Shown here: in pieces, positions 1 to 57,500 of the stretch
Layout: every line of letters starts with the position of its first letter
How positions within the stretch are numbered: position 1 is the stretch's first letter
DNA from: Jeotgalibacillus malaysiensis
GTDB taxonomy: Bacteria; Bacillota; Bacilli; Bacillales; Jeotgalibacillaceae
NCBI GenBank assembly: GCA_000818095.1
Contig: CP009416.1
Location: 42,501-100,000, forward strand
DNA: 57,500 nucleotides
Direction: 5' to 3'
Program-made: the position numbers and the translations under genes
The notes under the pieces: generated by a model
What the model was told of the DNA's origin: nothing
Seen by the model: the letters and a program-made list of their open reading frames with translations, nothing else
Database searches by the model: none

Positions 1-1740
<1,740 letters not shown>

Positions 1741-1926
1741 ATATAAGAAAGTGGAAGCGACTGATCAGCTTTGAGAGCTGGTGGAAGCCTGAATGGGTGA
1801 GACGTTAGTCTCATACAGACAGGGTGAAGCAGCCGAAAAGCTAGGAGCTGAAACTGGACTAGGTTGATTCTCGGAATCCCTTACTTTGATGAACGTATCC
1901 AGTTTTGAAGGTGCGAGCCTTTAATC

Positions 1927-2043
<117 letters not shown>

Positions 2044-2050
2044 ATACCAG

Positions 2051-2081
2051 AGTCTTCCCAAGCGTGGGAAGGCTTTTTTTT
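2051..2081 (+). terminator. rRNA operon terminator
   Basis: Perfect 10-bp stem AGTCTTCCCA / TGGGAAGGCT around an AGCG loop, followed by eight or more T residues, eight bases after the 5S gene. Confidence 0.95.
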
Positions 2082-2098
2082 GTGTGTTAAAAGGACAG

Positions 2099-2253
2099 GA
2101 TCCCAAGTGCATCAAGGGCAAAAAGCTGGGATCCCAAGTGCATGAAGGGCAAAAGGACAGGAACCTAAGGGCATCAAGAGCCAAAAGCCTGGAGTCCCAA
2201 GTGCATGAAGGGCTAACTAACAGAATCCCAAGAGCATCAAAGACCAAAACCCA
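2099..2253. repeat. Tandem repeat, five copies of a 31-bp unit
   Basis: Five consecutive units of exactly 31 bp start at 2099, 2130, 2161, 2192 and 2223. Shared core is CCCAAGTGCATCAAGGGC with substitutions in each copy and no indels. 31 is not a multiple of three, so the small ORF crossing it is not a repeat protein. The array begins 17 bp after the rRNA terminator T-run and is followed within about 20 bp by the 21-bp-step array. Confidence 0.93.
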
Positions 2254-2274
2254 AAGTGCAGTCTTGAACGACAG

Positions 2275-2466
2275 AATTCCTTCAATTCGAAAATTATTGC
2301 TTCAACCCTGAAAAAGATTACTTCAAAACCGAATTTGATTCTCTCAATCTGCACAATGATTGCTTCAGCATCCTGAGCCGCACCTGAAATTCCTTCATTT
2401 AGTCCATTATCTCCTTCACCACGATCAGCAATTCCTTCAGTATATATCGCAATTCCATCACCCTTT
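2275..2466. repeat. Phased repeat array 1 (eight cores, 21/30-bp steps)
   Basis: The core ATTnCTTCA recurs with its last four bases at 2301, 2322, 2343, 2364, 2394, 2415, 2436 and 2457, that is steps of 21, 21, 21, 30, 21, 21, 21. One additional core at 2281 precedes these at a 20-bp step. The 11 bp between cores vary. The last core reads AATTCCATCACC, linking this array to the ATCACCTTTT arrays further on. It sits between the rRNA operon end and the gene at 2600. Between 2467 and 2599 is AT-rich sequence that presumably carries that gene's promoter. Confidence 0.9.
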
Positions 2467-2599
2467 ATTTGCTGCACCTGAGCCTAACCATCTCAATTCA
2501 CAATGTAAAAACCAAACAATATAAAATAATGTTTGATTAAATATAAACAATAATATAATATGTTTATTAAATAATAAACTTTTAAAAGGAGTGTTTGTT

Positions 2600-3337
2600 T
2601 TGAGTGAGTTGTTTTGGGAGGCTTCTGTTGAGGAGTTGATGCATGGGGTTAAGCTGGCTGATGGTACTTATTGCTGCCTCATTTGTGGTGAGCGGTTTGA
2701 AGAGGGTGAGGTTTTTAAGGTTGGTGAGCGTTTTTTTGAGGCTTACAGGGCTGCTGAGGTTCATGTGCAGGCGGAGCATGAGTCGATGTTTGTTTATTTG
2801 ATGAATATGGATAAGAAGTATACGGGTTTATCGGATCATCAGAAAGAGTTGTTATCGTATTTTAAGCAGGGGGTGTCTGATAAGGAAGCGGCAAAGCAGA
2901 TTGGGGGCAGTCCGTCGACGATTCGGAATCACCGGTTTAAGTTTAAAGAGAAGGAAAAGCAGGCGCGTGTATTTTTAGCATTGATGCAGCTTTTGAAAGA
3001 GGAGACGGGACCTGAGAGTCTGGTTCAGATACATAGGGGGGCGACGATGGTGGATGAGCGTTATGCGATTACCTCTGAGGAGCAGGAGAAAGTTTTAAAA
3101 ACGTATTTTAAAGCGGACGGGACATTGAGTCAATTTCCGAGTAAGGAAAAGAAGAAGATTGTGGTGCTTCAATTTTTGTTGAAAAGGTTTGACGTGGGAC
3201 AGCAGTATACGGAACGGGAAGTAAATGAGGTGATTAAACAGGTATATGCTGATTTTGTCACGATTCGCCGTTATTTTATTGAATATGGGTTCATGGATCG
3301 GAATCAGGATGGCTCTGCTTACTGGGTAAAATCGTAA
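2600..3337 (+). CDS. DUF2087-domain protein with zinc-binding-like N-terminus and LuxR-type helix-turn-helix
   Basis: Likely DNA-binding regulator; target unknown. Seen: an N-terminal segment with CLICGERF and a downstream HVQAEH, which looks like a Cys2His2-type metal site; a central region (about residues 70-110) with DHQKELLSYFKQGVSDKEAA and STIRNHRFK, resembling a LuxR/GerE helix-turn-helix; and a C-terminal DUF2087 module (about 150-245) ending in RRYFIEYGFMDR. I place the start at TTG 2600, because AAAGGAG at 2585-2591 directly abuts the in-frame GTG at 2591 and is correctly spaced only for the TTG. The gene stands alone between array 1 and two tiny membrane protein genes and is not part of the B. 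subtilis order here. Domain names are from memory of the family and the function is inference. Confidence 0.8.
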   Translation: MSELFWEASVEELMHGVKLADGTYCCLICGERFEEGEVFKVGERFFEAYRAAEVHVQAEHESMFVYLMNMDKKYTGLSDHQKELLSYFKQGVSDKEAAKQIGGSPSTIRNHRFKFKEKEKQARVFLALMQLLKEETGPESLVQIHRGATMVDERYAITSEEQEKVLKTYFKADGTLSQFPSKEKKKIVVLQFLLKRFDVGQQYTEREVNEVIKQVYADFVTIRRYFIEYGFMDRNQDGSAYWVKS

Positions 3338-3374
3338 AAAGCGGGTATAATGAAAGTACAGGAGGTGTCTGTGG

Positions 3375-3497
3375 ATGCTATATGACATTGGTGTAATTGC
3401 CGGATTGATTGGGTTCGGTTTGCTTGTTGACCGGAAGAAAAGCGCACGGAAAAACCTTGAACAGTATCGCAATGGTGGGGAAGAAGCGCCTCAATAG
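3375..3497 (+). CDS. Small membrane protein, 40 aa
   Basis: A 40-residue ORF starting MLYDIGVIAGLIGFGLLVDR with one N-terminal hydrophobic segment followed by a basic stretch (RKKSARK) and an acidic tail. AGGAGG at 3360-3365 is well placed for ATG 3375. A TATAAT at 3346-3351 could be the -10 of its promoter. It lies 37 bp after the DUF2087 gene and 66 bp before another small membrane protein. Function unknown. Confidence 0.6.
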   Translation: MLYDIGVIAGLIGFGLLVDRKKSARKNLEQYRNGGEEAPQ

Positions 3498-3563
3498 TAT
3501 GAAATGGATAACGACCGTAAGACGATTGGTTTTTAAATTAAAATAAGCAGGGAGGAGAAAAGA

Positions 3564-3734
3564 ATGTGGTGGATGATCGTTCTTTTAACTCTAACTGTTA
3601 TTGTGTCAGTCGGAATGGTGTCTGATGGAAAACGTAAGCGTAAAGGTCTGGCTGTATATAGTGAGGTAAGGGAGCCTGAGGAAGCGCCATCTGAACCGAA
3701 GTTTGAGGATGAGCGGCGGTCAACGAGGCTGTGA
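3564..3734 (+). CDS. Small membrane protein, 56 aa
   Basis: A 56-residue ORF beginning MWWMIVLLTLTVIVSVGMVS, one transmembrane segment, then a strongly basic KRKRK cluster and an acidic, proline-rich tail. GGGAGGAG at 3550-3557 is an excellent ribosome binding site. The plan (short N-terminal membrane helix, positive cluster, acidic tail) mirrors the 40-aa protein just upstream, so the two may be related or act together. No known family recognised. Confidence 0.6.
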   Translation: MWWMIVLLTLTVIVSVGMVSDGKRKRKGLAVYSEVREPEEAPSEPKFEDERRSTRL

Positions 3735-3854
3735 GAAGTTTGTTGAGGAGTTTTCTTCACGTTCGGGGATAAGAAGAATAGGATAGATAGATTACTTTTT
3801 ATCCGCAGTGTCTATACTGAGTGGTATAACATGCTGCGAGGTGGAGGAAAGTAT

Positions 3855-4004
3855 ATGAGACATTGCCGTGCGTGCGGAAGACGATACAACCGGGCGATTC
3901 GCCTGTCTTCAAAGTTTATCTGTGTGTGGTGTGAGCAGTCACTGATTCAGCTGAAGCCTGAGGATCATGGATATGACAGGTGGATTCATCTTTTAAAAGA
4001 ATAG
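3855..4004 (+). CDS. csfB: Anti-sigma-G factor CsfB (Gin)
   Basis: 49-residue zinc-binding protein with two CxxC motifs: CRAC near residues 4-7 and CVWC in the SKFICVWCEQ segment. The pattern CxxC, about 18 residues, KFIC, xxCE matches CsfB/Gin, which in B. subtilis inhibits sigma-G (and sigma-E) until the proper stage of spore development. It is a little shorter than the 64-residue B. subtilis protein. GGTGGAGGAAAG supplies the ribosome binding site. Its place after the rRNA operon and before yaaO matches B. subtilis, where xpaC and yaaN lie between; both are absent here. No clear sigma-F promoter found. Confidence 0.78.
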   Translation: MRHCRACGRRYNRAIRLSSKFICVWCEQSLIQLKPEDHGYDRWIHLLKE

Positions 4005-4015
4005 ATATGACCCGA

Positions 4016-4042
4016 AAGCCTGCCTCTGATGCAGGCTTTTTT
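4016..4042 (+). terminator. Terminator after csfB
   Basis: Stem AAGCCTGC / GCAGGCTT with a CTCTGAT loop and a run of six T residues. Confidence 0.93.
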
Positions 4043-4110
4043 GTATTCAGAGAGTGCCGTTAAATAAATCATGATACAATAAAGAAATGATTTCACTAAA
4101 GGAGAACGTT

Positions 4111-5514
4111 ATGGATCAGAAAGAGAGACCGCTTGTTGAGGCGCTGCAAAAGCATATGAATCAAAAGCCGGTGTCGTTTCATGTGCCGGGTCATAAGAAT
4201 GGCATGATTGGTGAGGTTGCGGGTCAGTTTGCCGGGTGGGATCAGACGGAGATTTCAGGGCTTGATGATCTGCATGCGCCTGAAGGACCGATTGCAAAAG
4301 CGCAGAATCTGTTAGCTCAGCATACAGGAGCCTTGAAAAGTTATTTTCTTGTGAATGGTTCGACGACAGGAAACCTTGCGATGGTGATGGGGATCTGTGA
4401 ACCGGGCAGTCACCTGCTGGTTGCAGGAAATGCGCATAAGTCTGTTATTCATGCATGCCGTCTGGCGCAGGTGAAGCCGGTATTTTTAACGCCTGATGTG
4501 CATCCTGAATCTATGACGCCAGCAGCCATTTCACCTGATCTTCTGGAAGAAGCTATCGGACAGTTTCCGGACGTTAAAGCAGTGCTGCTGACGTATCCAT
4601 CCTACTACGGTCATACAGGACAAATAGAGAAGGTCATTGCAGTCGCTAAAAAGTCAGGGCTTACCGTCCTCGTTGACGAAGCACATGGCGCTCATTTTTC
4701 ACTGCTGGGTTTTCCGGCTTCCTCTCTTCAGATGGGGGCAGATGCCGTCGTACAGTCGGCGCATAAAACGCTCCCGGCGCTGACGATGGGATCGTATTTA
4801 CATATTGGGAAAGACTTTGGGCGGTATGAGCAGATTCAGCAGCTGCTCGGCATGCTGCAGTCCAGCAGTCCATCGTATCCGATCATGGCGTCACTGGATG
4901 ATGCAAGATATTATGCTGCAACCTATACACGCGAGGATGCAGACTTTTTCAAAAGTGAACGTGATCATTTTATAAATGTGCTGCAGAAAATTCCGCGGTT
5001 AAAAGTAATCGAGCCGGAAGACCCGCTGAAGCTGATCATCAGAATAGACGGGATGAGCGGATATGATCTGCAGGCAGCGTGTGAACAGCATGGAATCTAT
5101 GCAGAACTTGCAGACCCGCTGCAGGTATTATGGATGCTTCCACTTTTGAAAAATAAAAACTGCATGCAGTGGGACCGTATTGTCGAGTCATTTAATCAAA
5201 TAGCTAAAGACGCAGACTGGGCGGAGACTCCTGCAGCTGTTCCTGTTAAAAAAGAGATAACGACATTAGCTGTCCATCATGCAGATCAGCTTCCGTACTC
5301 AGTAATACCGATAGAAGACGGGACAGACAGAGTGGCGGCTGAGACAATCACGCCCTATCCACCGGGTATACCGTTTATCATAGCAGGTGAACGTCTGACA
5401 GCTGAAACATGTCATGAGCTGAGCCGTCTTGTGAAAACGAAGATGCGTTTCCAGGGCGGAGCACATTTAATAGAAGGAAAAATGAAGGTTGTGCAGGAGG
5501 ATCTACATGAATAA
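4111..5514 (+). CDS. yaaO: PLP-dependent Orn/Lys/Arg decarboxylase family protein (YaaO)
   Basis: 467-residue pyridoxal-phosphate enzyme of the Orn/Lys/Arg decarboxylase family. Visible motifs: the N-terminal FHVPGHKNG, the cofactor Asp in VDEAHGAHF (D189) and the Schiff-base lysine in [13 protein letters not shown] (K219). The C-terminal lobe fits the family. Substrate cannot be set from sequence; lysine or arginine are the usual candidates. ATG 4111 is chosen because AAAGGAG at 4098-4104 precedes it; the in-frame ATG at 4087 lacks a site. The stop overlaps the tmk start by 8 bp, so the two are co-translated as in B. subtilis. Confidence 0.88.
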
Positions 5515-6145
5515 AGGTTTATTTATTACGTTAGAAGGACCAGAAGGAGCAGGAAAAACGACTGCTTCTGTAGAAATAAAGAAAAAGCTTGAAGCGCTTG
5601 GCTATGATGTAATGCTGACGCGTGAACCAGGCGGAATTAAAATTGCGGAGAAGATCCGGGAAGTGATTCTCGACCCGTCCCATACTGAAATGGACAGCCG
5701 TACAGAAGCGCTTTTATACGCAGCAGCCCGCAGACAGCATTTAGCTGAAAAGGTGAAGCCAGCACTTGATGCGGGAAAAGTAGTCCTGTGTGACCGTTTT
5801 ATCGACAGCTCACTTGCCTATCAGGGATATGCGAGAGGTCTTGGAATTGATGAAGTATGGAGTATTAACCAGTTCGCAATCGGCTCAATGATGCCTGACT
5901 GCACACTGTACTTTGATATTTCACCTGAAGACGGACTGAAGCGGATCGAACAGAATGCAGGCCGTGAAGTGAACCGCCTGGACCTTGAAGGAATGGCTTT
6001 TCATCAAAAAGTCTATGAAGGCTATCAGATCTTACAGGAACGTTTCCCTGACAGAATGAGGCGGATTGATGCATCAGCGTCCCTTAAAGATGTGACAGCG
6101 GAGGCTGTTGGAATACTTTCTGATATGTTGAAAAACCAGCATTGA
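5507..6145 (+). CDS. tmk: Thymidylate kinase
   Basis: 212-residue enzyme phosphorylating dTMP to dTDP with ATP, needed for dTTP supply. P-loop [11 protein letters not shown] near residue 8-18, the DRF motif followed by [13 protein letters not shown] (about 95-112), and the typical C-terminal LID region are visible. ATG 5507 lies inside the last codons of yaaO and follows CAGGAGG at 5494-5500; the upstream in-frame start at 5489 has no ribosome binding site. Order yaaO-tmk-darA is conserved in Bacillales. Confidence 0.95.
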
Positions 6146-6211
6146 TAAAGCTTATTTTTGTCAATCACCAGCCAACTTTAATAAAACCAAAACAAAGCTT
6201 TCCGGAATGAT

Positions 6212-6241
6212 TTCGTAATATAAACGTATTATTGGTATAAT
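6212..6241 (+). promoter_or_regulatory. Probable promoter of darA
   Basis: Extended -10 TGGTATAAT with TATAAT at 6236-6241 and a weak -35 (TTCGTA at 6212-6217, 18-bp spacer). It lies in the 134-bp gap between tmk and darA. Confidence 0.5.
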
Positions 6242-6243
6242 AA

Positions 6244-6609
<366 letters not shown>

Positions 6610-6656
6610 ACGAGCCGAAAGCTCATTTGTATATATACGCAGAAAAGGGAGATAGT

Positions 6657-7661
6657 ATGGCCGATATGCAACAGGACCTGGCATCACAGCAGCCGGTCGC
6701 AATGAAGATGCTGCAAAACAGCCTGCAGAAAAATCGTGTCGCGCACGCCTATCTGTTCGAAGGCGGTCGCGGTACGGGTAAGAAAGCTATGGCGTTGTTT
6801 CTTGCTAAAGGACTTTTCTGCAGACAGCCACATGAAGGGGAGCCCTGTCATACCTGCGAACAGTGCCGGAGAATTGACCAGGGGAACCACCCTGACGTTC
6901 ATGTAATTGAGCCGGACGGACAGTCAATTAAAAAAGAACAGGTCAGGTTATTGCAGGAAGAGTTCAGTAAAACAGGTATGGAATCGATGAAAAAAGCATA
7001 TATCATCAGCGGTGCTGATAAGATGACGGTTCAGGCTGCAAACTCTCTACTAAAGTTTTTAGAAGAACCGCATCCATCCACGACAGCGATTTTATTGACT
7101 GAGCAGATTCACCAGATGCTCCCGACGATCCTTTCCAGGTGTCAGCACGTATCCTTTCGACCGTTGACACCTGTTTTGTTTAAAGAAAAGCTGATCGCAG
7201 AGGATGTCCACCCAACAATGGCCTCACTTGTATCGAAATTAACCAACCAGGTTGATGAGGCAATTGAGCTCAGTGATGATGAGTGGTTTGTACAAGCCAG
7301 AAAAATCATGTTAAAATTATACGAAGTGCTAAAGGATGATCCCTTTGAAGCCATGATCAGGGTTCAAAGTGACTATCTTCCGCATTTTAAAGAGAAATCG
7401 CAAATTGACCAATCACTCGATTTGTTTCTTCTTATATATAAGGATCTCCTTTATATCCAAACGGACAAGCTCGATCACCTGTCGTACCCGGACTGGCTGG
7501 ATACGTTTCGTACAGATGCACTCCAGACGTCAGCGAATCAGCTTACTCACCAGCTGACAGTCATACTTGAGGCGAAAACACAGCTACAGAGAAATATGAA
7601 TACACAGCTGCTAATGGAACAGCTGATGCTTAAATTGCAGGGGGGATCTGCACTTGTATGA
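6657..7661 (+). CDS. holB: DNA polymerase III delta' subunit
   Basis: 334-residue clamp-loader subunit of the replisome. AAA+ fold with GGRGTGKK near residue 33-40 (a P-loop-like motif), a zinc-binding cluster CRQPHEGEPCHTCEQC, and the SKTGMESMKKAYII and LEEPHPSTTAILL segments typical of delta'. ATG 6657 is chosen because AAGGGAG at 6645-6651 precedes it; the upstream in-frame ATG at 6627 lies in poorly conserved sequence. It overlaps ricT by 8 bp. Confidence 0.94.
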   Translation: MADMQQDLASQQPVAMKMLQNSLQKNRVAHAYLFEGGRGTGKKAMALFLAKGLFCRQPHEGEPCHTCEQCRRIDQGNHPDVHVIEPDGQSIKKEQVRLLQEEFSKTGMESMKKAYIISGADKMTVQAANSLLKFLEEPHPSTTAILLTEQIHQMLPTILSRCQHVSFRPLTPVLFKEKLIAEDVHPTMASLVSKLTNQVDEAIELSDDEWFVQARKIMLKLYEVLKDDPFEAMIRVQSDYLPHFKEKSQIDQSLDLFLLIYKDLLYIQTDKLDHLSYPDWLDTFRTDALQTSANQLTHQLTVILEAKTQLQRNMNTQLLMEQLMLKLQGGSALV

Positions 7662-8481
7662 AGTAGTAGGCGTCCGTTTTAATAAAGCGGGCAAAATATA
7701 TTATTTCGACCCGAACCAGCTTACATTGAACGTAGATGAATACGTGATTGTAGAGACGGTACGCGGTGTGGAATACGGTAAAGTTGTCACTGAAGTCAAG
7801 AAAGTGGACAAGAATGACGTTGTGCTTCCGCTGAAAAAGATCGTCCGGATTGCTGAACAGAAGGATCGTCTTTCTGTACAGGAAAACAAGGAAGAGGCTG
7901 CTCATGCCTATAAGGTATGCTCAGAAAAGATCAGTGAGCATGATTTAGATATGAAGCTTGTTGACGTTGAATATACATTCGACCGCAATAAAGTTATTTT
8001 TTATTTTACTGCGGACGGACGGGTCGATTTCAGAAATCTGGTTAAAGACCTGGCGTCTGTTTTCAGAACAAGGATTGAACTGAGACAGATCGGTGTTCGT
8101 GATGAAGCGAAAATGCTTGGCGGTATTGGACCATGCGGACGTATGCTCTGCTGTTCAACTTTCCTCGGCGATTTTGAGCCAGTGTCGATTAAGATGGCAA
8201 AGGACCAGAACCTTTCTCTGAATCCGGCAAAAATTTCAGGCCTGTGTGGACGTTTAATGTGCTGCCTGAAATACGAAAATGACGAGTATGAGCAGGCAAA
8301 AGAAGAAATGCCTGACCTTGGTGCATTCGTTCAGACGCCTGAAGGTAAAGGGAAAGTAGTCGGGCTGAATATGCTTGAGCGCGTGCTTCAGATCGAAATG
8401 AAGGAGCAGGACCGTACGCTTGAGTATACGCTTGAAGAAATTATGAATCACGATATTGCGTCAATTCAAGCCACAGAGTAA
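7654..8481 (+). CDS. ricT: RicT (YaaT), PSP1-domain subunit of the Y-complex
   Basis: 275 residues, identical in length to B. subtilis RicT. With RicA and RicF it forms the Fe-S Y-complex that modulates RNase Y specificity and affects competence, biofilm formation and sporulation. The PSP1 domain has the conserved cysteines in [16 protein letters not shown] and GLCGRLMCC (about residues 155-205), ligands of the Fe-S cluster. The start is TTG 7654 ([18 protein letters not shown]) after GGGGGGA. It overlaps holB and precedes yabA by 13 bp, so the three are one transcription unit. Confidence 0.94.
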
Positions 8482-8494
8482 CGGGGTGGAGTTC

Positions 8495-8854
8495 GTGGAT
8501 AAGAAGGAGTTCTTTGATTCAGTATCCAATATGGAACAGCAGATTGGTCAGTTATACCAGCAGCTTGGCGAACTGAAGCATCATCTGGCTGACATGATGG
8601 AAGAGAATCATTCGCTGCAGATCGAAAATGAACATTTGCGCAGAAGGCTTGAACAGCTGGGGAGTGACACAGCGGCTCCCGAAGGCAAGGCTGATGCCGG
8701 CAAAGCTGTGGGTCCAAGCACAGATATTGGTGAAGGATACGATAACCTTGCCCGTCTTTATCATGAAGGCTTCCACATTTGTAACATTCACTTTGGAAGC
8801 CCGCGCAAGGATGAAGACTGCCTGTTCTGTCTTTCATTTTTAACGAAAAAATAA
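8495..8854 (+). CDS. yabA: Replication initiation control protein YabA
   Basis: 119-residue regulator, same length as in B. subtilis, that binds DnaA and DnaN to limit re-initiation. N-terminal coiled coil (about residues 5-60, leucine-rich, [19 protein letters not shown]) for tetramerisation; C-terminal zinc domain with FHICNIHFG, then [11 protein letters not shown] 8495 is taken as start ([10 protein letters not shown]), matching the family N-terminus; the preceding in-frame codons belong to the overlap with ricT. Confidence 0.94.
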
Positions 8855-8912
8855 AGGCTGGCATTACGCCGTCTGTTGAAAAACAGGCGGACGTCCTGCC
8901 GGGCTTTTTTTG
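8853..8912 (+). terminator. Terminator after yabA
   Basis: Long two-part hairpin: outer arms AAAGGCTGGCA and TGCCGGGCTTT, inner arms CCGTCTGTT and AACAGGCGG, ending in seven T residues. Confidence 0.8.
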
Positions 8913-9061
8913 TGTAGAATGAATGGGTAAGTGTTATATTTGGCTGGCTCATGCAGCTAAGGAAGACGATTGCCCGGGGTAATCGCATTGACCCAAGTTT
9001 TCATCTTATATAAAGCACAATTAATAGATTGCTTTGTTAAAGCTCATTATTGTTTTTTCAC

Positions 9062-9185
9062 AGCTGATGATTCTCGCTGCAGGGGGCGGCTCGCAGGAAG
9101 GGACGTGTGAGACCAGGCATGGCGAAGCCTGCGGGCTCACCGCCCGGCCGCGGAAAGCGTCCCCCTGTAGCGGAAATCATCAGCC
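9062..9185. repeat. Dispersed element R2, copy 1
   Basis: About 124 bp of GC-rich sequence whose ends are inverted repeats: AGCTGATGATTCTCGCTGCA at the left and the complement of TGTAGCGGAAATCATCAGCC at the right. The interior again contains paired arms (GCGGGCTCACCGCCC). A sequence-related copy lies at 14164-14291. It is inserted just before trmN6, so the ORF running upstream of trmN6 through it is spurious. 8913-9061 holds no gene; a weak TTGACC/TATAAA pair near 8989-9015 might be a promoter. Confidence 0.82.
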
Positions 9186-9219
9186 AGCTTTACAGAGCCG
9201 AAAGAAAAGAGGATCACAA

Positions 9220-9963
9220 ATGCAATTAATCGGTGATGAGCGGCTGGATTACCTTCTGGCTGAAGATTTAAGAATTATCCAAAGTCCATCAGTCTTTTCC
9301 TTTTCGCTTGATGCAGTCCTGCTCGCGCGCTTTGTGCAGGTGCCAATCAGGAAAGGAAGCCTGATTGACCTCTGTTCAGGAAATGGTGTGATCCCGCTCA
9401 TTTTAAGTACCAGAACAAACGGCTCCATTACAGGCGTGGAAATCCAGGACAGACTTGCTGATATGGCAAACAGAAGCATTGAACATAATGAACTCACGCA
9501 GCAGATTGAGATGATCTGTGAGGATTTGAATACAGTATCACCACAGCTCGGATATGCTAAGCATGATGTTGTCACGTGCAACCCGCCTTATTTTACAACA
9601 CCGGGGAAAGATGAGCTGAATGAAAATGAACATTTAACAATTGCGCGCCATGAAATCATGTGTACGCTTGAAGATACGATCCGTGTCAGTAGCGGCCTGT
9701 TAAAGCAAGGTGGGAAAGCGGCATTTGTTCACCGGCCGGGCCGATTGCTCGATCTGATTACACTAATGAGACAGTATCGCCTCGAGCCGAAAAGAATCCA
9801 GTTTGTTTATCCGAAAGAGGGTAAGGAAGCCAATACGATTTTAGTAGAGGCAGCAAAAGACGGCAAACCTGATGTGAAAATTCTGCCGCCGCTTATCGTG
9901 TATAAAGAGAATAATGAATACACGGACGAAATGAAGGAGATTTTATATGGAAGCAGAGGCTAA
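9220..9963 (+). CDS. trmN6: tRNA1(Val) (adenine37-N6)-methyltransferase (TrmN6, YabB)
   Basis: 247-residue SAM-dependent methyltransferase. Motif [14 protein letters not shown] (about 50-62) binds SAM; CNPPYF (about 123-128) is the NPPY catalytic motif of N6-adenine methyltransferases. The length matches B. subtilis YabB. ATG 9220 follows AAGAGGATCACAA; the open frame upstream is R2 repeat sequence and is excluded. The last 17 bp overlap yazA. tRNA target assigned by family, not seen directly. Confidence 0.86.
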
Positions 9964-10246
9964 CCATTTCTTCTACGTGCTGAAGTGTAAGGACGGTTCC
10001 TACTATGGCGGGTATACGATTGATCTCGAGCGGCGCCTGTCTCAGCATAACGGAGGCACTGCTTCTAAATACACGAGAACGCGTCGCCCTGTCGAGATGA
10101 TCCATCATGAATCATTTTCAACCAAGAGAGAGGCTATGCAGGCAGAGTACTGGTTCAAAAAGAAATCCAGAACGCAGAAGGATCTGTATTTAAAAGAAAG
10201 GGGTGAAGAGCATGCACACACAGAAAAGTTTTCAGCATGCGAGTGA
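9947..10246 (+). CDS. yazA: GIY-YIG nuclease superfamily protein YazA
   Basis: 99-residue single-domain GIY-YIG protein (UPF0213). Seen: [16 protein letters not shown] carrying the two tyrosine elements, the RRLSQHNGG segment with the conserved Arg, and the [11 protein letters not shown] segment with the Glu. Role unknown in B. subtilis. ATG 9947 overlaps trmN6 by 17 bp with GAAGGAG upstream; the 3' end overlaps rsmI by 35 bp, a tight translationally coupled trio. Confidence 0.88.
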
Positions 10247-11093
10247 TGGCAGGCTTTATCTAGTGCCAACGCCGATTGGGAATTTAGAGGATATGACGTT
10301 TAGAGCGGTGAACATATTGAAAGCGGCTGACCTCATCGCAGCAGAGGATACGCGTAATACAAAAAATTTGTGCCGTCATTTTGAGATTGAGACAAAGCTT
10401 GTCAGTTATCATGATCATAATAAAGAAGAAAGTGGCCGTAAGCTGCTCGCTGACCTTCATGACGGAAAGCAGATTGCCCTTGTGACAGATGCAGGCACAC
10501 CCTGTATTTCAGATCCGGGCTATGAGCTTGTAAAGCAGTGTGTAGAAGAAGGCATTAACGTAGTGCCGCTGCCCGGAGCCAATGCAGCAGTCACTGCCTT
10601 GATCGCATCCGGCCTGAAGCCTCAGCCGTTTTATTACTACGGCTTTTTACCCCGTCAGAAAAAAGAAAAGCGGGAAGAGCTGGCATTTCTTTCGACAATC
10701 CCTGCGACATTTATCCTGTATGAATCTCCTCACAGACTGAAAGAAACGCTAAAAGAGATGCAGGATGCGCTGGGTGAAGAACGTCAAATGTCCATTTCGC
10801 GTGAGCTCACGAAAAAGTTCGAGGAATTTGTGCGCGGAACGATTGGTGAATGTCTGGAATGGGCTGAAGAAACAGAGCTGCGCGGTGAGTTTTGTCTGGT
10901 CATTGAAGGTGCGAGCCGTGATGAATGGCAGCAGGACGAGGAGATCTGGTGGTCTGAATTGTCACTGACTGAACACGTCGAACACTATATCCAGCAAAAA
11001 TCCATGACGTCAAAGGCAGCTATAAAAGAAACTGCAAAAGACCGAGGACTTCCGAAGCGGGACGTTTATCAGGATTATCATATAGATCATTAG
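10212..11093 (+). CDS. rsmI: 16S rRNA (cytidine1402-2'-O)-methyltransferase RsmI
   Basis: 293-residue tetrapyrrole-methylase-fold enzyme that 2'-O-methylates C1402 of 16S rRNA at the decoding centre. N-terminal LYLVPTPIGNLEDMTFRA, AAEDTRNT, and VTDAGTPCISDPGYELV (about 92-108) are hallmark motifs; PLPGANAAVTALIASGL follows. ATG 10212 is set by AGGGGTG at 10199-10205; the GTG at 10203 is part of that site. Confidence 0.94.
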   Translation: MHTQKSFQHASDGRLYLVPTPIGNLEDMTFRAVNILKAADLIAAEDTRNTKNLCRHFEIETKLVSYHDHNKEESGRKLLADLHDGKQIALVTDAGTPCISDPGYELVKQCVEEGINVVPLPGANAAVTALIASGLKPQPFYYYGFLPRQKKEKREELAFLSTIPATFILYESPHRLKETLKEMQDALGEERQMSISRELTKKFEEFVRGTIGECLEWAEETELRGEFCLVIEGASRDEWQQDEEIWWSELSLTEHVEHYIQQKSMTSKAAIKETAKDRGLPKRDVYQDYHIDH

Positions 11094-11102
11094 ATTTGAT
11101 TG

Positions 11103-11129
11103 AGATCACTTTAAAGGTGATCTTTTTTT
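11103..11129 (+). terminator. Terminator after rsmI
   Basis: Stem AGATCACTT / AAGGTGATCT (one G-U pair) with a short loop, followed by seven T residues. Confidence 0.9.
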
Positions 11130-11175
11130 ATTTGAGTGGGCGGAAATTCGGGCTTGGGGTTAGCGAGGTCATTTA

Positions 11176-11348
11176 TTTCACTCATCTTTCGGGATATATG
11201 TATCACCTTTTAGTAATATTCACTCATCTTTATAATTGATTCGAACTGAGACCTGCAGCTGGTAGATTATACATACACCTTTTTCATTTTTGCCTCACTA
11301 ATTAAAGAAATTCTATCACCTTTTCAGTTATTCATTCCTTCAATTATA
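11176..11348. repeat. Phased repeat array 2 (eight slots)
   Basis: Slots defined by ATTC..TC|ATC/ACCTTTT start at 11184, 11205, 11226, 11247, 11277, 11297, 11318 and 11338: steps 21, 21, 21, 30, 20, 21, 20. Slots 1, 2, 3, 5 and 7 are clear; slots 4 (ATTCGAAC then TGAG), 6 and 8 are degenerate. The array fills the convergent gap between the rsmI and abrB terminators. Confidence 0.82.
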
Positions 11349-11367
11349 ACGCCACCTTCCAGACAAT

Positions 11368-11397
11368 AAAAAAACTGCTCCGCATAAGGGAGCAGTG
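11368..11397 (-). terminator. Terminator after abrB
   Basis: On the minus strand CACTGCTCCC / GGAGCAGT pairs around a TTATGC-type loop and is followed by seven T residues, 15 bp beyond the abrB stop. Confidence 0.9.
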
Positions 11398-11411
11398 AAA
11401 ATACTTATGAA

Positions 11412-11693
11412 TTAAGCACCTTGCAGGTTACTTTGGATTTCCTTGATCAGCATTTCTGCGCCTTCACGGCTAAGAACAAGCTTTCCACCAGCAAGCTTAA
11501 GGTTATCATCAGACACTTCACCAGTGATCTGGCAAGTCATACTTGGCTTGTATTTTTTAAGGATGATTTTTTCGTCATCCACATAGATTTCAAGTGCATC
11601 TTTCTCTGCGATTCCAAGTGTACGGCGAAGTTCGATTGGAATCACCACTCGGCCTAATTCGTCTACTTTACGTACAATTCCAGTTGATTTCAT
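11412..11693 (-). CDS. abrB: Transition-state regulator AbrB
   Basis: 93-residue DNA-binding repressor of post-exponential genes. The N-terminal swapped-hairpin domain is intact: MKSTGIVRKVDELGRVVIP and ELRRTLGIAEKDALEIYVD (residues 1-45); a C-terminal tetramerisation part follows, with the CQITGEVS cysteine. GAGGGGAAT supplies the ribosome binding site. Transcribed against its neighbours, with a long 5' region (11694-11903) holding a Spo0A box, consistent with repression by phosphorylated Spo0A known in B. subtilis. A paralogous N-terminal domain occurs in SpoVT at 32414. Confidence 0.96.
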   Translation of the reverse strand: MKSTGIVRKVDELGRVVIPIELRRTLGIAEKDALEIYVDDEKIILKKYKPSMTCQITGEVSDDNLKLAGGKLVLSREGAEMLIKEIQSNLQGA

Positions 11694-11750
11694 GATAAAA
11701 ATTCCCCTCTCAAAGGTGTATTTGTTTTTTTCTCTTATAATTCGTCAAGT

Positions 11751-11757
11751 TTCGACA
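11751..11757 (-). promoter_or_regulatory. Spo0A box (TGTCGAA) in the abrB leader
   Basis: Exact TGTCGAA on the minus strand, between the abrB promoter and its start codon, with a weaker TGACGAA copy at 11741-11747. Spo0A represses abrB from sites near its promoter in B. subtilis; here this box lies about 145 bp downstream of the -10. Confidence 0.55.
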
Positions 11758-11903
11758 TTTTTCTCTCTGTTTTTATATCATACCAACGTTTCCCAAATCA
11801 GTCAATACATATTTTCTCCCAAATGTGCCCAAAATGAAATATTACAAAACCCTTTCATATCAGCGACTGCAAGTGATTGAAAATATTACCTTCTACAATT
11901 TTC

Positions 11904-11932
11904 ACTATAACATGTAATAACTGTAAGTGTAA
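11904..11932 (-). promoter_or_regulatory. Probable abrB promoter
   Basis: Minus strand: TTACAC (11927-11932), 17-bp spacer, TATAGT (11904-11909). It gives a leader of about 200 nt. Confidence 0.6.
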
Positions 11933-11965
11933 ATATAATTGTTTTGAATTCGAGCTATTTTGTTT

Positions 11966-11994
11966 TTCGACAAATGCGACATGGTGATTCGACA
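11966..11994. promoter_or_regulatory. Pair of Spo0A-type boxes between abrB and metS
   Basis: TTCGACA (reverse complement of the 0A box TGTCGAA) occurs exactly at 11966-11972 and 11988-11994, 22 bp apart, with a near-match TGCGACA at 11975-11981 between them. They are 34 bp upstream of the abrB -35 and about 36 bp upstream of the metS -35, so either gene could be the target. Confidence 0.55.
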
Positions 11995-12029
11995 AAAATG
12001 GGGAGTATTTACTGTGAAGCCTGTGGCGG

Positions 12030-12058
12030 TTGCATTCACTTTCTATTTCGGGTATATT
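12030..12058 (+). promoter_or_regulatory. Probable metS promoter
   Basis: TTGCAT (12030-12035), 17-bp spacer, TATATT (12053-12058). A perfect-arm hairpin GCGTCAGAA / TTCTGATGC at 12076-12099 lies in the short leader just before the ribosome binding site; it has no T-run and no T-box features. Confidence 0.6.
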
Positions 12059-12116
12059 TTTTTACATATGAAAACGCGTCAGAACTGTATTTCTGATGCT
12101 GATCGAAGGAGGATAA

Positions 12117-14099
<1,983 letters not shown>

Positions 14100-14108
14100 T
14101 TGAATGAA

Positions 14109-14143
14109 TGAAGAGGGGAGGACTTGTTCCTCTCTTCTTTTTG
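14109..14143 (+). terminator. Terminator after metS
   Basis: GAAGAGGGGAGGA / TTCCTCTCTTC imperfect stem with a short loop, followed by five T residues. Confidence 0.8.
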
Positions 14144-14163
14144 TTTTAGGGATAGTTAAAACC

Positions 14164-14291
14164 GCTGCTGACCTCCGTGCAGGACTTCGCTTTCCTGCCC
14201 CCGGGCGGTGAGCCTCCTCAGCTTCGCTTGCGGGGTCTCACCTGTCCCTTTCCAGGGGCGGGAGTCTTCGTCCTGCACTCCGGTCATCAGC
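14164..14291. repeat. Dispersed element R2, copy 2
   Basis: 128-bp GC-rich element with inverted ends GCTGCTGACCTCCGTGCAGG and CCTGCACTCCGGTCATCAGC and inner paired arms (GGGCGGTGAGCC with GGGTCTCACC). Related to 9062-9185. The 62-67-aa ORF reading through it is repeat-derived. Confidence 0.82.
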
Positions 14292-14707
14292 TAAGTAACT
14301 TTCTTCTATATTGTTGGCTGAAATCATCAGCCTCCCATAAGTTGAATTATATGGTTCTAATGTTTCTTATATGTCTTTAATGTTACATCTGTGTAACGGA
14401 CTATAACAATAGAAGAAACTCGTCATAAATCTTTGTTATTTATGTCACTGGGTTGATTTTACCAATAAACATCAGGTTATCATTACAAGTTATATTAGTA
14501 TAAAAAATTCAGAAAATAAACGCCTCTATAAAGGTGATTTGGTAATTAAATTACTTTTATTGTAATACTATTCATTTAAATACGCATAAGCTTTAGGTGA
14601 TGTGTATTTTAACTTGATTGTTAATTTGTTAATAGATTGTTACATGGCTGTGATGTATGACATATGGATTTTTAATACACTAAATTTGCTGTGAAGGAGA
14701 GGATACA
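14292..14707. other. AT-rich gene-free region upstream of tatD
   Basis: About 415 bp, strongly AT-rich, no ORF with a ribosome binding site. Contains a perfect dyad GTTACA-TCTG-TGTAAC at 14382-14397 that could be an operator, and several loose TTGTTA/TGTGAT-type promoter matches around 14636-14665, none convincing. GAAGGAGAGG before ATG 14708 is the tatD ribosome binding site. Confidence 0.5.
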
Positions 14708-15475
14708 ATGTTATTCGATACACACGTTCACTTAAATGCAGATCAGTTTGAAGATGATCTTGATGAAGTGATACAGCGCGCGAAGGAAAATGATGTTGAA
14801 TTCATGACGGTTGTAGGCTTTGACCGGAAGACGATCAAAAAGGCGATGGAGCTTGCCGAGACGCACGATTTCATCTATGCCGCAATTGGGTGGCACCCGG
14901 TAGATGCGATTGATATGACTGATGAGGATCTGGAGTGGATTGAAGAACTCGCTGCTCATCCGAAGGTCGTTGCAATTGGGGAAACGGGTCTTGATTATCA
15001 CTGGGACAAATCACCGCATGATGTTCAGAAAGACGTATTTAAAAAGCAGATTCATTTAGCTAAAAAAGTAAAGCTTCCAATTGTCATTCACAACCGTGAG
15101 GCAACGCAGGATGTTGTAGATATCCTGAGGGAAGAGCACGCTGAAGAAGTAGGCGGCATTATGCATTGTTACAGCGGAAGTGTTGAGATCGCTAAGCAGT
15201 GTATTGATCTGAACTTCATGATTTCACTCGGCGGACCCGTTACATTCAAAAACGCGAAGAAGCCGAAAGAAGTAGCTGAGGAGATTGATCTTGAGCACCT
15301 GCTGATCGAAACAGATGCACCTTTCTTAGCGCCGCACCCGAATCGCGGAAAGCGGAATGAGCCTGCTTATGTGAAGCTTGTTGCAGAACAAATTGCACAA
15401 TTAAAAGGCATTTCCTACGAAGAAGTTGGAAAGCGTACGACAGAAAACGCAAAAAAAATTTATCAGCTGAAATAA
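14708..15475 (+). CDS. tatD: TatD-family metal-dependent deoxyribonuclease
   Basis: 255-residue TIM-barrel metallohydrolase. Metal ligands visible: the first-strand DTHVHLN (HxH), GETGLDYH, IVIHNREA, MHCYSGS and the late LIETDAPFLAP. Family members are 3'-5' exonucleases or D-aminoacyl-tRNA deacylases; the exact role is not set by sequence. Equivalent of B. subtilis YabD, immediately after metS as there, but here separated by element R2 and an AT-rich leader. Confidence 0.93.
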   Translation: MLFDTHVHLNADQFEDDLDEVIQRAKENDVEFMTVVGFDRKTIKKAMELAETHDFIYAAIGWHPVDAIDMTDEDLEWIEELAAHPKVVAIGETGLDYHWDKSPHDVQKDVFKKQIHLAKKVKLPIVIHNREATQDVVDILREEHAEEVGGIMHCYSGSVEIAKQCIDLNFMISLGGPVTFKNAKKPKEVAEEIDLEHLLIETDAPFLAPHPNRGKRNEPAYVKLVAEQIAQLKGISYEEVGKRTTENAKKIYQLK

Positions 15476-15635
15476 ATGATTTTAAGGTTTAGGTAAAATT
15501 AAGCACGTTTGTGCGACATCTTTTGCGTAATACCAACGTTCAGTTGTCGATCAAAAATCCTTTTCAGACTGAAAAACGGTCTGCATAATTGGGACATATC
15601 TCCCCTGCGCAGGGAAAATGTCTCAAATCAGGAGG

Positions 15636-15665
15636 TTGACAATCTGTTCTGATAGTCTTTATAAT
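15636..15665 (+). promoter_or_regulatory. yabE promoter (consensus sigma-A)
   Basis: TTGACA (15636-15641), 18-bp spacer, TATAAT (15660-15665), followed by AAAGGAGGAG before ATG 15692, giving a leader under 30 nt. A compact hairpin (GACAT..TCCCT / AGGGA..ATGTC, 15592-15622) lies just upstream of the -35 and has no T-run; its role is unclear. Confidence 0.8.
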
Positions 15666-15691
15666 CACTCGGAGTAAAGGAGGAGTTTTTC

Positions 15692-16978
15692 ATGCAATCA
15701 GAAAAGAACATGAAAAACCTGTTTCCAAAGTCTATGAGTAAGAGGAACTGGGTCTATTCTTTAGTAACTTTAACTGTATTTGTTTTAGTTGTAGGTTTCC
15801 TTTTTCAGGAAGGTATGAAGAAGACGGTAGCCCTTTCCTTAAATGGTGAAGAGCAATTGGTGCGCACAAACGCTGCCACTGTTGAAGATATATTTGCAGA
15901 GCTAGAAATGGATATTCACTCAGAGGACTATTTATACCCCTCAGGCGACACGGAGATCTATCATGATATGACCGTACGCTATAGAGCGGCGAAACAGGTG
16001 TCATTTGATTTAGGCGGAGAGACGCAGGAAATCATGACAAATGCACAAACCGTAGGAGAGTTCCTGCGTAAAGAACAGTTAGAAGTAAGTGACGTAGACA
16101 AGCTGTCTCATGCACTGGATGAAAGTATCGAAGAAGATATGACACTTTCTCTTGAAAAAGCTTTCGCATGGACACTTGTAAATGGGACTGACAAAGAAGA
16201 GGTTTGGTCGACTTCGATCACCGTCGCTGACTTTTTAAAACAGCATGAGATTAAGCTGGATCAAGATGATCGCGTAGAACCATCTGAAGACACTATGTTG
16301 ACGGAGGGCGCTACTGTGAAGATCGTCCACGTTGATAAGGTCACCGATGTGGTGGAAGAGACGAAGGACTTCAGTGTGGAACAGAAAGATGACAATACAT
16401 TAGCCGAAGGTACTGAAAAGGTTGTTCAGGAAGGCGAAGAAGGTCTGATTGAAAAAACATACGAAGTTGTAAAAGAAAACGGGAAAGAAGTATCCCGTGA
16501 TCTGAAAGAAGAAAAGACTGTAAAAGAAAGCAAAAATAAAGTCGTTGCGATTGGCACTAAGAAGCCGGTTGTTGCAAGCGTTCCACGTGAAACAACGAAA
16601 AAAGCAGTAGCTGCAACAGCTTCAAACTCAAGTGCTTCAGCAGCTTCATCACAGCCAGCCCAGACTGCATCATCGTCTGCGCCATCCGGCCGTGAAATGA
16701 CAATGAGTTCAACAGCATACACAGCATCTTGTGCAGGCTGCTCAGGGATTACAGCTACAGGGATCAATCTGAAAGCAAACCCTGGTATGAAAGTCATTGC
16801 AGTAGATCCATCTGTTATACCACTTGGTTCAAGAGTATACGTTGAAGGCTATGGCTATGCAATCGCCGGAGATACAGGCGGCGCGATCAAAGGAAACAAG
16901 ATCGATATCTTTATCGCAGACCGTGCTTCAGCACTTGCATGGGGTAACAGAACAGTAAAAGTGACGGTTATGCCGTAA
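15692..16978 (+). CDS. yabE: YabE, secreted or anchored cell-wall protein with DUF348, G5 and 3D domains
   Basis: 428-residue cell-wall active protein of the Firmicutes Rpf-like (Sps/YabE) group. Order: cytoplasmic basic stretch, membrane segment or uncleaved signal (about 20-40, YSLVTLTVFVLVVGFLF), three DUF348 repeats (about 45-200), a G5 domain (about 205-285), a Ser/Ala-rich linker (about 300-330) and a C-terminal 3D domain with the three conserved Asp motifs (VDPSVIPLG, AGDTGGAIKG, DIFIADR). The 3D domain resembles the MltA barrel, so muralytic activity in cell-wall turnover or outgrowth is likely. Its own strong promoter and terminator frame it. Confidence 0.92.
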   Translation: MQSEKNMKNLFPKSMSKRNWVYSLVTLTVFVLVVGFLFQEGMKKTVALSLNGEEQLVRTNAATVEDIFAELEMDIHSEDYLYPSGDTEIYHDMTVRYRAAKQVSFDLGGETQEIMTNAQTVGEFLRKEQLEVSDVDKLSHALDESIEEDMTLSLEKAFAWTLVNGTDKEEVWSTSITVADFLKQHEIKLDQDDRVEPSEDTMLTEGATVKIVHVDKVTDVVEETKDFSVEQKDDNTLAEGTEKVVQEGEEGLIEKTYEVVKENGKEVSRDLKEEKTVKESKNKVVAIGTKKPVVASVPRETTKKAVAATASNSSASAASSQPAQTASSSAPSGREMTMSSTAYTASCAGCSGITATGINLKANPGMKVIAVDPSVIPLGSRVYVEGYGYAIAGDTGGAIKGNKIDIFIADRASALAWGNRTVKVTVMP

Positions 16979-16991
16979 CCAGTTATATGAA

Positions 16992-17020
16992 AAACAGAGG
17001 GAGCATTCTCTCTGTTTTTT
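16992..17020 (+). terminator. Terminator after yabE
   Basis: AACAGAG / CTCTGTT stem around a GGAGCATT-type loop and six T residues. Confidence 0.9.
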
Positions 17021-17078
17021 GTGCGTTCAAAAGCTTTTTCGGCTATAATGAAGCACAGAAACCATTTCGGAGGATGTA

Positions 17079-18510
<1,432 letters not shown>

Positions 18511-18513
18511 GAT

Positions 18514-18546
18514 GAAACTCCGGCTGCGCGCCGGGGTTTTTATTTT
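18514..18546 (+). terminator. Terminator after rsmA
   Basis: AAACTCCGGC / GCCGGGGTTT stem with a TGCGC loop and T-rich tail. Confidence 0.88.
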
Positions 18547-18609
18547 GCATCATTCACCACTCCAAACGCGGATGCATATAGTAACTTCATGGGCCGGATA
18601 GGAGGGTGA

Positions 18610-19470
18610 ATGCCGGTGGACTGGATCAGTCAGTTTGTTGGACGGAAGTCATATAATTGTGATGTGGTTTTTGTAGTAGCTGCCATTGAGGAGCGCGAGA
18701 ATGGACGGTATGCCATTTTATACGGAAGAGACATCAGACTCGTAGCAGATGCGCCGATTGAGGATCTTGAGCTCCTTGATGAGGAACGCCTTGCAAAAGC
18801 GGACCGTCAGAACAAGGAAATGAAAGAGAACAGGGCAAAGTCAGCTGCAGAAAAAGAGAGAAAAACGGATGCTCTTTCATTTCACTTGCCCGGCCGCGTG
18901 CTGCATCTCGATGGGGATGAACGCTATTTAAAAAAATGCCTGAAAATCTATAAAGAAGCGAACGTACCACATATTGGCGTTCATTGTCCGGAAAAGGAGA
19001 TGGCAGACCGTATACAGGAGCTCCTCATCCGCTATCAGCCGCAAATTCTTGTGTTAACCGGGCACGATGCCTATTTACCGGCACAGGGTAAAAAAAGTGA
19101 GCTGAACGCTTACAGACACTCTCCTTCGTTTGTAAATGCAGTAAAGAATGCGCGTAAAATCGCTCCCTCCCTTGATCAGCTGGTCATTTTTGCAGGTGCC
19201 TGCCAGTCTCATTTTGAATCACTGATCTATGCAGGTGCCAATATTGCAAGCTCTCCTCTGCGTGTAAATATCCATGCGCTTGACCCTGCCTACGCTGCAA
19301 GTATCATCAGTTTTACATCTATCCATTCAATGTTTACAGTCGAAGATATACTGCCGCACACACTCGCAGACGATAATGGTATCGGCGCAATCGAAACACG
19401 CGGTGTCCTCAGAATCGGAATGCCTTATAAAAAAGAAATGTATGCAGAGACACAAAACGACAGCAGCTGA
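18610..19470 (+). CDS. yabG: Sporulation-specific cysteine protease YabG
   Basis: 286-residue protease that trims spore coat proteins and, in clostridia, cortex-lysis precursors. Conserved TGHDAY (about residue 153) and GACQSHFESLIYAGANIASSP (about 195-215) fit the family, the latter holding the catalytic Cys and His. GGAGGGTGA precedes ATG 18610. Normal length. In B. subtilis it is transcribed by sigma-K in the mother cell; I could not assign a sigma-K promoter here. Confidence 0.92.
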   Translation: MPVDWISQFVGRKSYNCDVVFVVAAIEERENGRYAILYGRDIRLVADAPIEDLELLDEERLAKADRQNKEMKENRAKSAAEKERKTDALSFHLPGRVLHLDGDERYLKKCLKIYKEANVPHIGVHCPEKEMADRIQELLIRYQPQILVLTGHDAYLPAQGKKSELNAYRHSPSFVNAVKNARKIAPSLDQLVIFAGACQSHFESLIYAGANIASSPLRVNIHALDPAYAASIISFTSIHSMFTVEDILPHTLADDNGIGAIETRGVLRIGMPYKKEMYAETQNDSS

Positions 19471-19492
19471 GCATTTTGACGGAATAAAAACA

Positions 19493-19562
19493 TTGACATT
19501 CACTAAAGAGAATTGATAAAATGAATATTTTATTTGACTAAACCGTAATATTTTGGTATACT
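19493..19562 (+). promoter_or_regulatory. Tandem veg promoters
   Basis: P1: TTGACA (19493-19498), 18-bp spacer, TAAAAT (19517-19522). P2: TTGACT (19534-19539), 17-bp spacer, TATACT (19557-19562). Two strong sigma-A promoters before veg are also known in B. subtilis. Confidence 0.85.
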
Positions 19563-19585
19563 AATGTCAGTGAGGTGGAAGCGGA

Positions 19586-19849
19586 ATGCCAAAAACGTTA
19601 GCTGATATTAAGAAAGCACTTGATGTGAATCTTGGAAAACGTCTATTGTTAAAAGCCAATGGTGGAAGACGCAAGACAATTGAGCGTTCAGGAGTTTTGA
19701 CTGAAACATATCCTTCAATTTTTATTGTGGAGCTTGATCAGGACGAAAATGCTTTTGAACGGGTATCGTACAGCTACACCGATGTACTGACTGAAGCTGT
19801 TGAACTGACTTTTATTGAAGATGGTTCAGAAGCTGCAAGCGTAAGTTAA
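19586..19849 (+). CDS. veg: Veg protein (biofilm-related small protein)
   Basis: 87-residue protein, near-standard length, with the family start [13 protein letters not shown], the basic [12 protein letters not shown] block and an SH3-like C-terminal half ([20 protein letters not shown]). In B. subtilis Veg stimulates biofilm matrix genes by antagonising SinR. GTGAGGTGGAAG is the ribosome binding site. Followed by an unusually long terminator hairpin, so it is a monocistronic unit. Confidence 0.94.
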
Positions 19850-19871
19850 TGAAATCATAATGATTTTTTAT

Positions 19872-19925
19872 GGGCGGTCTGCCCGGATAACTGACAATCA
19901 GTTATCCGGGCAGACCGCCTTTTTG
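19872..19925 (+). terminator. Terminator after veg with a 22-bp perfect stem
   Basis: GGCGGTCTGCCCGGATAACTGA pairs without mismatch with its complement across a CAA loop, ending in five T residues. Much longer than neighbouring terminators and a potential double-stranded RNA. Confidence 0.92.
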
Positions 19926-20029
19926 CTATATCAAAAGAACATTTGACGATTGATGGCACTTCACCCATAAGCTGCTTCTCATATTGTGAAGTGCTTTGTG
20001 GCAGGCTAAGTGGGCATGACCAATGTGGG

Positions 20030-20078
20030 AAAGCGCAGGCGCCTTATGATTCGAGAGTCTAGGCGCTGAAGCTGGACA
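20030..20078. repeat. Dispersed element R1, internally deleted copy
   Basis: Both R1 ends (AAAGCG... and ...GCTGAAGCTGGACA) with TTATGATTCGAGAGTCTAGG between them but no central hairpin. Directly precedes a full copy. Confidence 0.8.
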
Positions 20079-20084
20079 CTGCAG

Positions 20085-20203
20085 AAAAGCGTAAGCGCCT
20101 TGACCAGACTCGACAAGCATAAGACGCGCTGAGAGAAACGGGTGACCTTCCCGTTTTCTCAGTGTGGCTTATGACTCGAGAGTCTAGGCGCTGAAGCTGG
20201 ACA
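20085..20203. repeat. Dispersed element R1, full copy
   Basis: About 119 bp: AAAAGCGTAAGCGCCTTG..., GACTCGACAAGCATAAG, a central hairpin (GAGAAAACGGGAAGG complement of CCTTCCCGTTTTCTC region, 20131-20160), then CTTATGACTCGAGAGTCTAG and GCTGAAGCTGGACA. The second half is related to the inverted first half, so the whole is a long imperfect palindrome. It ends 7 bp before the sspF ribosome binding site. Confidence 0.85.
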
Positions 20204-20221
20204 TCTAAGGGGGATGAAATC

Positions 20222-20407
20222 ATGAGCAGAAGAAGAGGCGTAATGTCAGATCGGCTCAAAGAAGAAGTCGCCAAAGAACTCGGGATTTATGATACGGTGA
20301 AGCAGGAAGGCTGGGGCGGGATCAAGTCCCGGGATGCAGGTAACATGGTAAAGCAAGCCATCAAAATGGCTGAGCGTCAGCTGGGAGAACAGTCTGAACC
20401 ACGTTAA
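20222..20407 (+). CDS. sspF: Minor alpha/beta-type small acid-soluble spore protein
   Basis: 61-residue SASP very close to B. subtilis Ssp[20 protein letters not shown] (helix 1), [12 protein letters not shown], then the [14 protein letters not shown] second helix. These proteins coat spore DNA; SspF is a minor type made in the forespore under sigma-G. AAGGGGGATG is the ribosome binding site. The upstream 190 bp are two R1 copies, so no sigma-G promoter is found at the usual distance; expression must start inside or upstream of R1. A hairpin terminator follows. Confidence 0.93.
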
Positions 20408-20429
20408 TTGTAGTTGGTACATGCAAAGG

Positions 20430-20461
20430 AGACCGTCCGGTGAATGCCGGGCGGTTTTTTG
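20430..20461 (+). terminator. Terminator after sspF
   Basis: ACCGTCCGG / CCGGGCGGT stem (one G-U) with TGAATG loop and six T residues. Confidence 0.9.
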
Positions 20462-20592
20462 CATGATTTCGATCGTTGAATGGATGAAGGTTACTTCAGT
20501 GGTATTTGGGGTTAAGTAAAATGGTTTTGAGTAACTTGTCTGGCGGTATTCCAGCCTGGGGTGTTTGTTGTTCTAGCAGGTTGTGTGGTTTT

Positions 20593-20762
20593 TATGTATA
20601 ACCTTTTCGATTTTATCTATGACCTTTTGATTTAATTCCATCACCTTTTTGGGTATTCGGCCGCTGAGCAGCTTTGTGCGGATATATCTGACACCTTTCT
20701 AATTTTATCTATCACCTATCAAATAATTCCATCACCTTTTCACTAAATTCATCCTATGCTTT
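20593..20762. repeat. Phased repeat array 3 (eight slots)
   Basis: Cores of the ATC.ATCACCTTTT type at 20601, 20622, 20643, a degenerate slot at 20663/20664 (ATTCGGCC then GCTGAG), then 20693, 20714, 20734 and a degenerate slot near 20754. Steps about 21, 21, 21, 29, 21, 20, 20. Same class as arrays 2 and 5. Confidence 0.78.
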
Positions 20763-20783
20763 CGCAGCAATCCCACCCCGGAT

Positions 20784-20980
20784 CGTTCACCGCATACGCC
20801 CCTAAACGCCTGCTTCCACTTTTCGCGTTGTCCAGTTCCAGCGCCCAGACCCTCGGGACATAAGCCACGAATCGGTAAACGGGAAAGACCACCCGTTTTC
20901 CGCTCCGCGTCTTATGCCTGTCGGGTCTAAACGGACGCTTCCACTTTTCTAGTTGTCCAGTTACAGCAGGCAGGGGCTAG
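20784..20980. repeat. Dispersed element R1: fragment, full inverted copy, fragment
   Basis: 20784-20826 carries the CACCGCATACGCCCCTAAAC-type fragment. 20828-20950 is an R1 copy in reverse orientation (TTGTCCAGTTCCAGCGCCCAG ... CGTCTTATGCCTGTCGGGTC ... GACGCTTCCACTTTTC) with the AAACGGG / CCCGTTT central arms. 20951-20980 starts another copy and is cut off. 20981-21057 shows nothing beyond a short hairpin-like GATTCACTTCGTTCATCG stretch. Confidence 0.8.
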
Positions 20981-21057
20981 TGCGGTTCCCTCAGCTCCTT
21001 AAGATAAGTCAACATCGATTCACTTCGTTCATCGTGTTTCCTATATCTCAATCCGCT

Positions 21058-21103
21058 TCAGTCCACCGCATACGCCCCTAAACGCCTGCTTCCACTTTTC
21101 GCG
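21058..21103. repeat. R1 fragment before ispE
   Basis: A 40-bp near-identical copy of 20784-20826. It runs to within 8 bp of TACAAT (21112-21117), a candidate -10 for ispE, so the -35 would fall in repeat sequence. Confidence 0.7.
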
Positions 21104-21158
21104 GTTTATTGCTACAATAACCTCAATGACTTGAAGGAAGATTGAGGTGTGTGGATTT

Positions 21159-22025
21159 ATGATGATGGTGAAAGCACCGGCGAAGATTAATCTTTCGCTG
21201 GATGTGCTCCATAAGAGGCCTGATGGGTTTCATGAGGTGGAGATGGTCATGACGACTGTGGATCTGGCTGATCGTATTGAGCTGGATGAGACAAAGGGGA
21301 CGCGGATCCGGATTATTTCGCATGACCGTTTTGTACCGAGTGACCACAGGAATCTGGCGTACAAGGCAGCGGAGAAGCTGCAGAAGAAGTATAACGTGAA
21401 AAAAGGTGTGGATATTACAATCCATAAGCAGATCCCTGTTGCAGCAGGGCTTGCAGGGGGTAGCAGTGACGCAGCGGCTGCTTTAAAGGGGCTAAATGAA
21501 CTTTGGTCGCTTGGTCTATCCAACGATGAACTGGCGGAAGTTGGTTCAGAAATCGGTTCTGATGTGGCATTTTGTATCTATGGCGGCACAGCGCTTGCGA
21601 CTGGCCGTGGTGAGAAGATCCAGGAGCTGCCAACACCGCCAAAGTGCTGGGTGATTCTTGCAAAGCCATCGATCGGCGTATCGACAGCGGATATTTACCA
21701 GAACCTGAAGCTTGAAAAGGTGGATCATCCGAATACAGCTAAAATGGTACAGGCGATTGAAGAGGGAGATTATCAGGGTGTGTGTGATCACCTTGGGAAT
21801 GCGCTTGAGTCTGTTACGCTTCAGCTATATCCGGAAGTGAAGCATATTAAAGAGCAGATGCAGCGTTTTGGTGCTGATGCGGTACTGATGAGCGGGAGCG
21901 GGCCGACTGTTTTCGGACTTGTGCAGTATGAATCTAAGGTTCACCGGGTTGTAAATGGTCTTCGTGGCTTTTGTGACCAGGTTTTTGCGGTAAGAATGCT
22001 CGGCAGCCGGGCACCTCTTGCTTAA
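21159..22025 (+). CDS. ispE: 4-(cytidine 5'-diphospho)-2-C-methyl-D-erythritol kinase
   Basis: 288-residue GHMP kinase of the MEP isoprenoid pathway. [20 protein letters not shown] at the N-terminus, ATP loop [18 protein letters not shown] (about 90-107) and C-terminal [13 protein letters not shown] are diagnostic. ATG 21159 is spaced 9 bp from GAGGTG at 21144-21149; the in-frame GTG 21147 overlaps that site. Precedes purR as in B. subtilis. Confidence 0.95.
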
Positions 22026-22063
22026 AAACGTACGATAATGATATAGTTACTATACATTATTCG
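22018..22063 (+). promoter_or_regulatory. purR promoter with inverted PurBox-like half-sites
   Basis: TTGCTT (22018-22023), 18-bp spacer, TATAGT (22042-22047). Around it CGATAATG (22033-22040) and CATTATTCG (22055-22063) form an inverted repeat; the right arm on the minus strand, AAACCCGAATAAT, matches 11 of 13 positions of the PurBox. Autoregulation by PurR is known in B. subtilis. Confidence 0.6.
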
Positions 22064-22084
22064 GGTTTTGGGAGGTTTCACCGC

Positions 22085-22927
22085 ATGAAAATTAAACGAA
22101 GTGAACGCCTGATTGATATGACACATTACTTATCGGAACATCCACGTGAACTGGTTTCGCTCACATTTTTTGCCGAGCGCTATTCCTCAGCTAAATCCTC
22201 GATCAGTGAAGATTTAGTAATTGTAAAAGAAACTTTTGAAAACAGAGGAATCGGCTCTTTGCAAACGGTACCGGGTGCAGCTGGCGGGGTGCGCTTTATC
22301 CCGGGCATTAAAAAAGAACAGGCAGAAGAAGCGCTTCAGGTTTTATCTGACCAGGTAAGTAAATCAGACCGGCTGCTGCCGGGCGGTTATTTATTTATGA
22401 CAGATATTCTTGGAGATATTCATCTGATGAATCATGTTGGAAAGTTATTTGCAGGCGCATTTGCCAACGAGCAGATTGATCTTGTCATGACCGTTGCCAC
22501 AAAAGGAATCGGGATTGCGCACGCAGCAGCACGTTACCTTGGCGTGCCGGTTGTTGTAGCAAGACGTGACAGTAAAGTAACAGAAGGTTCAACTGTCAGT
22601 ATCAACTATGTGTCAGGTTCTTCTAAAAGAATTCAGACCATGGTGTTATCTAAAAGAAGCGTGAAGCAGGGTGCGAGAGTGCTGATCGTTGATGATTTTA
22701 TGAAAGCCGGCGGTACAGCGGCAGGAATGAAAAATCTGCTTGAAGAATTTTCTGCGACTGTTGCAGGTACGGGAATTTTCATTGAATCAGAACAGGAATC
22801 TGAGGAGCGCCTCGTAGAAGATTATATTTCACTATTAAAACTGAGAAGTGTTGATGAAAAGGGTAAAACGATCCAGGTTGAAACAGGCAACTACTTTGAC
22901 CGGGTATCGTCCTTTTTAAAACCATAA
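22085..22927 (+). CDS. purR: Purine operon repressor PurR
   Basis: 280-residue regulator: N-terminal winged helix (residues 1-75, MKIKRSERLIDMTHYLSEHP) and a PRTase-like effector domain with the PRPP motif VLIVDDFMKAGGTAAG (about 200-215). PRPP (and ppGpp) binding governs DNA binding at PurBoxes of purine genes. Standard length. TTGGGAGG precedes ATG 22085. ridA follows by 12 bp, the conserved purR-yabJ pair. Confidence 0.96.
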   Translation: MKIKRSERLIDMTHYLSEHPRELVSLTFFAERYSSAKSSISEDLVIVKETFENRGIGSLQTVPGAAGGVRFIPGIKKEQAEEALQVLSDQVSKSDRLLPGGYLFMTDILGDIHLMNHVGKLFAGAFANEQIDLVMTVATKGIGIAHAAARYLGVPVVVARRDSKVTEGSTVSINYVSGSSKRIQTMVLSKRSVKQGARVLIVDDFMKAGGTAAGMKNLLEEFSATVAGTGIFIESEQESEERLVEDYISLLKLRSVDEKGKTIQVETGNYFDRVSSFLKP

Positions 22928-22939
22928 GGAGGCATTCAC

Positions 22940-23314
22940 ATGAAGTTTGTACAGACAGATCAGGCACCACAGGCAATTGGACCATATTCTCAAGGGATGG
23001 TTGTAAACAATATGTTTTACAGCTCAGGTCAGATTCCACTGACACCTGAGGGTACTCTTGTAGAGGGCAGCATTGAAGATCAGACACATCAGGTATTCAA
23101 TAACCTGAAGGCTGTACTTGAAGAAGCAGGTGCTTCATTCTCCACAGTGGTAAAAGTCATGGTTTTCTTAGATGACCTAAGTGATTTTGACGCAGTAAAT
23201 GCGATTTACGCTGAGTATTTCGGTGACCACCGTCCCGCACGTTCATGTGTAGAAGTGTCCAAGCTGCCAAAAGGCGCAGGCATCGAAATTGAAGTCATTG
23301 CACTTGTAAAATAA
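22940..23314 (+). CDS. ridA: RidA-family enamine/imine deaminase (YabJ)
   Basis: 124-residue trimeric YjgF/YER057c/UK114 protein that hydrolyses reactive enamine/imine intermediates of PLP enzymes. [17 protein letters not shown], the active-site [21 protein letters not shown] with the conserved Arg and Glu are intact. Co-transcribed with purR. AAGGAGG precedes ATG 22940. Confidence 0.95.
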
Positions 23315-23318
23315 GTAG

Positions 23319-23374
23319 TAAAAAGCTTTTTTCTGAAGGTGAGCAGCCTAATAGAAGAAAGCTTTTTATTTTTT
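23319..23374 (+). terminator. Terminator after ridA
   Basis: AAAAAGCTTTTTTCT pairs with AGAAGAAAGCTTTTT across a loop of about 20 nt, ending in T-rich sequence. Confidence 0.8.
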
Positions 23375-23405
23375 GGAAAATAATACGACTATTTTCACTT
23401 TTCAG

Positions 23406-23434
23406 GTAGGGATATCGACCTTTCGTATAGAAGT
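23406..23434 (+). promoter_or_regulatory. Candidate sigma-H promoter of spoVG
   Basis: GTAGGGATAT (-35-like) and TATAGAAGT (-10-like), with AGG-to-GAA spacing about one base different from the B. subtilis spoVG sigma-H promoter. The match is loose, and the proposal rests partly on what is known of B. subtilis spoVG. Confidence 0.35.
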
Positions 23435-23477
23435 AGAGGGGAGGCTTGTACTAGGGGGAGAAAGGTGGTGGAAATCA

Positions 23478-23771
23478 GTGGAAGTTACAGATGTGAGACT
23501 TAGGCGAGTGAGCTCGAATGGCAGGATGCGCGCAATCGCTTCCATCACACTTGATGGAGTGTTTGTTGTACATGATATTCGTGTCATTGACGGGAATAAT
23601 GGATTATTTGTCGCAATGCCAAGTAAGCGGACGCCAGATGGTGAATTCAGGGATATAGCCCATCCGATCAACTCTGAAATGAGAGATATGATTCAGAGTT
23701 CGGTGCTGGCTGAATACCATCAGGACCATAGTGAACAATCAGAAATGACATATGAAGAAGCAGGCGCATAA
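23478..23771 (+). CDS. spoVG: SpoVG, RNA/DNA-binding regulator of septation and sporulation
   Basis: 97 residues, same as B. subtilis: [19 protein letters not shown]..., [38 protein letters not shown]. SpoVG is a small nucleic-acid-binding protein affecting asymmetric septation and, in other Firmicutes, virulence genes. The start is GTG 23478 with AAGGTGGTG upstream; the longer frame from 23373 runs through promoter sequence and lacks a ribosome binding site. Confidence 0.95.
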
Positions 23772-23815
23772 TAGCCTGGTACTTACCTGGATAAGGCTGA
23801 AGTAAAACAAGCCGT

Positions 23816-23863
23816 CAAAAAAGCGTACGATTTTGTCATACTGGCAGAATCGTACGCTTTTTC
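23816..23863 (+). terminator. Terminator after spoVG
   Basis: AAAAAGCGTACGATT / AATCGTACGCTTTTT perfect stem with an 18-nt loop; arms on both strands end in A/T runs. Confidence 0.92.
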
Positions 23864-23935
23864 ATTTCTTAGGACGATTGGAGGATGAGCGGAATTTTGT
23901 GTCGATAACAGATTCTTCTGAAATTACCGCTTTCC

Positions 23936-23964
23936 TTGAAATGAATGCGTTTTTGTAATATATT
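23936..23964 (+). promoter_or_regulatory. glmU promoter
   Basis: TTGAAA (23936-23941), 17-bp spacer, TATATT (23959-23964), 34 bp before the start codon. Confidence 0.7.
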
Positions 23965-23997
23965 CAAAGTGGAAAAATGTTGACTGGAGGACCGGTA

Positions 23998-25371
23998 ATG
24001 TCGAATCGATATGCGGTAATTTTAGCAGCGGGTCAAGGGACTCGTATGAAATCCAAATTATATAAAGTACTTCATCCTGTTTGTGGAAAGCCAATGGTTG
24101 AGCACGTGTTAGAACAGGTTAAGGAAGCAAATATGCAAGAAGTCATTACCGTTGTTGGTCATGGTGCTGAACTTGTTCAGTCCAAGCTTGAGGGTCGTTC
24201 GGAATTTGTTCTTCAGGCTGAGCAGCTGGGAACTGCCCACGCTGTTATGCAGGCGAAAGACCGTTTACAGGGAAAAGACGGTATCACTTTGGTTGTATGT
24301 GGTGACACGCCACTGATTACAACTGAAACGATGTCTTCGCTGATTCAGCATCATGAGGAACAACAGGCGAAAGCAACAATCCTGACAGCTCATGAAGACA
24401 ATCCGGCGGGCTATGGCCGTATCATCCGCGGAGGAGATGGTCTTGTCACAAAGATCGTTGAACACAAGGATGCAAGTGAAGAAGAGCTCAAAGTACAGGA
24501 AGTCAATACGGGTACGTACTGCTTTGATAACAAAGCGCTTTTTGAAACACTTGAAAAAGTAAACAATGACAATGCTCAGGGTGAATATTATCTGCCTGAC
24601 GTCATTGAGATTCTGAAGAATGAAGGTCAGGCGATTGCTGCTTACCAGACCCCTTCATCAGACGAGACACTGGGTGTAAATGACCGCGTCGCTTTATCAA
24701 AAGCAGAGCAGCTGATGCGCAAGCGTATCAATGAACAGCAGATGCGTAACGGTGTCACACTCATTGACCCAGCTTCTACTTATATTAGTGCAGATGCAGT
24801 GATTGGCAGTGACACAGTTGTTTACCCGGGCACTGTGATTGAAGGACACACTGTTATCGGCGGGGACTGCACGATTGGACCGAACAGTGAAATCAAAGAC
24901 AGTAAAATTGCAGATCGCACAGTAATCAAGCAGTCTGTCGTACATGACAGTGAGATCGGATCAGATGTAAATATCGGACCGTTTGCACATATCCGTCCGC
25001 AGTCTGCTATTGAAGACGAAGTAAAGATCGGTAACTTTGTCGAAATCAAGAAAACGCAGTTTGGTAAAGGCAGCAAAGCTTCTCACCTCAGCTATATCGG
25101 TGATGCAGAAGTCGGTTCAGGTGTGAACCTTGGCTGCGGCTCGATTACTGTGAATTATGATGGACAGAAAAAGCATCTGACAAAGATTGAAGATGATGCG
25201 TTCGTTGGCTGTAATTCAAATCTCATTGCACCAGTCACAATTGGAAAAGGTGCTTATGTTGCTGCGGGCTCTACGATCAATAAGGACGTACCGGGTGAAG
25301 CACTATCCATCGCCCGTGCCCGTCAGGAAAATAAAGAAGGCTACGCTAAAAGAATTAACACTAAAAAATAA
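23998..25371 (+). CDS. glmU: Bifunctional UDP-GlcNAc pyrophosphorylase / glucosamine-1-phosphate acetyltransferase
   Basis: 457-residue enzyme making UDP-GlcNAc for peptidoglycan and teichoic acid. N-terminal uridylyltransferase with [20 protein letters not shown] (about 9-28); C-terminal left-handed beta-helix of hexapeptide repeats from about residue 250 (e.g. [30 protein letters not shown]) with acetyl-CoA binding. ATG 23998 follows TGGAGG at 23985-23990; the earlier in-frame start lacks spacing. Forms an operon with prs, 12 bp downstream. Confidence 0.97.
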
Positions 25372-25383
25372 CTGGAGGCTGTC

Positions 25384-26343
25384 ATGTCTACTGAATATGC
25401 CAATTCTAAATTAAAAATCTTTTCACTGAATTCAAATCCTAAGTTAGCAGAGGATATTGCAGAGTCAATCGGTACAAAGCTTGGAAAGTGCTCAGTTACA
25501 CGTTTCAGCGACGGCGAAATTCAAATTAATATTGAAGAAAGTATCCGTGGCTGTGATGTATTCGTGGTTCAATCGACTTCAAGTCCGGTCAACGAAAACC
25601 TGATGGAACTGTTAATCATGGTAGATGCGCTGAAGCGTGCTTCTGCTAAAACGATTAACATCGTGATGCCTTACTACGGCTACGCACGTCAGGACCGTAA
25701 AGCGCGTGCACGTGAGCCAATCACTGCAAAGCTGATTGCAAACCTGCTTGAAACTGCAGGCGCTACACGCGTGATTACGCTTGACCTTCATGCACCGCAG
25801 ATCCAGGGCTTCTTTGATATCCTGATTGACCACCTGCGCGGCGTGCCGATTATCGCTGAATACTTTATGCAAAAGAACTTTAACCCTGAGGAACTGGTGA
25901 TTGTTTCACCTGATCACGGTGGTGTTACACGTACACGTAAACTGGCAGAATACCTGAAAGCGCCAATCGCAATCATCGATAAGCGCCGTCCGAAGCCAAA
26001 CGTATCTGAAGTTATGAACATTGTTGGTAACGTTGAAGGCAAGACCTGTATCCTGATCGATGACATTATCGATACAGCAGGTACGATCACACTTGCCGCA
26101 AACGCTCTGATGGACGTTGGAGCTAAAGAAGTTTACGCAAGCTGTACACACCCTGTACTCTCAGGACCGGCAATGGAACGCATCAATTCCTCTGCCATTA
26201 AAGAATTGGTAGTTACAAACTCAATCGCACTGTCTGAAGAAAAACAGGGCGGCAAAATTGTAGAACTTTCAGTAGCAGGCCTGCTCGGCGAAGCCATCAT
26301 CCGCGTTTATGAGCAGCAGTCTGTAAGTATGCTGTTTGACTAA
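25384..26343 (+). CDS. prs: Ribose-phosphate pyrophosphokinase
   Basis: 319-residue PRPP synthase feeding purine, pyrimidine, His and Trp pathways. [30 protein letters not shown] (residues about 96-115), the catalytic KRRPKPN flexible loop and the PRPP loop [12 protein letters not shown] (about 222-233) are intact. ACTGGAGG precedes ATG 25384. The terminator lies some 440 bp downstream, after an R1 copy and array 4, so the mRNA may carry both as 3' UTR. Confidence 0.97.
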
Positions 26344-26346
26344 AAG

Positions 26347-26525
26347 AAAAGCGTAAGGCGCTTGCTCAGCTCCGACAGGCATAAGGCGCGCAGCGAAAAA
26401 CGGGTGACCTTTCCCGTTTATCGATGGGTGACTTATGACCTTAGGAGCTAGCGCCTGAAGCCGGACAATATAGAAAAGCGTAAGCAGGCGTTTAGGGGCG
26501 TATGCGGTGGACTGAAGCTGGATCA
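26347..26525. repeat. Dispersed element R1: full copy plus fragment
   Basis: 26347-26467 is a full R1 copy in the same orientation as 20085-20203 (AAAGCGTAAGGCGCTTG, CCGACAGGCATAAG, central CGGGTGACCTTTCCCG, GACTTATGACC, GCCTGAAGCCGGACA). 26473-26525 contains the GCAGGCGTTTAGGGGCGTAT fragment, reverse complement of the pieces at 20784 and 21058. Confidence 0.82.
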
Positions 26526-26549
26526 TGTAGTAAAGCGCAGGCCATCATT

Positions 26550-26725
26550 TCGAGGTGACCGCAAAATTCCTGAATGTGACCTTAATTTGCAAGAACCCGA
26601 CCCGAAAAACGCCGGATCTGACCGCAAATTTCACCACTCAGGATTTTGTGACCTGAAATATCTCGGATGTGACCTTAAAATCACAGAAGGTGACCGCAAA
26701 TTCAGCGGATGTGACCTGAAACAAA
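26550..26725. repeat. Phased repeat array 4 (eight cores, exact spacing)
   Basis: The core GTGACCnnAAA starts at 26555, 26576, 26597, 26618, 26648, 26669, 26690 and 26711: steps exactly 21, 21, 21, 30, 21, 21, 21. Core 3 is weakened (CCGACCCGAAA). The reverse complement matches the unit of arrays 6 and 7 (GATTTTCGGGTCAC), so this is the same class in inverted orientation. Confidence 0.93.
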
Positions 26726-26781
26726 CTCACTGGCCGCGCTAGACAAAATCCATACCGTAATCTGGACACCCCACATTACAC

Positions 26782-26822
26782 AAAAACAACAGACGTCCAG
26801 AACCTGGCGTCTGTTGTTTTTA
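26782..26822. terminator. Bidirectional terminator between prs and ctc
   Basis: AAAAACAACAGACG / CGTCTGTTGTTTTT perfect stem with inner CCAG/CTGG pairs; T-run on the plus strand and A-run on the other side. Confidence 0.92.
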
Positions 26823-26887
26823 ATTCAATCAAGTACCACGAAGTCTGATTTAACACAGATTTCCAACAAAATTTCTAATCTTTTTGG

Positions 26888-26913
26888 GGTTTAACCGGAT
26901 GTTCGAGGGGTAA
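26888..26913 (+). promoter_or_regulatory. Sigma-B promoter of ctc
   Basis: GGTTTAA (26888-26894), 13-bp spacer, GGGTAA (26908-26913), matching the general-stress consensus GTTTAA-N12-14-GGGTAT. ctc is the classical sigma-B gene of B. subtilis. It predicts a leader of about 125 nt. Confidence 0.8.
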
Positions 26914-27048
26914 TGTAGTATATGGACATTTAAAATGAAAGCTTTGTGAAAGGTTTGTAGAATTCCATTCGCTCTTAAGCGGACATTCACAGCCTATTTC
27001 ACAATGCTGAAAACAAAAAATGAAATTAACTTTGGAAGGTGATTAGAC

Positions 27049-27723
27049 ATGAGTTCAGTACTAAAAGCAACTAAAAGAGAAGGTTTCAAAAACTCTGATT
27101 TAACAGAGCTTCGTAATGCAGGAAAACTGCCTGCAGTAGTATATGGATACAAAGTAGAAAACACAGCAATTTCAGTAGACGAGATTGATCTGGTTAAAAC
27201 GATCCGTGAAGTAGGACGTAACGGAATTATCGAGCTTGATATCGAAGGCAACAAGCAAAAGGTTGTACTAAGTGATTATCAGAGCGATTTCCTGAAAGAT
27301 GAAATCATCCACGCTGACTTCCTGGCTGTTAATATGTCTGAGGAATTAACAGTTGATGTAGCTGTACACCTTGTTGGTGAAGCGGCTGGTGCGAAAGAAG
27401 GCGGTGTCGTACAGACTGTACTTCACGAGCTTTCAATCTCAGCGAAGCCGAATGACATTCCTGAATCATTCGAGGTTGATGTAACAGACCTTGAAATTGG
27501 TGAATCATTCAGCGTTGAAGATCTACGCAGTAAATATGATGTAACAATTAACCACGAGGATGACGAGACGATTGTTTCAGTTCTTGCACCTCGTACTGAA
27601 GAGGAAATTGAAGAGCTTGAAGAAGAAGCAGGTGCTGGTGAAGCCGGAGCGGAAGACGCTGAAGGTGAAGAAAGCACTGAGGATTCAGAAGGCGAATCTG
27701 AAACAGCTGAAGAAAAAGCATAA
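27049..27723 (+). CDS. rplY: Ribosomal protein bL25, general stress (Ctc) type
   Basis: 224-residue Ctc/TL5-type bL25 that binds 5S rRNA. N-terminal L25 domain (1-95, LRNAGKLPAVVYGYKVEN), beta-rich C-terminal domain (95-185) and a strongly acidic tail of some 40 residues (EEEAGAGEAGAEDAEG...). GGAAGGTGATTAGAC gives the ribosome binding site. The sigma-B promoter supports the general-stress role. Confidence 0.95.
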   Translation: MSSVLKATKREGFKNSDLTELRNAGKLPAVVYGYKVENTAISVDEIDLVKTIREVGRNGIIELDIEGNKQKVVLSDYQSDFLKDEIIHADFLAVNMSEELTVDVAVHLVGEAAGAKEGGVVQTVLHELSISAKPNDIPESFEVDVTDLEIGESFSVEDLRSKYDVTINHEDDETIVSVLAPRTEEEIEELEEEAGAGEAGAEDAEGEESTEDSEGESETAEEKA

Positions 27724-27755
27724 AACGTTCAATCAATGATTGAGTGATGACAATC

Positions 27756-27788
27756 AGCGCAACCTTTCTTGTGGAGGTTGCGCTTCTT
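27756..27788 (+). terminator. Probable terminator after ctc
   Basis: AGCGCAACCT / AGGTTGCGCT perfect stem with a 9-nt loop; the T-run (TTCTT) is weak, so read-through into pth is possible. Confidence 0.65.
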
Positions 27789-27852
27789 ATCGTTTAGAAT
27801 AAATAGGTGTATGGCTAGAAAAGATGTTTGAACGTATACAGAGGTGTAAATA

Positions 27853-28416
27853 ATGAAATTAATGATTGGTCTCGGGAATCCGGGGAAAACTTATGATAAA
27901 ACAAAGCATAATATTGGTTTTGACGTCATTGATGAGCTTGCTGACCGCTGGAATGCGCCACTGATGCAGGGAAAATTCAACGGTGTATTCAGTAAGACCA
28001 TTGTAAATGGTGAAAAGGTGATTCTCCTTAAGCCGCTTACGTATATGAACCTGTCCGGGGAAAGCATCAGACCGCTGATGGATTATTTTCAGATTGATCC
28101 TGAGGATATTGTCGTCATTTATGATGATCTCGATCTGCCTATGGGTAAGATGCGCCTGCGACAAAAAGGAAGTGCGGGTGGTCATAACGGTATTAAAAGT
28201 ACGATTGCCCATTTAGGAACACAGGAATTTAACAGAATCCGTATCGGCATCGATCGTCCGCCGCGCGGTATGAAGGTGCCTGATTATGTGTTAAGCCGCT
28301 TTTCAAAAGAAGAGTGGGCTGAAATGGAGCCTGTTATTAAAAAAAGCGCTGACGCGTGCGAGCGGTTTTTAGAAAAACCATTTTTAGAAGTGATGAATGA
28401 ATTTAACGGTGCCTGA
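27853..28416 (+). CDS. pth: Peptidyl-tRNA hydrolase
   Basis: 187-residue hydrolase recycling peptidyl-tRNA; B. subtilis Spo[24 protein letters not shown] with the catalytic His, [37 protein letters not shown] are intact. GAGGTGTAAATA precedes ATG 27853. Confidence 0.96.
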
Positions 28417-28483
28417 ATGAATAACCCCGGACGTTTCTGCTTATACTAGACTATCAGCAAAGACGTGAGGGGAGATGACAGGA

Positions 28484-28711
28484 TTGGCTGTTCATTATCA
28501 TTGCCGGCACTGCAGAAGTGAGATTGGCACAATCGATTCACCGCTGATGGATGCAGAACGACTCGGGTTGCATACTCTTTCAGCAGAGGAGCGTCGAAAC
28601 ATGATATCCTATACACAAGGACATGTTCATATCCAGACGATCTGTGAGGATTGCCAGGAGTCCCTAAAACGGAATCCGGATTTTCATGAACTGGATCAAT
28701 TTATACAGTAA
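28484..28711 (+). CDS. fin: Anti-sigma-F factor Fin (YabK)
   Basis: 75-residue zinc protein that helps the switch from sigma-F to sigma-G in the forespore. Two CxxC pairs: HYHCRHCRSE at the N-terminus and CEDCQESL in the C-terminal half, plus EERRNMISY. TTG 28484 is preferred (MAVHYHCRHC, the family N-terminus) because GAGGGGAG at 28467-28474 is 9 bp away; ATG 28475 abuts that site. Confidence 0.9.
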   Translation: MAVHYHCRHCRSEIGTIDSPLMDAERLGLHTLSAEERRNMISYTQGHVHIQTICEDCQESLKRNPDFHELDQFIQ

Positions 28712-28742
28712 AAAGCTTTGGATGCTGATCCAAGGCATTTTT
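28711..28742 (+). terminator. Terminator after fin
   Basis: GCTTTGGAT / ATCCAAGGC stem with GCTG loop, A-run before and ATTTTT after; it ends 26 bp before the mfd start. Confidence 0.8.
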
Positions 28743-28768
28743 CTGTTTATATCCGGGAGGAGAACAAC

Positions 28769-31700
28769 TTGAAAACGTTAGTAGACGGTTTATTACGGGA
28801 CCAGCAGATCAGGTCTGTTATAGAAGATTTGGATCATGAACGCGGGGAGCAGCTGCTGTCCGGGTTATCAGGGTCCGCAAGAAGTACATTTATGGCTTCA
28901 GTATATGAAAAATACAAGCGTCCGATGATGATCGTGACGCCTAATTTGCTGAGCGCTCAGAAATTATACGATGACCTTTCCCAGTCCATCGCTGAAGAAG
29001 CACTTTATATGTATCCGGCGAATGAGCTGATCGCTGCTGAAATGAGTATCGCAAGCCCGGAGCTTTTAGCACAGCGTCTTGAAGCGATGAATCACCTCGC
29101 TGTTAATGGAAAGGGTGTTTACATTGTCCCAATGGCAGGTCTCAGAAAGATTGTGCCGCCGAAGGATCAATGGGTTGATCATCAGTTTACCCTCACAATT
29201 GGAAAAGATATTGATGTAGACCAGACACTTTTATCTTTGATCAAAATGGGCTATCATCGCGCGGATATGGTCAGCAGTCCGGGCGAGTTCAGTATGCGCG
29301 GCGGGATTCTTGATATTTATCCGCTGACTTCTGACCCTGTGAGAGTCGAGCTCTTTGATACGGAAGTAGATTCAATCCGTACATTTTCAGCTGAGGATCA
29401 GCGTTCGATTGAGACGCTTCAGGAGGTCGCAATCGGCCCTGCAAGTGAGCTGATCATGGAAGGTGAGACCCTTGGTAAAATTGCTGACGAGCTGAGAGAG
29501 CGCCTGAAAATAAGCTTGAAAAAAGTGAAGCGCAAAGCCGTGAAAGAAACGATGGCTGAACAGACAGAGTATGACATTCACCTGCTTGAAAATGGCCGCA
29601 AGCCTGATCAGCTATTTAAATATCAGTCTCTTGCCTACTCAAAGCCTGCAAGTCTCATTGATTACCTGCCTGAAGACGGCCTTGTCATGTTTGATGAGAT
29701 CAGCCGTATTTTAGAAATGGATGAAACGCTTGAAGCTGAAGAGGGAGACTGGATGGTCTCACTCCTTGAAGAAGGCAAGATGCTGCATGACATCCAGGTC
29801 TCACACAAGCTATCATCTCTGATGGCTGAGAAGCGCCAGAAAGTATATTTCTCTCTTTTCACAAGAAAAATTGCACATATGAATCCTAAAAAGGTTCATT
29901 CATTCTCCTGCAAGCCGATGCAGAGCTTCCACGGTCAGATGCATCTGTTAAAAGCAGAGATTGATAGATGGAAGAAAGGTAAATTCACAGTCGTGCTGCT
30001 TGCACCGGACGGCCAGCGCCTTGATAAGTTTGAAAGAGTGCTCGCTGACTATGAGATTGATGCGGTGATTGTAAAAGAAGGGGAGCCGCTCATCCAGAAC
30101 ACGGTGCAGATCGTCAGCGGTTCACTTCAATCAGGCTTTGAGCTGCCAATGAATAAGCTCGCTGTCATGACTGAAGAAGAACTGTTCCGTCAGAAAACGC
30201 GTAAGAAAAAGCGCCGCCAGAAGCTTTCAAATGCTGAGCGAATCAAGAGCTATTCTGAACTGAAGGTCGGGGACTTTGTCGTTCATGTGAACCACGGAAT
30301 CGGCAAATACCTCGGAATTGAAACGCTTGAAATCAATGGTCTTCATAAGGATTATTTAAATATCCACTATAAAGGGAATGACCAGCTGTACGTGCCGGTT
30401 GATCAGATTGACCTTGTACAGAAATATGTCGGATCTGAAGGTAAGGAGCCGAAGCTGTATAAGCTTGGCGGTTCTGAGTGGAAGCGCGTAAAGTCCAAGG
30501 TACAGTCGACTGTTGCAGACATTGCAGATGACTTAATCAAGCTCTATTCAGAGCGTGAGACGTCAAAAGGTTATGCTTTCAGTCAGGATACGGCTGAGCA
30601 GCAGGATTTTGAAGCAGCTTTCCCTTATTCTGAAACAGAGGACCAGCTGCGCTCGATCGAAGAAATTAAAAAAGACATGCAGCGGGACCGTCCAATGGAC
30701 CGTCTGCTGTGCGGTGACGTTGGCTACGGAAAAACAGAGGTCGCAATCCGCGCTGCATTTAAAGCGGTAATGGATGGTAAGCAGGTCGCAATCCTTGTGC
30801 CAACGACAATCCTTGCCCAGCAGCACTATGAAACGATGATTGAACGCATGCAGGAGTTCCCTGTGAACGTTGGTCTGATGAGCCGCTTTAGAACGAAGAA
30901 GCAGCAGGAAGAAACCATGAAGGGGCTTGCATCAGGTTCTGTTGATATCGTCGTCGGTACACACCGCCTGCTGTCAAAACAGATTAAATACCGTGATATC
31001 GGCTTATTAATCATCGATGAAGAGCAGCGTTTTGGTGTGACGCATAAAGAAAAAATCAAGCAGCTGAAAACAAATATTGACGTGCTGACACTGACAGCAA
31101 CGCCAATTCCGCGTACGCTGCACATGTCGATGCTTGGCGTACGTGATCTGTCAGTTATCGAAACGCCGCCAGAGAACCGTTTCCCTGTACAGACGTACGT
31201 CATGGAATATAACGGCGCGCTGATCAGAGAAGCGATTGAACGTGAAATGGCACGGAGCGGTCAGGTATATTTCCTTTATAACAGGGTTGAAGATATTACG
31301 AAAAAAGCAGATGAAATCGCCTCGCTCGTACCGGATGCAAGGGTCGCTGTCGCACACGGACAAATGACTGAAACCGAGCTTGAATCTGTCATCTTCCAGT
31401 TCCTCGAAGGTGAGTATGATGTGCTTGTGACGACGACGATCATTGAAACGGGCGTTGATATCCCGAACGTAAATACGCTGATCGTTTTTGATGCTGACCG
31501 CATGGGCTTATCACAGCTTTATCAGCTGAGAGGACGCGTTGGCCGTTCGAACCGCGTGGCGTACGCTTATTTTACCTACAGGAAAGATAAAGTACTGACT
31601 GAAGTGGCTGAGCAGCGTCTGCAGTCGATTAAAGAATTCACAGAGCTCGGCTCAGGCTTTAAAATTGCGATGCGTGACTTGAGTATCCGCGGTGCCGGAA

Positions 31701-32314
31701 ACCTATTAGGTGCCCAGCAGCACGGCTTCATTGACTCTGTCGGGTTCGATCTGTACTCTCAGATGCTGAAAGATGCGATTGAAGAACGCAAAGATCAGCT
31801 TCCTGGCGTCCAGGCCGAGGACAGCCGCGAAAAGCAGCAGGCTGTTGAAATTGATCTGGATATTAAACAGGATGCCTATATTCCTGAAAGCTATATTCCG
31901 GATGGCCATCAGAAGATTGAGATGTATAAAAAATTCCGCGGTCTGAAAACAATTGATGAAGTCATTGAACTGAAAGATGAAATGATTGACCGTTTCGGTG
32001 ATTATCCGGACGAGGTGCATCATCTCTTCCAGATCGCTGAGATTAAAGCATACGGCTATGAAGTCGGACTTGAAACCATCAACCAGACAAAAGACGAAGT
32101 GAAAATTGAGCTGAGTGAAGGCGGCACGCAGAAAATAGATGGCGCCAAAGCGTTTGATATCACGAATGAATATAAGCGCAATGTCGGTCTGGGTATTGAA
32201 AACAACAGACTGAAAATCACATTTAAGATTAAAGGTCAGAAGCCTGAATCATGGTTCTCAATGATCCATCACGTGCTTTCACGACTGCCTGAAACACTGA
32301 AAGAATCTGCTTAA
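28769..32314 (+). CDS. mfd: Transcription-repair coupling factor Mfd
   Basis: 1181-residue ATP-dependent translocase that removes stalled RNA polymerase and recruits UvrA. UvrB-like N-terminal modules (about 1-390), RNA polymerase interaction domain (about 480-560, GDFVVHVNHGIGKYLG), SF2/RecG-like motor with Walker A GDVGYGKTEVA, DEEQRFGV, LTLTATPIPRTL and QLRGRVGRS motif VI, then the C-terminal UvrA-masking domain. The start is TTG 28769 after GGGAGGAG; the upstream in-frame ATG 28718 lies inside the fin terminator. Confidence 0.97.
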   Translation: MKTLVDGLLRDQQIRSVIEDLDHERGEQLLSGLSGSARSTFMASVYEKYKRPMMIVTPNLLSAQKLYDDLSQSIAEEALYMYPANELIAAEMSIASPELLAQRLEAMNHLAVNGKGVYIVPMAGLRKIVPPKDQWVDHQFTLTIGKDIDVDQTLLSLIKMGYHRADMVSSPGEFSMRGGILDIYPLTSDPVRVELFDTEVDSIRTFSAEDQRSIETLQEVAIGPASELIMEGETLGKIADELRERLKISLKKVKRKAVKETMAEQTEYDIHLLENGRKPDQLFKYQSLAYSKPASLIDYLPEDGLVMFDEISRILEMDETLEAEEGDWMVSLLEEGKMLHDIQVSHKLSSLMAEKRQKVYFSLFTRKIAHMNPKKVHSFSCKPMQSFHGQMHLLKAEIDRWKKGKFTVVLLAPDGQRLDKFERVLADYEIDAVIVKEGEPLIQNTVQIVSGSLQSGFELPMNKLAVMTEEELFRQKTRKKKRRQKLSNAERIKSYSELKVGDFVVHVNHGIGKYLGIETLEINGLHKDYLNIHYKGNDQLYVPVDQIDLVQKYVGSEGKEPKLYKLGGSEWKRVKSKVQSTVADIADDLIKLYSERETSKGYAFSQDTAEQQDFEAAFPYSETEDQLRSIEEIKKDMQRDRPMDRLLCGDVGYGKTEVAIRAAFKAVMDGKQVAILVPTTILAQQHYETMIERMQEFPVNVGLMSRFRTKKQQEETMKGLASGSVDIVVGTHRLLSKQIKYRDIGLLIIDEEQRFGVTHKEKIKQLKTNIDVLTLTATPIPRTLHMSMLGVRDLSVIETPPENRFPVQTYVMEYNGALIREAIEREMARSGQVYFLYNRVEDITKKADEIASLVPDARVAVAHGQMTETELESVIFQFLEGEYDVLVTTTIIETGVDIPNVNTLIVFDADRMGLSQLYQLRGRVGRSNRVAYAYFTYRKDKVLTEVAEQRLQSIKEFTELGSGFKIAMRDLSIRGAGNLLGAQQHGFIDSVGFDLYSQMLKDAIEERKDQLPGVQAEDSREKQQAVEIDLDIKQDAYIPESYIPDGHQKIEMYKKFRGLKTIDEVIELKDEMIDRFGDYPDEVHHLFQIAEIKAYGYEVGLETINQTKDEVKIELSEGGTQKIDGAKAFDITNEYKRNVGLGIENNRLKITFKIKGQKPESWFSMIHHVLSRLPETLKESA

Positions 32315-32348
32315 TGTGACTTTCTTTTACAAAAACTTTCAAACGATC

Positions 32349-32377
32349 GTATAAATCTGCGGATTTGCCCGATACTA
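32349..32377 (+). promoter_or_regulatory. Candidate sigma-F/G promoter of spoVT
   Basis: GTATA (32349-32353), 17-bp spacer, GATACTA (32371-32377), close to the forespore consensus GYATA...CATACTA. spoVT is a sigma-G gene in B. subtilis. Confidence 0.55.
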
Positions 32378-32413
32378 TCGTTAAAAGCAGCTGTAAAAGA
32401 AGGAGAGAGTCCG

Positions 32414-32950
32414 ATGAAAGCAACTGGTATAGTCAGACGGATTGATGACTTGGGACGCGTTGTCATCCCAAAGGAAATCAGACGTACATTAAGGATCCGT
32501 GAAGGAGATCCGCTTGAAATTTTTGTGGACCGCGATGGTGAGATCATTTTAAAAAAGTATTCACCGATCCACGAGCTTGGAAACTTTGCAAAAGAATATG
32601 CAGAATCACTATATGACAGCCTGCATCATGCTGTACTCATCTGTGATCGCGATCACTTTATCGCAGTAGCAGGGGCTTCGAAAAAAGAGTTTTTAAACCG
32701 CAGAATTAGCTCGCATACTGAGGAGATGATGGATGCGAGGAAAACGATGATGAAGGAAGAAGCATTTTCGATGGAGCCTGTTGAGCATAATGAAGAGGAC
32801 CTTGCTTCACTTGCTGCTTCTCCAATTATCGCTTCAGGCGACCCGATCGGTGCAGTCCTTGTCTTTTCCAAGGATCATGCGCTGACAGAGGTTGATCTGA
32901 AGGTATGTGAAACAGCGGCCCGGTTTTTGGGACGCCAGATGGAAACTTAA
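32414..32950 (+). CDS. spoVT: Stage V sporulation regulator SpoVT
   Basis: 178-residue forespore regulator: AbrB-like swapped-hairpin domain (1-50, MKATGIVRRIDDLGRVVIP) plus a C-terminal GAF-like domain (about 58-178). It tunes sigma-G genes. Length and start are standard; GAAGGAGAGAG precedes ATG 32414. Flanked by its own promoter and terminator. Confidence 0.96.
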   Translation: MKATGIVRRIDDLGRVVIPKEIRRTLRIREGDPLEIFVDRDGEIILKKYSPIHELGNFAKEYAESLYDSLHHAVLICDRDHFIAVAGASKKEFLNRRISSHTEEMMDARKTMMKEEAFSMEPVEHNEEDLASLAASPIIASGDPIGAVLVFSKDHALTEVDLKVCETAARFLGRQMET

Positions 32951-32981
32951 CCATATCCGGTTCGCCGGATATGGTTTTTTT
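32949..32981 (+). terminator. Terminator after spoVT
   Basis: AACCATATCCGG / CCGGATATGGTT perfect stem with TTCG tetraloop and six or more T residues. Confidence 0.94.
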
Positions 32982-33021
32982 AGGAGCTGTGGCGATGTAG
33001 GGCAGTGGGGCAGATTAGGTT

Positions 33022-33190
33022 ATTCGATCAGGTTTTAATGTTTATCTGCCACCTTTGATTGGGATTCCATCACCTTTTAAGCCGATTCGGCCTGCACTGC
33101 TTTCCGGCTGTGGATTTACATCAGCAATTTGATGGATTCCATCATCTTTCAGGTTTATTCCATCACCTTTTCAATTATTCGACCGCCAAT
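33022..33190. repeat. Phased repeat array 5 (eight slots)
   Basis: ATTCcATC|ACCTTTT-type slots at 33030, 33051, 33072, 33093 (degenerate, ATTCGGCC then TGCA), 33123, 33144, 33165 and 33185: steps 21, 21, 21, 30, 21, 21, 20. Slots 2, 3, 6 and 7 are the clearest. Lies after the spoVT terminator. Confidence 0.82.
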
Positions 33191-33269
33191 GATTCTGCCC
33201 ACGCGCCCGCTCCTGTCACCCGGCCACTGTCGCCAAAACCCGCCACCCCCACACCAGATATGACCTGAA

Positions 33270-33298
33270 AAGACATTCCTGCTCCCCTTTGATATAAT
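33270..33298 (+). promoter_or_regulatory. yabM operon promoter
   Basis: AAGACA (33270-33275), 17-bp spacer, TATAAT (33293-33298), 45 bp before the yabM start. Confidence 0.65.
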
Positions 33299-33342
33299 AA
33301 ATAATCAGTGAAAGTGAACGAAGTGAAAGAGAGGACAGCCGA

Positions 33343-34905
33343 ATGTCGCAGGCTTCTCAGACAATGATGAAAGGCGCAGCCATTTTGACATTTGCTGCGC
33401 TGTTTTCGAAAATACTCAGTGCGCTCTACAGGGTTCCGTTTCAAAACCTTGCTGGGGACACTGGATTTTATATTTATCAGCAGGTTTATCCTTTTTATGG
33501 GCTGTTTATTGCTCTTTGTACATATGCTTTTCCGGTGATGGTCTCAAGCATTTTGATTGAGCGCCATGAAGAGCGTGAGCGTGTGTTAAAGGTGCTTACT
33601 CTTTTTTTAACAGGAGTCGGGCTTGTGTGGTTTGGCATCTTATATGCAGGGGCAGGGATGATCGCGGATTTTATGGGCGATCCGGAGCTTGCTTCATTGA
33701 TCCGGCTGTCTGCATGGCCATTTTTACTGCTGCCAGTGTTATCAGCCGGTAAGGGGTGGTTTCAGTCAGATGGAAATATGGTGCCTTCAGCCGTTGCGCA
33801 GGTGACTGAGCAGACTATTCGCGTCGTTGCTATTATCGGCGCCGCATTCGTCTTGACGGGTGCTGGTGCTTCGCTTTATACAGTTGGAGAAGGCGCAGTC
33901 ATCGGATCCATTGCAGGCGTCGCAGCCGGCGCGCTGATCCTGATTTTGCTGCTTAGAAAAATACTTTTTCAGTCAAAAGAACGACTCACATTTAAGCAGG
34001 GAGATATCAGTCTTCTAAGGGTTCTTCTTGTCAGAGGAACCGCGATTGCCATGGTCAGTATGCTGCTTGTGCTGTATCAGCTGGTGGATGCACTGAATGT
34101 GTATGCGCTGCTCTCAGGTTATACGGGTGATGCTGATCAGGCAAAGATGTTGAAAGGAATTTATGACAGGGGTCAGCCGATTGTGCAGATGGGTGTGGTT
34201 GCAGCGACGTCACTTTCTTTAGCGATTGTGCCGGTCATTGCGTCAGATTATGAACGGAAAAGGTTCAGTGATGTGAAGCAAAAAGCTTCCCTTGCAGTCA
34301 AAACGGGCATTGTATTCGGCGCTGCTGCAACAGTTGGACTCATCAGCATCATGAAGCCGCTCAATCAGTTTTTATTTCAAAATGAGGATGGCTCCGGCGT
34401 GCTGGCTGTTTTTGCGATATCGGTCTTTTTAACATCTGTGATTGTCACGATCAACGCTGTGCTGCAGGGGACAGGCAGTTATCATACCGCTGCATGGACC
34501 GCAGCTGGGAGTCTCTTGTTGAAATATCTATTAAATATGTTGCTCGTTCCACTTTACGGCACTATGGGAGCGGCGGTTGCGACTGTATTGGCACTGGTAG
34601 CAGTCGCTTCAGTACTGATTGTAAAAGTATATAAAAAAATCGGTTTAAGGCTGTACAGGCCTTTTTATATCAGTCTCGGATTAGGTCTTATTATGATGGC
34701 GGCCGGCGTTACGCTTCTGCTGTTTTTATGGACGCCTGACACCCGGCTATCATCCGGGCTTGCATCTATTATTGCAGCGATCACAGGAGCATATTTGTTC
34801 TTTATGATCAGCTGGTCAAGCCTGTTTACAATAAACGAGCACGGTCAGATTCCGCTTGGACGTAAGATTGACCGTTTATTTGGAAAAGGGGGCAGATCAT
34901 CTTGA
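33343..34905 (+). CDS. yabM: Polysaccharide biosynthesis / lipid flippase family protein (YabM, MOP superfamily)
   Basis: 520-residue polytopic membrane protein with about 14 hydrophobic segments, of the SpoVB/MurJ-like branch of the MOP exporter superfamily. It starts with a helix FAALFSKILSALYRVPFQNLAG typical of SpoVB-like proteins. Probably flips a lipid-linked sugar precursor; substrate not known. GAGAGGACAG precedes ATG 33343. The stop overlaps yabN by 4 bp. Confidence 0.88.
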   Translation: MSQASQTMMKGAAILTFAALFSKILSALYRVPFQNLAGDTGFYIYQQVYPFYGLFIALCTYAFPVMVSSILIERHEERERVLKVLTLFLTGVGLVWFGILYAGAGMIADFMGDPELASLIRLSAWPFLLLPVLSAGKGWFQSDGNMVPSAVAQVTEQTIRVVAIIGAAFVLTGAGASLYTVGEGAVIGSIAGVAAGALILILLLRKILFQSKERLTFKQGDISLLRVLLVRGTAIAMVSMLLVLYQLVDALNVYALLSGYTGDADQAKMLKGIYDRGQPIVQMGVVAATSLSLAIVPVIASDYERKRFSDVKQKASLAVKTGIVFGAAATVGLISIMKPLNQFLFQNEDGSGVLAVFAISVFLTSVIVTINAVLQGTGSYHTAAWTAAGSLLLKYLLNMLLVPLYGTMGAAVATVLALVAVASVLIVKVYKKIGLRLYRPFYISLGLGLIMMAAGVTLLLFLWTPDTRLSSGLASIIAAITGAYLFFMISWSSLFTINEHGQIPLGRKIDRLFGKGGRSS

Positions 34906-36359
34906 ATCACATTACAGTTATCGGTCTTGGTGCAGGGGACCTTAATCAGCTGCCGCTTGGTATCTATAAAAAACTGACAGCAGCAGACAAGCTGTATGTC
35001 CGTACTGCAGAGCATCCTGTGCTGAATGAACTTTCAGCAGAAGGTGTAACCTATGAATCATTTGACCATATTTATGAATCACATGACCGTTTTGAAGACG
35101 TCTACGCTGAGATTACTGAAAAGCTTGTGCAGCTTGCTGAATCAGCGCCTGTCCTTTATGCAGTACCCGGGCACCCGCTTGTAGCAGAGCAGACGGTTCA
35201 AAATCTTCTTGCACTTGAAAAAGAAGGCCGGATTTCTTTAACCATTGAAGGCGGTCAGAGCTTCCTTGATCCGCTTTTCACTGCAGCAGGATTTGATCCT
35301 GTTGACGGCTTTCAGCTCCTCGATGGGACTGCGCTTGAAAGTGAATCCATCAACCCGGGTCAGCATGTCATTATCGGTCAGGTATACGACAGCATGACAG
35401 CTTCTGATGTGAAGCTTGAACTGATGAACAAATATCCTGATGAACATATAGTTAAAATCGTGACTGCAGCGGGTTCAAAAGCTGAGGAGATCCGTGAAGT
35501 GAAGCTTTATGAGCTCGATCACGGCATGGTACTTTCAAACCTGACAAGCGTCTACGTGCCTCCGCTGGAAAAGGAAGAAGATTTCTACGGTGAATTCTCA
35601 AAGCTTAGAGAAATCATTTCGATCTTAAGAAGCCCGGTCGGCTGTCCATGGGATCGTGAGCAAACGCATGAATCACTGAAGCGTTATCTCATTGAGGAAA
35701 CATATGAATTTCTTGAAGCGGTCGACCGCGGGGATATTGATGAAATGATTAATGAGCTCGGCGATGTTCTGCTGCAGGTTATGCTGCACGCCCAGATCGG
35801 CGAAGATGACGGCTACTTTAACATTACAGACGTCATTCAGGGCGTTTCAGCTAAAATGGTGCGACGTCATCCGCATGTGTTTGCAGATGCTGAAGCAGAG
35901 ACAGCTGAAGACGTGACGGATGCCTGGCAGCAGATCAAGCATGAAGAAAAAGGCGGCGCTCCTTCAAGGCTGCTTGAAGATGCCGGAAGCGGAATGCCTG
36001 CACTGATGCAGGCATATGAAATCCAGAAGAAAGCTGCAAAAGCAGGCTTTGACTGGGATGACCACTCAGATGCATGGGATAAGTTTGAGGAAGAATGGCA
36101 GGAGTTTCAGGAGGAAGTCGCAAACGGTGACAAGCCTGCAAGCCTCCGGGAATTCGGAGACGTGCTTTTCGCGCTCGTCAACGTGTCAAGGTTCCACGGG
36201 ATTTACCCTGAAGAAGCACTTGTAATGGCCAACCAGAAATTCATCAGCCGTTTTCAATTTGTTGAAGACAGGGTAAATGAATCAGGAAAACCATTTAAAG
36301 CATTCAGCCTGGGAGAGCTTGATGAGTTCTGGAAACAGGCGAAAAAAAACGGACTGTAA
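34902..36359 (+). CDS. yabN: YabN: tetrapyrrole methylase-like domain fused to MazG NTP pyrophosphohydrolase
   Basis: 485-residue fusion. Residues about 1-220: TP-methylase fold (ITVIGLGAGDLNQLPLG, AVPGHPLVAEQTV). Residues about 225-485: MazG with LREIISILRSPVGCPWDREQTHESL, EETYEFLEA and ELGDVLLQVMLHAQIG (EExxE-x-ExxD metal site), duplicated in the last third. MazG removes aberrant NTPs; the methylase half has no proven activity. TTG 34902 starts within the yabM stop, after GGGGGC. Confidence 0.93.
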   Translation: MNHITVIGLGAGDLNQLPLGIYKKLTAADKLYVRTAEHPVLNELSAEGVTYESFDHIYESHDRFEDVYAEITEKLVQLAESAPVLYAVPGHPLVAEQTVQNLLALEKEGRISLTIEGGQSFLDPLFTAAGFDPVDGFQLLDGTALESESINPGQHVIIGQVYDSMTASDVKLELMNKYPDEHIVKIVTAAGSKAEEIREVKLYELDHGMVLSNLTSVYVPPLEKEEDFYGEFSKLREIISILRSPVGCPWDREQTHESLKRYLIEETYEFLEAVDRGDIDEMINELGDVLLQVMLHAQIGEDDGYFNITDVIQGVSAKMVRRHPHVFADAEAETAEDVTDAWQQIKHEEKGGAPSRLLEDAGSGMPALMQAYEIQKKAAKAGFDWDDHSDAWDKFEEEWQEFQEEVANGDKPASLREFGDVLFALVNVSRFHGIYPEEALVMANQKFISRFQFVEDRVNESGKPFKAFSLGELDEFWKQAKKNGL

Positions 36360-36373
36360 AAGGAGTCGATCAT

Positions 36374-36634
36374 ATGCGTTTAGATAAATTTTTAAAAGTG
36401 TCCCGTCTGATTAAGCGGAGAACGCTCGCTAAAGAAGTGGCTGATCAGGGCCGCATCCAGATCAACGGCAACACAGCAAAAGCAAGTGCCATGGTAAAAG
36501 AAGGCGATGAGCTTGTCATCCGTTTTGGCCAGCGTATCGTGACGCTGTCAGTAGACCGGCTGATGGAAACAACGAAAAAAGAAGAAGCCGGTACGATGTA
36601 TACAATTAAAAAAGAAGAGCGCGTGAACGAATAA
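36374..36634 (+). CDS. rqcP: RqcP (YabO), S4-domain factor of ribosome quality control
   Basis: 86-residue S4 RNA-binding protein (MRLDKFLKVSRLIKRRTLAKEVADQG...). In B. subtilis RqcP assists RqcH in adding alanine tails to stalled nascent chains on 50S subunits. AAAGGAG precedes ATG 36374, 14 bp after yabN; end of the yabM-yabN-rqcP operon. Confidence 0.94.
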   Translation: MRLDKFLKVSRLIKRRTLAKEVADQGRIQINGNTAKASAMVKEGDELVIRFGQRIVTLSVDRLMETTKKEEAGTMYTIKKEERVNE

Positions 36635-36657
36635 TCAATCTCCACCCGGCATAAAAT
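36629..36657 (+). promoter_or_regulatory. Sigma-E promoter of yabP-yabQ
   Basis: GAATAAT (36629-36635), 14-bp spacer, CATAAAAT (36650-36657), near the sigma-E consensus. yabP and yabQ are sigma-E mother-cell genes in B. subtilis. Confidence 0.65.
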
Positions 36658-36692
36658 GAGCTAAGGTTTCAATTCTTATGCGGGGTGAAGAC

Positions 36693-36980
36693 ATGCCAAT
36701 CGAACAAAAGCATCAGGACCACGAAGTCCGCATGATCGGAAGGCTTGAGCTGTCAGTGACCGGTGTCAAACAGCTTGAAAGCTTTGATCAGGACGAGTTT
36801 TTGATTGAAACAGTGGAAGGGATGCTCTCCATCAGAGGGAGCGGCCTGAAGCTTGTGAATCTGGACCTTGATAAGGGTATTGTTTCTTTAAAAGGAAAAG
36901 TCGATGATATTTTATACCTGGACAGTACAGCCCACGAACCTTCAAAGGGACTGCTTGGAAAACTGTTTAAATATTTGTAG
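36693..36980 (+). CDS. yabP: Spore cortex / forespore membrane protein YabP
   Basis: 95-residue YabP/YqfC-family protein made in the mother cell. Core: LSVTGVKQLESFDQDEFLIETVEGMLSIRGSGLKLVNLDLDKG, the typical beta-rich repeat, ending KLFKYL. In B. subtilis YabP and YqfD/YqfC-type proteins affect sporulation at the engulfment-to-cortex stage. ATG 36693 is used since GGGGTG stands in front of it; ATG 36678 has no site. Confidence 0.88.
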   Translation: MPIEQKHQDHEVRMIGRLELSVTGVKQLESFDQDEFLIETVEGMLSIRGSGLKLVNLDLDKGIVSLKGKVDDILYLDSTAHEPSKGLLGKLFKYL

Positions 36981-37009
36981 AAGAGCAGCTCAGGATTTTT
37001 CTCAGTATA

Positions 37010-37471
37010 ATGGCTGCAGGGGTTTTTGTCGGATTTTGCGTAACGTTTTATGAGCGTTTTATCACACAGGGGAAAAAGGGAATCTGGCGTTTCTTCCCTG
37101 ATCTCCTATTCTGGCTTGGACAGGCACTCATTGTTTTTCTTCTGCTATTCCAACTGAATGCAGCTGAACTGCGGTTTTATATGCTGGTGGCACTTCTTGT
37201 GGGTTTCATACTTTATTGGAAGCTTGCAAAACGACTGATTCTCCGGATATTTAACTGGCTTTCCTGGCTGACAACTACCATTCTTACGATCCTCTTTCAG
37301 CCTTTTAAAGGGATGTGGGCTGCAATCATGCTGCTACTAACAATTATTTTACGGCTGCTTGCATTCATAACTAGGCCTTTTCACCCTATTTCACAGTTTC
37401 TTCAAAAAAAATGGTCAATTCTTGCGAAAAAGATAAAATTATGGCTTAATCTGTTATATAATAAGGGTTAA
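37010..37471 (+). CDS. yabQ: Spore cortex biosynthesis membrane protein YabQ
   Basis: Membrane protein with four to five hydrophobic stretches (FFPDLLFWLGQALIVFLLLF, FYMLVALLVGFILYW, TTTILTILFQPFKG, AAIMLLLTIILRLLAF) and a basic C-terminus, matching YabQ, which is needed for cortex formation. From ATG 37010 it has 153 residues. The frame is open from 36971, and the 13 codons before the ATG (VEEQLRIFLSIMAAG region) look like the family N-terminus, but no ATG, GTG or TTG occurs there. The real start is uncertain (ATA 36971 or ATT 36995 possible). Confidence 0.75.
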   Translation: MAAGVFVGFCVTFYERFITQGKKGIWRFFPDLLFWLGQALIVFLLLFQLNAAELRFYMLVALLVGFILYWKLAKRLILRIFNWLSWLTTTILTILFQPFKGMWAAIMLLLTIILRLLAFITRPFHPISQFLQKKWSILAKKIKLWLNLLYNKG

Positions 37472-37526
37472 ATAAATGGATCCTGCACTGATTTGTTGAA
37501 ATAGAAGAAGGAGGTAAGCAGTTACT

Positions 37527-37928
37527 ATGGGGAAGCCGCGCGTAAGATCAATTGAAAATCAATACACAGCAGCACATGAAAGAAAAGAACATAACAAAAA
37601 ATCACACAAAAAAAGATTAGCCAGGCGCCTGACTGCTTTTTTCATCATGGCAGCCGTTGTCAGCGGCGTGCTTATTTCTTCAATGGTCACGCAGGCCAGC
37701 GTATTAGAAACGAAACAGAATGAAAAAACACAGCTCGAACAGAAAATTGTCGAACTCGATCAGCAGGAAGAAAATCTGCGAAACGAGATTGTAAAGCTTA
37801 ATGATGATGAATACATAGCCAAGCTTGCGAGAAGAGACTACTTCCTGTCAGAGAGTGGAGAAATCATTTTCACCATTCCTGAAGATCAGCCTGCTGCCAA
37901 AAAAGAGCAGAACGATACAGAAGAGTAA
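37527..37928 (+). CDS. divIC: Cell division protein DivIC
   Basis: 133-residue bitopic division protein (FtsB/DivIC family) of the DivIB-DivIC-FtsL complex. Basic cytoplasmic tail (HKKRLARRL), one membrane helix (about 37-58, LTAFFIMAAVVSGVLISSMV), extracellular coiled coil (KQNEKTQLEQKIVELDQQEENL) and the conserved YIAKLARRDYFLS. GAAGGAGG precedes ATG 37527. Confidence 0.94.
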   Translation: MGKPRVRSIENQYTAAHERKEHNKKSHKKRLARRLTAFFIMAAVVSGVLISSMVTQASVLETKQNEKTQLEQKIVELDQQEENLRNEIVKLNDDEYIAKLARRDYFLSESGEIIFTIPEDQPAAKKEQNDTEE

Positions 37929-37956
37929 CGCATATGATAAAATAAAAACAGCAGAT

Positions 37957-37985
37957 TGAGTGTCACGATGTTGACACTCTTTTTT
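37957..37985 (+). terminator. Terminator after divIC, overlapping the yabR promoter
   Basis: GAGTGTCA / TGACACTC stem with CGATGT loop and a T-run. The 3' arm contributes the -35 hexamer of the next promoter. Confidence 0.88.
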
Positions 37986-38000
37986 CTGTTTGGCTATAAT
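37971..38000 (+). promoter_or_regulatory. yabR promoter (consensus)
   Basis: TTGACA (37971-37976), 18-bp spacer, TATAAT (37995-38000), with the -35 inside the terminator arm. Confidence 0.8.
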
Positions 38001-38049
38001 GGGAAGTAAGGTCTATTTTTTATTTATTCTAAGGAGGATCATTTTTTTT

Positions 38050-38493
38050 ATGTCAATCGAAGTAGGCAGCAAAGTAAAGGGTAAAGTGACTGGGATCACT
38101 AATTTCGGGGCATTTGTTGAATTGCCAGGCGGTTCAACAGGGCTAGTACACATCAGTGAAGTTGCGGATAATTATGTCAAGGACATCAATGACCATCTGA
38201 CAGTTGGGGACGAGGTAGAAGTGAAGGTCCTGAACGTAGAAAGCGATGGCAAAATTGGCTTATCAATCCGTAAAGCGAAGGACCAGCCACAGCAGAGTCA
38301 AAGTCGCCCTCGACCAAATCGTGGAAACGATCAGCGCGGCGGAGGCCGTGGAGGAAACGCCGGTGGACCACCACGCGGAGAGTCTTTCGAGCAGAAGATG
38401 GCTCGTTTCCTCAAAGATAGTGAAGACCGTCTGACTTCTCTTAAACGTCACACAGAATCAAAACGCGGTGGGCGTGGAGCAAAAAAAGGTTAA
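38050..38493 (+). CDS. yabR: S1-domain RNA-binding protein YabR
   Basis: 147-residue protein with one S1 domain (residues 1-75: IEVGSKVKGKVTGITNFGAFVEL, GLVHISEVADNYV, KIGLSIRKA), an Arg/Gly-rich disordered middle (RGGGRGGNAGG) and a conserved FEQKMARFLKDSEDRL tail. Likely associates with ribosomes or mRNA; no specific role known. AAGGAGGA at 38030-38037 sets ATG 38050 over the more distant 37990 start. Confidence 0.92.
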   Translation: MSIEVGSKVKGKVTGITNFGAFVELPGGSTGLVHISEVADNYVKDINDHLTVGDEVEVKVLNVESDGKIGLSIRKAKDQPQQSQSRPRPNRGNDQRGGGRGGNAGGPPRGESFEQKMARFLKDSEDRLTSLKRHTESKRGGRGAKKG

Positions 38494-38548
38494 TAGCTGC
38501 CGAAAGTATTTTATAGAAGGCATCAATTACAGTGATCATACGATAGAT

Positions 38549-38577
38549 AACCGGCGTGCATGCACGTCGGTTTTTTT
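38549..38577 (+). terminator. Terminator after yabR
   Basis: ACCGGCGTGCA / TGCACGTCGGT stem with no extra loop bases beyond the palindrome centre, then seven T residues. Confidence 0.9.
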
Positions 38578-38656
38578 GTGTTTTCTAATGTAAAAAAGAG
38601 GGATCAACCACTGAGCGTCGAAATTCATACAGTAGGATCATTGAGGAGGAATAAAA

Positions 38657-39106
38657 ATGACAGTTGATGAATGGCTTAATGAACATAACCAGCACTACTT
38701 TTCGTGGCTTGAAAATCTGAGAAGAATGGACAGCGTGGCTTTTTTTCAGCCCATTGCAGAAGGGAAATGGTCACCTGCAGCAATTGTCATGCACATGGCC
38801 GCCTGGGATCACTACACACTGGATGACCGGATTCCGCAAATCAGTGAAGGCGTCATTCTTGAAAAATTTCCTGACTTTCAAAAGTTCAATGAAGAGGCCT
38901 GGAAAAAAGCAGACAGCGGACTCAGTCAAAATGACATTATCGACGAAGCCAGAAATGAACGGGAACTTTTAATGGAGACCGTTCGTACAATGGATAAGGA
39001 CAAGCTCGGTGCAACATTTTCAATTGGCGATCATTCAATGACGACAGCCGGATATATTACAGGATTCTCAGGACATGACCGTCATCATATGAAGCAGATA
39101 AACTAG
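38657..39106 (+). CDS. DinB/YfiT-like metal-dependent four-helix-bundle protein
   Basis: 149-residue DinB-superfamily protein, probably a metalloenzyme or thiol-S-transferase-like protein; substrate unknown. Metal-site histidines are suggested by VMHMAAWDHY (about residues 44-53) and the C-terminal HDRHHMKQI. GAGGAGGAATAAAA precedes ATG 38657. Not found at this place in the B. subtilis order, so it is an insertion between yabR and the tRNAs together with the next gene. Confidence 0.82.
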   Translation: MTVDEWLNEHNQHYFSWLENLRRMDSVAFFQPIAEGKWSPAAIVMHMAAWDHYTLDDRIPQISEGVILEKFPDFQKFNEEAWKKADSGLSQNDIIDEARNERELLMETVRTMDKDKLGATFSIGDHSMTTAGYITGFSGHDRHHMKQIN

Positions 39107-39125
39107 TAAAGGAGTGTTTGGAACG

Positions 39126-39359
39126 ATGGATATTATAGGACTGGTTGCTGTTGTAATGGTATTTTCGGTTCCGCTTACAGCGATTTTAACAAGTCATTTT
39201 CGCAAGCAGACGCGTTCAAAGCATGAAATGATCGACAAGCAGCTGGAGCTTGAGAAGCTGAAGCATGAGAATTATATGCTTGAGACGGAAAAGCTTCGGC
39301 TTGAGCTGGATTTGCGCCAGGGGATTAAGATGGAGGATGATTATAAGCGTTTGAGTTAG
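39126..39359 (+). CDS. Small membrane protein with coiled coil, 77 aa
   Basis: One N-terminal membrane segment (about 4-26, IGLVAVVMVFSVPLTAILTS), a basic turn (HFRKQTRSK), then a charged coiled coil (about 36-70, KQLELEKLKHENYMLETEKL). The layout resembles phage-shock PspB-like or envelope sensor stubs but I do not recognise the family. AAAGGAG at 39108-39114 favours ATG 39126. It follows the DinB-like gene by 19 bp, likely co-transcribed. Confidence 0.7.
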   Translation: MDIIGLVAVVMVFSVPLTAILTSHFRKQTRSKHEMIDKQLELEKLKHENYMLETEKLRLELDLRQGIKMEDDYKRLS

Positions 39360-39367
39360 TGTTTGCA

Positions 39368-39405
39368 GACAGTGCGGGGTGAGCGGACCCCCGTGCTGTT
39401 TTTTG
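39368..39405 (+). terminator. Terminator after the 77-aa gene
   Basis: ACAGTGCGGGG / CCCCGTGCTGT stem with two G-U pairs and six T residues. Confidence 0.85.
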
Positions 39406-39460
39406 TTTTGCAGGCTGGGATGACGTGGTGGAAGGTAACAGGGGAAGGGGAGTGGGACTT

Positions 39461-39640
39461 GGATTTTGGATCACGTTCTGAATTTTTGAGGTCACATTCT
39501 GTGATTTTCGGGTCGCGTCCGCGGATTTTCAGATCACATTTTTTCAGATCGGTGATTTTCGGGTCACGTTCCTCAAATTTCGGGTCACGCCTTTCGAATT
39601 CCGGGTCACATCCGAACGATTTCAGGTCACATTCGCCAAG
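39461..39640. repeat. Phased repeat array 6 (eight cores, exact spacing)
   Basis: The TCAC of GATTTTCGGGTCACnTTC occurs at 39471, 39492, 39513 (TCGC), 39534, 39564, 39585, 39606 and 39627: steps exactly 21, 21, 21, 30, 21, 21, 21. The minus-strand open frame through it gives DPKxxxx heptads, but only the nucleotides are conserved. Confidence 0.93.
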
Positions 39641-39679
39641 CGCCACCACAACCTGCTAACGGATTCGATGCAAAAACAG

Positions 39680-39745
39680 AAAAAACGCCCGTCCAGCACC
39701 AGACCTGAGTCTGTCGGAGCTAAACGAGCGCCTTCCACTTTTCTT
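39680..39745 (-). terminator. Terminator of the tRNA transcript made from an R1 fragment
   Basis: On the minus strand the R1-like end AAGTGGAAGGCGCTCG leads into nested arms CTCCGACAGAC / GTCTGGTGCTGGAC and GCGCTCG / CGGGCG, followed by six T residues at 39680-39685. The R1 similarity is clear; the terminator role is inferred. Confidence 0.65.
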
Positions 39746-39748
39746 TTA

Positions 39749-39820
39749 TGACCCGTACGGGATTCGAACCCGTGTTACCGCCGTGAAAGGGCGGTGTCTT
39801 AACCACTTGACCAACGGGCC
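39749..39820 (-). tRNA. tRNA-Glu (anticodon TTC)
   Basis: Minus-strand cloverleaf: acceptor GGCCCGT / ACGGGTC, anticodon loop CTTTCAC with TTC between GCC and GGC arms, T-arm with GGTTCGAATCC. CCA is not encoded. Confidence 0.95.
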
Positions 39821-39828
39821 TCGTATGG

Positions 39829-39902
39829 TGGCGGCAGAGGGGATCGAACCCCCGACCTCACGGGTATGAACCGTACGCTCTAGCCAGCTGAGCTACGCCG
39901 CC
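39829..39902 (-). tRNA. tRNA-Met (anticodon CAT, elongator type)
   Basis: Minus-strand cloverleaf: acceptor GGCGGCG / TGCCGCC, GTAGCTCAGCTGG D-arm, anticodon loop TTCATAC, T-arm GGGTTCGATCC. The fully paired acceptor start (G1-C72) indicates elongator Met. CCA not encoded. Lies 8 bp upstream of tRNA-Glu in the same transcript. Confidence 0.94.
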
Positions 39903-39922
39903 ATAAATGAAGCACAAGTTAT

Positions 39923-39951
39923 ATAATACATAGCGCGTCAATAAGTGTCAA
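39923..39951 (-). promoter_or_regulatory. tRNA promoter
   Basis: Minus strand TTGACA (39946-39951), 17-bp spacer, TATTAT (39923-39928), 20 bp before tRNA-Met. Confidence 0.8.
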
Positions 39952-39994
39952 TAACTTTTTAAAAAATTCCTGAAGGTCTGCTGAAGCAGGAATC

Positions 39995-40060
39995 CGTCGA
40001 ACGTTTTTTTGTGGATGAAACGTTTTTTGACAAACTCCTCTGTGCTGTTCTTTTTATAAT
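39995..40060 (+). promoter_or_regulatory. Spo0A-type promoter of spoIIE
   Basis: TTGACA (40027-40032) and TATAAT (40055-40060) are both consensus but separated by 22 bp, the wide spacing known for Spo0A-activated sigma-A promoters (spoIIG, spoIIE). A 0A-type box CGTCGAA is at 39995-40001, and TTTGACA at the -35 is one mismatch from the inverse box. Confidence 0.8.
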
Positions 40061-40094
40061 AGGCGCAATAAGAAATGAAGGAGTGACCTGCTGG

Positions 40095-41216
40095 ATGGCA
40101 AATGTGCATGAAGCAAACTTCGAACTGACAAACGCTCTATCGCTCAAGAGAACCCGTAAAAAGGAAGCCAGGAAAGTAGATGTAATGAAATGGCTGTATG
40201 AGAAAGGAATCTTTCATTTGTTAGCAGGGATCATGCTTGGCCGTGCAGTTGTCATGCTGCAGTTCATGCCGTTTGCACTGCCGTTTTTTGCAGCGGTGAT
40301 GATTATGCAGCGTCAGAAAGCGCCGCATACATTTTCTGGATTAACAGCTGGAGCGGCAGCGCTTGGACTGCTGCCGTTTCAGGAAAAGCATGGTGAGTGT
40401 GACAAGCTGATCGCACCGATGCTGTCCTCTATTTTGCAGGAGACTGTTATTGTGCATCAGAAAGGGGACCTGCCGCCTCCTTACTATGGAACTGCTGCGA
40501 CGTTCAGGTCAGCAAAAGCCTTTCACGTGACAGCAGGTGTTGCGCATGCAGCTTATGATGGAGGTCTTGTATCAGGGGATAGCTGCGCTGCGATTCCGAT
40601 TCATGAAGGGAAGTTTGCCGCTGCAATTTGTGATGGAATGGGAAATGGTGAAAAGGCGCGTGAGGAAAGCGAAGAAACGATTGGTCTTTTAGAGGAGATG
40701 TTGCGAGCGGGGATTGAAGAAGAGCTCGCGATCAAATCAGTTAATTCCATATTAACGGCAAAAAGAACGAGTGATATGTATTCAACCGTTGACCTTGCAA
40801 TGATTGATTTGCAAAATGCACGGGCAAGATTTTTAAAAGTGGGCGCGGTGCCGAGTTATGTAAAGCGTGGCAGGCAGATCCAAATGATTGAAGCAGCGAA
40901 TCTGCCGCTTGGATTCTTTCACGAAATGGAAATGGATGTGTTAGAGCATCAGTTAAAGTCAGGAGATATTCTTTTTATGCTGAGTGACGGGTTAATCGAC
41001 GGATTGCGTTCGATTGAAAATCCCGAGCGCTGGATGAGGCGTCAGATCGCGGAGCTTGGCACAACGGATCCTCAGGAAGCAGCTGATCTGCTGGTGGAAT
41101 CAGCTGTACGCGCAGCGGGAGGGACCATTCAAGATGACATGACGGTGATCGCTGAAAAGATCGATCACCAGGTGCCGAAGTGGGCAGCGATTCCATTAAA
41201 GAGAAGTGCCGGATAG
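40095..41216 (+). CDS. spoIIE: SpoIIE phosphatase, internally shortened (373 aa)
   Basis: Dephosphorylates SpoIIAA to activate sigma-F in the forespore. Residues 1-37 basic cytoplasmic tail; about 38-98 two or three membrane segments (GIFHLLAGIMLGRAVVML, FALPFFAAVMIM), aligning with the start of B. subtilis SpoIIE; a linker of some 50 residues; then the full PP2C domain (about 140-373) with metal ligands in SGDS (D162), CDGMGNG (D180), LSDG (D298) and DDMTV (D347/D348), and the PKWAAIPL end. The family is about 820 residues, so some 450, covering most membrane segments and the central FtsZ-binding/oligomerisation region, are missing without a frameshift. ATG 40095 follows AAGGAG at 40078-40083 and lies downstream of the promoter. 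Confidence 0.9.
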   Translation: MANVHEANFELTNALSLKRTRKKEARKVDVMKWLYEKGIFHLLAGIMLGRAVVMLQFMPFALPFFAAVMIMQRQKAPHTFSGLTAGAAALGLLPFQEKHGECDKLIAPMLSSILQETVIVHQKGDLPPPYYGTAATFRSAKAFHVTAGVAHAAYDGGLVSGDSCAAIPIHEGKFAAAICDGMGNGEKAREESEETIGLLEEMLRAGIEEELAIKSVNSILTAKRTSDMYSTVDLAMIDLQNARARFLKVGAVPSYVKRGRQIQMIEAANLPLGFFHEMEMDVLEHQLKSGDILFMLSDGLIDGLRSIENPERWMRRQIAELGTTDPQEAADLLVESAVRAAGGTIQDDMTVIAEKIDHQVPKWAAIPLKRSAG

Positions 41217-41280
41217 TTAGTTGCATGACCTGCCTGCTCTTCCTGTATACTAGAAAAAAAGATCAGGAAAGGGTAGGGGC

Positions 41281-42645
41281 ATGAGTGACTTTCGTATAAA
41301 GGTGAATGCATACTGTAACAAGCATAAAATGGTCACCAAAGGGGATAGAGTGCTGATCGGAGTGTCAGGCGGACCTGATTCACTTGCGCTTCTCCATTTT
41401 TTCAGCGAAAGCCGCCCTGATATAAATGTGGAGGCTGTACACGTGGACCATGGGCTGAGGGGGAGCTCGGGTGCAGACGCAGCTTATGTAGAGGCTTATT
41501 GTAAGGAGCGCAGCATCCCTTTTCATCTGTTAAAAGCAGATGTGAAAGGCAGAATGGAGCTGACAGGTGAAGGTGTGCAGGAGGCTGCAAGAAAGGTCCG
41601 CTATGATTATTTTGAGCGCCTGATGAACGAGACAGGTGCAGCTGTGCTGATGATTGCCCAGCACGCAGATGATCAGGTGGAAACCATTTTGTTCAGGTTG
41701 ACGCGAGGGACCTCTTTACGTGGAGCTGCAGGTATTCTGCCTGTCAGACATTTTGCCGGCGGGAGGCTTGTGCGGCCATTTTTATCAGTGACAAAAGATG
41801 AAATCGAACAATATTGTGAACAGCATCACTTAATGCCGAGAAGAGATCCGACAAATGAAAGTGATGCTTACACAAGAAATCGCCTGAGAAGACACGTTAT
41901 CCCGCTGTTGAAAAAAGAAAATCATCTTGTTCATGAAGCCTTCGAACGCTTTTCTGAAGAGCTTAGTGAGGATAACGCCTTCCTTGAGCAGGAAGCTGAG
42001 AAAGCACTCGCGGATGTCTGTGCCGGAAAATCCGGTGAACGCTTCCATATATCGATAGAAAGATTTCGTCATTATGGTCTTCCTTTACAAAGAAGAATGA
42101 TTCATCTAATATTGAATTATCTGTATGCAAAAGTACCCACATCATTATCTTCTGCGCATACGCGCGCGATACTGGAACTGCTGAAACAAGCGCATCCTTC
42201 CGGGGATCTTCACCTGCCTGAATCATTGACTATAACCCGTTCTTATAATGACGGTTATTTTCATTTTCAGCGTGAAACAGATGATGCTGCCTACACTTAT
42301 TTAATTGATAAGGCGCAGCTGATTGATCTTCCTGATGGACACTGCCTTGAGGTGCAGACTGGTGAAATCGTGCCGGATAAGCCGTACCGTGATCTTTATT
42401 ATGTATCTGAGTCATTCATGCCGCTGACGGTGAGAAGCCGCAGGGTTGGAGATAAGATACGGCTGCCTGATGGCAAAGGGTCAAAGAAGATAAAAGATGT
42501 CTTCATAGAAAAGAAAGTACCCCTGAAGCAGCGCAGTCAGCATCCAATTGTGACAGCTGCAGATGGAAGTGTACTTTGGATTCCCGGACTGCGTAAAGCA
42601 CCGTCTGACGGAAAACCTGCTGCATATACGTTAATTTACTATTAA
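41281..42645 (+). CDS. tilS: tRNA(Ile)-lysidine synthase
   Basis: 454-residue enzyme converting C34 of tRNA-Ile(CAU) to lysidine, so that it reads AUA. PP-loop [14 protein letters not shown] (about 27-40), [25 protein letters not shown], and the C-terminal TilS domain ([29 protein letters not shown]). AAAGGGTAGGGGC precedes ATG 41281. yabS and yabT, between spoIIE and tilS in B. subtilis, are absent. hprT follows 23 bp later. Confidence 0.96.
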
Positions 42646-42668
42646 GATCTTCTAGGAGGACATTGTTC

Positions 42669-43217
42669 GTGTTAAATAAAGACATTGAGAAAGTATTGTA
42701 TACCGAGGAACAGCTTCAGGAAAAAATTAAAGAGCTTGGCACTGAGTTAACAGCTGAGTATCAGGATAAATATCCACTTGCAGTCGGCGTGTTAAAAGGT
42801 GCAATGCCGTTTATGGCTGACCTGATCAAGCGCATGGACGTTTATCTTGAAATGGACTTCATGGATGTTTCAAGCTACGGTAATTCCACTGTTTCTTCAG
42901 GTGAAGTAAAGATTGTAAAAGACCTGAATACAAAGGTTGAAGGCCGTGACATTCTGATCCTTGAAGATATCATCGACAGCGGTCTGACGCTGAGCTATCT
43001 CGTTGATCTGTTCAAGTATCGTAAGGCAAAATCAATTAAAATTGTGACACTGCTTGATAAACCGAGCGGCCGAAAAGCAGATATTAAAGCAGATTACGTT
43101 GGATTCATTGTACCGGATGAGTTTGTTGTAGGCTATGGACTTGACTATGCGGAACGTTATCGAAACCTCCCATACATCGGTGTATTGAAGCCTGAAATTT
43201 ATACAGATTCTGAGTAA
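42669..43217 (+). CDS. hprT: Hypoxanthine-guanine phosphoribosyltransferase
   Basis: 182-residue purine-salvage PRTase. [36 protein letters not shown] loop [16 protein letters not shown] and [14 protein letters not shown] are diagnostic. In Bacillales it also partners with TilS/FtsH regulation. GTG 42669 is spaced 9 bp from AGGAGG; TTG 42663 is too close. Confidence 0.96.
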
Positions 43218-43259
43218 AATAGAGTGTAAGCGAGCGCATACTGTGAGCAGGCTTATTGG

Positions 43260-43289
43260 TTGTCACGCTTTATTTTACTATGATAGTAT
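43260..43289 (+). promoter_or_regulatory. Probable ftsH promoter
   Basis: TTGTCA (43260-43265), 18-bp spacer, TAGTAT (43284-43289). Confidence 0.5.
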
Positions 43290-43326
43290 TGATATTAGTT
43301 TTCTTGACCGTGGGAGGAGGTAAGGG

Positions 43327-45348
43327 ATGAACCGTATATTTCGAAATACGATATTTTATTTAATTATTTTCCTCGTCATTATTGGTATTATTGGCCTATT
43401 TAACAATGGGAACCAGCCAAATGAGGAACTCACATATGGTGAATTTTTAAATGCACTTGATAATGGTGAGGTAACGGAGATTGAAATTCAGCCGGACAGA
43501 AGTGTCTACAACGTACGCGGACAGCTTGAAGGCTATGAAGAAACCGAGTACTTCCTTACAAACATTCCATTTGAAAGTTCAGCACTTGAAACAATCGATG
43601 AGGTAGCGCAAGCGAATAATACAGAAGTGAATGTATTACAGGCTCCTGAAACAAGCGGCTGGGTAACATTCCTGACAACGATTATTCCATTTGTGATTAT
43701 CTTCATCCTATTCTTCTTCTTACTTAACCAGGCTCAGGGTGGCGGCGGAGGCCGTGTCATGAACTTCGGTAAGAGTAAGGCGAAGCTTTATACTGAAGAG
43801 AAGAAAAAAGTCCGCTTTAAGGACGTTGCAGGGGCAGACGAAGAGAAGCAGGAGCTTGTTGAAGTTGTTGACTTCCTGAAGGATCCCCGTAAATTTACTG
43901 ACGTTGGCGCACGTATTCCAAAAGGGATTCTGCTTGTCGGGCCTCCGGGTACCGGTAAAACATTGCTTGCTCGTGCAGCAGCAGGTGAAGCAGGCGTACC
44001 ATTCTTCTCGATTTCCGGTTCAGACTTCGTAGAGATGTTTGTCGGTGTCGGGGCATCGCGTGTACGTGACCTATTTGAAAATGCCAAGAAAAACGCACCA
44101 TGTATCATCTTTATCGATGAAATTGATGCGGTTGGACGTCAGCGTGGCGCCGGTCTTGGCGGCGGACACGATGAGCGTGAGCAGACGCTTAACCAGTTAC
44201 TTGTTGAGATGGATGGTTTCGGAGGAAACGAAGGAATCATCATGATCGCAGCAACAAACAGACCGGACATTCTGGATCCTGCATTACTGCGTCCAGGACG
44301 TTTTGACCGTCAGATTACAGTAGACCGTCCTGATGTTACAGGCCGTGAAGCTGTTCTGAACGTTCACGCAAGAAATAAACCGCTTGCTGATAATATTGAT
44401 CTTAAAGCGATCGCACAGCGTACACCTGGGTTCTCAGGAGCAGACCTTGAAAACCTGCTGAATGAAGCCGCACTTGTCGCAGCGCGTCGTGATAAAAAGA
44501 AAATTGATATGAGCGACATTGATGAAGCAACAGACCGCGTCATTGCAGGTCCTGCGAAGAAAACACGTGTCATCTCTCAAAAAGAGAGAAAGATCGTTGC
44601 TTTCCACGAAGCAGGCCATACGATTATCGGTGTTGTACTCGATGAAGCTGATATGGTTCATAAAGTAACCATCGTTCCACGTGGTCAGGCTGGCGGCTAT
44701 GCTGTTATGCTTCCTAAAGAGGATCGTTACTTCATGACAAAACCTGAATTGCTCGATAAGATCACTGGTCTTCTCGGTGGTCGTGTGGCAGAGGATATTA
44801 TCTTCGGAGAAGTATCAACTGGCGCCCACAACGACTTCCAGCGCGCGACAGGCATTGCCCGCCGCATGGTAACAGAATTCGGTATGAGTGATAAGCTTGG
44901 ACCGCTTCAGTTCGGTCAGGCACAGGGTCAAGTATTCCTTGGCCGTGACTTTAACAGTGAGCAGAACTATTCTGATCAGATCGCTTATGATATTGATACA
45001 GAAATTCAGCGCATTATTAAAGAGTGCTATGAGCGTGCGAAGACGATTCTGACTGAGAACCGTGAAAAACTTGAGTTGATCGCTGAAACACTTCTCGATA
45101 TTGAGACACTTGATGCTGAACAGATCAGACATCTGGTTGACCACGGAAAGCTTCCTGAACGTGACTACGATCAGGGTAACGGAGAGGACCGTAAAGATAT
45201 CACGGAAGAGTCAAAAGAGATCGAATCAGATGAAACAACTGTAACGACTGACAGTGAGATCAATGCTGAAGAGAAATCTTCAGAGGATCTGCTGAAAGAA
45301 TCGAAAGAAGGCACGTCTTCTGACGAGGATCGTCGTAATAAAGAATAA
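43327..45348 (+). CDS. ftsH: ATP-dependent zinc metalloprotease FtsH
   Basis: 673-residue membrane AAA+ protease for quality control and regulatory proteolysis. Two membrane helices (about 5-22 and 115-135) flank an extracytoplasmic loop; a Gly-rich hinge ([12 protein letters not shown]); Walker A GPPGTGKT (about 205), Walker [13 protein letters not shown]; zinc motif HEAGH (about 426). The acidic, low-complexity tail of about 65 residues makes it longer than B. subtilis FtsH (637). GGGAGGAGG precedes ATG 43327. Confidence 0.97.
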
Positions 45349-45371
45349 TCATTTGCAGTAGCAGATGCTTG

Positions 45372-45409
45372 GATCCGCGGTTCCGCGTAAACGGGGCCGC
45401 GGATTTTTT
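45372..45409 (+). terminator. Terminator after ftsH
   Basis: ATCCGCGGTTCCG / CGGGGCCGCGGAT stem with CGTAAA loop and six T residues. Confidence 0.9.
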
Positions 45410-45494
45410 GGCGGTATGGGTGTTGTTATTTGCAGGAAGAAGGCAGGGTGGCCTGGTTGCCGAGGATGCAGTACTGAGTTAGTCTGACGGGGTT

Positions 45495-45670
45495 TCGGGT
45501 CACCTTCTTAGGATTTCGGGTCATTTCCCGGGAAATTAAGGTCACCTTCGGAAAAACTCGGGTCACCTTTGACTTGGAGGGGATTTTTCAAGTCACGTCT
45601 AGACTTTCTCGGGTCATCTTTTTGAGATTTTCGGTCATCTCCGAGCGATTTCGGGTCACCTCCTCATCAC
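45495..45670. repeat. Phased repeat array 7 (eight cores, exact spacing)
   Basis: TCAC/TCAT of the GATTTCGGGTCACCTTC unit at 45500, 45521, 45542, 45563, 45593, 45614, 45635 and 45656: steps exactly 21, 21, 21, 30, 21, 21, 21. Same class and orientation as array 6. 45410-45494 shows nothing else recognisable. Confidence 0.93.
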
Positions 45671-45671
45671 G

Positions 45672-45864
45672 GGAGCAGCCCGTTTTCCGCTCCGAATCTT
45701 ATGTCTGTCGGAGCTGAACGAGCGCCCTCCGCATTTCAATGGTGTCCAGCTCCAGCGCCTAGACCCTCGAGTCATAAGTCAACCTGAGAAAATGGGTAAA
45801 ACCGCCCATTTCTCTCAGGTCGCCTTACGCTTGTCGGGTCTGAACAAGGCGCCTCCGCATTTCT
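45672..45864. repeat. Dispersed element R1: truncated copy and full inverted copy
   Basis: 45672-45738 is the right half of R1 (CCCGTTTTCCGCTCCGAATC, TTATGTCTGTCGGAGC, GAGCGCCCTCCGCATTTC). 45743-45864 is a full copy in reverse orientation, GTCCAGCTCCAGCGCCTAG, CTCGAGTCATAAG, AAATGGGTAAAACCGCCCATTT hairpin, ACGCTTGTCGGGTCTG, GCGCCTCCGCATTTC. It ends about 50 bp before coaX. Confidence 0.84.
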
Positions 45865-45912
45865 AAAATGTGATAAAATGTTAAAAGTGTGTAATCTAAT
45901 AAGGCGTGGTGA

Positions 45913-46686
45913 ATGAGTATGTTGTTTGTATTAGACGTTGGAAATACCAATACAGTATTAGGGGTTTATGAAGGAGAAGAACTGCGCTATCACTGGCGCG
46001 TTGAGACAAACCGTCATAAGACAGAAGATGAATATGGAATGCTTGTGAAAAACCTTTTTGAGCATGTTGGTCTTACCTTTGAAGATTTTGATGGTATTAT
46101 TATTTCTTCTGTTGTGCCGCCGGTGATGTTCCCGCTTGAACGGATGAGCCAGAAGTATTTCCATTTAAAGCCACTTGTTGTCGGACCTGGTATGAAAACC
46201 GGTCTGAATATAAAATATGATAACCCGAAAGAAGTCGGCGCAGACAGAATTGTCAATGCGGTTGCCGGTATTAAAGAGCACGGTGGCTCACTGATCATTG
46301 TCGATTTCGGTACCGCTACGACGTATTGCTATATTAATCAGCACCGTCAGTACATGGGTGGCGTGATTGCACCTGGGATCGGCATTTCAACAGAAGCGCT
46401 GTATTCAAAAGCAGCAAAGCTTCCGAGAATTGAGATTGCGCGTCCTGAGACAGTTGTCGGAAAAAGTACGGTTTCTGCGATGCAGGCGGGTATTGTCTAT
46501 GGCTATGTCGGACAGGTTGAAGGCATTGTATCACGTATGAAAAAAGAAGCGGGTGAACCGGTTACTGTGATTGCTACAGGCGGTCTTGCTTCACTTATTG
46601 CTAAGGAATCAGATATTATAGATGTTGTTGATCCGTTTTTGACATTAAAGGGACTTCAGTTAATATACAAACGCAACGCTGAATGA
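45913..46686 (+). CDS. coaX: Type III pantothenate kinase
   Basis: 257-residue ASKHA-fold kinase for the first step of CoA synthesis. [13 protein letters not shown] (phosphate 1), SSVVPP, the [15 protein letters not shown] block, VVDFGTATT-type motif [13 protein letters not shown] and [11 protein letters not shown] are intact. The first codon may be ATG 45913 or ATG 45919; GGCGTGGTG lies close before the first. First gene of the coaX-hslO-yacD run. Confidence 0.95.
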
Positions 46687-46701
46687 AAGGAGATTTTCTA
46701 A

Positions 46702-47580
46702 ATGAAAGATTATATGATTCGCGCGCTTGCTTATAATGATCAGGTGCGTGCATATGCTGTAAATACAACTGCTGCTGTACAGGAAGCCCAGGACCGCCAT
46801 TACACATGGCCGACTGCTTCTGCTGCACTCGGCAGAGCCATGACTGCAGGTGTCATGATGGGCGCAATGCTCAAGGGTGATAACCAGTTAACTGTAAAGG
46901 TTGAAGGGAATGGCCCGCTAGGAATGATTTTGGTCGATAGTAACGCTAAAGGTGAGGTAAGAGGATATGTAACAAATCCTCAGACGCACAAGGAGCTGAA
47001 CGAACAGGGTAAGCTTGATGTACGTGGCGTTGTCGGAACAGAAGGAACGCTGACAATCGTGAAAGACCTTGGCATGCGCGAGAACTTCACAGGCCAGGTG
47101 CCGCTTGTCTCAGGTGAACTTGGTGAAGACTTCACTTACTACTTTGCTTCATCAGAGCAGGTGCCGTCATCAGTTGGTGTAGGGGTGCTTGTTAACCCTG
47201 ACAATTCAATCCTTGCAGCAGGCGGGTTCATTATTCAGCTAATGCCTGGTGCGGATGAAGAAACGATTGAAAAAATTGAAAAGCGTCTTGGTACAATCCC
47301 ACCTGTATCAAAAATGATTCAGGATGGTCTCTCTCCGGAAGAAGTACTTGAAACAGTGCTTGGAGAAGGAAATGTGCGCGTGCTTGATTCGATGCCTGTT
47401 TCATTTGAATGCAACTGTTCAAAAGAACGCTTCGGTAATGCAATTGTCGGTCTTGGTAAAGAAGAGATCCATGCAATGATCGAAGAAGATGGTAAAGCAG
47501 AAGCACAGTGTCATTTCTGCCGTGAAAAGTATCACTACTCCAAAGAAGAATTAGAAGCGTTTTTAGAAGAGGCGAATTAA
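46702..47580 (+). CDS. hslO: Redox-regulated chaperone Hsp33
   Basis: 292-residue chaperone holdase activated by oxidative unfolding. The zinc/thiol switch ECNCSK ... CHFCREKY (CxC and CxxC, about 235-270) is complete. N-terminal region with [20 protein letters not shown] typical. AAAGGAG precedes ATG 46702. Stop is 3 bp before yacD. Confidence 0.95.
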
Positions 47581-47583
47581 GAG

Positions 47584-48492
47584 ATGGCTGAGGTTCGTAA
47601 AAGACGACTTAAGGCTAAGCCGCTTTTATATATCATTGGTTTTCTGATGGTGACGAATCTGATCTTTTTAATTGGCTGGATCACAAAGGACGGAGCACCA
47701 CCTTCTGCTGAGGCAGAGGTGGTTGCTCAGGTCGGTGATGATGAAGTCACGCGTCAGGAATGGCTTCATGCCATTGAAGTCCGCCACGGTAAGGAAGTAC
47801 TGCAGCAGCTGATTAATCAGTCTGTGATGGAACAGTCTGCCGAAAAGTACGATGTAGCCGTATCGGAGGAAGAGCTCGAACAGGAATTATCCATGCTGCG
47901 CTCAGTCATGAACGTCTATGATCAGGCGTCACTTCCAAATGAAGATGTACTGAAGAAGGAACTGAAAACAGAGTTAATTTTAGAAAAGCTGATCACGACA
48001 GAAACAGAGCTGTCAGAAGACGATCTGCGTACATACTATGAGGAAAATGAATCGCTGTATTCTGTTCCTGCAATGTATCGCCTGTCTCAAATCGTTGTGC
48101 CGACACAGGATGAGGCTGAACAGGCACTAGAAGAGCTTAATAATGGTTCTTCATTTGAAGCAGTCGCAAGAGAACGTTCAATCGATCCTGTGACAGCGAG
48201 TCAGGGAGGACAGCTTGGGTTTATCCCGGAGAATACTGAAACAGTGGACGCAGCGATTTTAAACGCAGCACAAAGTGTATCGCCAGGCGAATATTCTGAC
48301 GCGGTTCAGACGGCTGAAGGGCTGACAATTGTCTACGTTCATGAACAGGTGCCGGGTGTGAACTTTGAATTTGAGGAAGTGCGCGGTAAAATTGAGCGTC
48401 AGCTGGCGCTTGAGCAGATGAGCACGCCGGTTACAGCGGAATCATTCTGGGATGAATATTCAATTGACTGGTTCTACGGCCCGGTTGAATAA
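47584..48492 (+). CDS. yacD: Membrane-anchored parvulin-type peptidyl-prolyl isomerase (YacD, PrsA/SurA-like)
   Basis: 302-residue extracytoplasmic foldase. Basic start (MAEVRKRRLKAK), a membrane anchor (about 13-32, PLLYIIGFLMVTNLIFLIGW) with no lipobox Cys, a SurA-like N-domain, and a parvulin domain (about 155-265) with RLSQIVVPTQDEA, GGQLGFI and TVDAAILNAAQSV. Likely helps secreted proteins fold outside the membrane. Same position as yacD in B. subtilis. Confidence 0.88.
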   Translation: MAEVRKRRLKAKPLLYIIGFLMVTNLIFLIGWITKDGAPPSAEAEVVAQVGDDEVTRQEWLHAIEVRHGKEVLQQLINQSVMEQSAEKYDVAVSEEELEQELSMLRSVMNVYDQASLPNEDVLKKELKTELILEKLITTETELSEDDLRTYYEENESLYSVPAMYRLSQIVVPTQDEAEQALEELNNGSSFEAVARERSIDPVTASQGGQLGFIPENTETVDAAILNAAQSVSPGEYSDAVQTAEGLTIVYVHEQVPGVNFEFEEVRGKIERQLALEQMSTPVTAESFWDEYSIDWFYGPVE

Positions 48493-48578
48493 TCAAAATA
48501 GTTGAAATTTTGCACAATAATTGTTACATTTGCAGTATGTAAAACCGATCACATTACTAGGGATTAGGAGTGAGGAAG

Positions 48579-49502
48579 ATGGTACGCATTGCAAATAACA
48601 TTTCTGAATTGGTAGGTCAGACGCCGATTGTTAAATTAAATCGACTGACAGATGAAAACTCAGCTGAGGTCTATCTGAAGCTTGAGTATATGAACCCTGG
48701 CAGCAGTGTAAAGGATCGTATTGCACTTTCGATGATTGAAGCTGCTGAGCGTGATGGCAACCTGAAAGAAGGCGACACGATTATTGAGCCGACGAGCGGA
48801 AACACAGGGATTGGCCTTGCGATGATCGCTGCAGCAAAAGGCTACCGCTCTGTTCTTGTGATGCCTGAGACAATGAGTATGGAAAGAAGAAACCTGCTGC
48901 GCGCGTATGGTGCAGAGCTTGTGCTGACACCTGGTCCGGACGGAATGAAGGGTGCGATTAAAAAAGCTGAAGAGCTTGCAGCGGAAAAAGGATACTTTAT
49001 GCCTCAGCAGTTCAAAAATGAAGCAAACCCTGAAATCCACCGCCGCACAACAGGTAAAGAAATCGTTGAACAGATGGAACAGCTGGATGCTTTCATTTCA
49101 GGTATTGGTACTGGTGGAACAATCACTGGTGCAGGTCAGGTGCTGAAGGATCATTATAAAGACGTGAAGATCTATGCGGTTGAGCCTGCAGATTCACCGA
49201 TTTTATCAGGCGGAAATCCCGGCCCCCACAAAATTCAGGGAATCGGCGCAGGGTTTATTCCTGACATTCTCGATACAAAAATTTATGATGAAGTCATTCA
49301 GGTAACCAATGACCAGTCATTTGAAACGGCAAGAAGAGCGGCGAGAGAAGAAGGTATTCTCGGCGGGATTTCATCCGGTGCAGCCATTTATGCGGCACTT
49401 GAAGTCGCGAAGAAAATGGGTAAAGGTAAAAAAGTGCTTGCTGTCATTCCAAGTAACGGCGAACGCTATCTGAGCACACCGCTTTATCAGTTTGAAGATT
49501 AA
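48579..49502 (+). CDS. cysK: Cysteine synthase A (O-acetylserine thiol-lyase)
   Basis: 307-residue PLP enzyme making cysteine from O-acetylserine and sulfide. PLP lysine in [13 protein letters not shown] (about residue 44), [12 protein letters not shown] phosphate loop, [10 protein letters not shown] and [13 protein letters not shown] are intact. ATG 48579 is chosen with AGGAG at 48566-48570; GTG 48570 overlaps that site. No CymR site could be assigned in the 86-bp upstream gap. Confidence 0.96.
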
Positions 49503-49508
49503 TGATTG

Positions 49509-49537
49509 GGCAGTCTCCTAGCGGGGGCTGCTTTTTG
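49509..49537 (+). terminator. Terminator after cysK
   Basis: GCAGTCTCC / GGGGGCTGC stem (G-U pairs) with TAGC loop and five T residues. Confidence 0.85.
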
Positions 49538-49561
49538 TTTTGGGTTTTTTGTGATGGGAAG

Positions 49562-49682
49562 CGGTGTTCGTGGAATAGGCGGTGATGTTCGTGGAATTGC
49601 ACGTTGTGTTCGGAGAAACGAAGCGATGGTTCATAGAATAAACAGGACGGTTCTTAGAAAAACAGCCTTGGTTCTTAGAAAA
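49562..49682. repeat. Six-core array with 21-bp steps
   Basis: GnTGTTCGTGGAA-type cores (later GGTTCTTAGAA) have their GTTC at 49566, 49587, 49608, 49629, 49650 and 49671, every step exactly 21 bp. No 30-bp step is found and no core at the expected flanking slots. It fills the convergent gap between the cysK and murB terminators. Confidence 0.88.
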
Positions 49683-49733
49683 GTACCTTTTGACCTACGC
49701 CACACCCTGTCCTGACTGCGTTTCCCAAACCAC

Positions 49734-49775
49734 AAAAAAACCGGAACCCAAGCCCTAAGGACAGGTTCCGGTTCC
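49734..49775 (-). terminator. Terminator after murB
   Basis: AACCGGAACC / GGTTCCGGTT perfect stem on the minus strand with a 15-nt loop and seven T residues. Confidence 0.9.
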
Positions 49776-49783
49776 AAATCTAT

Positions 49784-50644
49784 TTAAGTCCGGCCAATCA
49801 CGCGGACTTCCTTCTCTAAATCTACCCCAAACTTTTCTTTTACCGTTTTCTGAACGTGCTTCACAAGGTTCAGATAATCCTTTGCCGTTGCATCGCCTTT
49901 ATTTACGATAAATCCGGCGTGCTTCAGTGACACCTGTGCGCCGCCGATCTGTACACCTTGCAGGTCAGATTCCTGAATCAGTTTTCCGGCAAAATGGCCC
50001 GGTGGTCGCTTGAATACGCTGCCGCATGAAGGATATTCAAGTGGCTGCTTGGATTCACGCAGGTAGGTGAGCTCATCCATTTTCGCTTTGATGACGTGCT
50101 GGTCAGCTTTTTCAAGAACGAATTCTGCTTCAAGTACGATCCAGTTCTCGTCAGGGATCGCGCTTGTACGGTAATCAAATGCCATCTTTTCAGCAGGCAG
50201 TCTTTCAACATTGCCTTCTGGCGTCAGTACAGTCACGTGCGTACATACGTCTTTGATTTCCCCGCCATAAGCGCCTGCGTTCATATAGATCGCACCACCG
50301 ACGCTTCCCGGGATGCCGCATGCAAATTCAAGGCCGCTCAGTGAATGGTCATGTGCTGCTCTTGATACTTCAATAATAGGCGCGCCTGCTTGAACAGTGA
50401 CCTTCTCAATATCAATGGTCATATTCGTCAGTGATGTGGTTAAGATGACTAATCCTTCAATGCCGCCGTCCTGGATCAAGACGTTTGATCCGTTGCCGAG
50501 CACCATCCATGGAATATTATTCTTTTTCGCAAAGGTAACGGCTTTTGTCAATTCTTCAATTGACTCAGGGATCGCAAGGTAATCTGCATTCCCGCCGATT
50601 TTTGTATACGTATAATCTTTTAAAGGTACATTCTTTTGAATCAT
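49784..50644 (-). CDS. murB: UDP-N-acetylenolpyruvoylglucosamine reductase
   Basis: 286-residue FAD enzyme of peptidoglycan precursor synthesis. YTKIGGNADYLAIP, LGNGSNVLIQDGG (FAD), EFACGIPGSVGGAIYMNAGAYGGEI, and the type II active site PSCGSVFKRPPGHFAGKLI are present. In B. subtilis murB lies in the murG-divIB region, so here it is either relocated or a second copy; it is on the opposite strand, splitting cysK from the pab operon. CAGGAGG precedes ATG. Confidence 0.94.
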   Translation of the reverse strand: MIQKNVPLKDYTYTKIGGNADYLAIPESIEELTKAVTFAKKNNIPWMVLGNGSNVLIQDGGIEGLVILTTSLTNMTIDIEKVTVQAGAPIIEVSRAAHDHSLSGLEFACGIPGSVGGAIYMNAGAYGGEIKDVCTHVTVLTPEGNVERLPAEKMAFDYRTSAIPDENWIVLEAEFVLEKADQHVIKAKMDELTYLRESKQPLEYPSCGSVFKRPPGHFAGKLIQESDLQGVQIGGAQVSLKHAGFIVNKGDATAKDYLNLVKHVQKTVKEKFGVDLEKEVRVIGRT

Positions 50645-50831
50645 GTTGTGCCTCCTGTGTAATTCTGCTTTCTGTAAGTATAGTCACAGTATGCAAGGGA
50701 CGTTCGCAATTTACATTTAATGCAGCTCATGATGTCAGCGGATCGCCGCATTCATCACAGCTTCCTTATAGTCGAGGTTACATACAAAAACTCCTCCTGC
50801 AGAAAAGAGCCTGCTAAAAGGAGCCGCTTTA

Positions 50832-50921
50832 ATGAATAAAGTATATGGAAATTCAGTGAAAACGTCAATTTTTTATGAGATATCACTGTACCACCTGATG
50901 AATTGTTTCGTGTATGATTGA
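50832..50921 (+). CDS. Possible 29-aa leader peptide upstream of pabB
   Basis: Short ORF MNKVYGNSVKTSIFYEISLY... behind AAAAGGAG at 50815-50822. CTCCT near 50793 can pair with that AGGAG over inner GCAG/CTGC arms, so initiation could be gated. Ends 31 bp before pabB. Not a known leader peptide; the composition shows no run of one amino acid. The rest of 50645-50831 holds the divergent murB upstream region and nothing else I can name. Confidence 0.3.
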   Translation: MNKVYGNSVKTSIFYEISLYHLMNCFVYD

Positions 50922-50952
50922 GACAGAGTCTGCTTACTGGGAGTGAAACTTC

Positions 50953-52359
50953 TTGAGTTCATATACAATTACTTATCAAACGATAAAAACAACTTTAGAT
51001 ACATTTTATTATACAGCACAGAAAATGGCTGCGCATGAGGAACGTCACCTGTTTTTAGAAAGTGGCAGGGGTGGGCGTTACAGCATTGCGGGTATTAAGC
51101 CATTTGCCTGGGCAAGCGGAAAGGACGATCAGCTTTCCGTTTTTGAAAATGGTGAGGAGAAAACGTTTGAAGGAGATGTGCTGAAAAGTCTGCTTGAGTG
51201 GATGGCCCCTTATCGCATGGAGCCAATTGCAGAGCTTCCTGATTTTCAGGGGGGTGCGATTGGGTATATCAGTTATGATTATGTGCGTTCTATTGAAAAG
51301 CTGCCTGAATCAACAGAGGATGACCTTGATCTGCCGGATGTCTGCTTTTTAATTTTTGATGAATGGATGGTTTTTGATCATGAGACGGGCACGCTTTATT
51401 TTATGGTGCTTCACCATTACACGGAGCCTGCGGATAAAAAGCTTGAAGCGTTCGTGCATCAGTGGAGATCGGCTGAAACGTCAGCTGCTCCTGAGCGAAA
51501 GGCGCCGCGTGAAGCATCTGATGAGATGACTGTTTCAATGGAGGAAGCGTCATTTTGCGAAGCGGCTGAATCGATTCGTCAGTATATCGCACAAGGCGAT
51601 GTATTCCAGGTGAACCTGTCCGTCCGTCAGTCCAAGCCGCTTGCAGTAGAAGCATCAGACGTTTATGAGGAAGTGCGTAAGCTGAATCCGTCACCTTATA
51701 TGTCCTACCTTCATTTGCCGGATATGCAGATCGCATCCGCTTCCCCTGAGCTTTTAGTGAAAAAAGCAGGAACTGAGCTGAGCACGAGACCAATTGCGGG
51801 GACGCGCTCACGCGGAAAGACGCCTGAAGAGGATCAATCTCTTGCAAATGAGTTGATCCATAATGATAAAGAGCGGGCTGAACACGTGATGCTTGTGGAT
51901 CTTGAGCGCAATGACCTTGGCCGGGTGAGTCAGTACGGCAGCGTTGAAGTCAATGAATTCATGGTGATTGAAAAGTATTCACACGTGATGCATATCGTCT
52001 CAAACGTCCGCGGTACACTGGACGAGCAGTACGATGAAGCAGATGTGATACGGGCGGTATTCCCGGGTGGTACAATCACAGGCGCACCGAAAGTCCGCAC
52101 GATGGAAATTATTGAAGAGCTGGAACCTGTCAGAAGAGGGCTATATACAGGGTCAATCGGCTGGATCGGTTTTAACGGAGATCTTGAATTAAATATTGTG
52201 ATCCGCACTATGCTTGTAAAAGACGGGCAGGCACACGTTCAGGCAGGGGCCGGTGTCGTGATCGATTCCATTCCGAAAAGGGAATATAAAGAATCGCTTA
52301 AAAAAGCACGCGCGCTCTGGCAGGCAAAAGACCAGGCGGAAGGAGTGACATCGCAGTGA
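50953..52359 (+). CDS. pabB: Aminodeoxychorismate synthase component I
   Basis: 468-residue chorismate-using enzyme that with PabA makes 4-amino-4-deoxychorismate for folate. Anthranilate synthase-type C-terminal domain: [76 protein letters not shown]. The N-terminal Trp-pocket domain is present. TTG 50953 follows GGGAGTG. First of the pabB-pabA-pabC-sul-folB-folK operon with 4-bp overlaps. Confidence 0.95.
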
Positions 52360-52946
52360 TTTTAATGATTGATAACTATGATTCATTTACGTATAACCTC
52401 GTTCAGTTTCTAGGGGAGCTTGGAGAAGAGCTCATCGTCAAACGAAATGATGAGGTCACAATTGAAGAAATCAGGCAGCTGAATCCTGACTTTCTCATGA
52501 TCTCACCGGGACCATGCAGCCCGGATGAAGCGGGAATCAGCCTTGAAGCGATCCGCGCATTTGCCGGGGAAATTCCAATCTTCGGCGTATGCCTCGGTCA
52601 CCAGTCGATTGCGCAGGTGTTCGGCGGAAATGTGGTGCGCGCTACACGCCTGATGCACGGCAAGACGTCTGAGATGTACCACGACGGAAAAGGCGTCTAT
52701 AAAGACCTGCCGATGCCGTTCACTGCAACGCGTTACCACTCATTGATCGTTGAAAAGCATACGCTGCCGGATGAACTGTTGATCACTTCCTGGACCGATC
52801 AGGGAGAAATTATGGGCATCCGCCACCAGACGCTTGCTGTTGAAGGGGTACAGTTCCACCCGGAATCGATCATGACCGATCAGGGGAAAAGGCTGCTGCA
52901 AAACTTCCTGGATGCCTACCGCGTCCGTGAGGCAGAAAGCGTATGA
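52356..52946 (+). CDS. pabA: Aminodeoxychorismate/anthranilate synthase glutamine amidotransferase component
   Basis: 196-residue class I glutaminase giving ammonia to PabB and, in Bacillus, also to TrpE. Catalytic Cys in [10 protein letters not shown] (about 79), His and Glu in [13 protein letters not shown]; oxyanion [14 protein letters not shown] 52356 lies in the pabB stop (GTGA), after GGAGTGAC. Confidence 0.95.
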
Positions 52947-53785
52947 AGCTCTGGTTAAACGGAGAGATCATGGAGGAATCAGATGCACGCATCTCACCTT
53001 TTGATCACGGTTTTTTATATGGAATGGGTGCATTTGAGACGTTTCGCACGTACGAGGGGTTTCCGTTTTTAATAGGGGATCATTTAAAGAGACTTCAGTT
53101 TGCCATGGGTGAAATGGGGATTGAGTCCGATTTGAGGATAGGCGACGTGAAGCGGGTTGTCACCGAACTGAGAGTAGCCAATGGCGGTGCAGATGGCTAC
53201 TTCCGTTTGAATGTCTCTGCGGGTGTAAGAGGGATTGGGCTCGATCCGTCCCCTTATACTGACCCGGTGGTGATGCTGCTTCAAAAGCCGCTCACTCCAC
53301 CGCCTGCAGAGCGGCATGCGCAATGGCTGAAGCTTCGCCGTAATACGCCTGAGACTGCTATCAGGCTGAAATCGCATCACTACTTTAATAATCTTGCCGC
53401 GAGAAAAGAAGTGGCGGATGTCAAAACGGAAGGGATCTTCTTAACTGAAGAAGGTGTGATTTCAGAGGGGCTCGCGTCTAATGTGTACTGGGTAAAAGAC
53501 GGTACGCTTTATACGCCTGACCTATCAACCGGTATGCTTGAAGGGATTACGAGGAAAATGGTACTTACACTGGCGCGTGCTGAAGGAATTCCTGTAAAAG
53601 AAGGACGCTTTACGCCGGAGGACACGCAAGGTGCAAGTGAATGGTTTTTATCAAACTCCATTCAGGAAATCGTCCCGATCGCGCAATTTGAAGGACGGCA
53701 TTTTCCTGCAGATGGACCGGTATGCAGTCAATTGAGATCTGCTTATCAAAATAAAACAAAGCTGCATATTGAGACAGTTGAATGA
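52943..53785 (+). CDS. pabC: Aminodeoxychorismate lyase
   Basis: 280-residue fold-IV PLP lyase releasing pyruvate to form p-aminobenzoate. PLP lysine in [17 protein letters not shown] (about 147), [15 protein letters not shown], and [14 protein letters not shown] fit PabC/branched-chain aminotransferase fold. ATG 52943 overlaps the pabA stop by 4 bp. Confidence 0.93.
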
Positions 53786-53795
53786 GGTGAATCAT

Positions 53796-54608
53796 ATGAA
53801 GGCGGGAGCATACACGCTGGATTTTGAGAAAAAAACATATGTGATGGGTATTTTAAATACGACGCCTGATTCGTTTTCAGACGGAGGGAAGTTCAATACA
53901 GTCGAAACAGCCGTTGCCCATGCGAAGCAAATGGCTAAAGACGGTGCTGATATTATTGATATTGGTGGTGAGTCGACAAGACCCGGGTATACACCGGTAT
54001 CCATTGAAGAAGAGATCGAACGGGTTGTACCGGTCATTGAAGCGGTGCGCCGTGAAGTGGACCTTCCGATTTCGATTGATACATTTAAAGCAAAAACAGC
54101 TGAAGCGGCTGTAAAGGCAGGGGCCCACATTATCAATGATATTTGGGGCGCAAAATATGACCCTGAAATCGCTGAAGTGGCTGCAAAACACAACGTGCCG
54201 ATTATTTTAATGCATAATCGGGAAAAGCGAGACTATGAACACTTCATTACTGATGTTGTGCAGGACCTTGAAGAGAGTATTGCGATTGCAAAATCAGCCG
54301 GTGTAACGGATCAGCAGATCATTTTAGATCCGGGTGTCGGTTTTGCCAAGTCCTTTGAACAGAATGTTGAAGCGACCAGAGAAGTAGACCGTATTGTGGC
54401 GATGGGCTACCCGGTTTTGCTTGGTACTTCACGTAAATCAATGATTGGCAATATTCTTGACCTCCCTGCAGAAGAACGGACTGAAGGCACTGGCGCAACT
54501 GTATGCTACGGCGTTCAAAAGGGCTGTCATATCGTCCGCGTTCATGATGTAAAAGAGATTGTCCGCATGACCCGTGTAATGGATGTGCTAATCGGAAAGG
54601 GTGAGTGA
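53796..54608 (+). CDS. folP: Dihydropteroate synthase
   Basis: 270-residue TIM-barrel enzyme (sul in B. subtilis) condensing p-aminobenzoate with dihydropterin pyrophosphate; sulfonamide target. VMGILNTTPDSFSDGG, IDIGGESTRPGYTPV, ISIDTFKAKTAEAAVKAGA, ILDPGVGFAKSFEQN and GTSRKSMIG are intact. ATG 53796 after TGAGGTGA; the ORF start at 53769 lies within pabC. Confidence 0.96.
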   Translation: MKAGAYTLDFEKKTYVMGILNTTPDSFSDGGKFNTVETAVAHAKQMAKDGADIIDIGGESTRPGYTPVSIEEEIERVVPVIEAVRREVDLPISIDTFKAKTAEAAVKAGAHIINDIWGAKYDPEIAEVAAKHNVPIILMHNREKRDYEHFITDVVQDLEESIAIAKSAGVTDQQIILDPGVGFAKSFEQNVEATREVDRIVAMGYPVLLGTSRKSMIGNILDLPAEERTEGTGATVCYGVQKGCHIVRVHDVKEIVRMTRVMDVLIGKGE

Positions 54609-54609
54609 A

Positions 54610-54972
54610 ATGGATAAAATCAAGGTAAATGAAATGGAGTTCTACGGCTACCACGGTGTATTTACAGAGGAAACGAAGCTTGGTCAGCGCTTTCGTGTCA
54701 ATGCAGTGCTTGAACTAGATCTCTCAAAATCAGCTGAGTCAGACAACGTGGATGATTCCATCAATTACGCGGACGTCTACAACGTTTGTAAAGAAATTGT
54801 GGAAGGCACACCGCTTAAGCTTGTAGAGGCAGTCGCTGATAGAATCGCAACGCGCATGCTAAAAGAATTCGAACTGCTCGACCGCGTGACCATTGAGGTC
54901 GTAAAGCCGGATCCGCCAATTCCAGGTCACTATAACTCGGTTGCGATTGAACTGACCCGGAGCAGAAGTTGA
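54610..54972 (+). CDS. folB: Dihydroneopterin aldolase
   Basis: 120-residue tunnelling-fold enzyme splitting dihydroneopterin. FYGYHGVFTEETKLGQRF with the active-site residues, SINYADVYNVCKEIVEG, LVEAVADRIA and the Lys in VEVVKPDPPIPGHY are present. The start ATG 54610 follows AAGGGTGAG. Confidence 0.95.
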   Translation: MDKIKVNEMEFYGYHGVFTEETKLGQRFRVNAVLELDLSKSAESDNVDDSINYADVYNVCKEIVEGTPLKLVEAVADRIATRMLKEFELLDRVTIEVVKPDPPIPGHYNSVAIELTRSRS

Positions 54973-55494
54973 ATGCATACAGCCTACCTGTCACTCGGTT
55001 CAAATATAGGTCAGTCGAAAGAAAATCTTCAGGCAGCGGTGAAACTGCTTGATGAGATTCCTTCTATAGAAGTGACAAGTGTATCTTCTATTTATGAAAC
55101 AGACCCTGTCGGCTATACCGATCAACAGGTGTTTCTGAATATTGCAGTCGCAGTGAAAACAGAGCTTACCGCTGAAAACCTGCTGAATGAAGCACAGCAG
55201 ATCGAACAGACACTTGGCCGTGAGCGGAAGATTCACTGGGGACCGCGCGTGATAGACCTTGACATTTTGCTATACAATACAGACAATATACAATCAGAAA
55301 GGCTGATCGTTCCGCATGCTTATATGCACGAACGCAGCTTTGTTCTTGTTCCATTGAACGAAATTGCCCCGGACGCTGTACACCCTTTAACAAAAAGTAC
55401 AGTCAGTGAGCTGCTTCAGCAAACCGGCAGCGAAGGCGTTCGACTATGGAAAGAAACTGTCTATCAGCGCAAAGAGAACTTTTTAGCGCTCTGA
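54973..55494 (+). CDS. folK: 2-amino-4-hydroxy-6-hydroxymethyldihydropteridine pyrophosphokinase
   Basis: 173-residue HPPK. LSLGSNIGQSKENLQAAV, SSIYETDPVGYTDQQVFLN, GRERKIHWGPRVIDLDILLYN (the two catalytic Asp) and PHAYMHERSFVLVPL are diagnostic. ATG 54973 is directly behind the folB stop. yazB and dus, next in B. subtilis, are absent. Confidence 0.96.
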   Translation: MHTAYLSLGSNIGQSKENLQAAVKLLDEIPSIEVTSVSSIYETDPVGYTDQQVFLNIAVAVKTELTAENLLNEAQQIEQTLGRERKIHWGPRVIDLDILLYNTDNIQSERLIVPHAYMHERSFVLVPLNEIAPDAVHPLTKSTVSELLQQTGSEGVRLWKETVYQRKENFLAL

Positions 55495-55497
55495 GAT

Positions 55498-55528
55498 AAA
55501 ACTGCCGTTTAATTCAGGCAGTTTTTTT
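55498..55528 (+). terminator. Terminator after folK
   Basis: AAACTGCC / GGCAGTTT stem with a 10-nt loop and seven T residues; ends the folate operon. Confidence 0.92.
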
Positions 55529-55644
55529 ATGGGGCAGGCGTTCATATAGTAAAAAAGCCTTTAGGGGTGTACGCACGTTTTATATTGTGTAAAATAGACA
55601 AGTATTCAAAAAGAACAGAGATATATTATTTGAATCATAGATAA

Positions 55645-57156
<1,512 letters not shown>

Positions 57157-57161
57157 AACCT

Positions 57162-57189
57162 AAACCGCTGCCCGGTGCAGCGGTTTTTC
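57162..57189 (+). terminator. Terminator after lysS
   Basis: AAACCGCTGC / GCAGCGGTTT perfect stem with CCGGT-type loop and five T residues. Confidence 0.93.
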
Positions 57190-57274
57190 TTATCGGTTGG
57201 CACGGCGGGAGATTCGACATTTACCGCGTTTGTATCAATCTTTAAATTAATTTTACCTTTTTAATAAAAAACTA

Positions 57275-57303
57275 TTGTCACAATGCAAAAGCCGTGATAT
57301 ATT
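57275..57303 (+). promoter_or_regulatory. rRNA operon promoter P1
   Basis: TTGTCA (57275-57280), 17-bp spacer, TATATT (57298-57303), preceded by AT-rich sequence (57241-57270) that could be an UP element. Confidence 0.75.
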
Positions 57304-57359
57304 ATTATTCGTTGCCGCGATAACAAACGGCAGCAACAAAAAATAAAGTGAAAAAGTTG

Positions 57360-57389
57360 TTGACATCATACCTGAAAAGATGATAAGAT
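57360..57389 (+). promoter_or_regulatory. rRNA operon promoter P2
   Basis: TTGACA (57360-57365), 18-bp spacer, TAAGAT (57384-57389). Confidence 0.8.
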
Positions 57390-57500
57390 AACTGAGTCGC
57401 CAAAAAAACGACACACGCTTTAAACAAGAAGTACTTGAACCTTGAAAACTAAACAACCAAACGTCAACGTTTAAGATTTTTAGTCTTTTTCGAAACAAAA
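57390..57500 (+). other. Pre-16S rRNA leader (16S gene begins beyond the window)
   Basis: Contains ACCTTGAAAACTAAACAAC near 57440-57459, the leader motif commonly found before 16S rRNA in Bacillales, followed by AT-rich sequence. The last base is still upstream of the mature 16S. Confidence 0.8.

What the first reader, a model, noticed from the sequence alone, without database searches (positions are those of the whole stretch)
2275..45670. Seven intergenic arrays share one 8-core architecture: 21-21-21-30-21-21-21 bp
Arrays at 2301, 11184, 20601, 26555, 33030, 39471 and 45500 each show eight core slots in two groups of four, separated by one longer step. In arrays 1, 4, 6 and 7 the steps are exactly 21,21,21,30,21,21,21 (array 1 has one extra core 20 bp upstream); in 2, 3 and 5 some steps are 20 or 29. 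Spacer bases vary while spacing is held, so the spacing itself seems selected or copied. 21 bp is two helical turns, so the four cores of each half lie on one DNA face, as expected for co-operative protein binding or bending. I know of no named element of this form; a nucleoid-associated or chromosome-organising binding array is the leading inference, a mobile or RNA element the alternative.
Basis: seen in the sequence. Interest (0 to 1): 0.9.

Follow-up and report, generated by a model that had tools for sequence, protein, structure and literature searches.

The report
Fixed-geometry repeat arrays behind genes
Scattered between the genes of a Bacillus relative are short DNA arrays with a fixed number of copies at an exact two-helical-turn spacing, whose repeated word differs between sister species while the geometry stays, which suggests binding platforms for a still unknown protein.

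Summary
On 21/21/21/30/21/21/21 the arrays at 2294, 26555, 39464 and 45495 score 0.71-0.82; the shuffle maximum is 0.435. In the own genome, inferred to be a Jeotgalibacillus, I analysed 23 GGTCAC-type arrays. None has a ninth or middle core, and 85 of 92 outer cores are exactly in step. All 4 arrays read in J. terrae and J. alimentarius share the geometry.

Arrays lie behind genes, rarely in divergent spacers. At one locus sister species often keep an array but change its word. RNA folding, coding and RacA are not supported. Absence from the sampled terminus third is marked, but unrelated repeats are missing there too, so it does not prove chromosome organisation.

Best reading: cooperative protein-binding platforms behind transcription units, binder unknown. 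My paper searches showed no description of them.

The parts
2275..2460 (+). Array 1, core ATTCCTTCA, one extra core 20 bp before eight cores at 21,21,21,30,21,21,21
11176..11345 (+). Array 2, core ATCACCTTTT type, eight slots, steps 21,21,21,30,20,21,21, slots 4 and 8 weak
   Evidence: score 59.5, null maximum 24.8
20593..20760 (+). Array 3, core ATCACCTTTT type, eight slots, slots 3 to 5 are 50 bp apart
   Evidence: score 93.0, null maximum 24.8
26555..26721 (-). Array 4, GGTCAC type inverted, eight cores at 21,21,21,30,21,21,21
33022..33191 (+). Array 5, core ATCACCTTTT type, steps 21,21,21,30,21,21,20
39464..39630 (+). Array 6, GGTCAC type, eight cores at 21,21,21,30,21,21,21
45495..45661 (+). 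Array 7, GGTCAC type, eight cores at 21,21,21,30,21,21,21; encloses a Noc-site-like palindrome at 45523-45536
49565..49680 (-). Array 8, six cores TTCTACGAAC type at uniform 21 bp (seen on the + strand as GTTCGTAGAA)
49681..49701 (-). Head motif of array 8 (GTAGGTC-N5-TACT form of TAGGTC-N5-ACACT), 0.83 or 0.89 identical in 3 of 4 relatives compared with own or G008

Best explanation
Each array is a platform of repeated sites for a sequence-specific DNA-binding protein that has not been identified. Steps of two helical turns put the protomers of a run on one face of the helix, so that a short assembly of set size forms: two blocks of four in the GGTCAC/ATCACC/ATTCC group, six plus a head site in the TTCTACGAAC family. 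Because the platforms sit behind genes and often beyond intrinsic terminators, the likeliest job is local: walling off one transcription unit from the next as a protein roadblock, or holding the supercoiling between converging units. Shown here: geometry, core number, position, footprint-like conservation, lineage-specific core words. Inferred: that a protein binds, that it binds cooperatively, and the insulating job.
For: Geometry far above chance, period 21 only. Of 23 GGTCAC arrays, 85 of 92 outer cores (slots 1, 2, 7, 8, not fixed by the search pattern) are exactly in step, 5 are off by one, 2 are weak; 0 of 23 have a core at -21, +21 or in the centre. Same geometry in 4 of 4 arrays of two named species. 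Between arrays 14-nt cores are 68% identical, 4-nt spacers 33%. Slots carry position-specific signatures (0 of 300 permutations), and units within one array are no more alike than between arrays, 0.569 and 0.569. Array 8, own against G011: spacer identity 0.31, yet six slots stay at 21 bp and the head is 0.89 identical. Core dialects: TTACNGGTCA pairs 20 in G007 and 23 in G011, 0 in five others; TTTCNGGTCA pairs 69 in the own genome, 0-6 in six others. Arrays in 12 of 40 convergent, 14 of 145 tandem, 2 of 49 divergent spacers. Terminator-like hairpins between stop codon and array at 15 of 29 gene ends (GGTCAC) and 19 of 25 (six-core), one shuffle each 1 of 29 and 2 of 25. GGTCAC arrays show no orientation bias in tandem contexts, 7 against 6.
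Against: No binder was found; ten genes near two clusters gave no clear candidate. Arrays come and go: array 4 was detected in 0 of 7 mapped relatives, and G001, G002, G005 and G010 of the same genus have no six-core match. One array was copied recently to a second place (L052 and L062), as a selfish repeat would be. Six-core arrays lean with the neighbouring gene, 10 against 2 in tandem contexts, which a plain DNA site does not need. In G007 the head of array 8 is not kept (0.39). Terminator-like hairpins inside GGTCAC arrays are more frequent than in column shuffles (10 of 23 against 4.1). Elsewhere in the order some 21-bp arrays are near-perfect tandem repeats of 12-40 copies, so an expansion origin is possible. 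Lineage founder amplification could also make the dialects.
Confidence: 0.42

Rival explanations
1. Selfish or passive interspersed repeats: whole arrays are copied from spacer to spacer by recombination, tolerated behind genes, with no cellular job. Geometry is inherited from an ancestral eight-slot element.
For: Slot-specific signatures show descent from whole eight-slot ancestors; L052 and L062 share 0.87 of spacer bases and then part in the last slots; arrays are absent from many orthologous spacers; other interspersed motifs show the same terminus gap; few arrays in divergent spacers is what tolerance would give.
Against: Neutral copies should collect indels and lose cores: 85 of 92 outer slots are exactly in step and cores are 68% identical while spacers are 33%; array 8 keeps its step in five genomes though spacers are near random.
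Confidence: 0.29
2. Chromosome-organising sites: the arrays recruit a nucleoid, anchoring or division-control protein, as Noc or RacA sites do, and their placing along the chromosome matters.
For: 0 arrays in 240 kb sampled around the terminus against 30 in 557.5 kb of the rest of C1; 0 of 49 against 28 of 173 spacers; Noc sites are reported absent from the terminus (PMC4331003); GGTCAC recalls the RacA motif (recalled).
Against: Three unrelated interspersed motifs are also absent there; RacA model 0 of 12 genomes; cores do not match the Noc site.
Confidence: 0.15
3. RNA-level element: the arrays are transcribed by read-through and bind an RNA-binding protein or end transcripts.
For: Position behind genes; six-core arrays lean with the gene 10 against 2; fold z of GGTCAC arrays -1.3 and -1.4; terminator-like hairpins inside 10 of 23 GGTCAC arrays against 4.1 in column shuffles.
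Against: No Rfam match at the arrays; no run of covarying pairs; six-core fold z -0.4 and -0.7 and no excess of hairpins (1 against 3.25 and 4 against 4.1); no orientation bias of GGTCAC arrays.
Confidence: 0.08
4. Coding relic: steps of 21 and 30 are multiples of three, so the arrays are or were heptad-repeat peptides.
For: In six-core arrays one frame is open in 16 of 20.
Against: In GGTCAC arrays no frame is open in more than 10 of 23; 20-bp steps occur in arrays 1, 2 and 5; the open frame of the six-core unit lacks stop codons outside two free codons.
Confidence: 0.02

Closest known systems
STAR elements of Staphylococcus (PMC3532100; abstract, background and discussion read)
   Same: Interspersed intergenic direct repeats of a conserved core with differing spacers, species-specific places, function unknown.
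   Different: One 14-bp GC-rich core with at least 40 bp between copies, and loci that expand and contract; here 21-bp steps, set core number, several core words, and change of word at one locus.
Noc-binding sites (PMC4331003; passages read)
   Same: Many sites in a Bacillales chromosome, absent from the terminus region.
   Different: Palindromic sites, not described as arrays in the passages; here the terminus gap is shared by unrelated repeats.
RacA ram sites of B. subtilis (motif recalled; passages of PMC6593407 read)
   Same: GGTCAC half-site (recalled); sites dense near the origin (passage).
   Different: RacA binds as a symmetric dimer (PMC5859096 passage); here direct repeats, and no match to the RacA model in the genus.
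BldC on DNA direct repeats (PMC5859096; passages read)
   Same: A small winged-helix protein assembles head-to-tail on direct repeats of varying number.
   Different: Promoter sites with short repeats AATTXXXX(C); no BldC link was tested here.
Plasmid iterons and ParR/TubR centromere arrays (recalled)
   Same: Groups of direct repeats about two turns apart, sometimes two clusters with a gap.
   Different: One or a few per replicon beside their own gene; here tens per chromosome with no linked gene seen.
TAACTGA direct repeats of Beggiatoaceae (PMC4679880; abstract read)
   Same: Many intergenic direct-repeat sets in one genome.
   Different: Heptamers mostly just upstream of start codons; here behind genes with long steps.

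Membership tests
STAR elements | Core T(G/A/T)TGTTG(G/T)GGCCC(C/A) | tested here: not met
   Cores are WTTTCRGGTCACVTYC, TTCTACGAAC, ATCACCTTTT, ATTCCTTCA
STAR elements | Copy number varies by local expansion | tested here: not met
   0 of 23 GGTCAC arrays have a ninth core; within-array identity equals between-array identity. One array outside the 23 (C1:2940692) does look locally expanded
RacA ram sites | RacA present | tested here: not met
   NF009646 (PRK13182; that it is RacA is recalled) 0 of 12 genomes; among 14 controls it rings only in B. subtilis, below its curated cut-off. Seven MerR_1 hits, none judged RacA-like by eye, one read only in part
Noc-binding sites | Palindrome ATTTCCCGGGAAAT (recalled) | tested here: not met
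   One match in the window at up to 2 mismatches, inside array 7; the array cores differ
Structured RNA or terminator family | Rfam match or conserved stem | tested here: not met
   4 Rfam matches in the window, rRNA and tRNA, none at an array; no run of covarying pairs
MITE or insertion element | Terminal inverted repeats and target duplication | tested here: inconclusive
   None seen by eye in printed flanks; the one recent copy pair parts in the last slots; no systematic test
Iteron or centromere array | Cognate DNA-binding protein | not tested
   No candidate protein; only ten genes near two clusters were scanned

The most novel reading that the evidence does not exclude
A class of chromosomal nucleoprotein platforms in Bacillales not described in the papers I could search: arrays of set stoichiometry at two-turn spacing behind transcription units, read by a protein whose recognition word evolves fast, so that the arrays of a lineage change dialect together while the geometry is kept, as in fast-evolving centromere or zinc-finger systems.
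Probability: 0.33. Interest if true: 0.9.

Novelty: new variant of a known kind. Interest (0 to 1): 0.72.

Why it matters
If true, some bacteria carry tens of copies per chromosome of a built-to-size protein platform at gene ends whose recognition word changes between close species. That would be a tractable case of coevolving DNA site and binder, and a new candidate for insulating neighbouring transcription units. The exact geometry makes it testable with one synthetic array and spacing mutants.

Tried and rejected
RacA centromere idea: attractive because of GGTCAC and the origin-side bias; membership rejected after (0 of 12). Terminus exclusion as proof of nucleoid occlusion: dropped after the control. 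RNA element. Heptad coding. Local tandem duplication as the source. Linked binder near clusters: (10 proteins) showed a NERD-domain protein in each of the two clusters, a glycosidase, a flavin reductase, an APH-type kinase, a FecCD transporter, a weak CusB-like match, SWIM and SNF2 proteins, and one protein without a match; nothing to conclude. Paper searches for a described 21-bp or Jeotgalibacillus repeat: searches gave 0 papers; one search gave 3, none a repeat study by title; one search counted 143 papers and listed 20, of which I judged titles and abstract starts; led to STAR elements. Searches were read as listings; one search was too loose to inform. An internal first pass on inverted arrays scored them on the wrong strand and was redone.
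Full report
OBSERVATION. A scan for mean pairwise identity over 11 columns in eight slots at 21/21/21/30/21/21/21 gives 0.82 (39464), 0.79 (45495), 0.79 (26555) and 0.71 (2294). Fifty dinucleotide shuffles reach at most 0.435, and in a grid of periods 15-30 with centres from p-3 to p+15 only period 21 with centre 30 gives hits at 0.62 or more, four of them. Array 5 refines to 0.64 with a last step of 20. Arrays 2, 3 and 5 have another core, ATCACCTTTT, and fit the same 4+4 plan with some 20-bp steps and weak slots 4 and 8 (scores 59.5, 93.0 and 90.5, maximum of 100 shuffles 24.8). Array 1 has ATTCCTTCA plus one extra core 20 bp upstream. An eighth array, six cores at exactly 21 bp, lies at 49565.

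WHERE IT IS. The window is C1:42501-100000 of a 4.12-Mb genome in 2 contigs. An exact four-slot GGTCA pattern over one genome per species found 109 stretches, 80 of them listed. Four listed rows lie in J. terrae and J. alimentarius (two each); the others lie in scattered taxa, mostly one row each with a few taxa twice, as chance and unrelated repeats would give. So Jeotgalibacillus is inferred; the window's own record is not named. Each of the four Jeotgalibacillus loci holds eight slots at the exact steps, and no core is seen one step before or after. Gene names used for window loci (ftsH, spoVT and so on) are recalled from B. subtilis gene order, not from a call.

GENOME-WIDE GEOMETRY. The four-slot GGTCAC pattern with up to 3 mismatches has 26 matches in the own genome and 0 in the reversed control; I dropped three shifted duplicates and kept 23 arrays. 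With a leave-one-out matrix from the inner slots, 85 of 92 outer slots sit at displacement 0, 5 at +1 or -1, 2 are weak; 0 of 23 arrays have a core at -21, at +21 or in the centre. One search shows GGTCAC pairs at further places (for example 622994, 943431, 2940692, 3143576), so 23 is a lower bound. A core-agnostic scan of intergenic DNA in 837.5 kb of the own genome gives 25 hits at period 21 and 1 in the other 19 periods from 14 to 33; 13 stretches (260 kb) from other genomes of the order gave 0; 15 loci of the genus gave 6, of which 4 were chosen by pattern; 105 loci that one search had picked by pattern in other taxa gave 12 at period 21 and 22 at the other periods together.

OTHER FAMILIES. 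The six-core family has the unit TTCTACGAAC plus 11 bases and a head TAGGTC-N5-ACACT at a set distance before slot 1 (20 arrays aligned). Its three-slot pattern has 144 matches in the own genome and 0 in the control. Further 21-bp cores seen: GCGTCGAACA, TTGAGTGCTGT, TTTGTTGCAAT. In 299 genomes of the order 27 match the six-core pattern: own 144, G006 109, G008 100, G004 39, G009 35, G007 22, G011 10, and 0 in G001, G002, G005, G010 of the same genus; G003 was not in that search, and 60 kb of it held no array. Reversed-control matches occur in 13 other genomes of that search (G015 10, the rest 1-3), so single matches mean little. Eleven loci of other genera were examined: 10 hold 21-bp arrays with other units, of 5 to 40 copies (four of them near-perfect, with 12, 15, 18 and 40), and 6 of the 11 have an open frame of 100 codons or more over the array.

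POSITION. In 234 spacers of 180-1500 bp of the own sample, arrays occur in 12 of 40 convergent, 14 of 145 tandem and 2 of 49 divergent ones (convergent against divergent p 0.001, against tandem p 0.003). Genes were called mechanically from open frames, so a few contexts may be wrong. Terminator-like hairpins lie between stop codon and array at 15 of 29 gene ends for GGTCAC and 19 of 25 for six-core arrays; one shuffle of each gives 1 of 29 and 2 of 25. GGTCAC arrays show no orientation bias in tandem contexts, 7 against 6 (8 convergent, 2 divergent). Six-core arrays lean with the gene, 10 against 2 (7 convergent, 1 divergent), after I dropped rows scored on the wrong strand because the core is nearly palindromic (20 of 32 rows kept).

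CHROMOSOME SCALE. GC skew changes sign between the samples at 1.7 and 1.8 Mb. In the zone 1.2-2.3 Mb (12 stretches, 240 kb) there are 0 arrays, against 30 in 557.5 kb of the rest of C1 and 0 in 40 kb of C2; by spacers 0 of 49 against 28 of 173 (p 0.001). The 23 GGTCAC places and 32 six-core places show none beyond 0.71 of the way to the point opposite the contig start (KS p 0.0025 and 2.5e-6). The GGTCAC list is complete for its pattern; the six-core list is not, since only about 100 of 144 matches were printed. The control speaks against a functional reading: three unrelated interspersed motifs are also absent from the zone, 0 against 9, 0 against 4 and 0 against 13 (small numbers).

EVOLUTION. 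At the eight window loci in up to seven relatives (several could not be mapped; the 1% threshold comes from 300 shuffles of one spacer) arrays recur at the same place, often with another word. Array 6 is GGTCAC in the own genome, GGTCGTTT-like in G006, and ATCACC-type in G008, G007 and G011. Array 3 is ATCACC-type in the own genome, G007 and G011 and GGTCAC-type in G006. At array 2, G008 has the own type, G011, G006 and G004 each another core, and G007 did not pass. Array 4 was detected in 0 of 7. Array 5 is kept in G008, weaker in G006, not detected in G007, G011 and G003, and G004 and G009 have a GAAGGAAAT-type array there. Array 7 is kept, more diverged, in G008 and G006; G007 and G011 have a five-core form; G004, G009 and G003 have none. 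Array 8 keeps six slots at 21 bp in five genomes and is absent in G004 and G009; own against G011 core identity is 0.59, spacer 0.31, head 0.89; in G007 the head is not kept, 0.39. GGTCAC arrays come in two dialects: TTACNGGTCA pairs 20 in G007, 23 in G011 and 0 in the other five of seven genomes; TTTCNGGTCA pairs 69 in the own genome, 4 in G008, 1 in G006, 6 in G007, 1 in G011, 0 in G004 and G009. A changed recogniser would cause such a lineage-wide change; founder amplification in each lineage could look the same. A Noc-site match sits inside array 7, and TTTCCCGGGAAAT stands without an array in the same spacer of G004 and G009.

COPYING. Units within an array are as alike as units between arrays (0.569 and 0.569); slots have their own signatures (same slot 0.600, different slot 0.564; 0 of 300 permutations). 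L052 and L062 share spacers at 0.87 with left flank and part in the last slots; the mean over pairs is 0.352. So arrays seem to descend from whole eight-slot ancestors and to be copied by a recombination-like route, not grown by slippage.

MECHANISM. Exact two-turn steps, set core number, kept length under heavy spacer drift, partly palindromic cores, and indifference to gene direction in the GGTCAC family point to a DNA-bound protein assembly. BldC shows that such assemblies on direct repeats exist (PMC5859096, passages). Position behind genes and often behind terminators suggests an insulating or supercoil-holding job; that step is inference. RNA: fold z -1.3 and -1.4 (GGTCAC, two strands), -0.4 and -0.7 (six-core); no run of covarying pairs; but hairpins of terminator type are in 10 of 23 GGTCAC arrays against 4.1 column-shuffled. 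Coding: no frame is open in more than 10 of 23 GGTCAC arrays, while one is open in 16 of 20 six-core arrays, whose unit has few codons free to be stops. RacA: 0 of 12.

NOVELTY. STAR elements are the nearest described kind I found. No description of set-number 21-bp arrays showed in the searches, in a library that lacks most subscription papers. I rate it a new variant of a known kind (interspersed intergenic repeats), with a real chance that it is a new kind of binding platform.

Noticed in passing
window 45523-45536: ATTTCCCGGGAAAT, a Noc-binding-site match (motif recalled), embedded in array 7; TTTCCCGGGAAAT stands in the same spacer without an array in G004 and G009.
   Followed up: partly
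window 2089-2249: A 31/63-bp tandem repeat between the 5S rRNA and array 1; its motif (CCTAAGGGCAT type) recurs beside L052, L062 and L064 and is absent from the sampled terminus zone.
   Followed up: partly
window 45690-45800, 20790-20850, 39690-39745: A second interspersed repeat (TGTCGGAGCTAAACGAGCGCC, GTCCAGCTCCAGCGCC) lies next to several arrays and could offer homology for exchange of arrays.
   Followed up: no
L012 5282-6262 and L041 14270-15328: NERD-domain (nuclease-related) genes lie beside an array in both clusters examined.
   Followed up: no
G000:C1:2940692-2940806: GGTCAC-type matches with a near-perfect 42-bp tandem, a sign of local expansion in this family.
   Followed up: no
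L313, L314, L315, L302: Other genomes of the order hold 21-bp arrays of 12, 18, 15 and 40 copies with their own unit, each overlapped by an open frame; why the period of 21 bp recurs across lineages is unexplained.
   Followed up: partly
G000 C1 1.2-2.3 Mb: The arrays and all three other interspersed motifs tested are missing from the sampled terminus third.
   Followed up: partly
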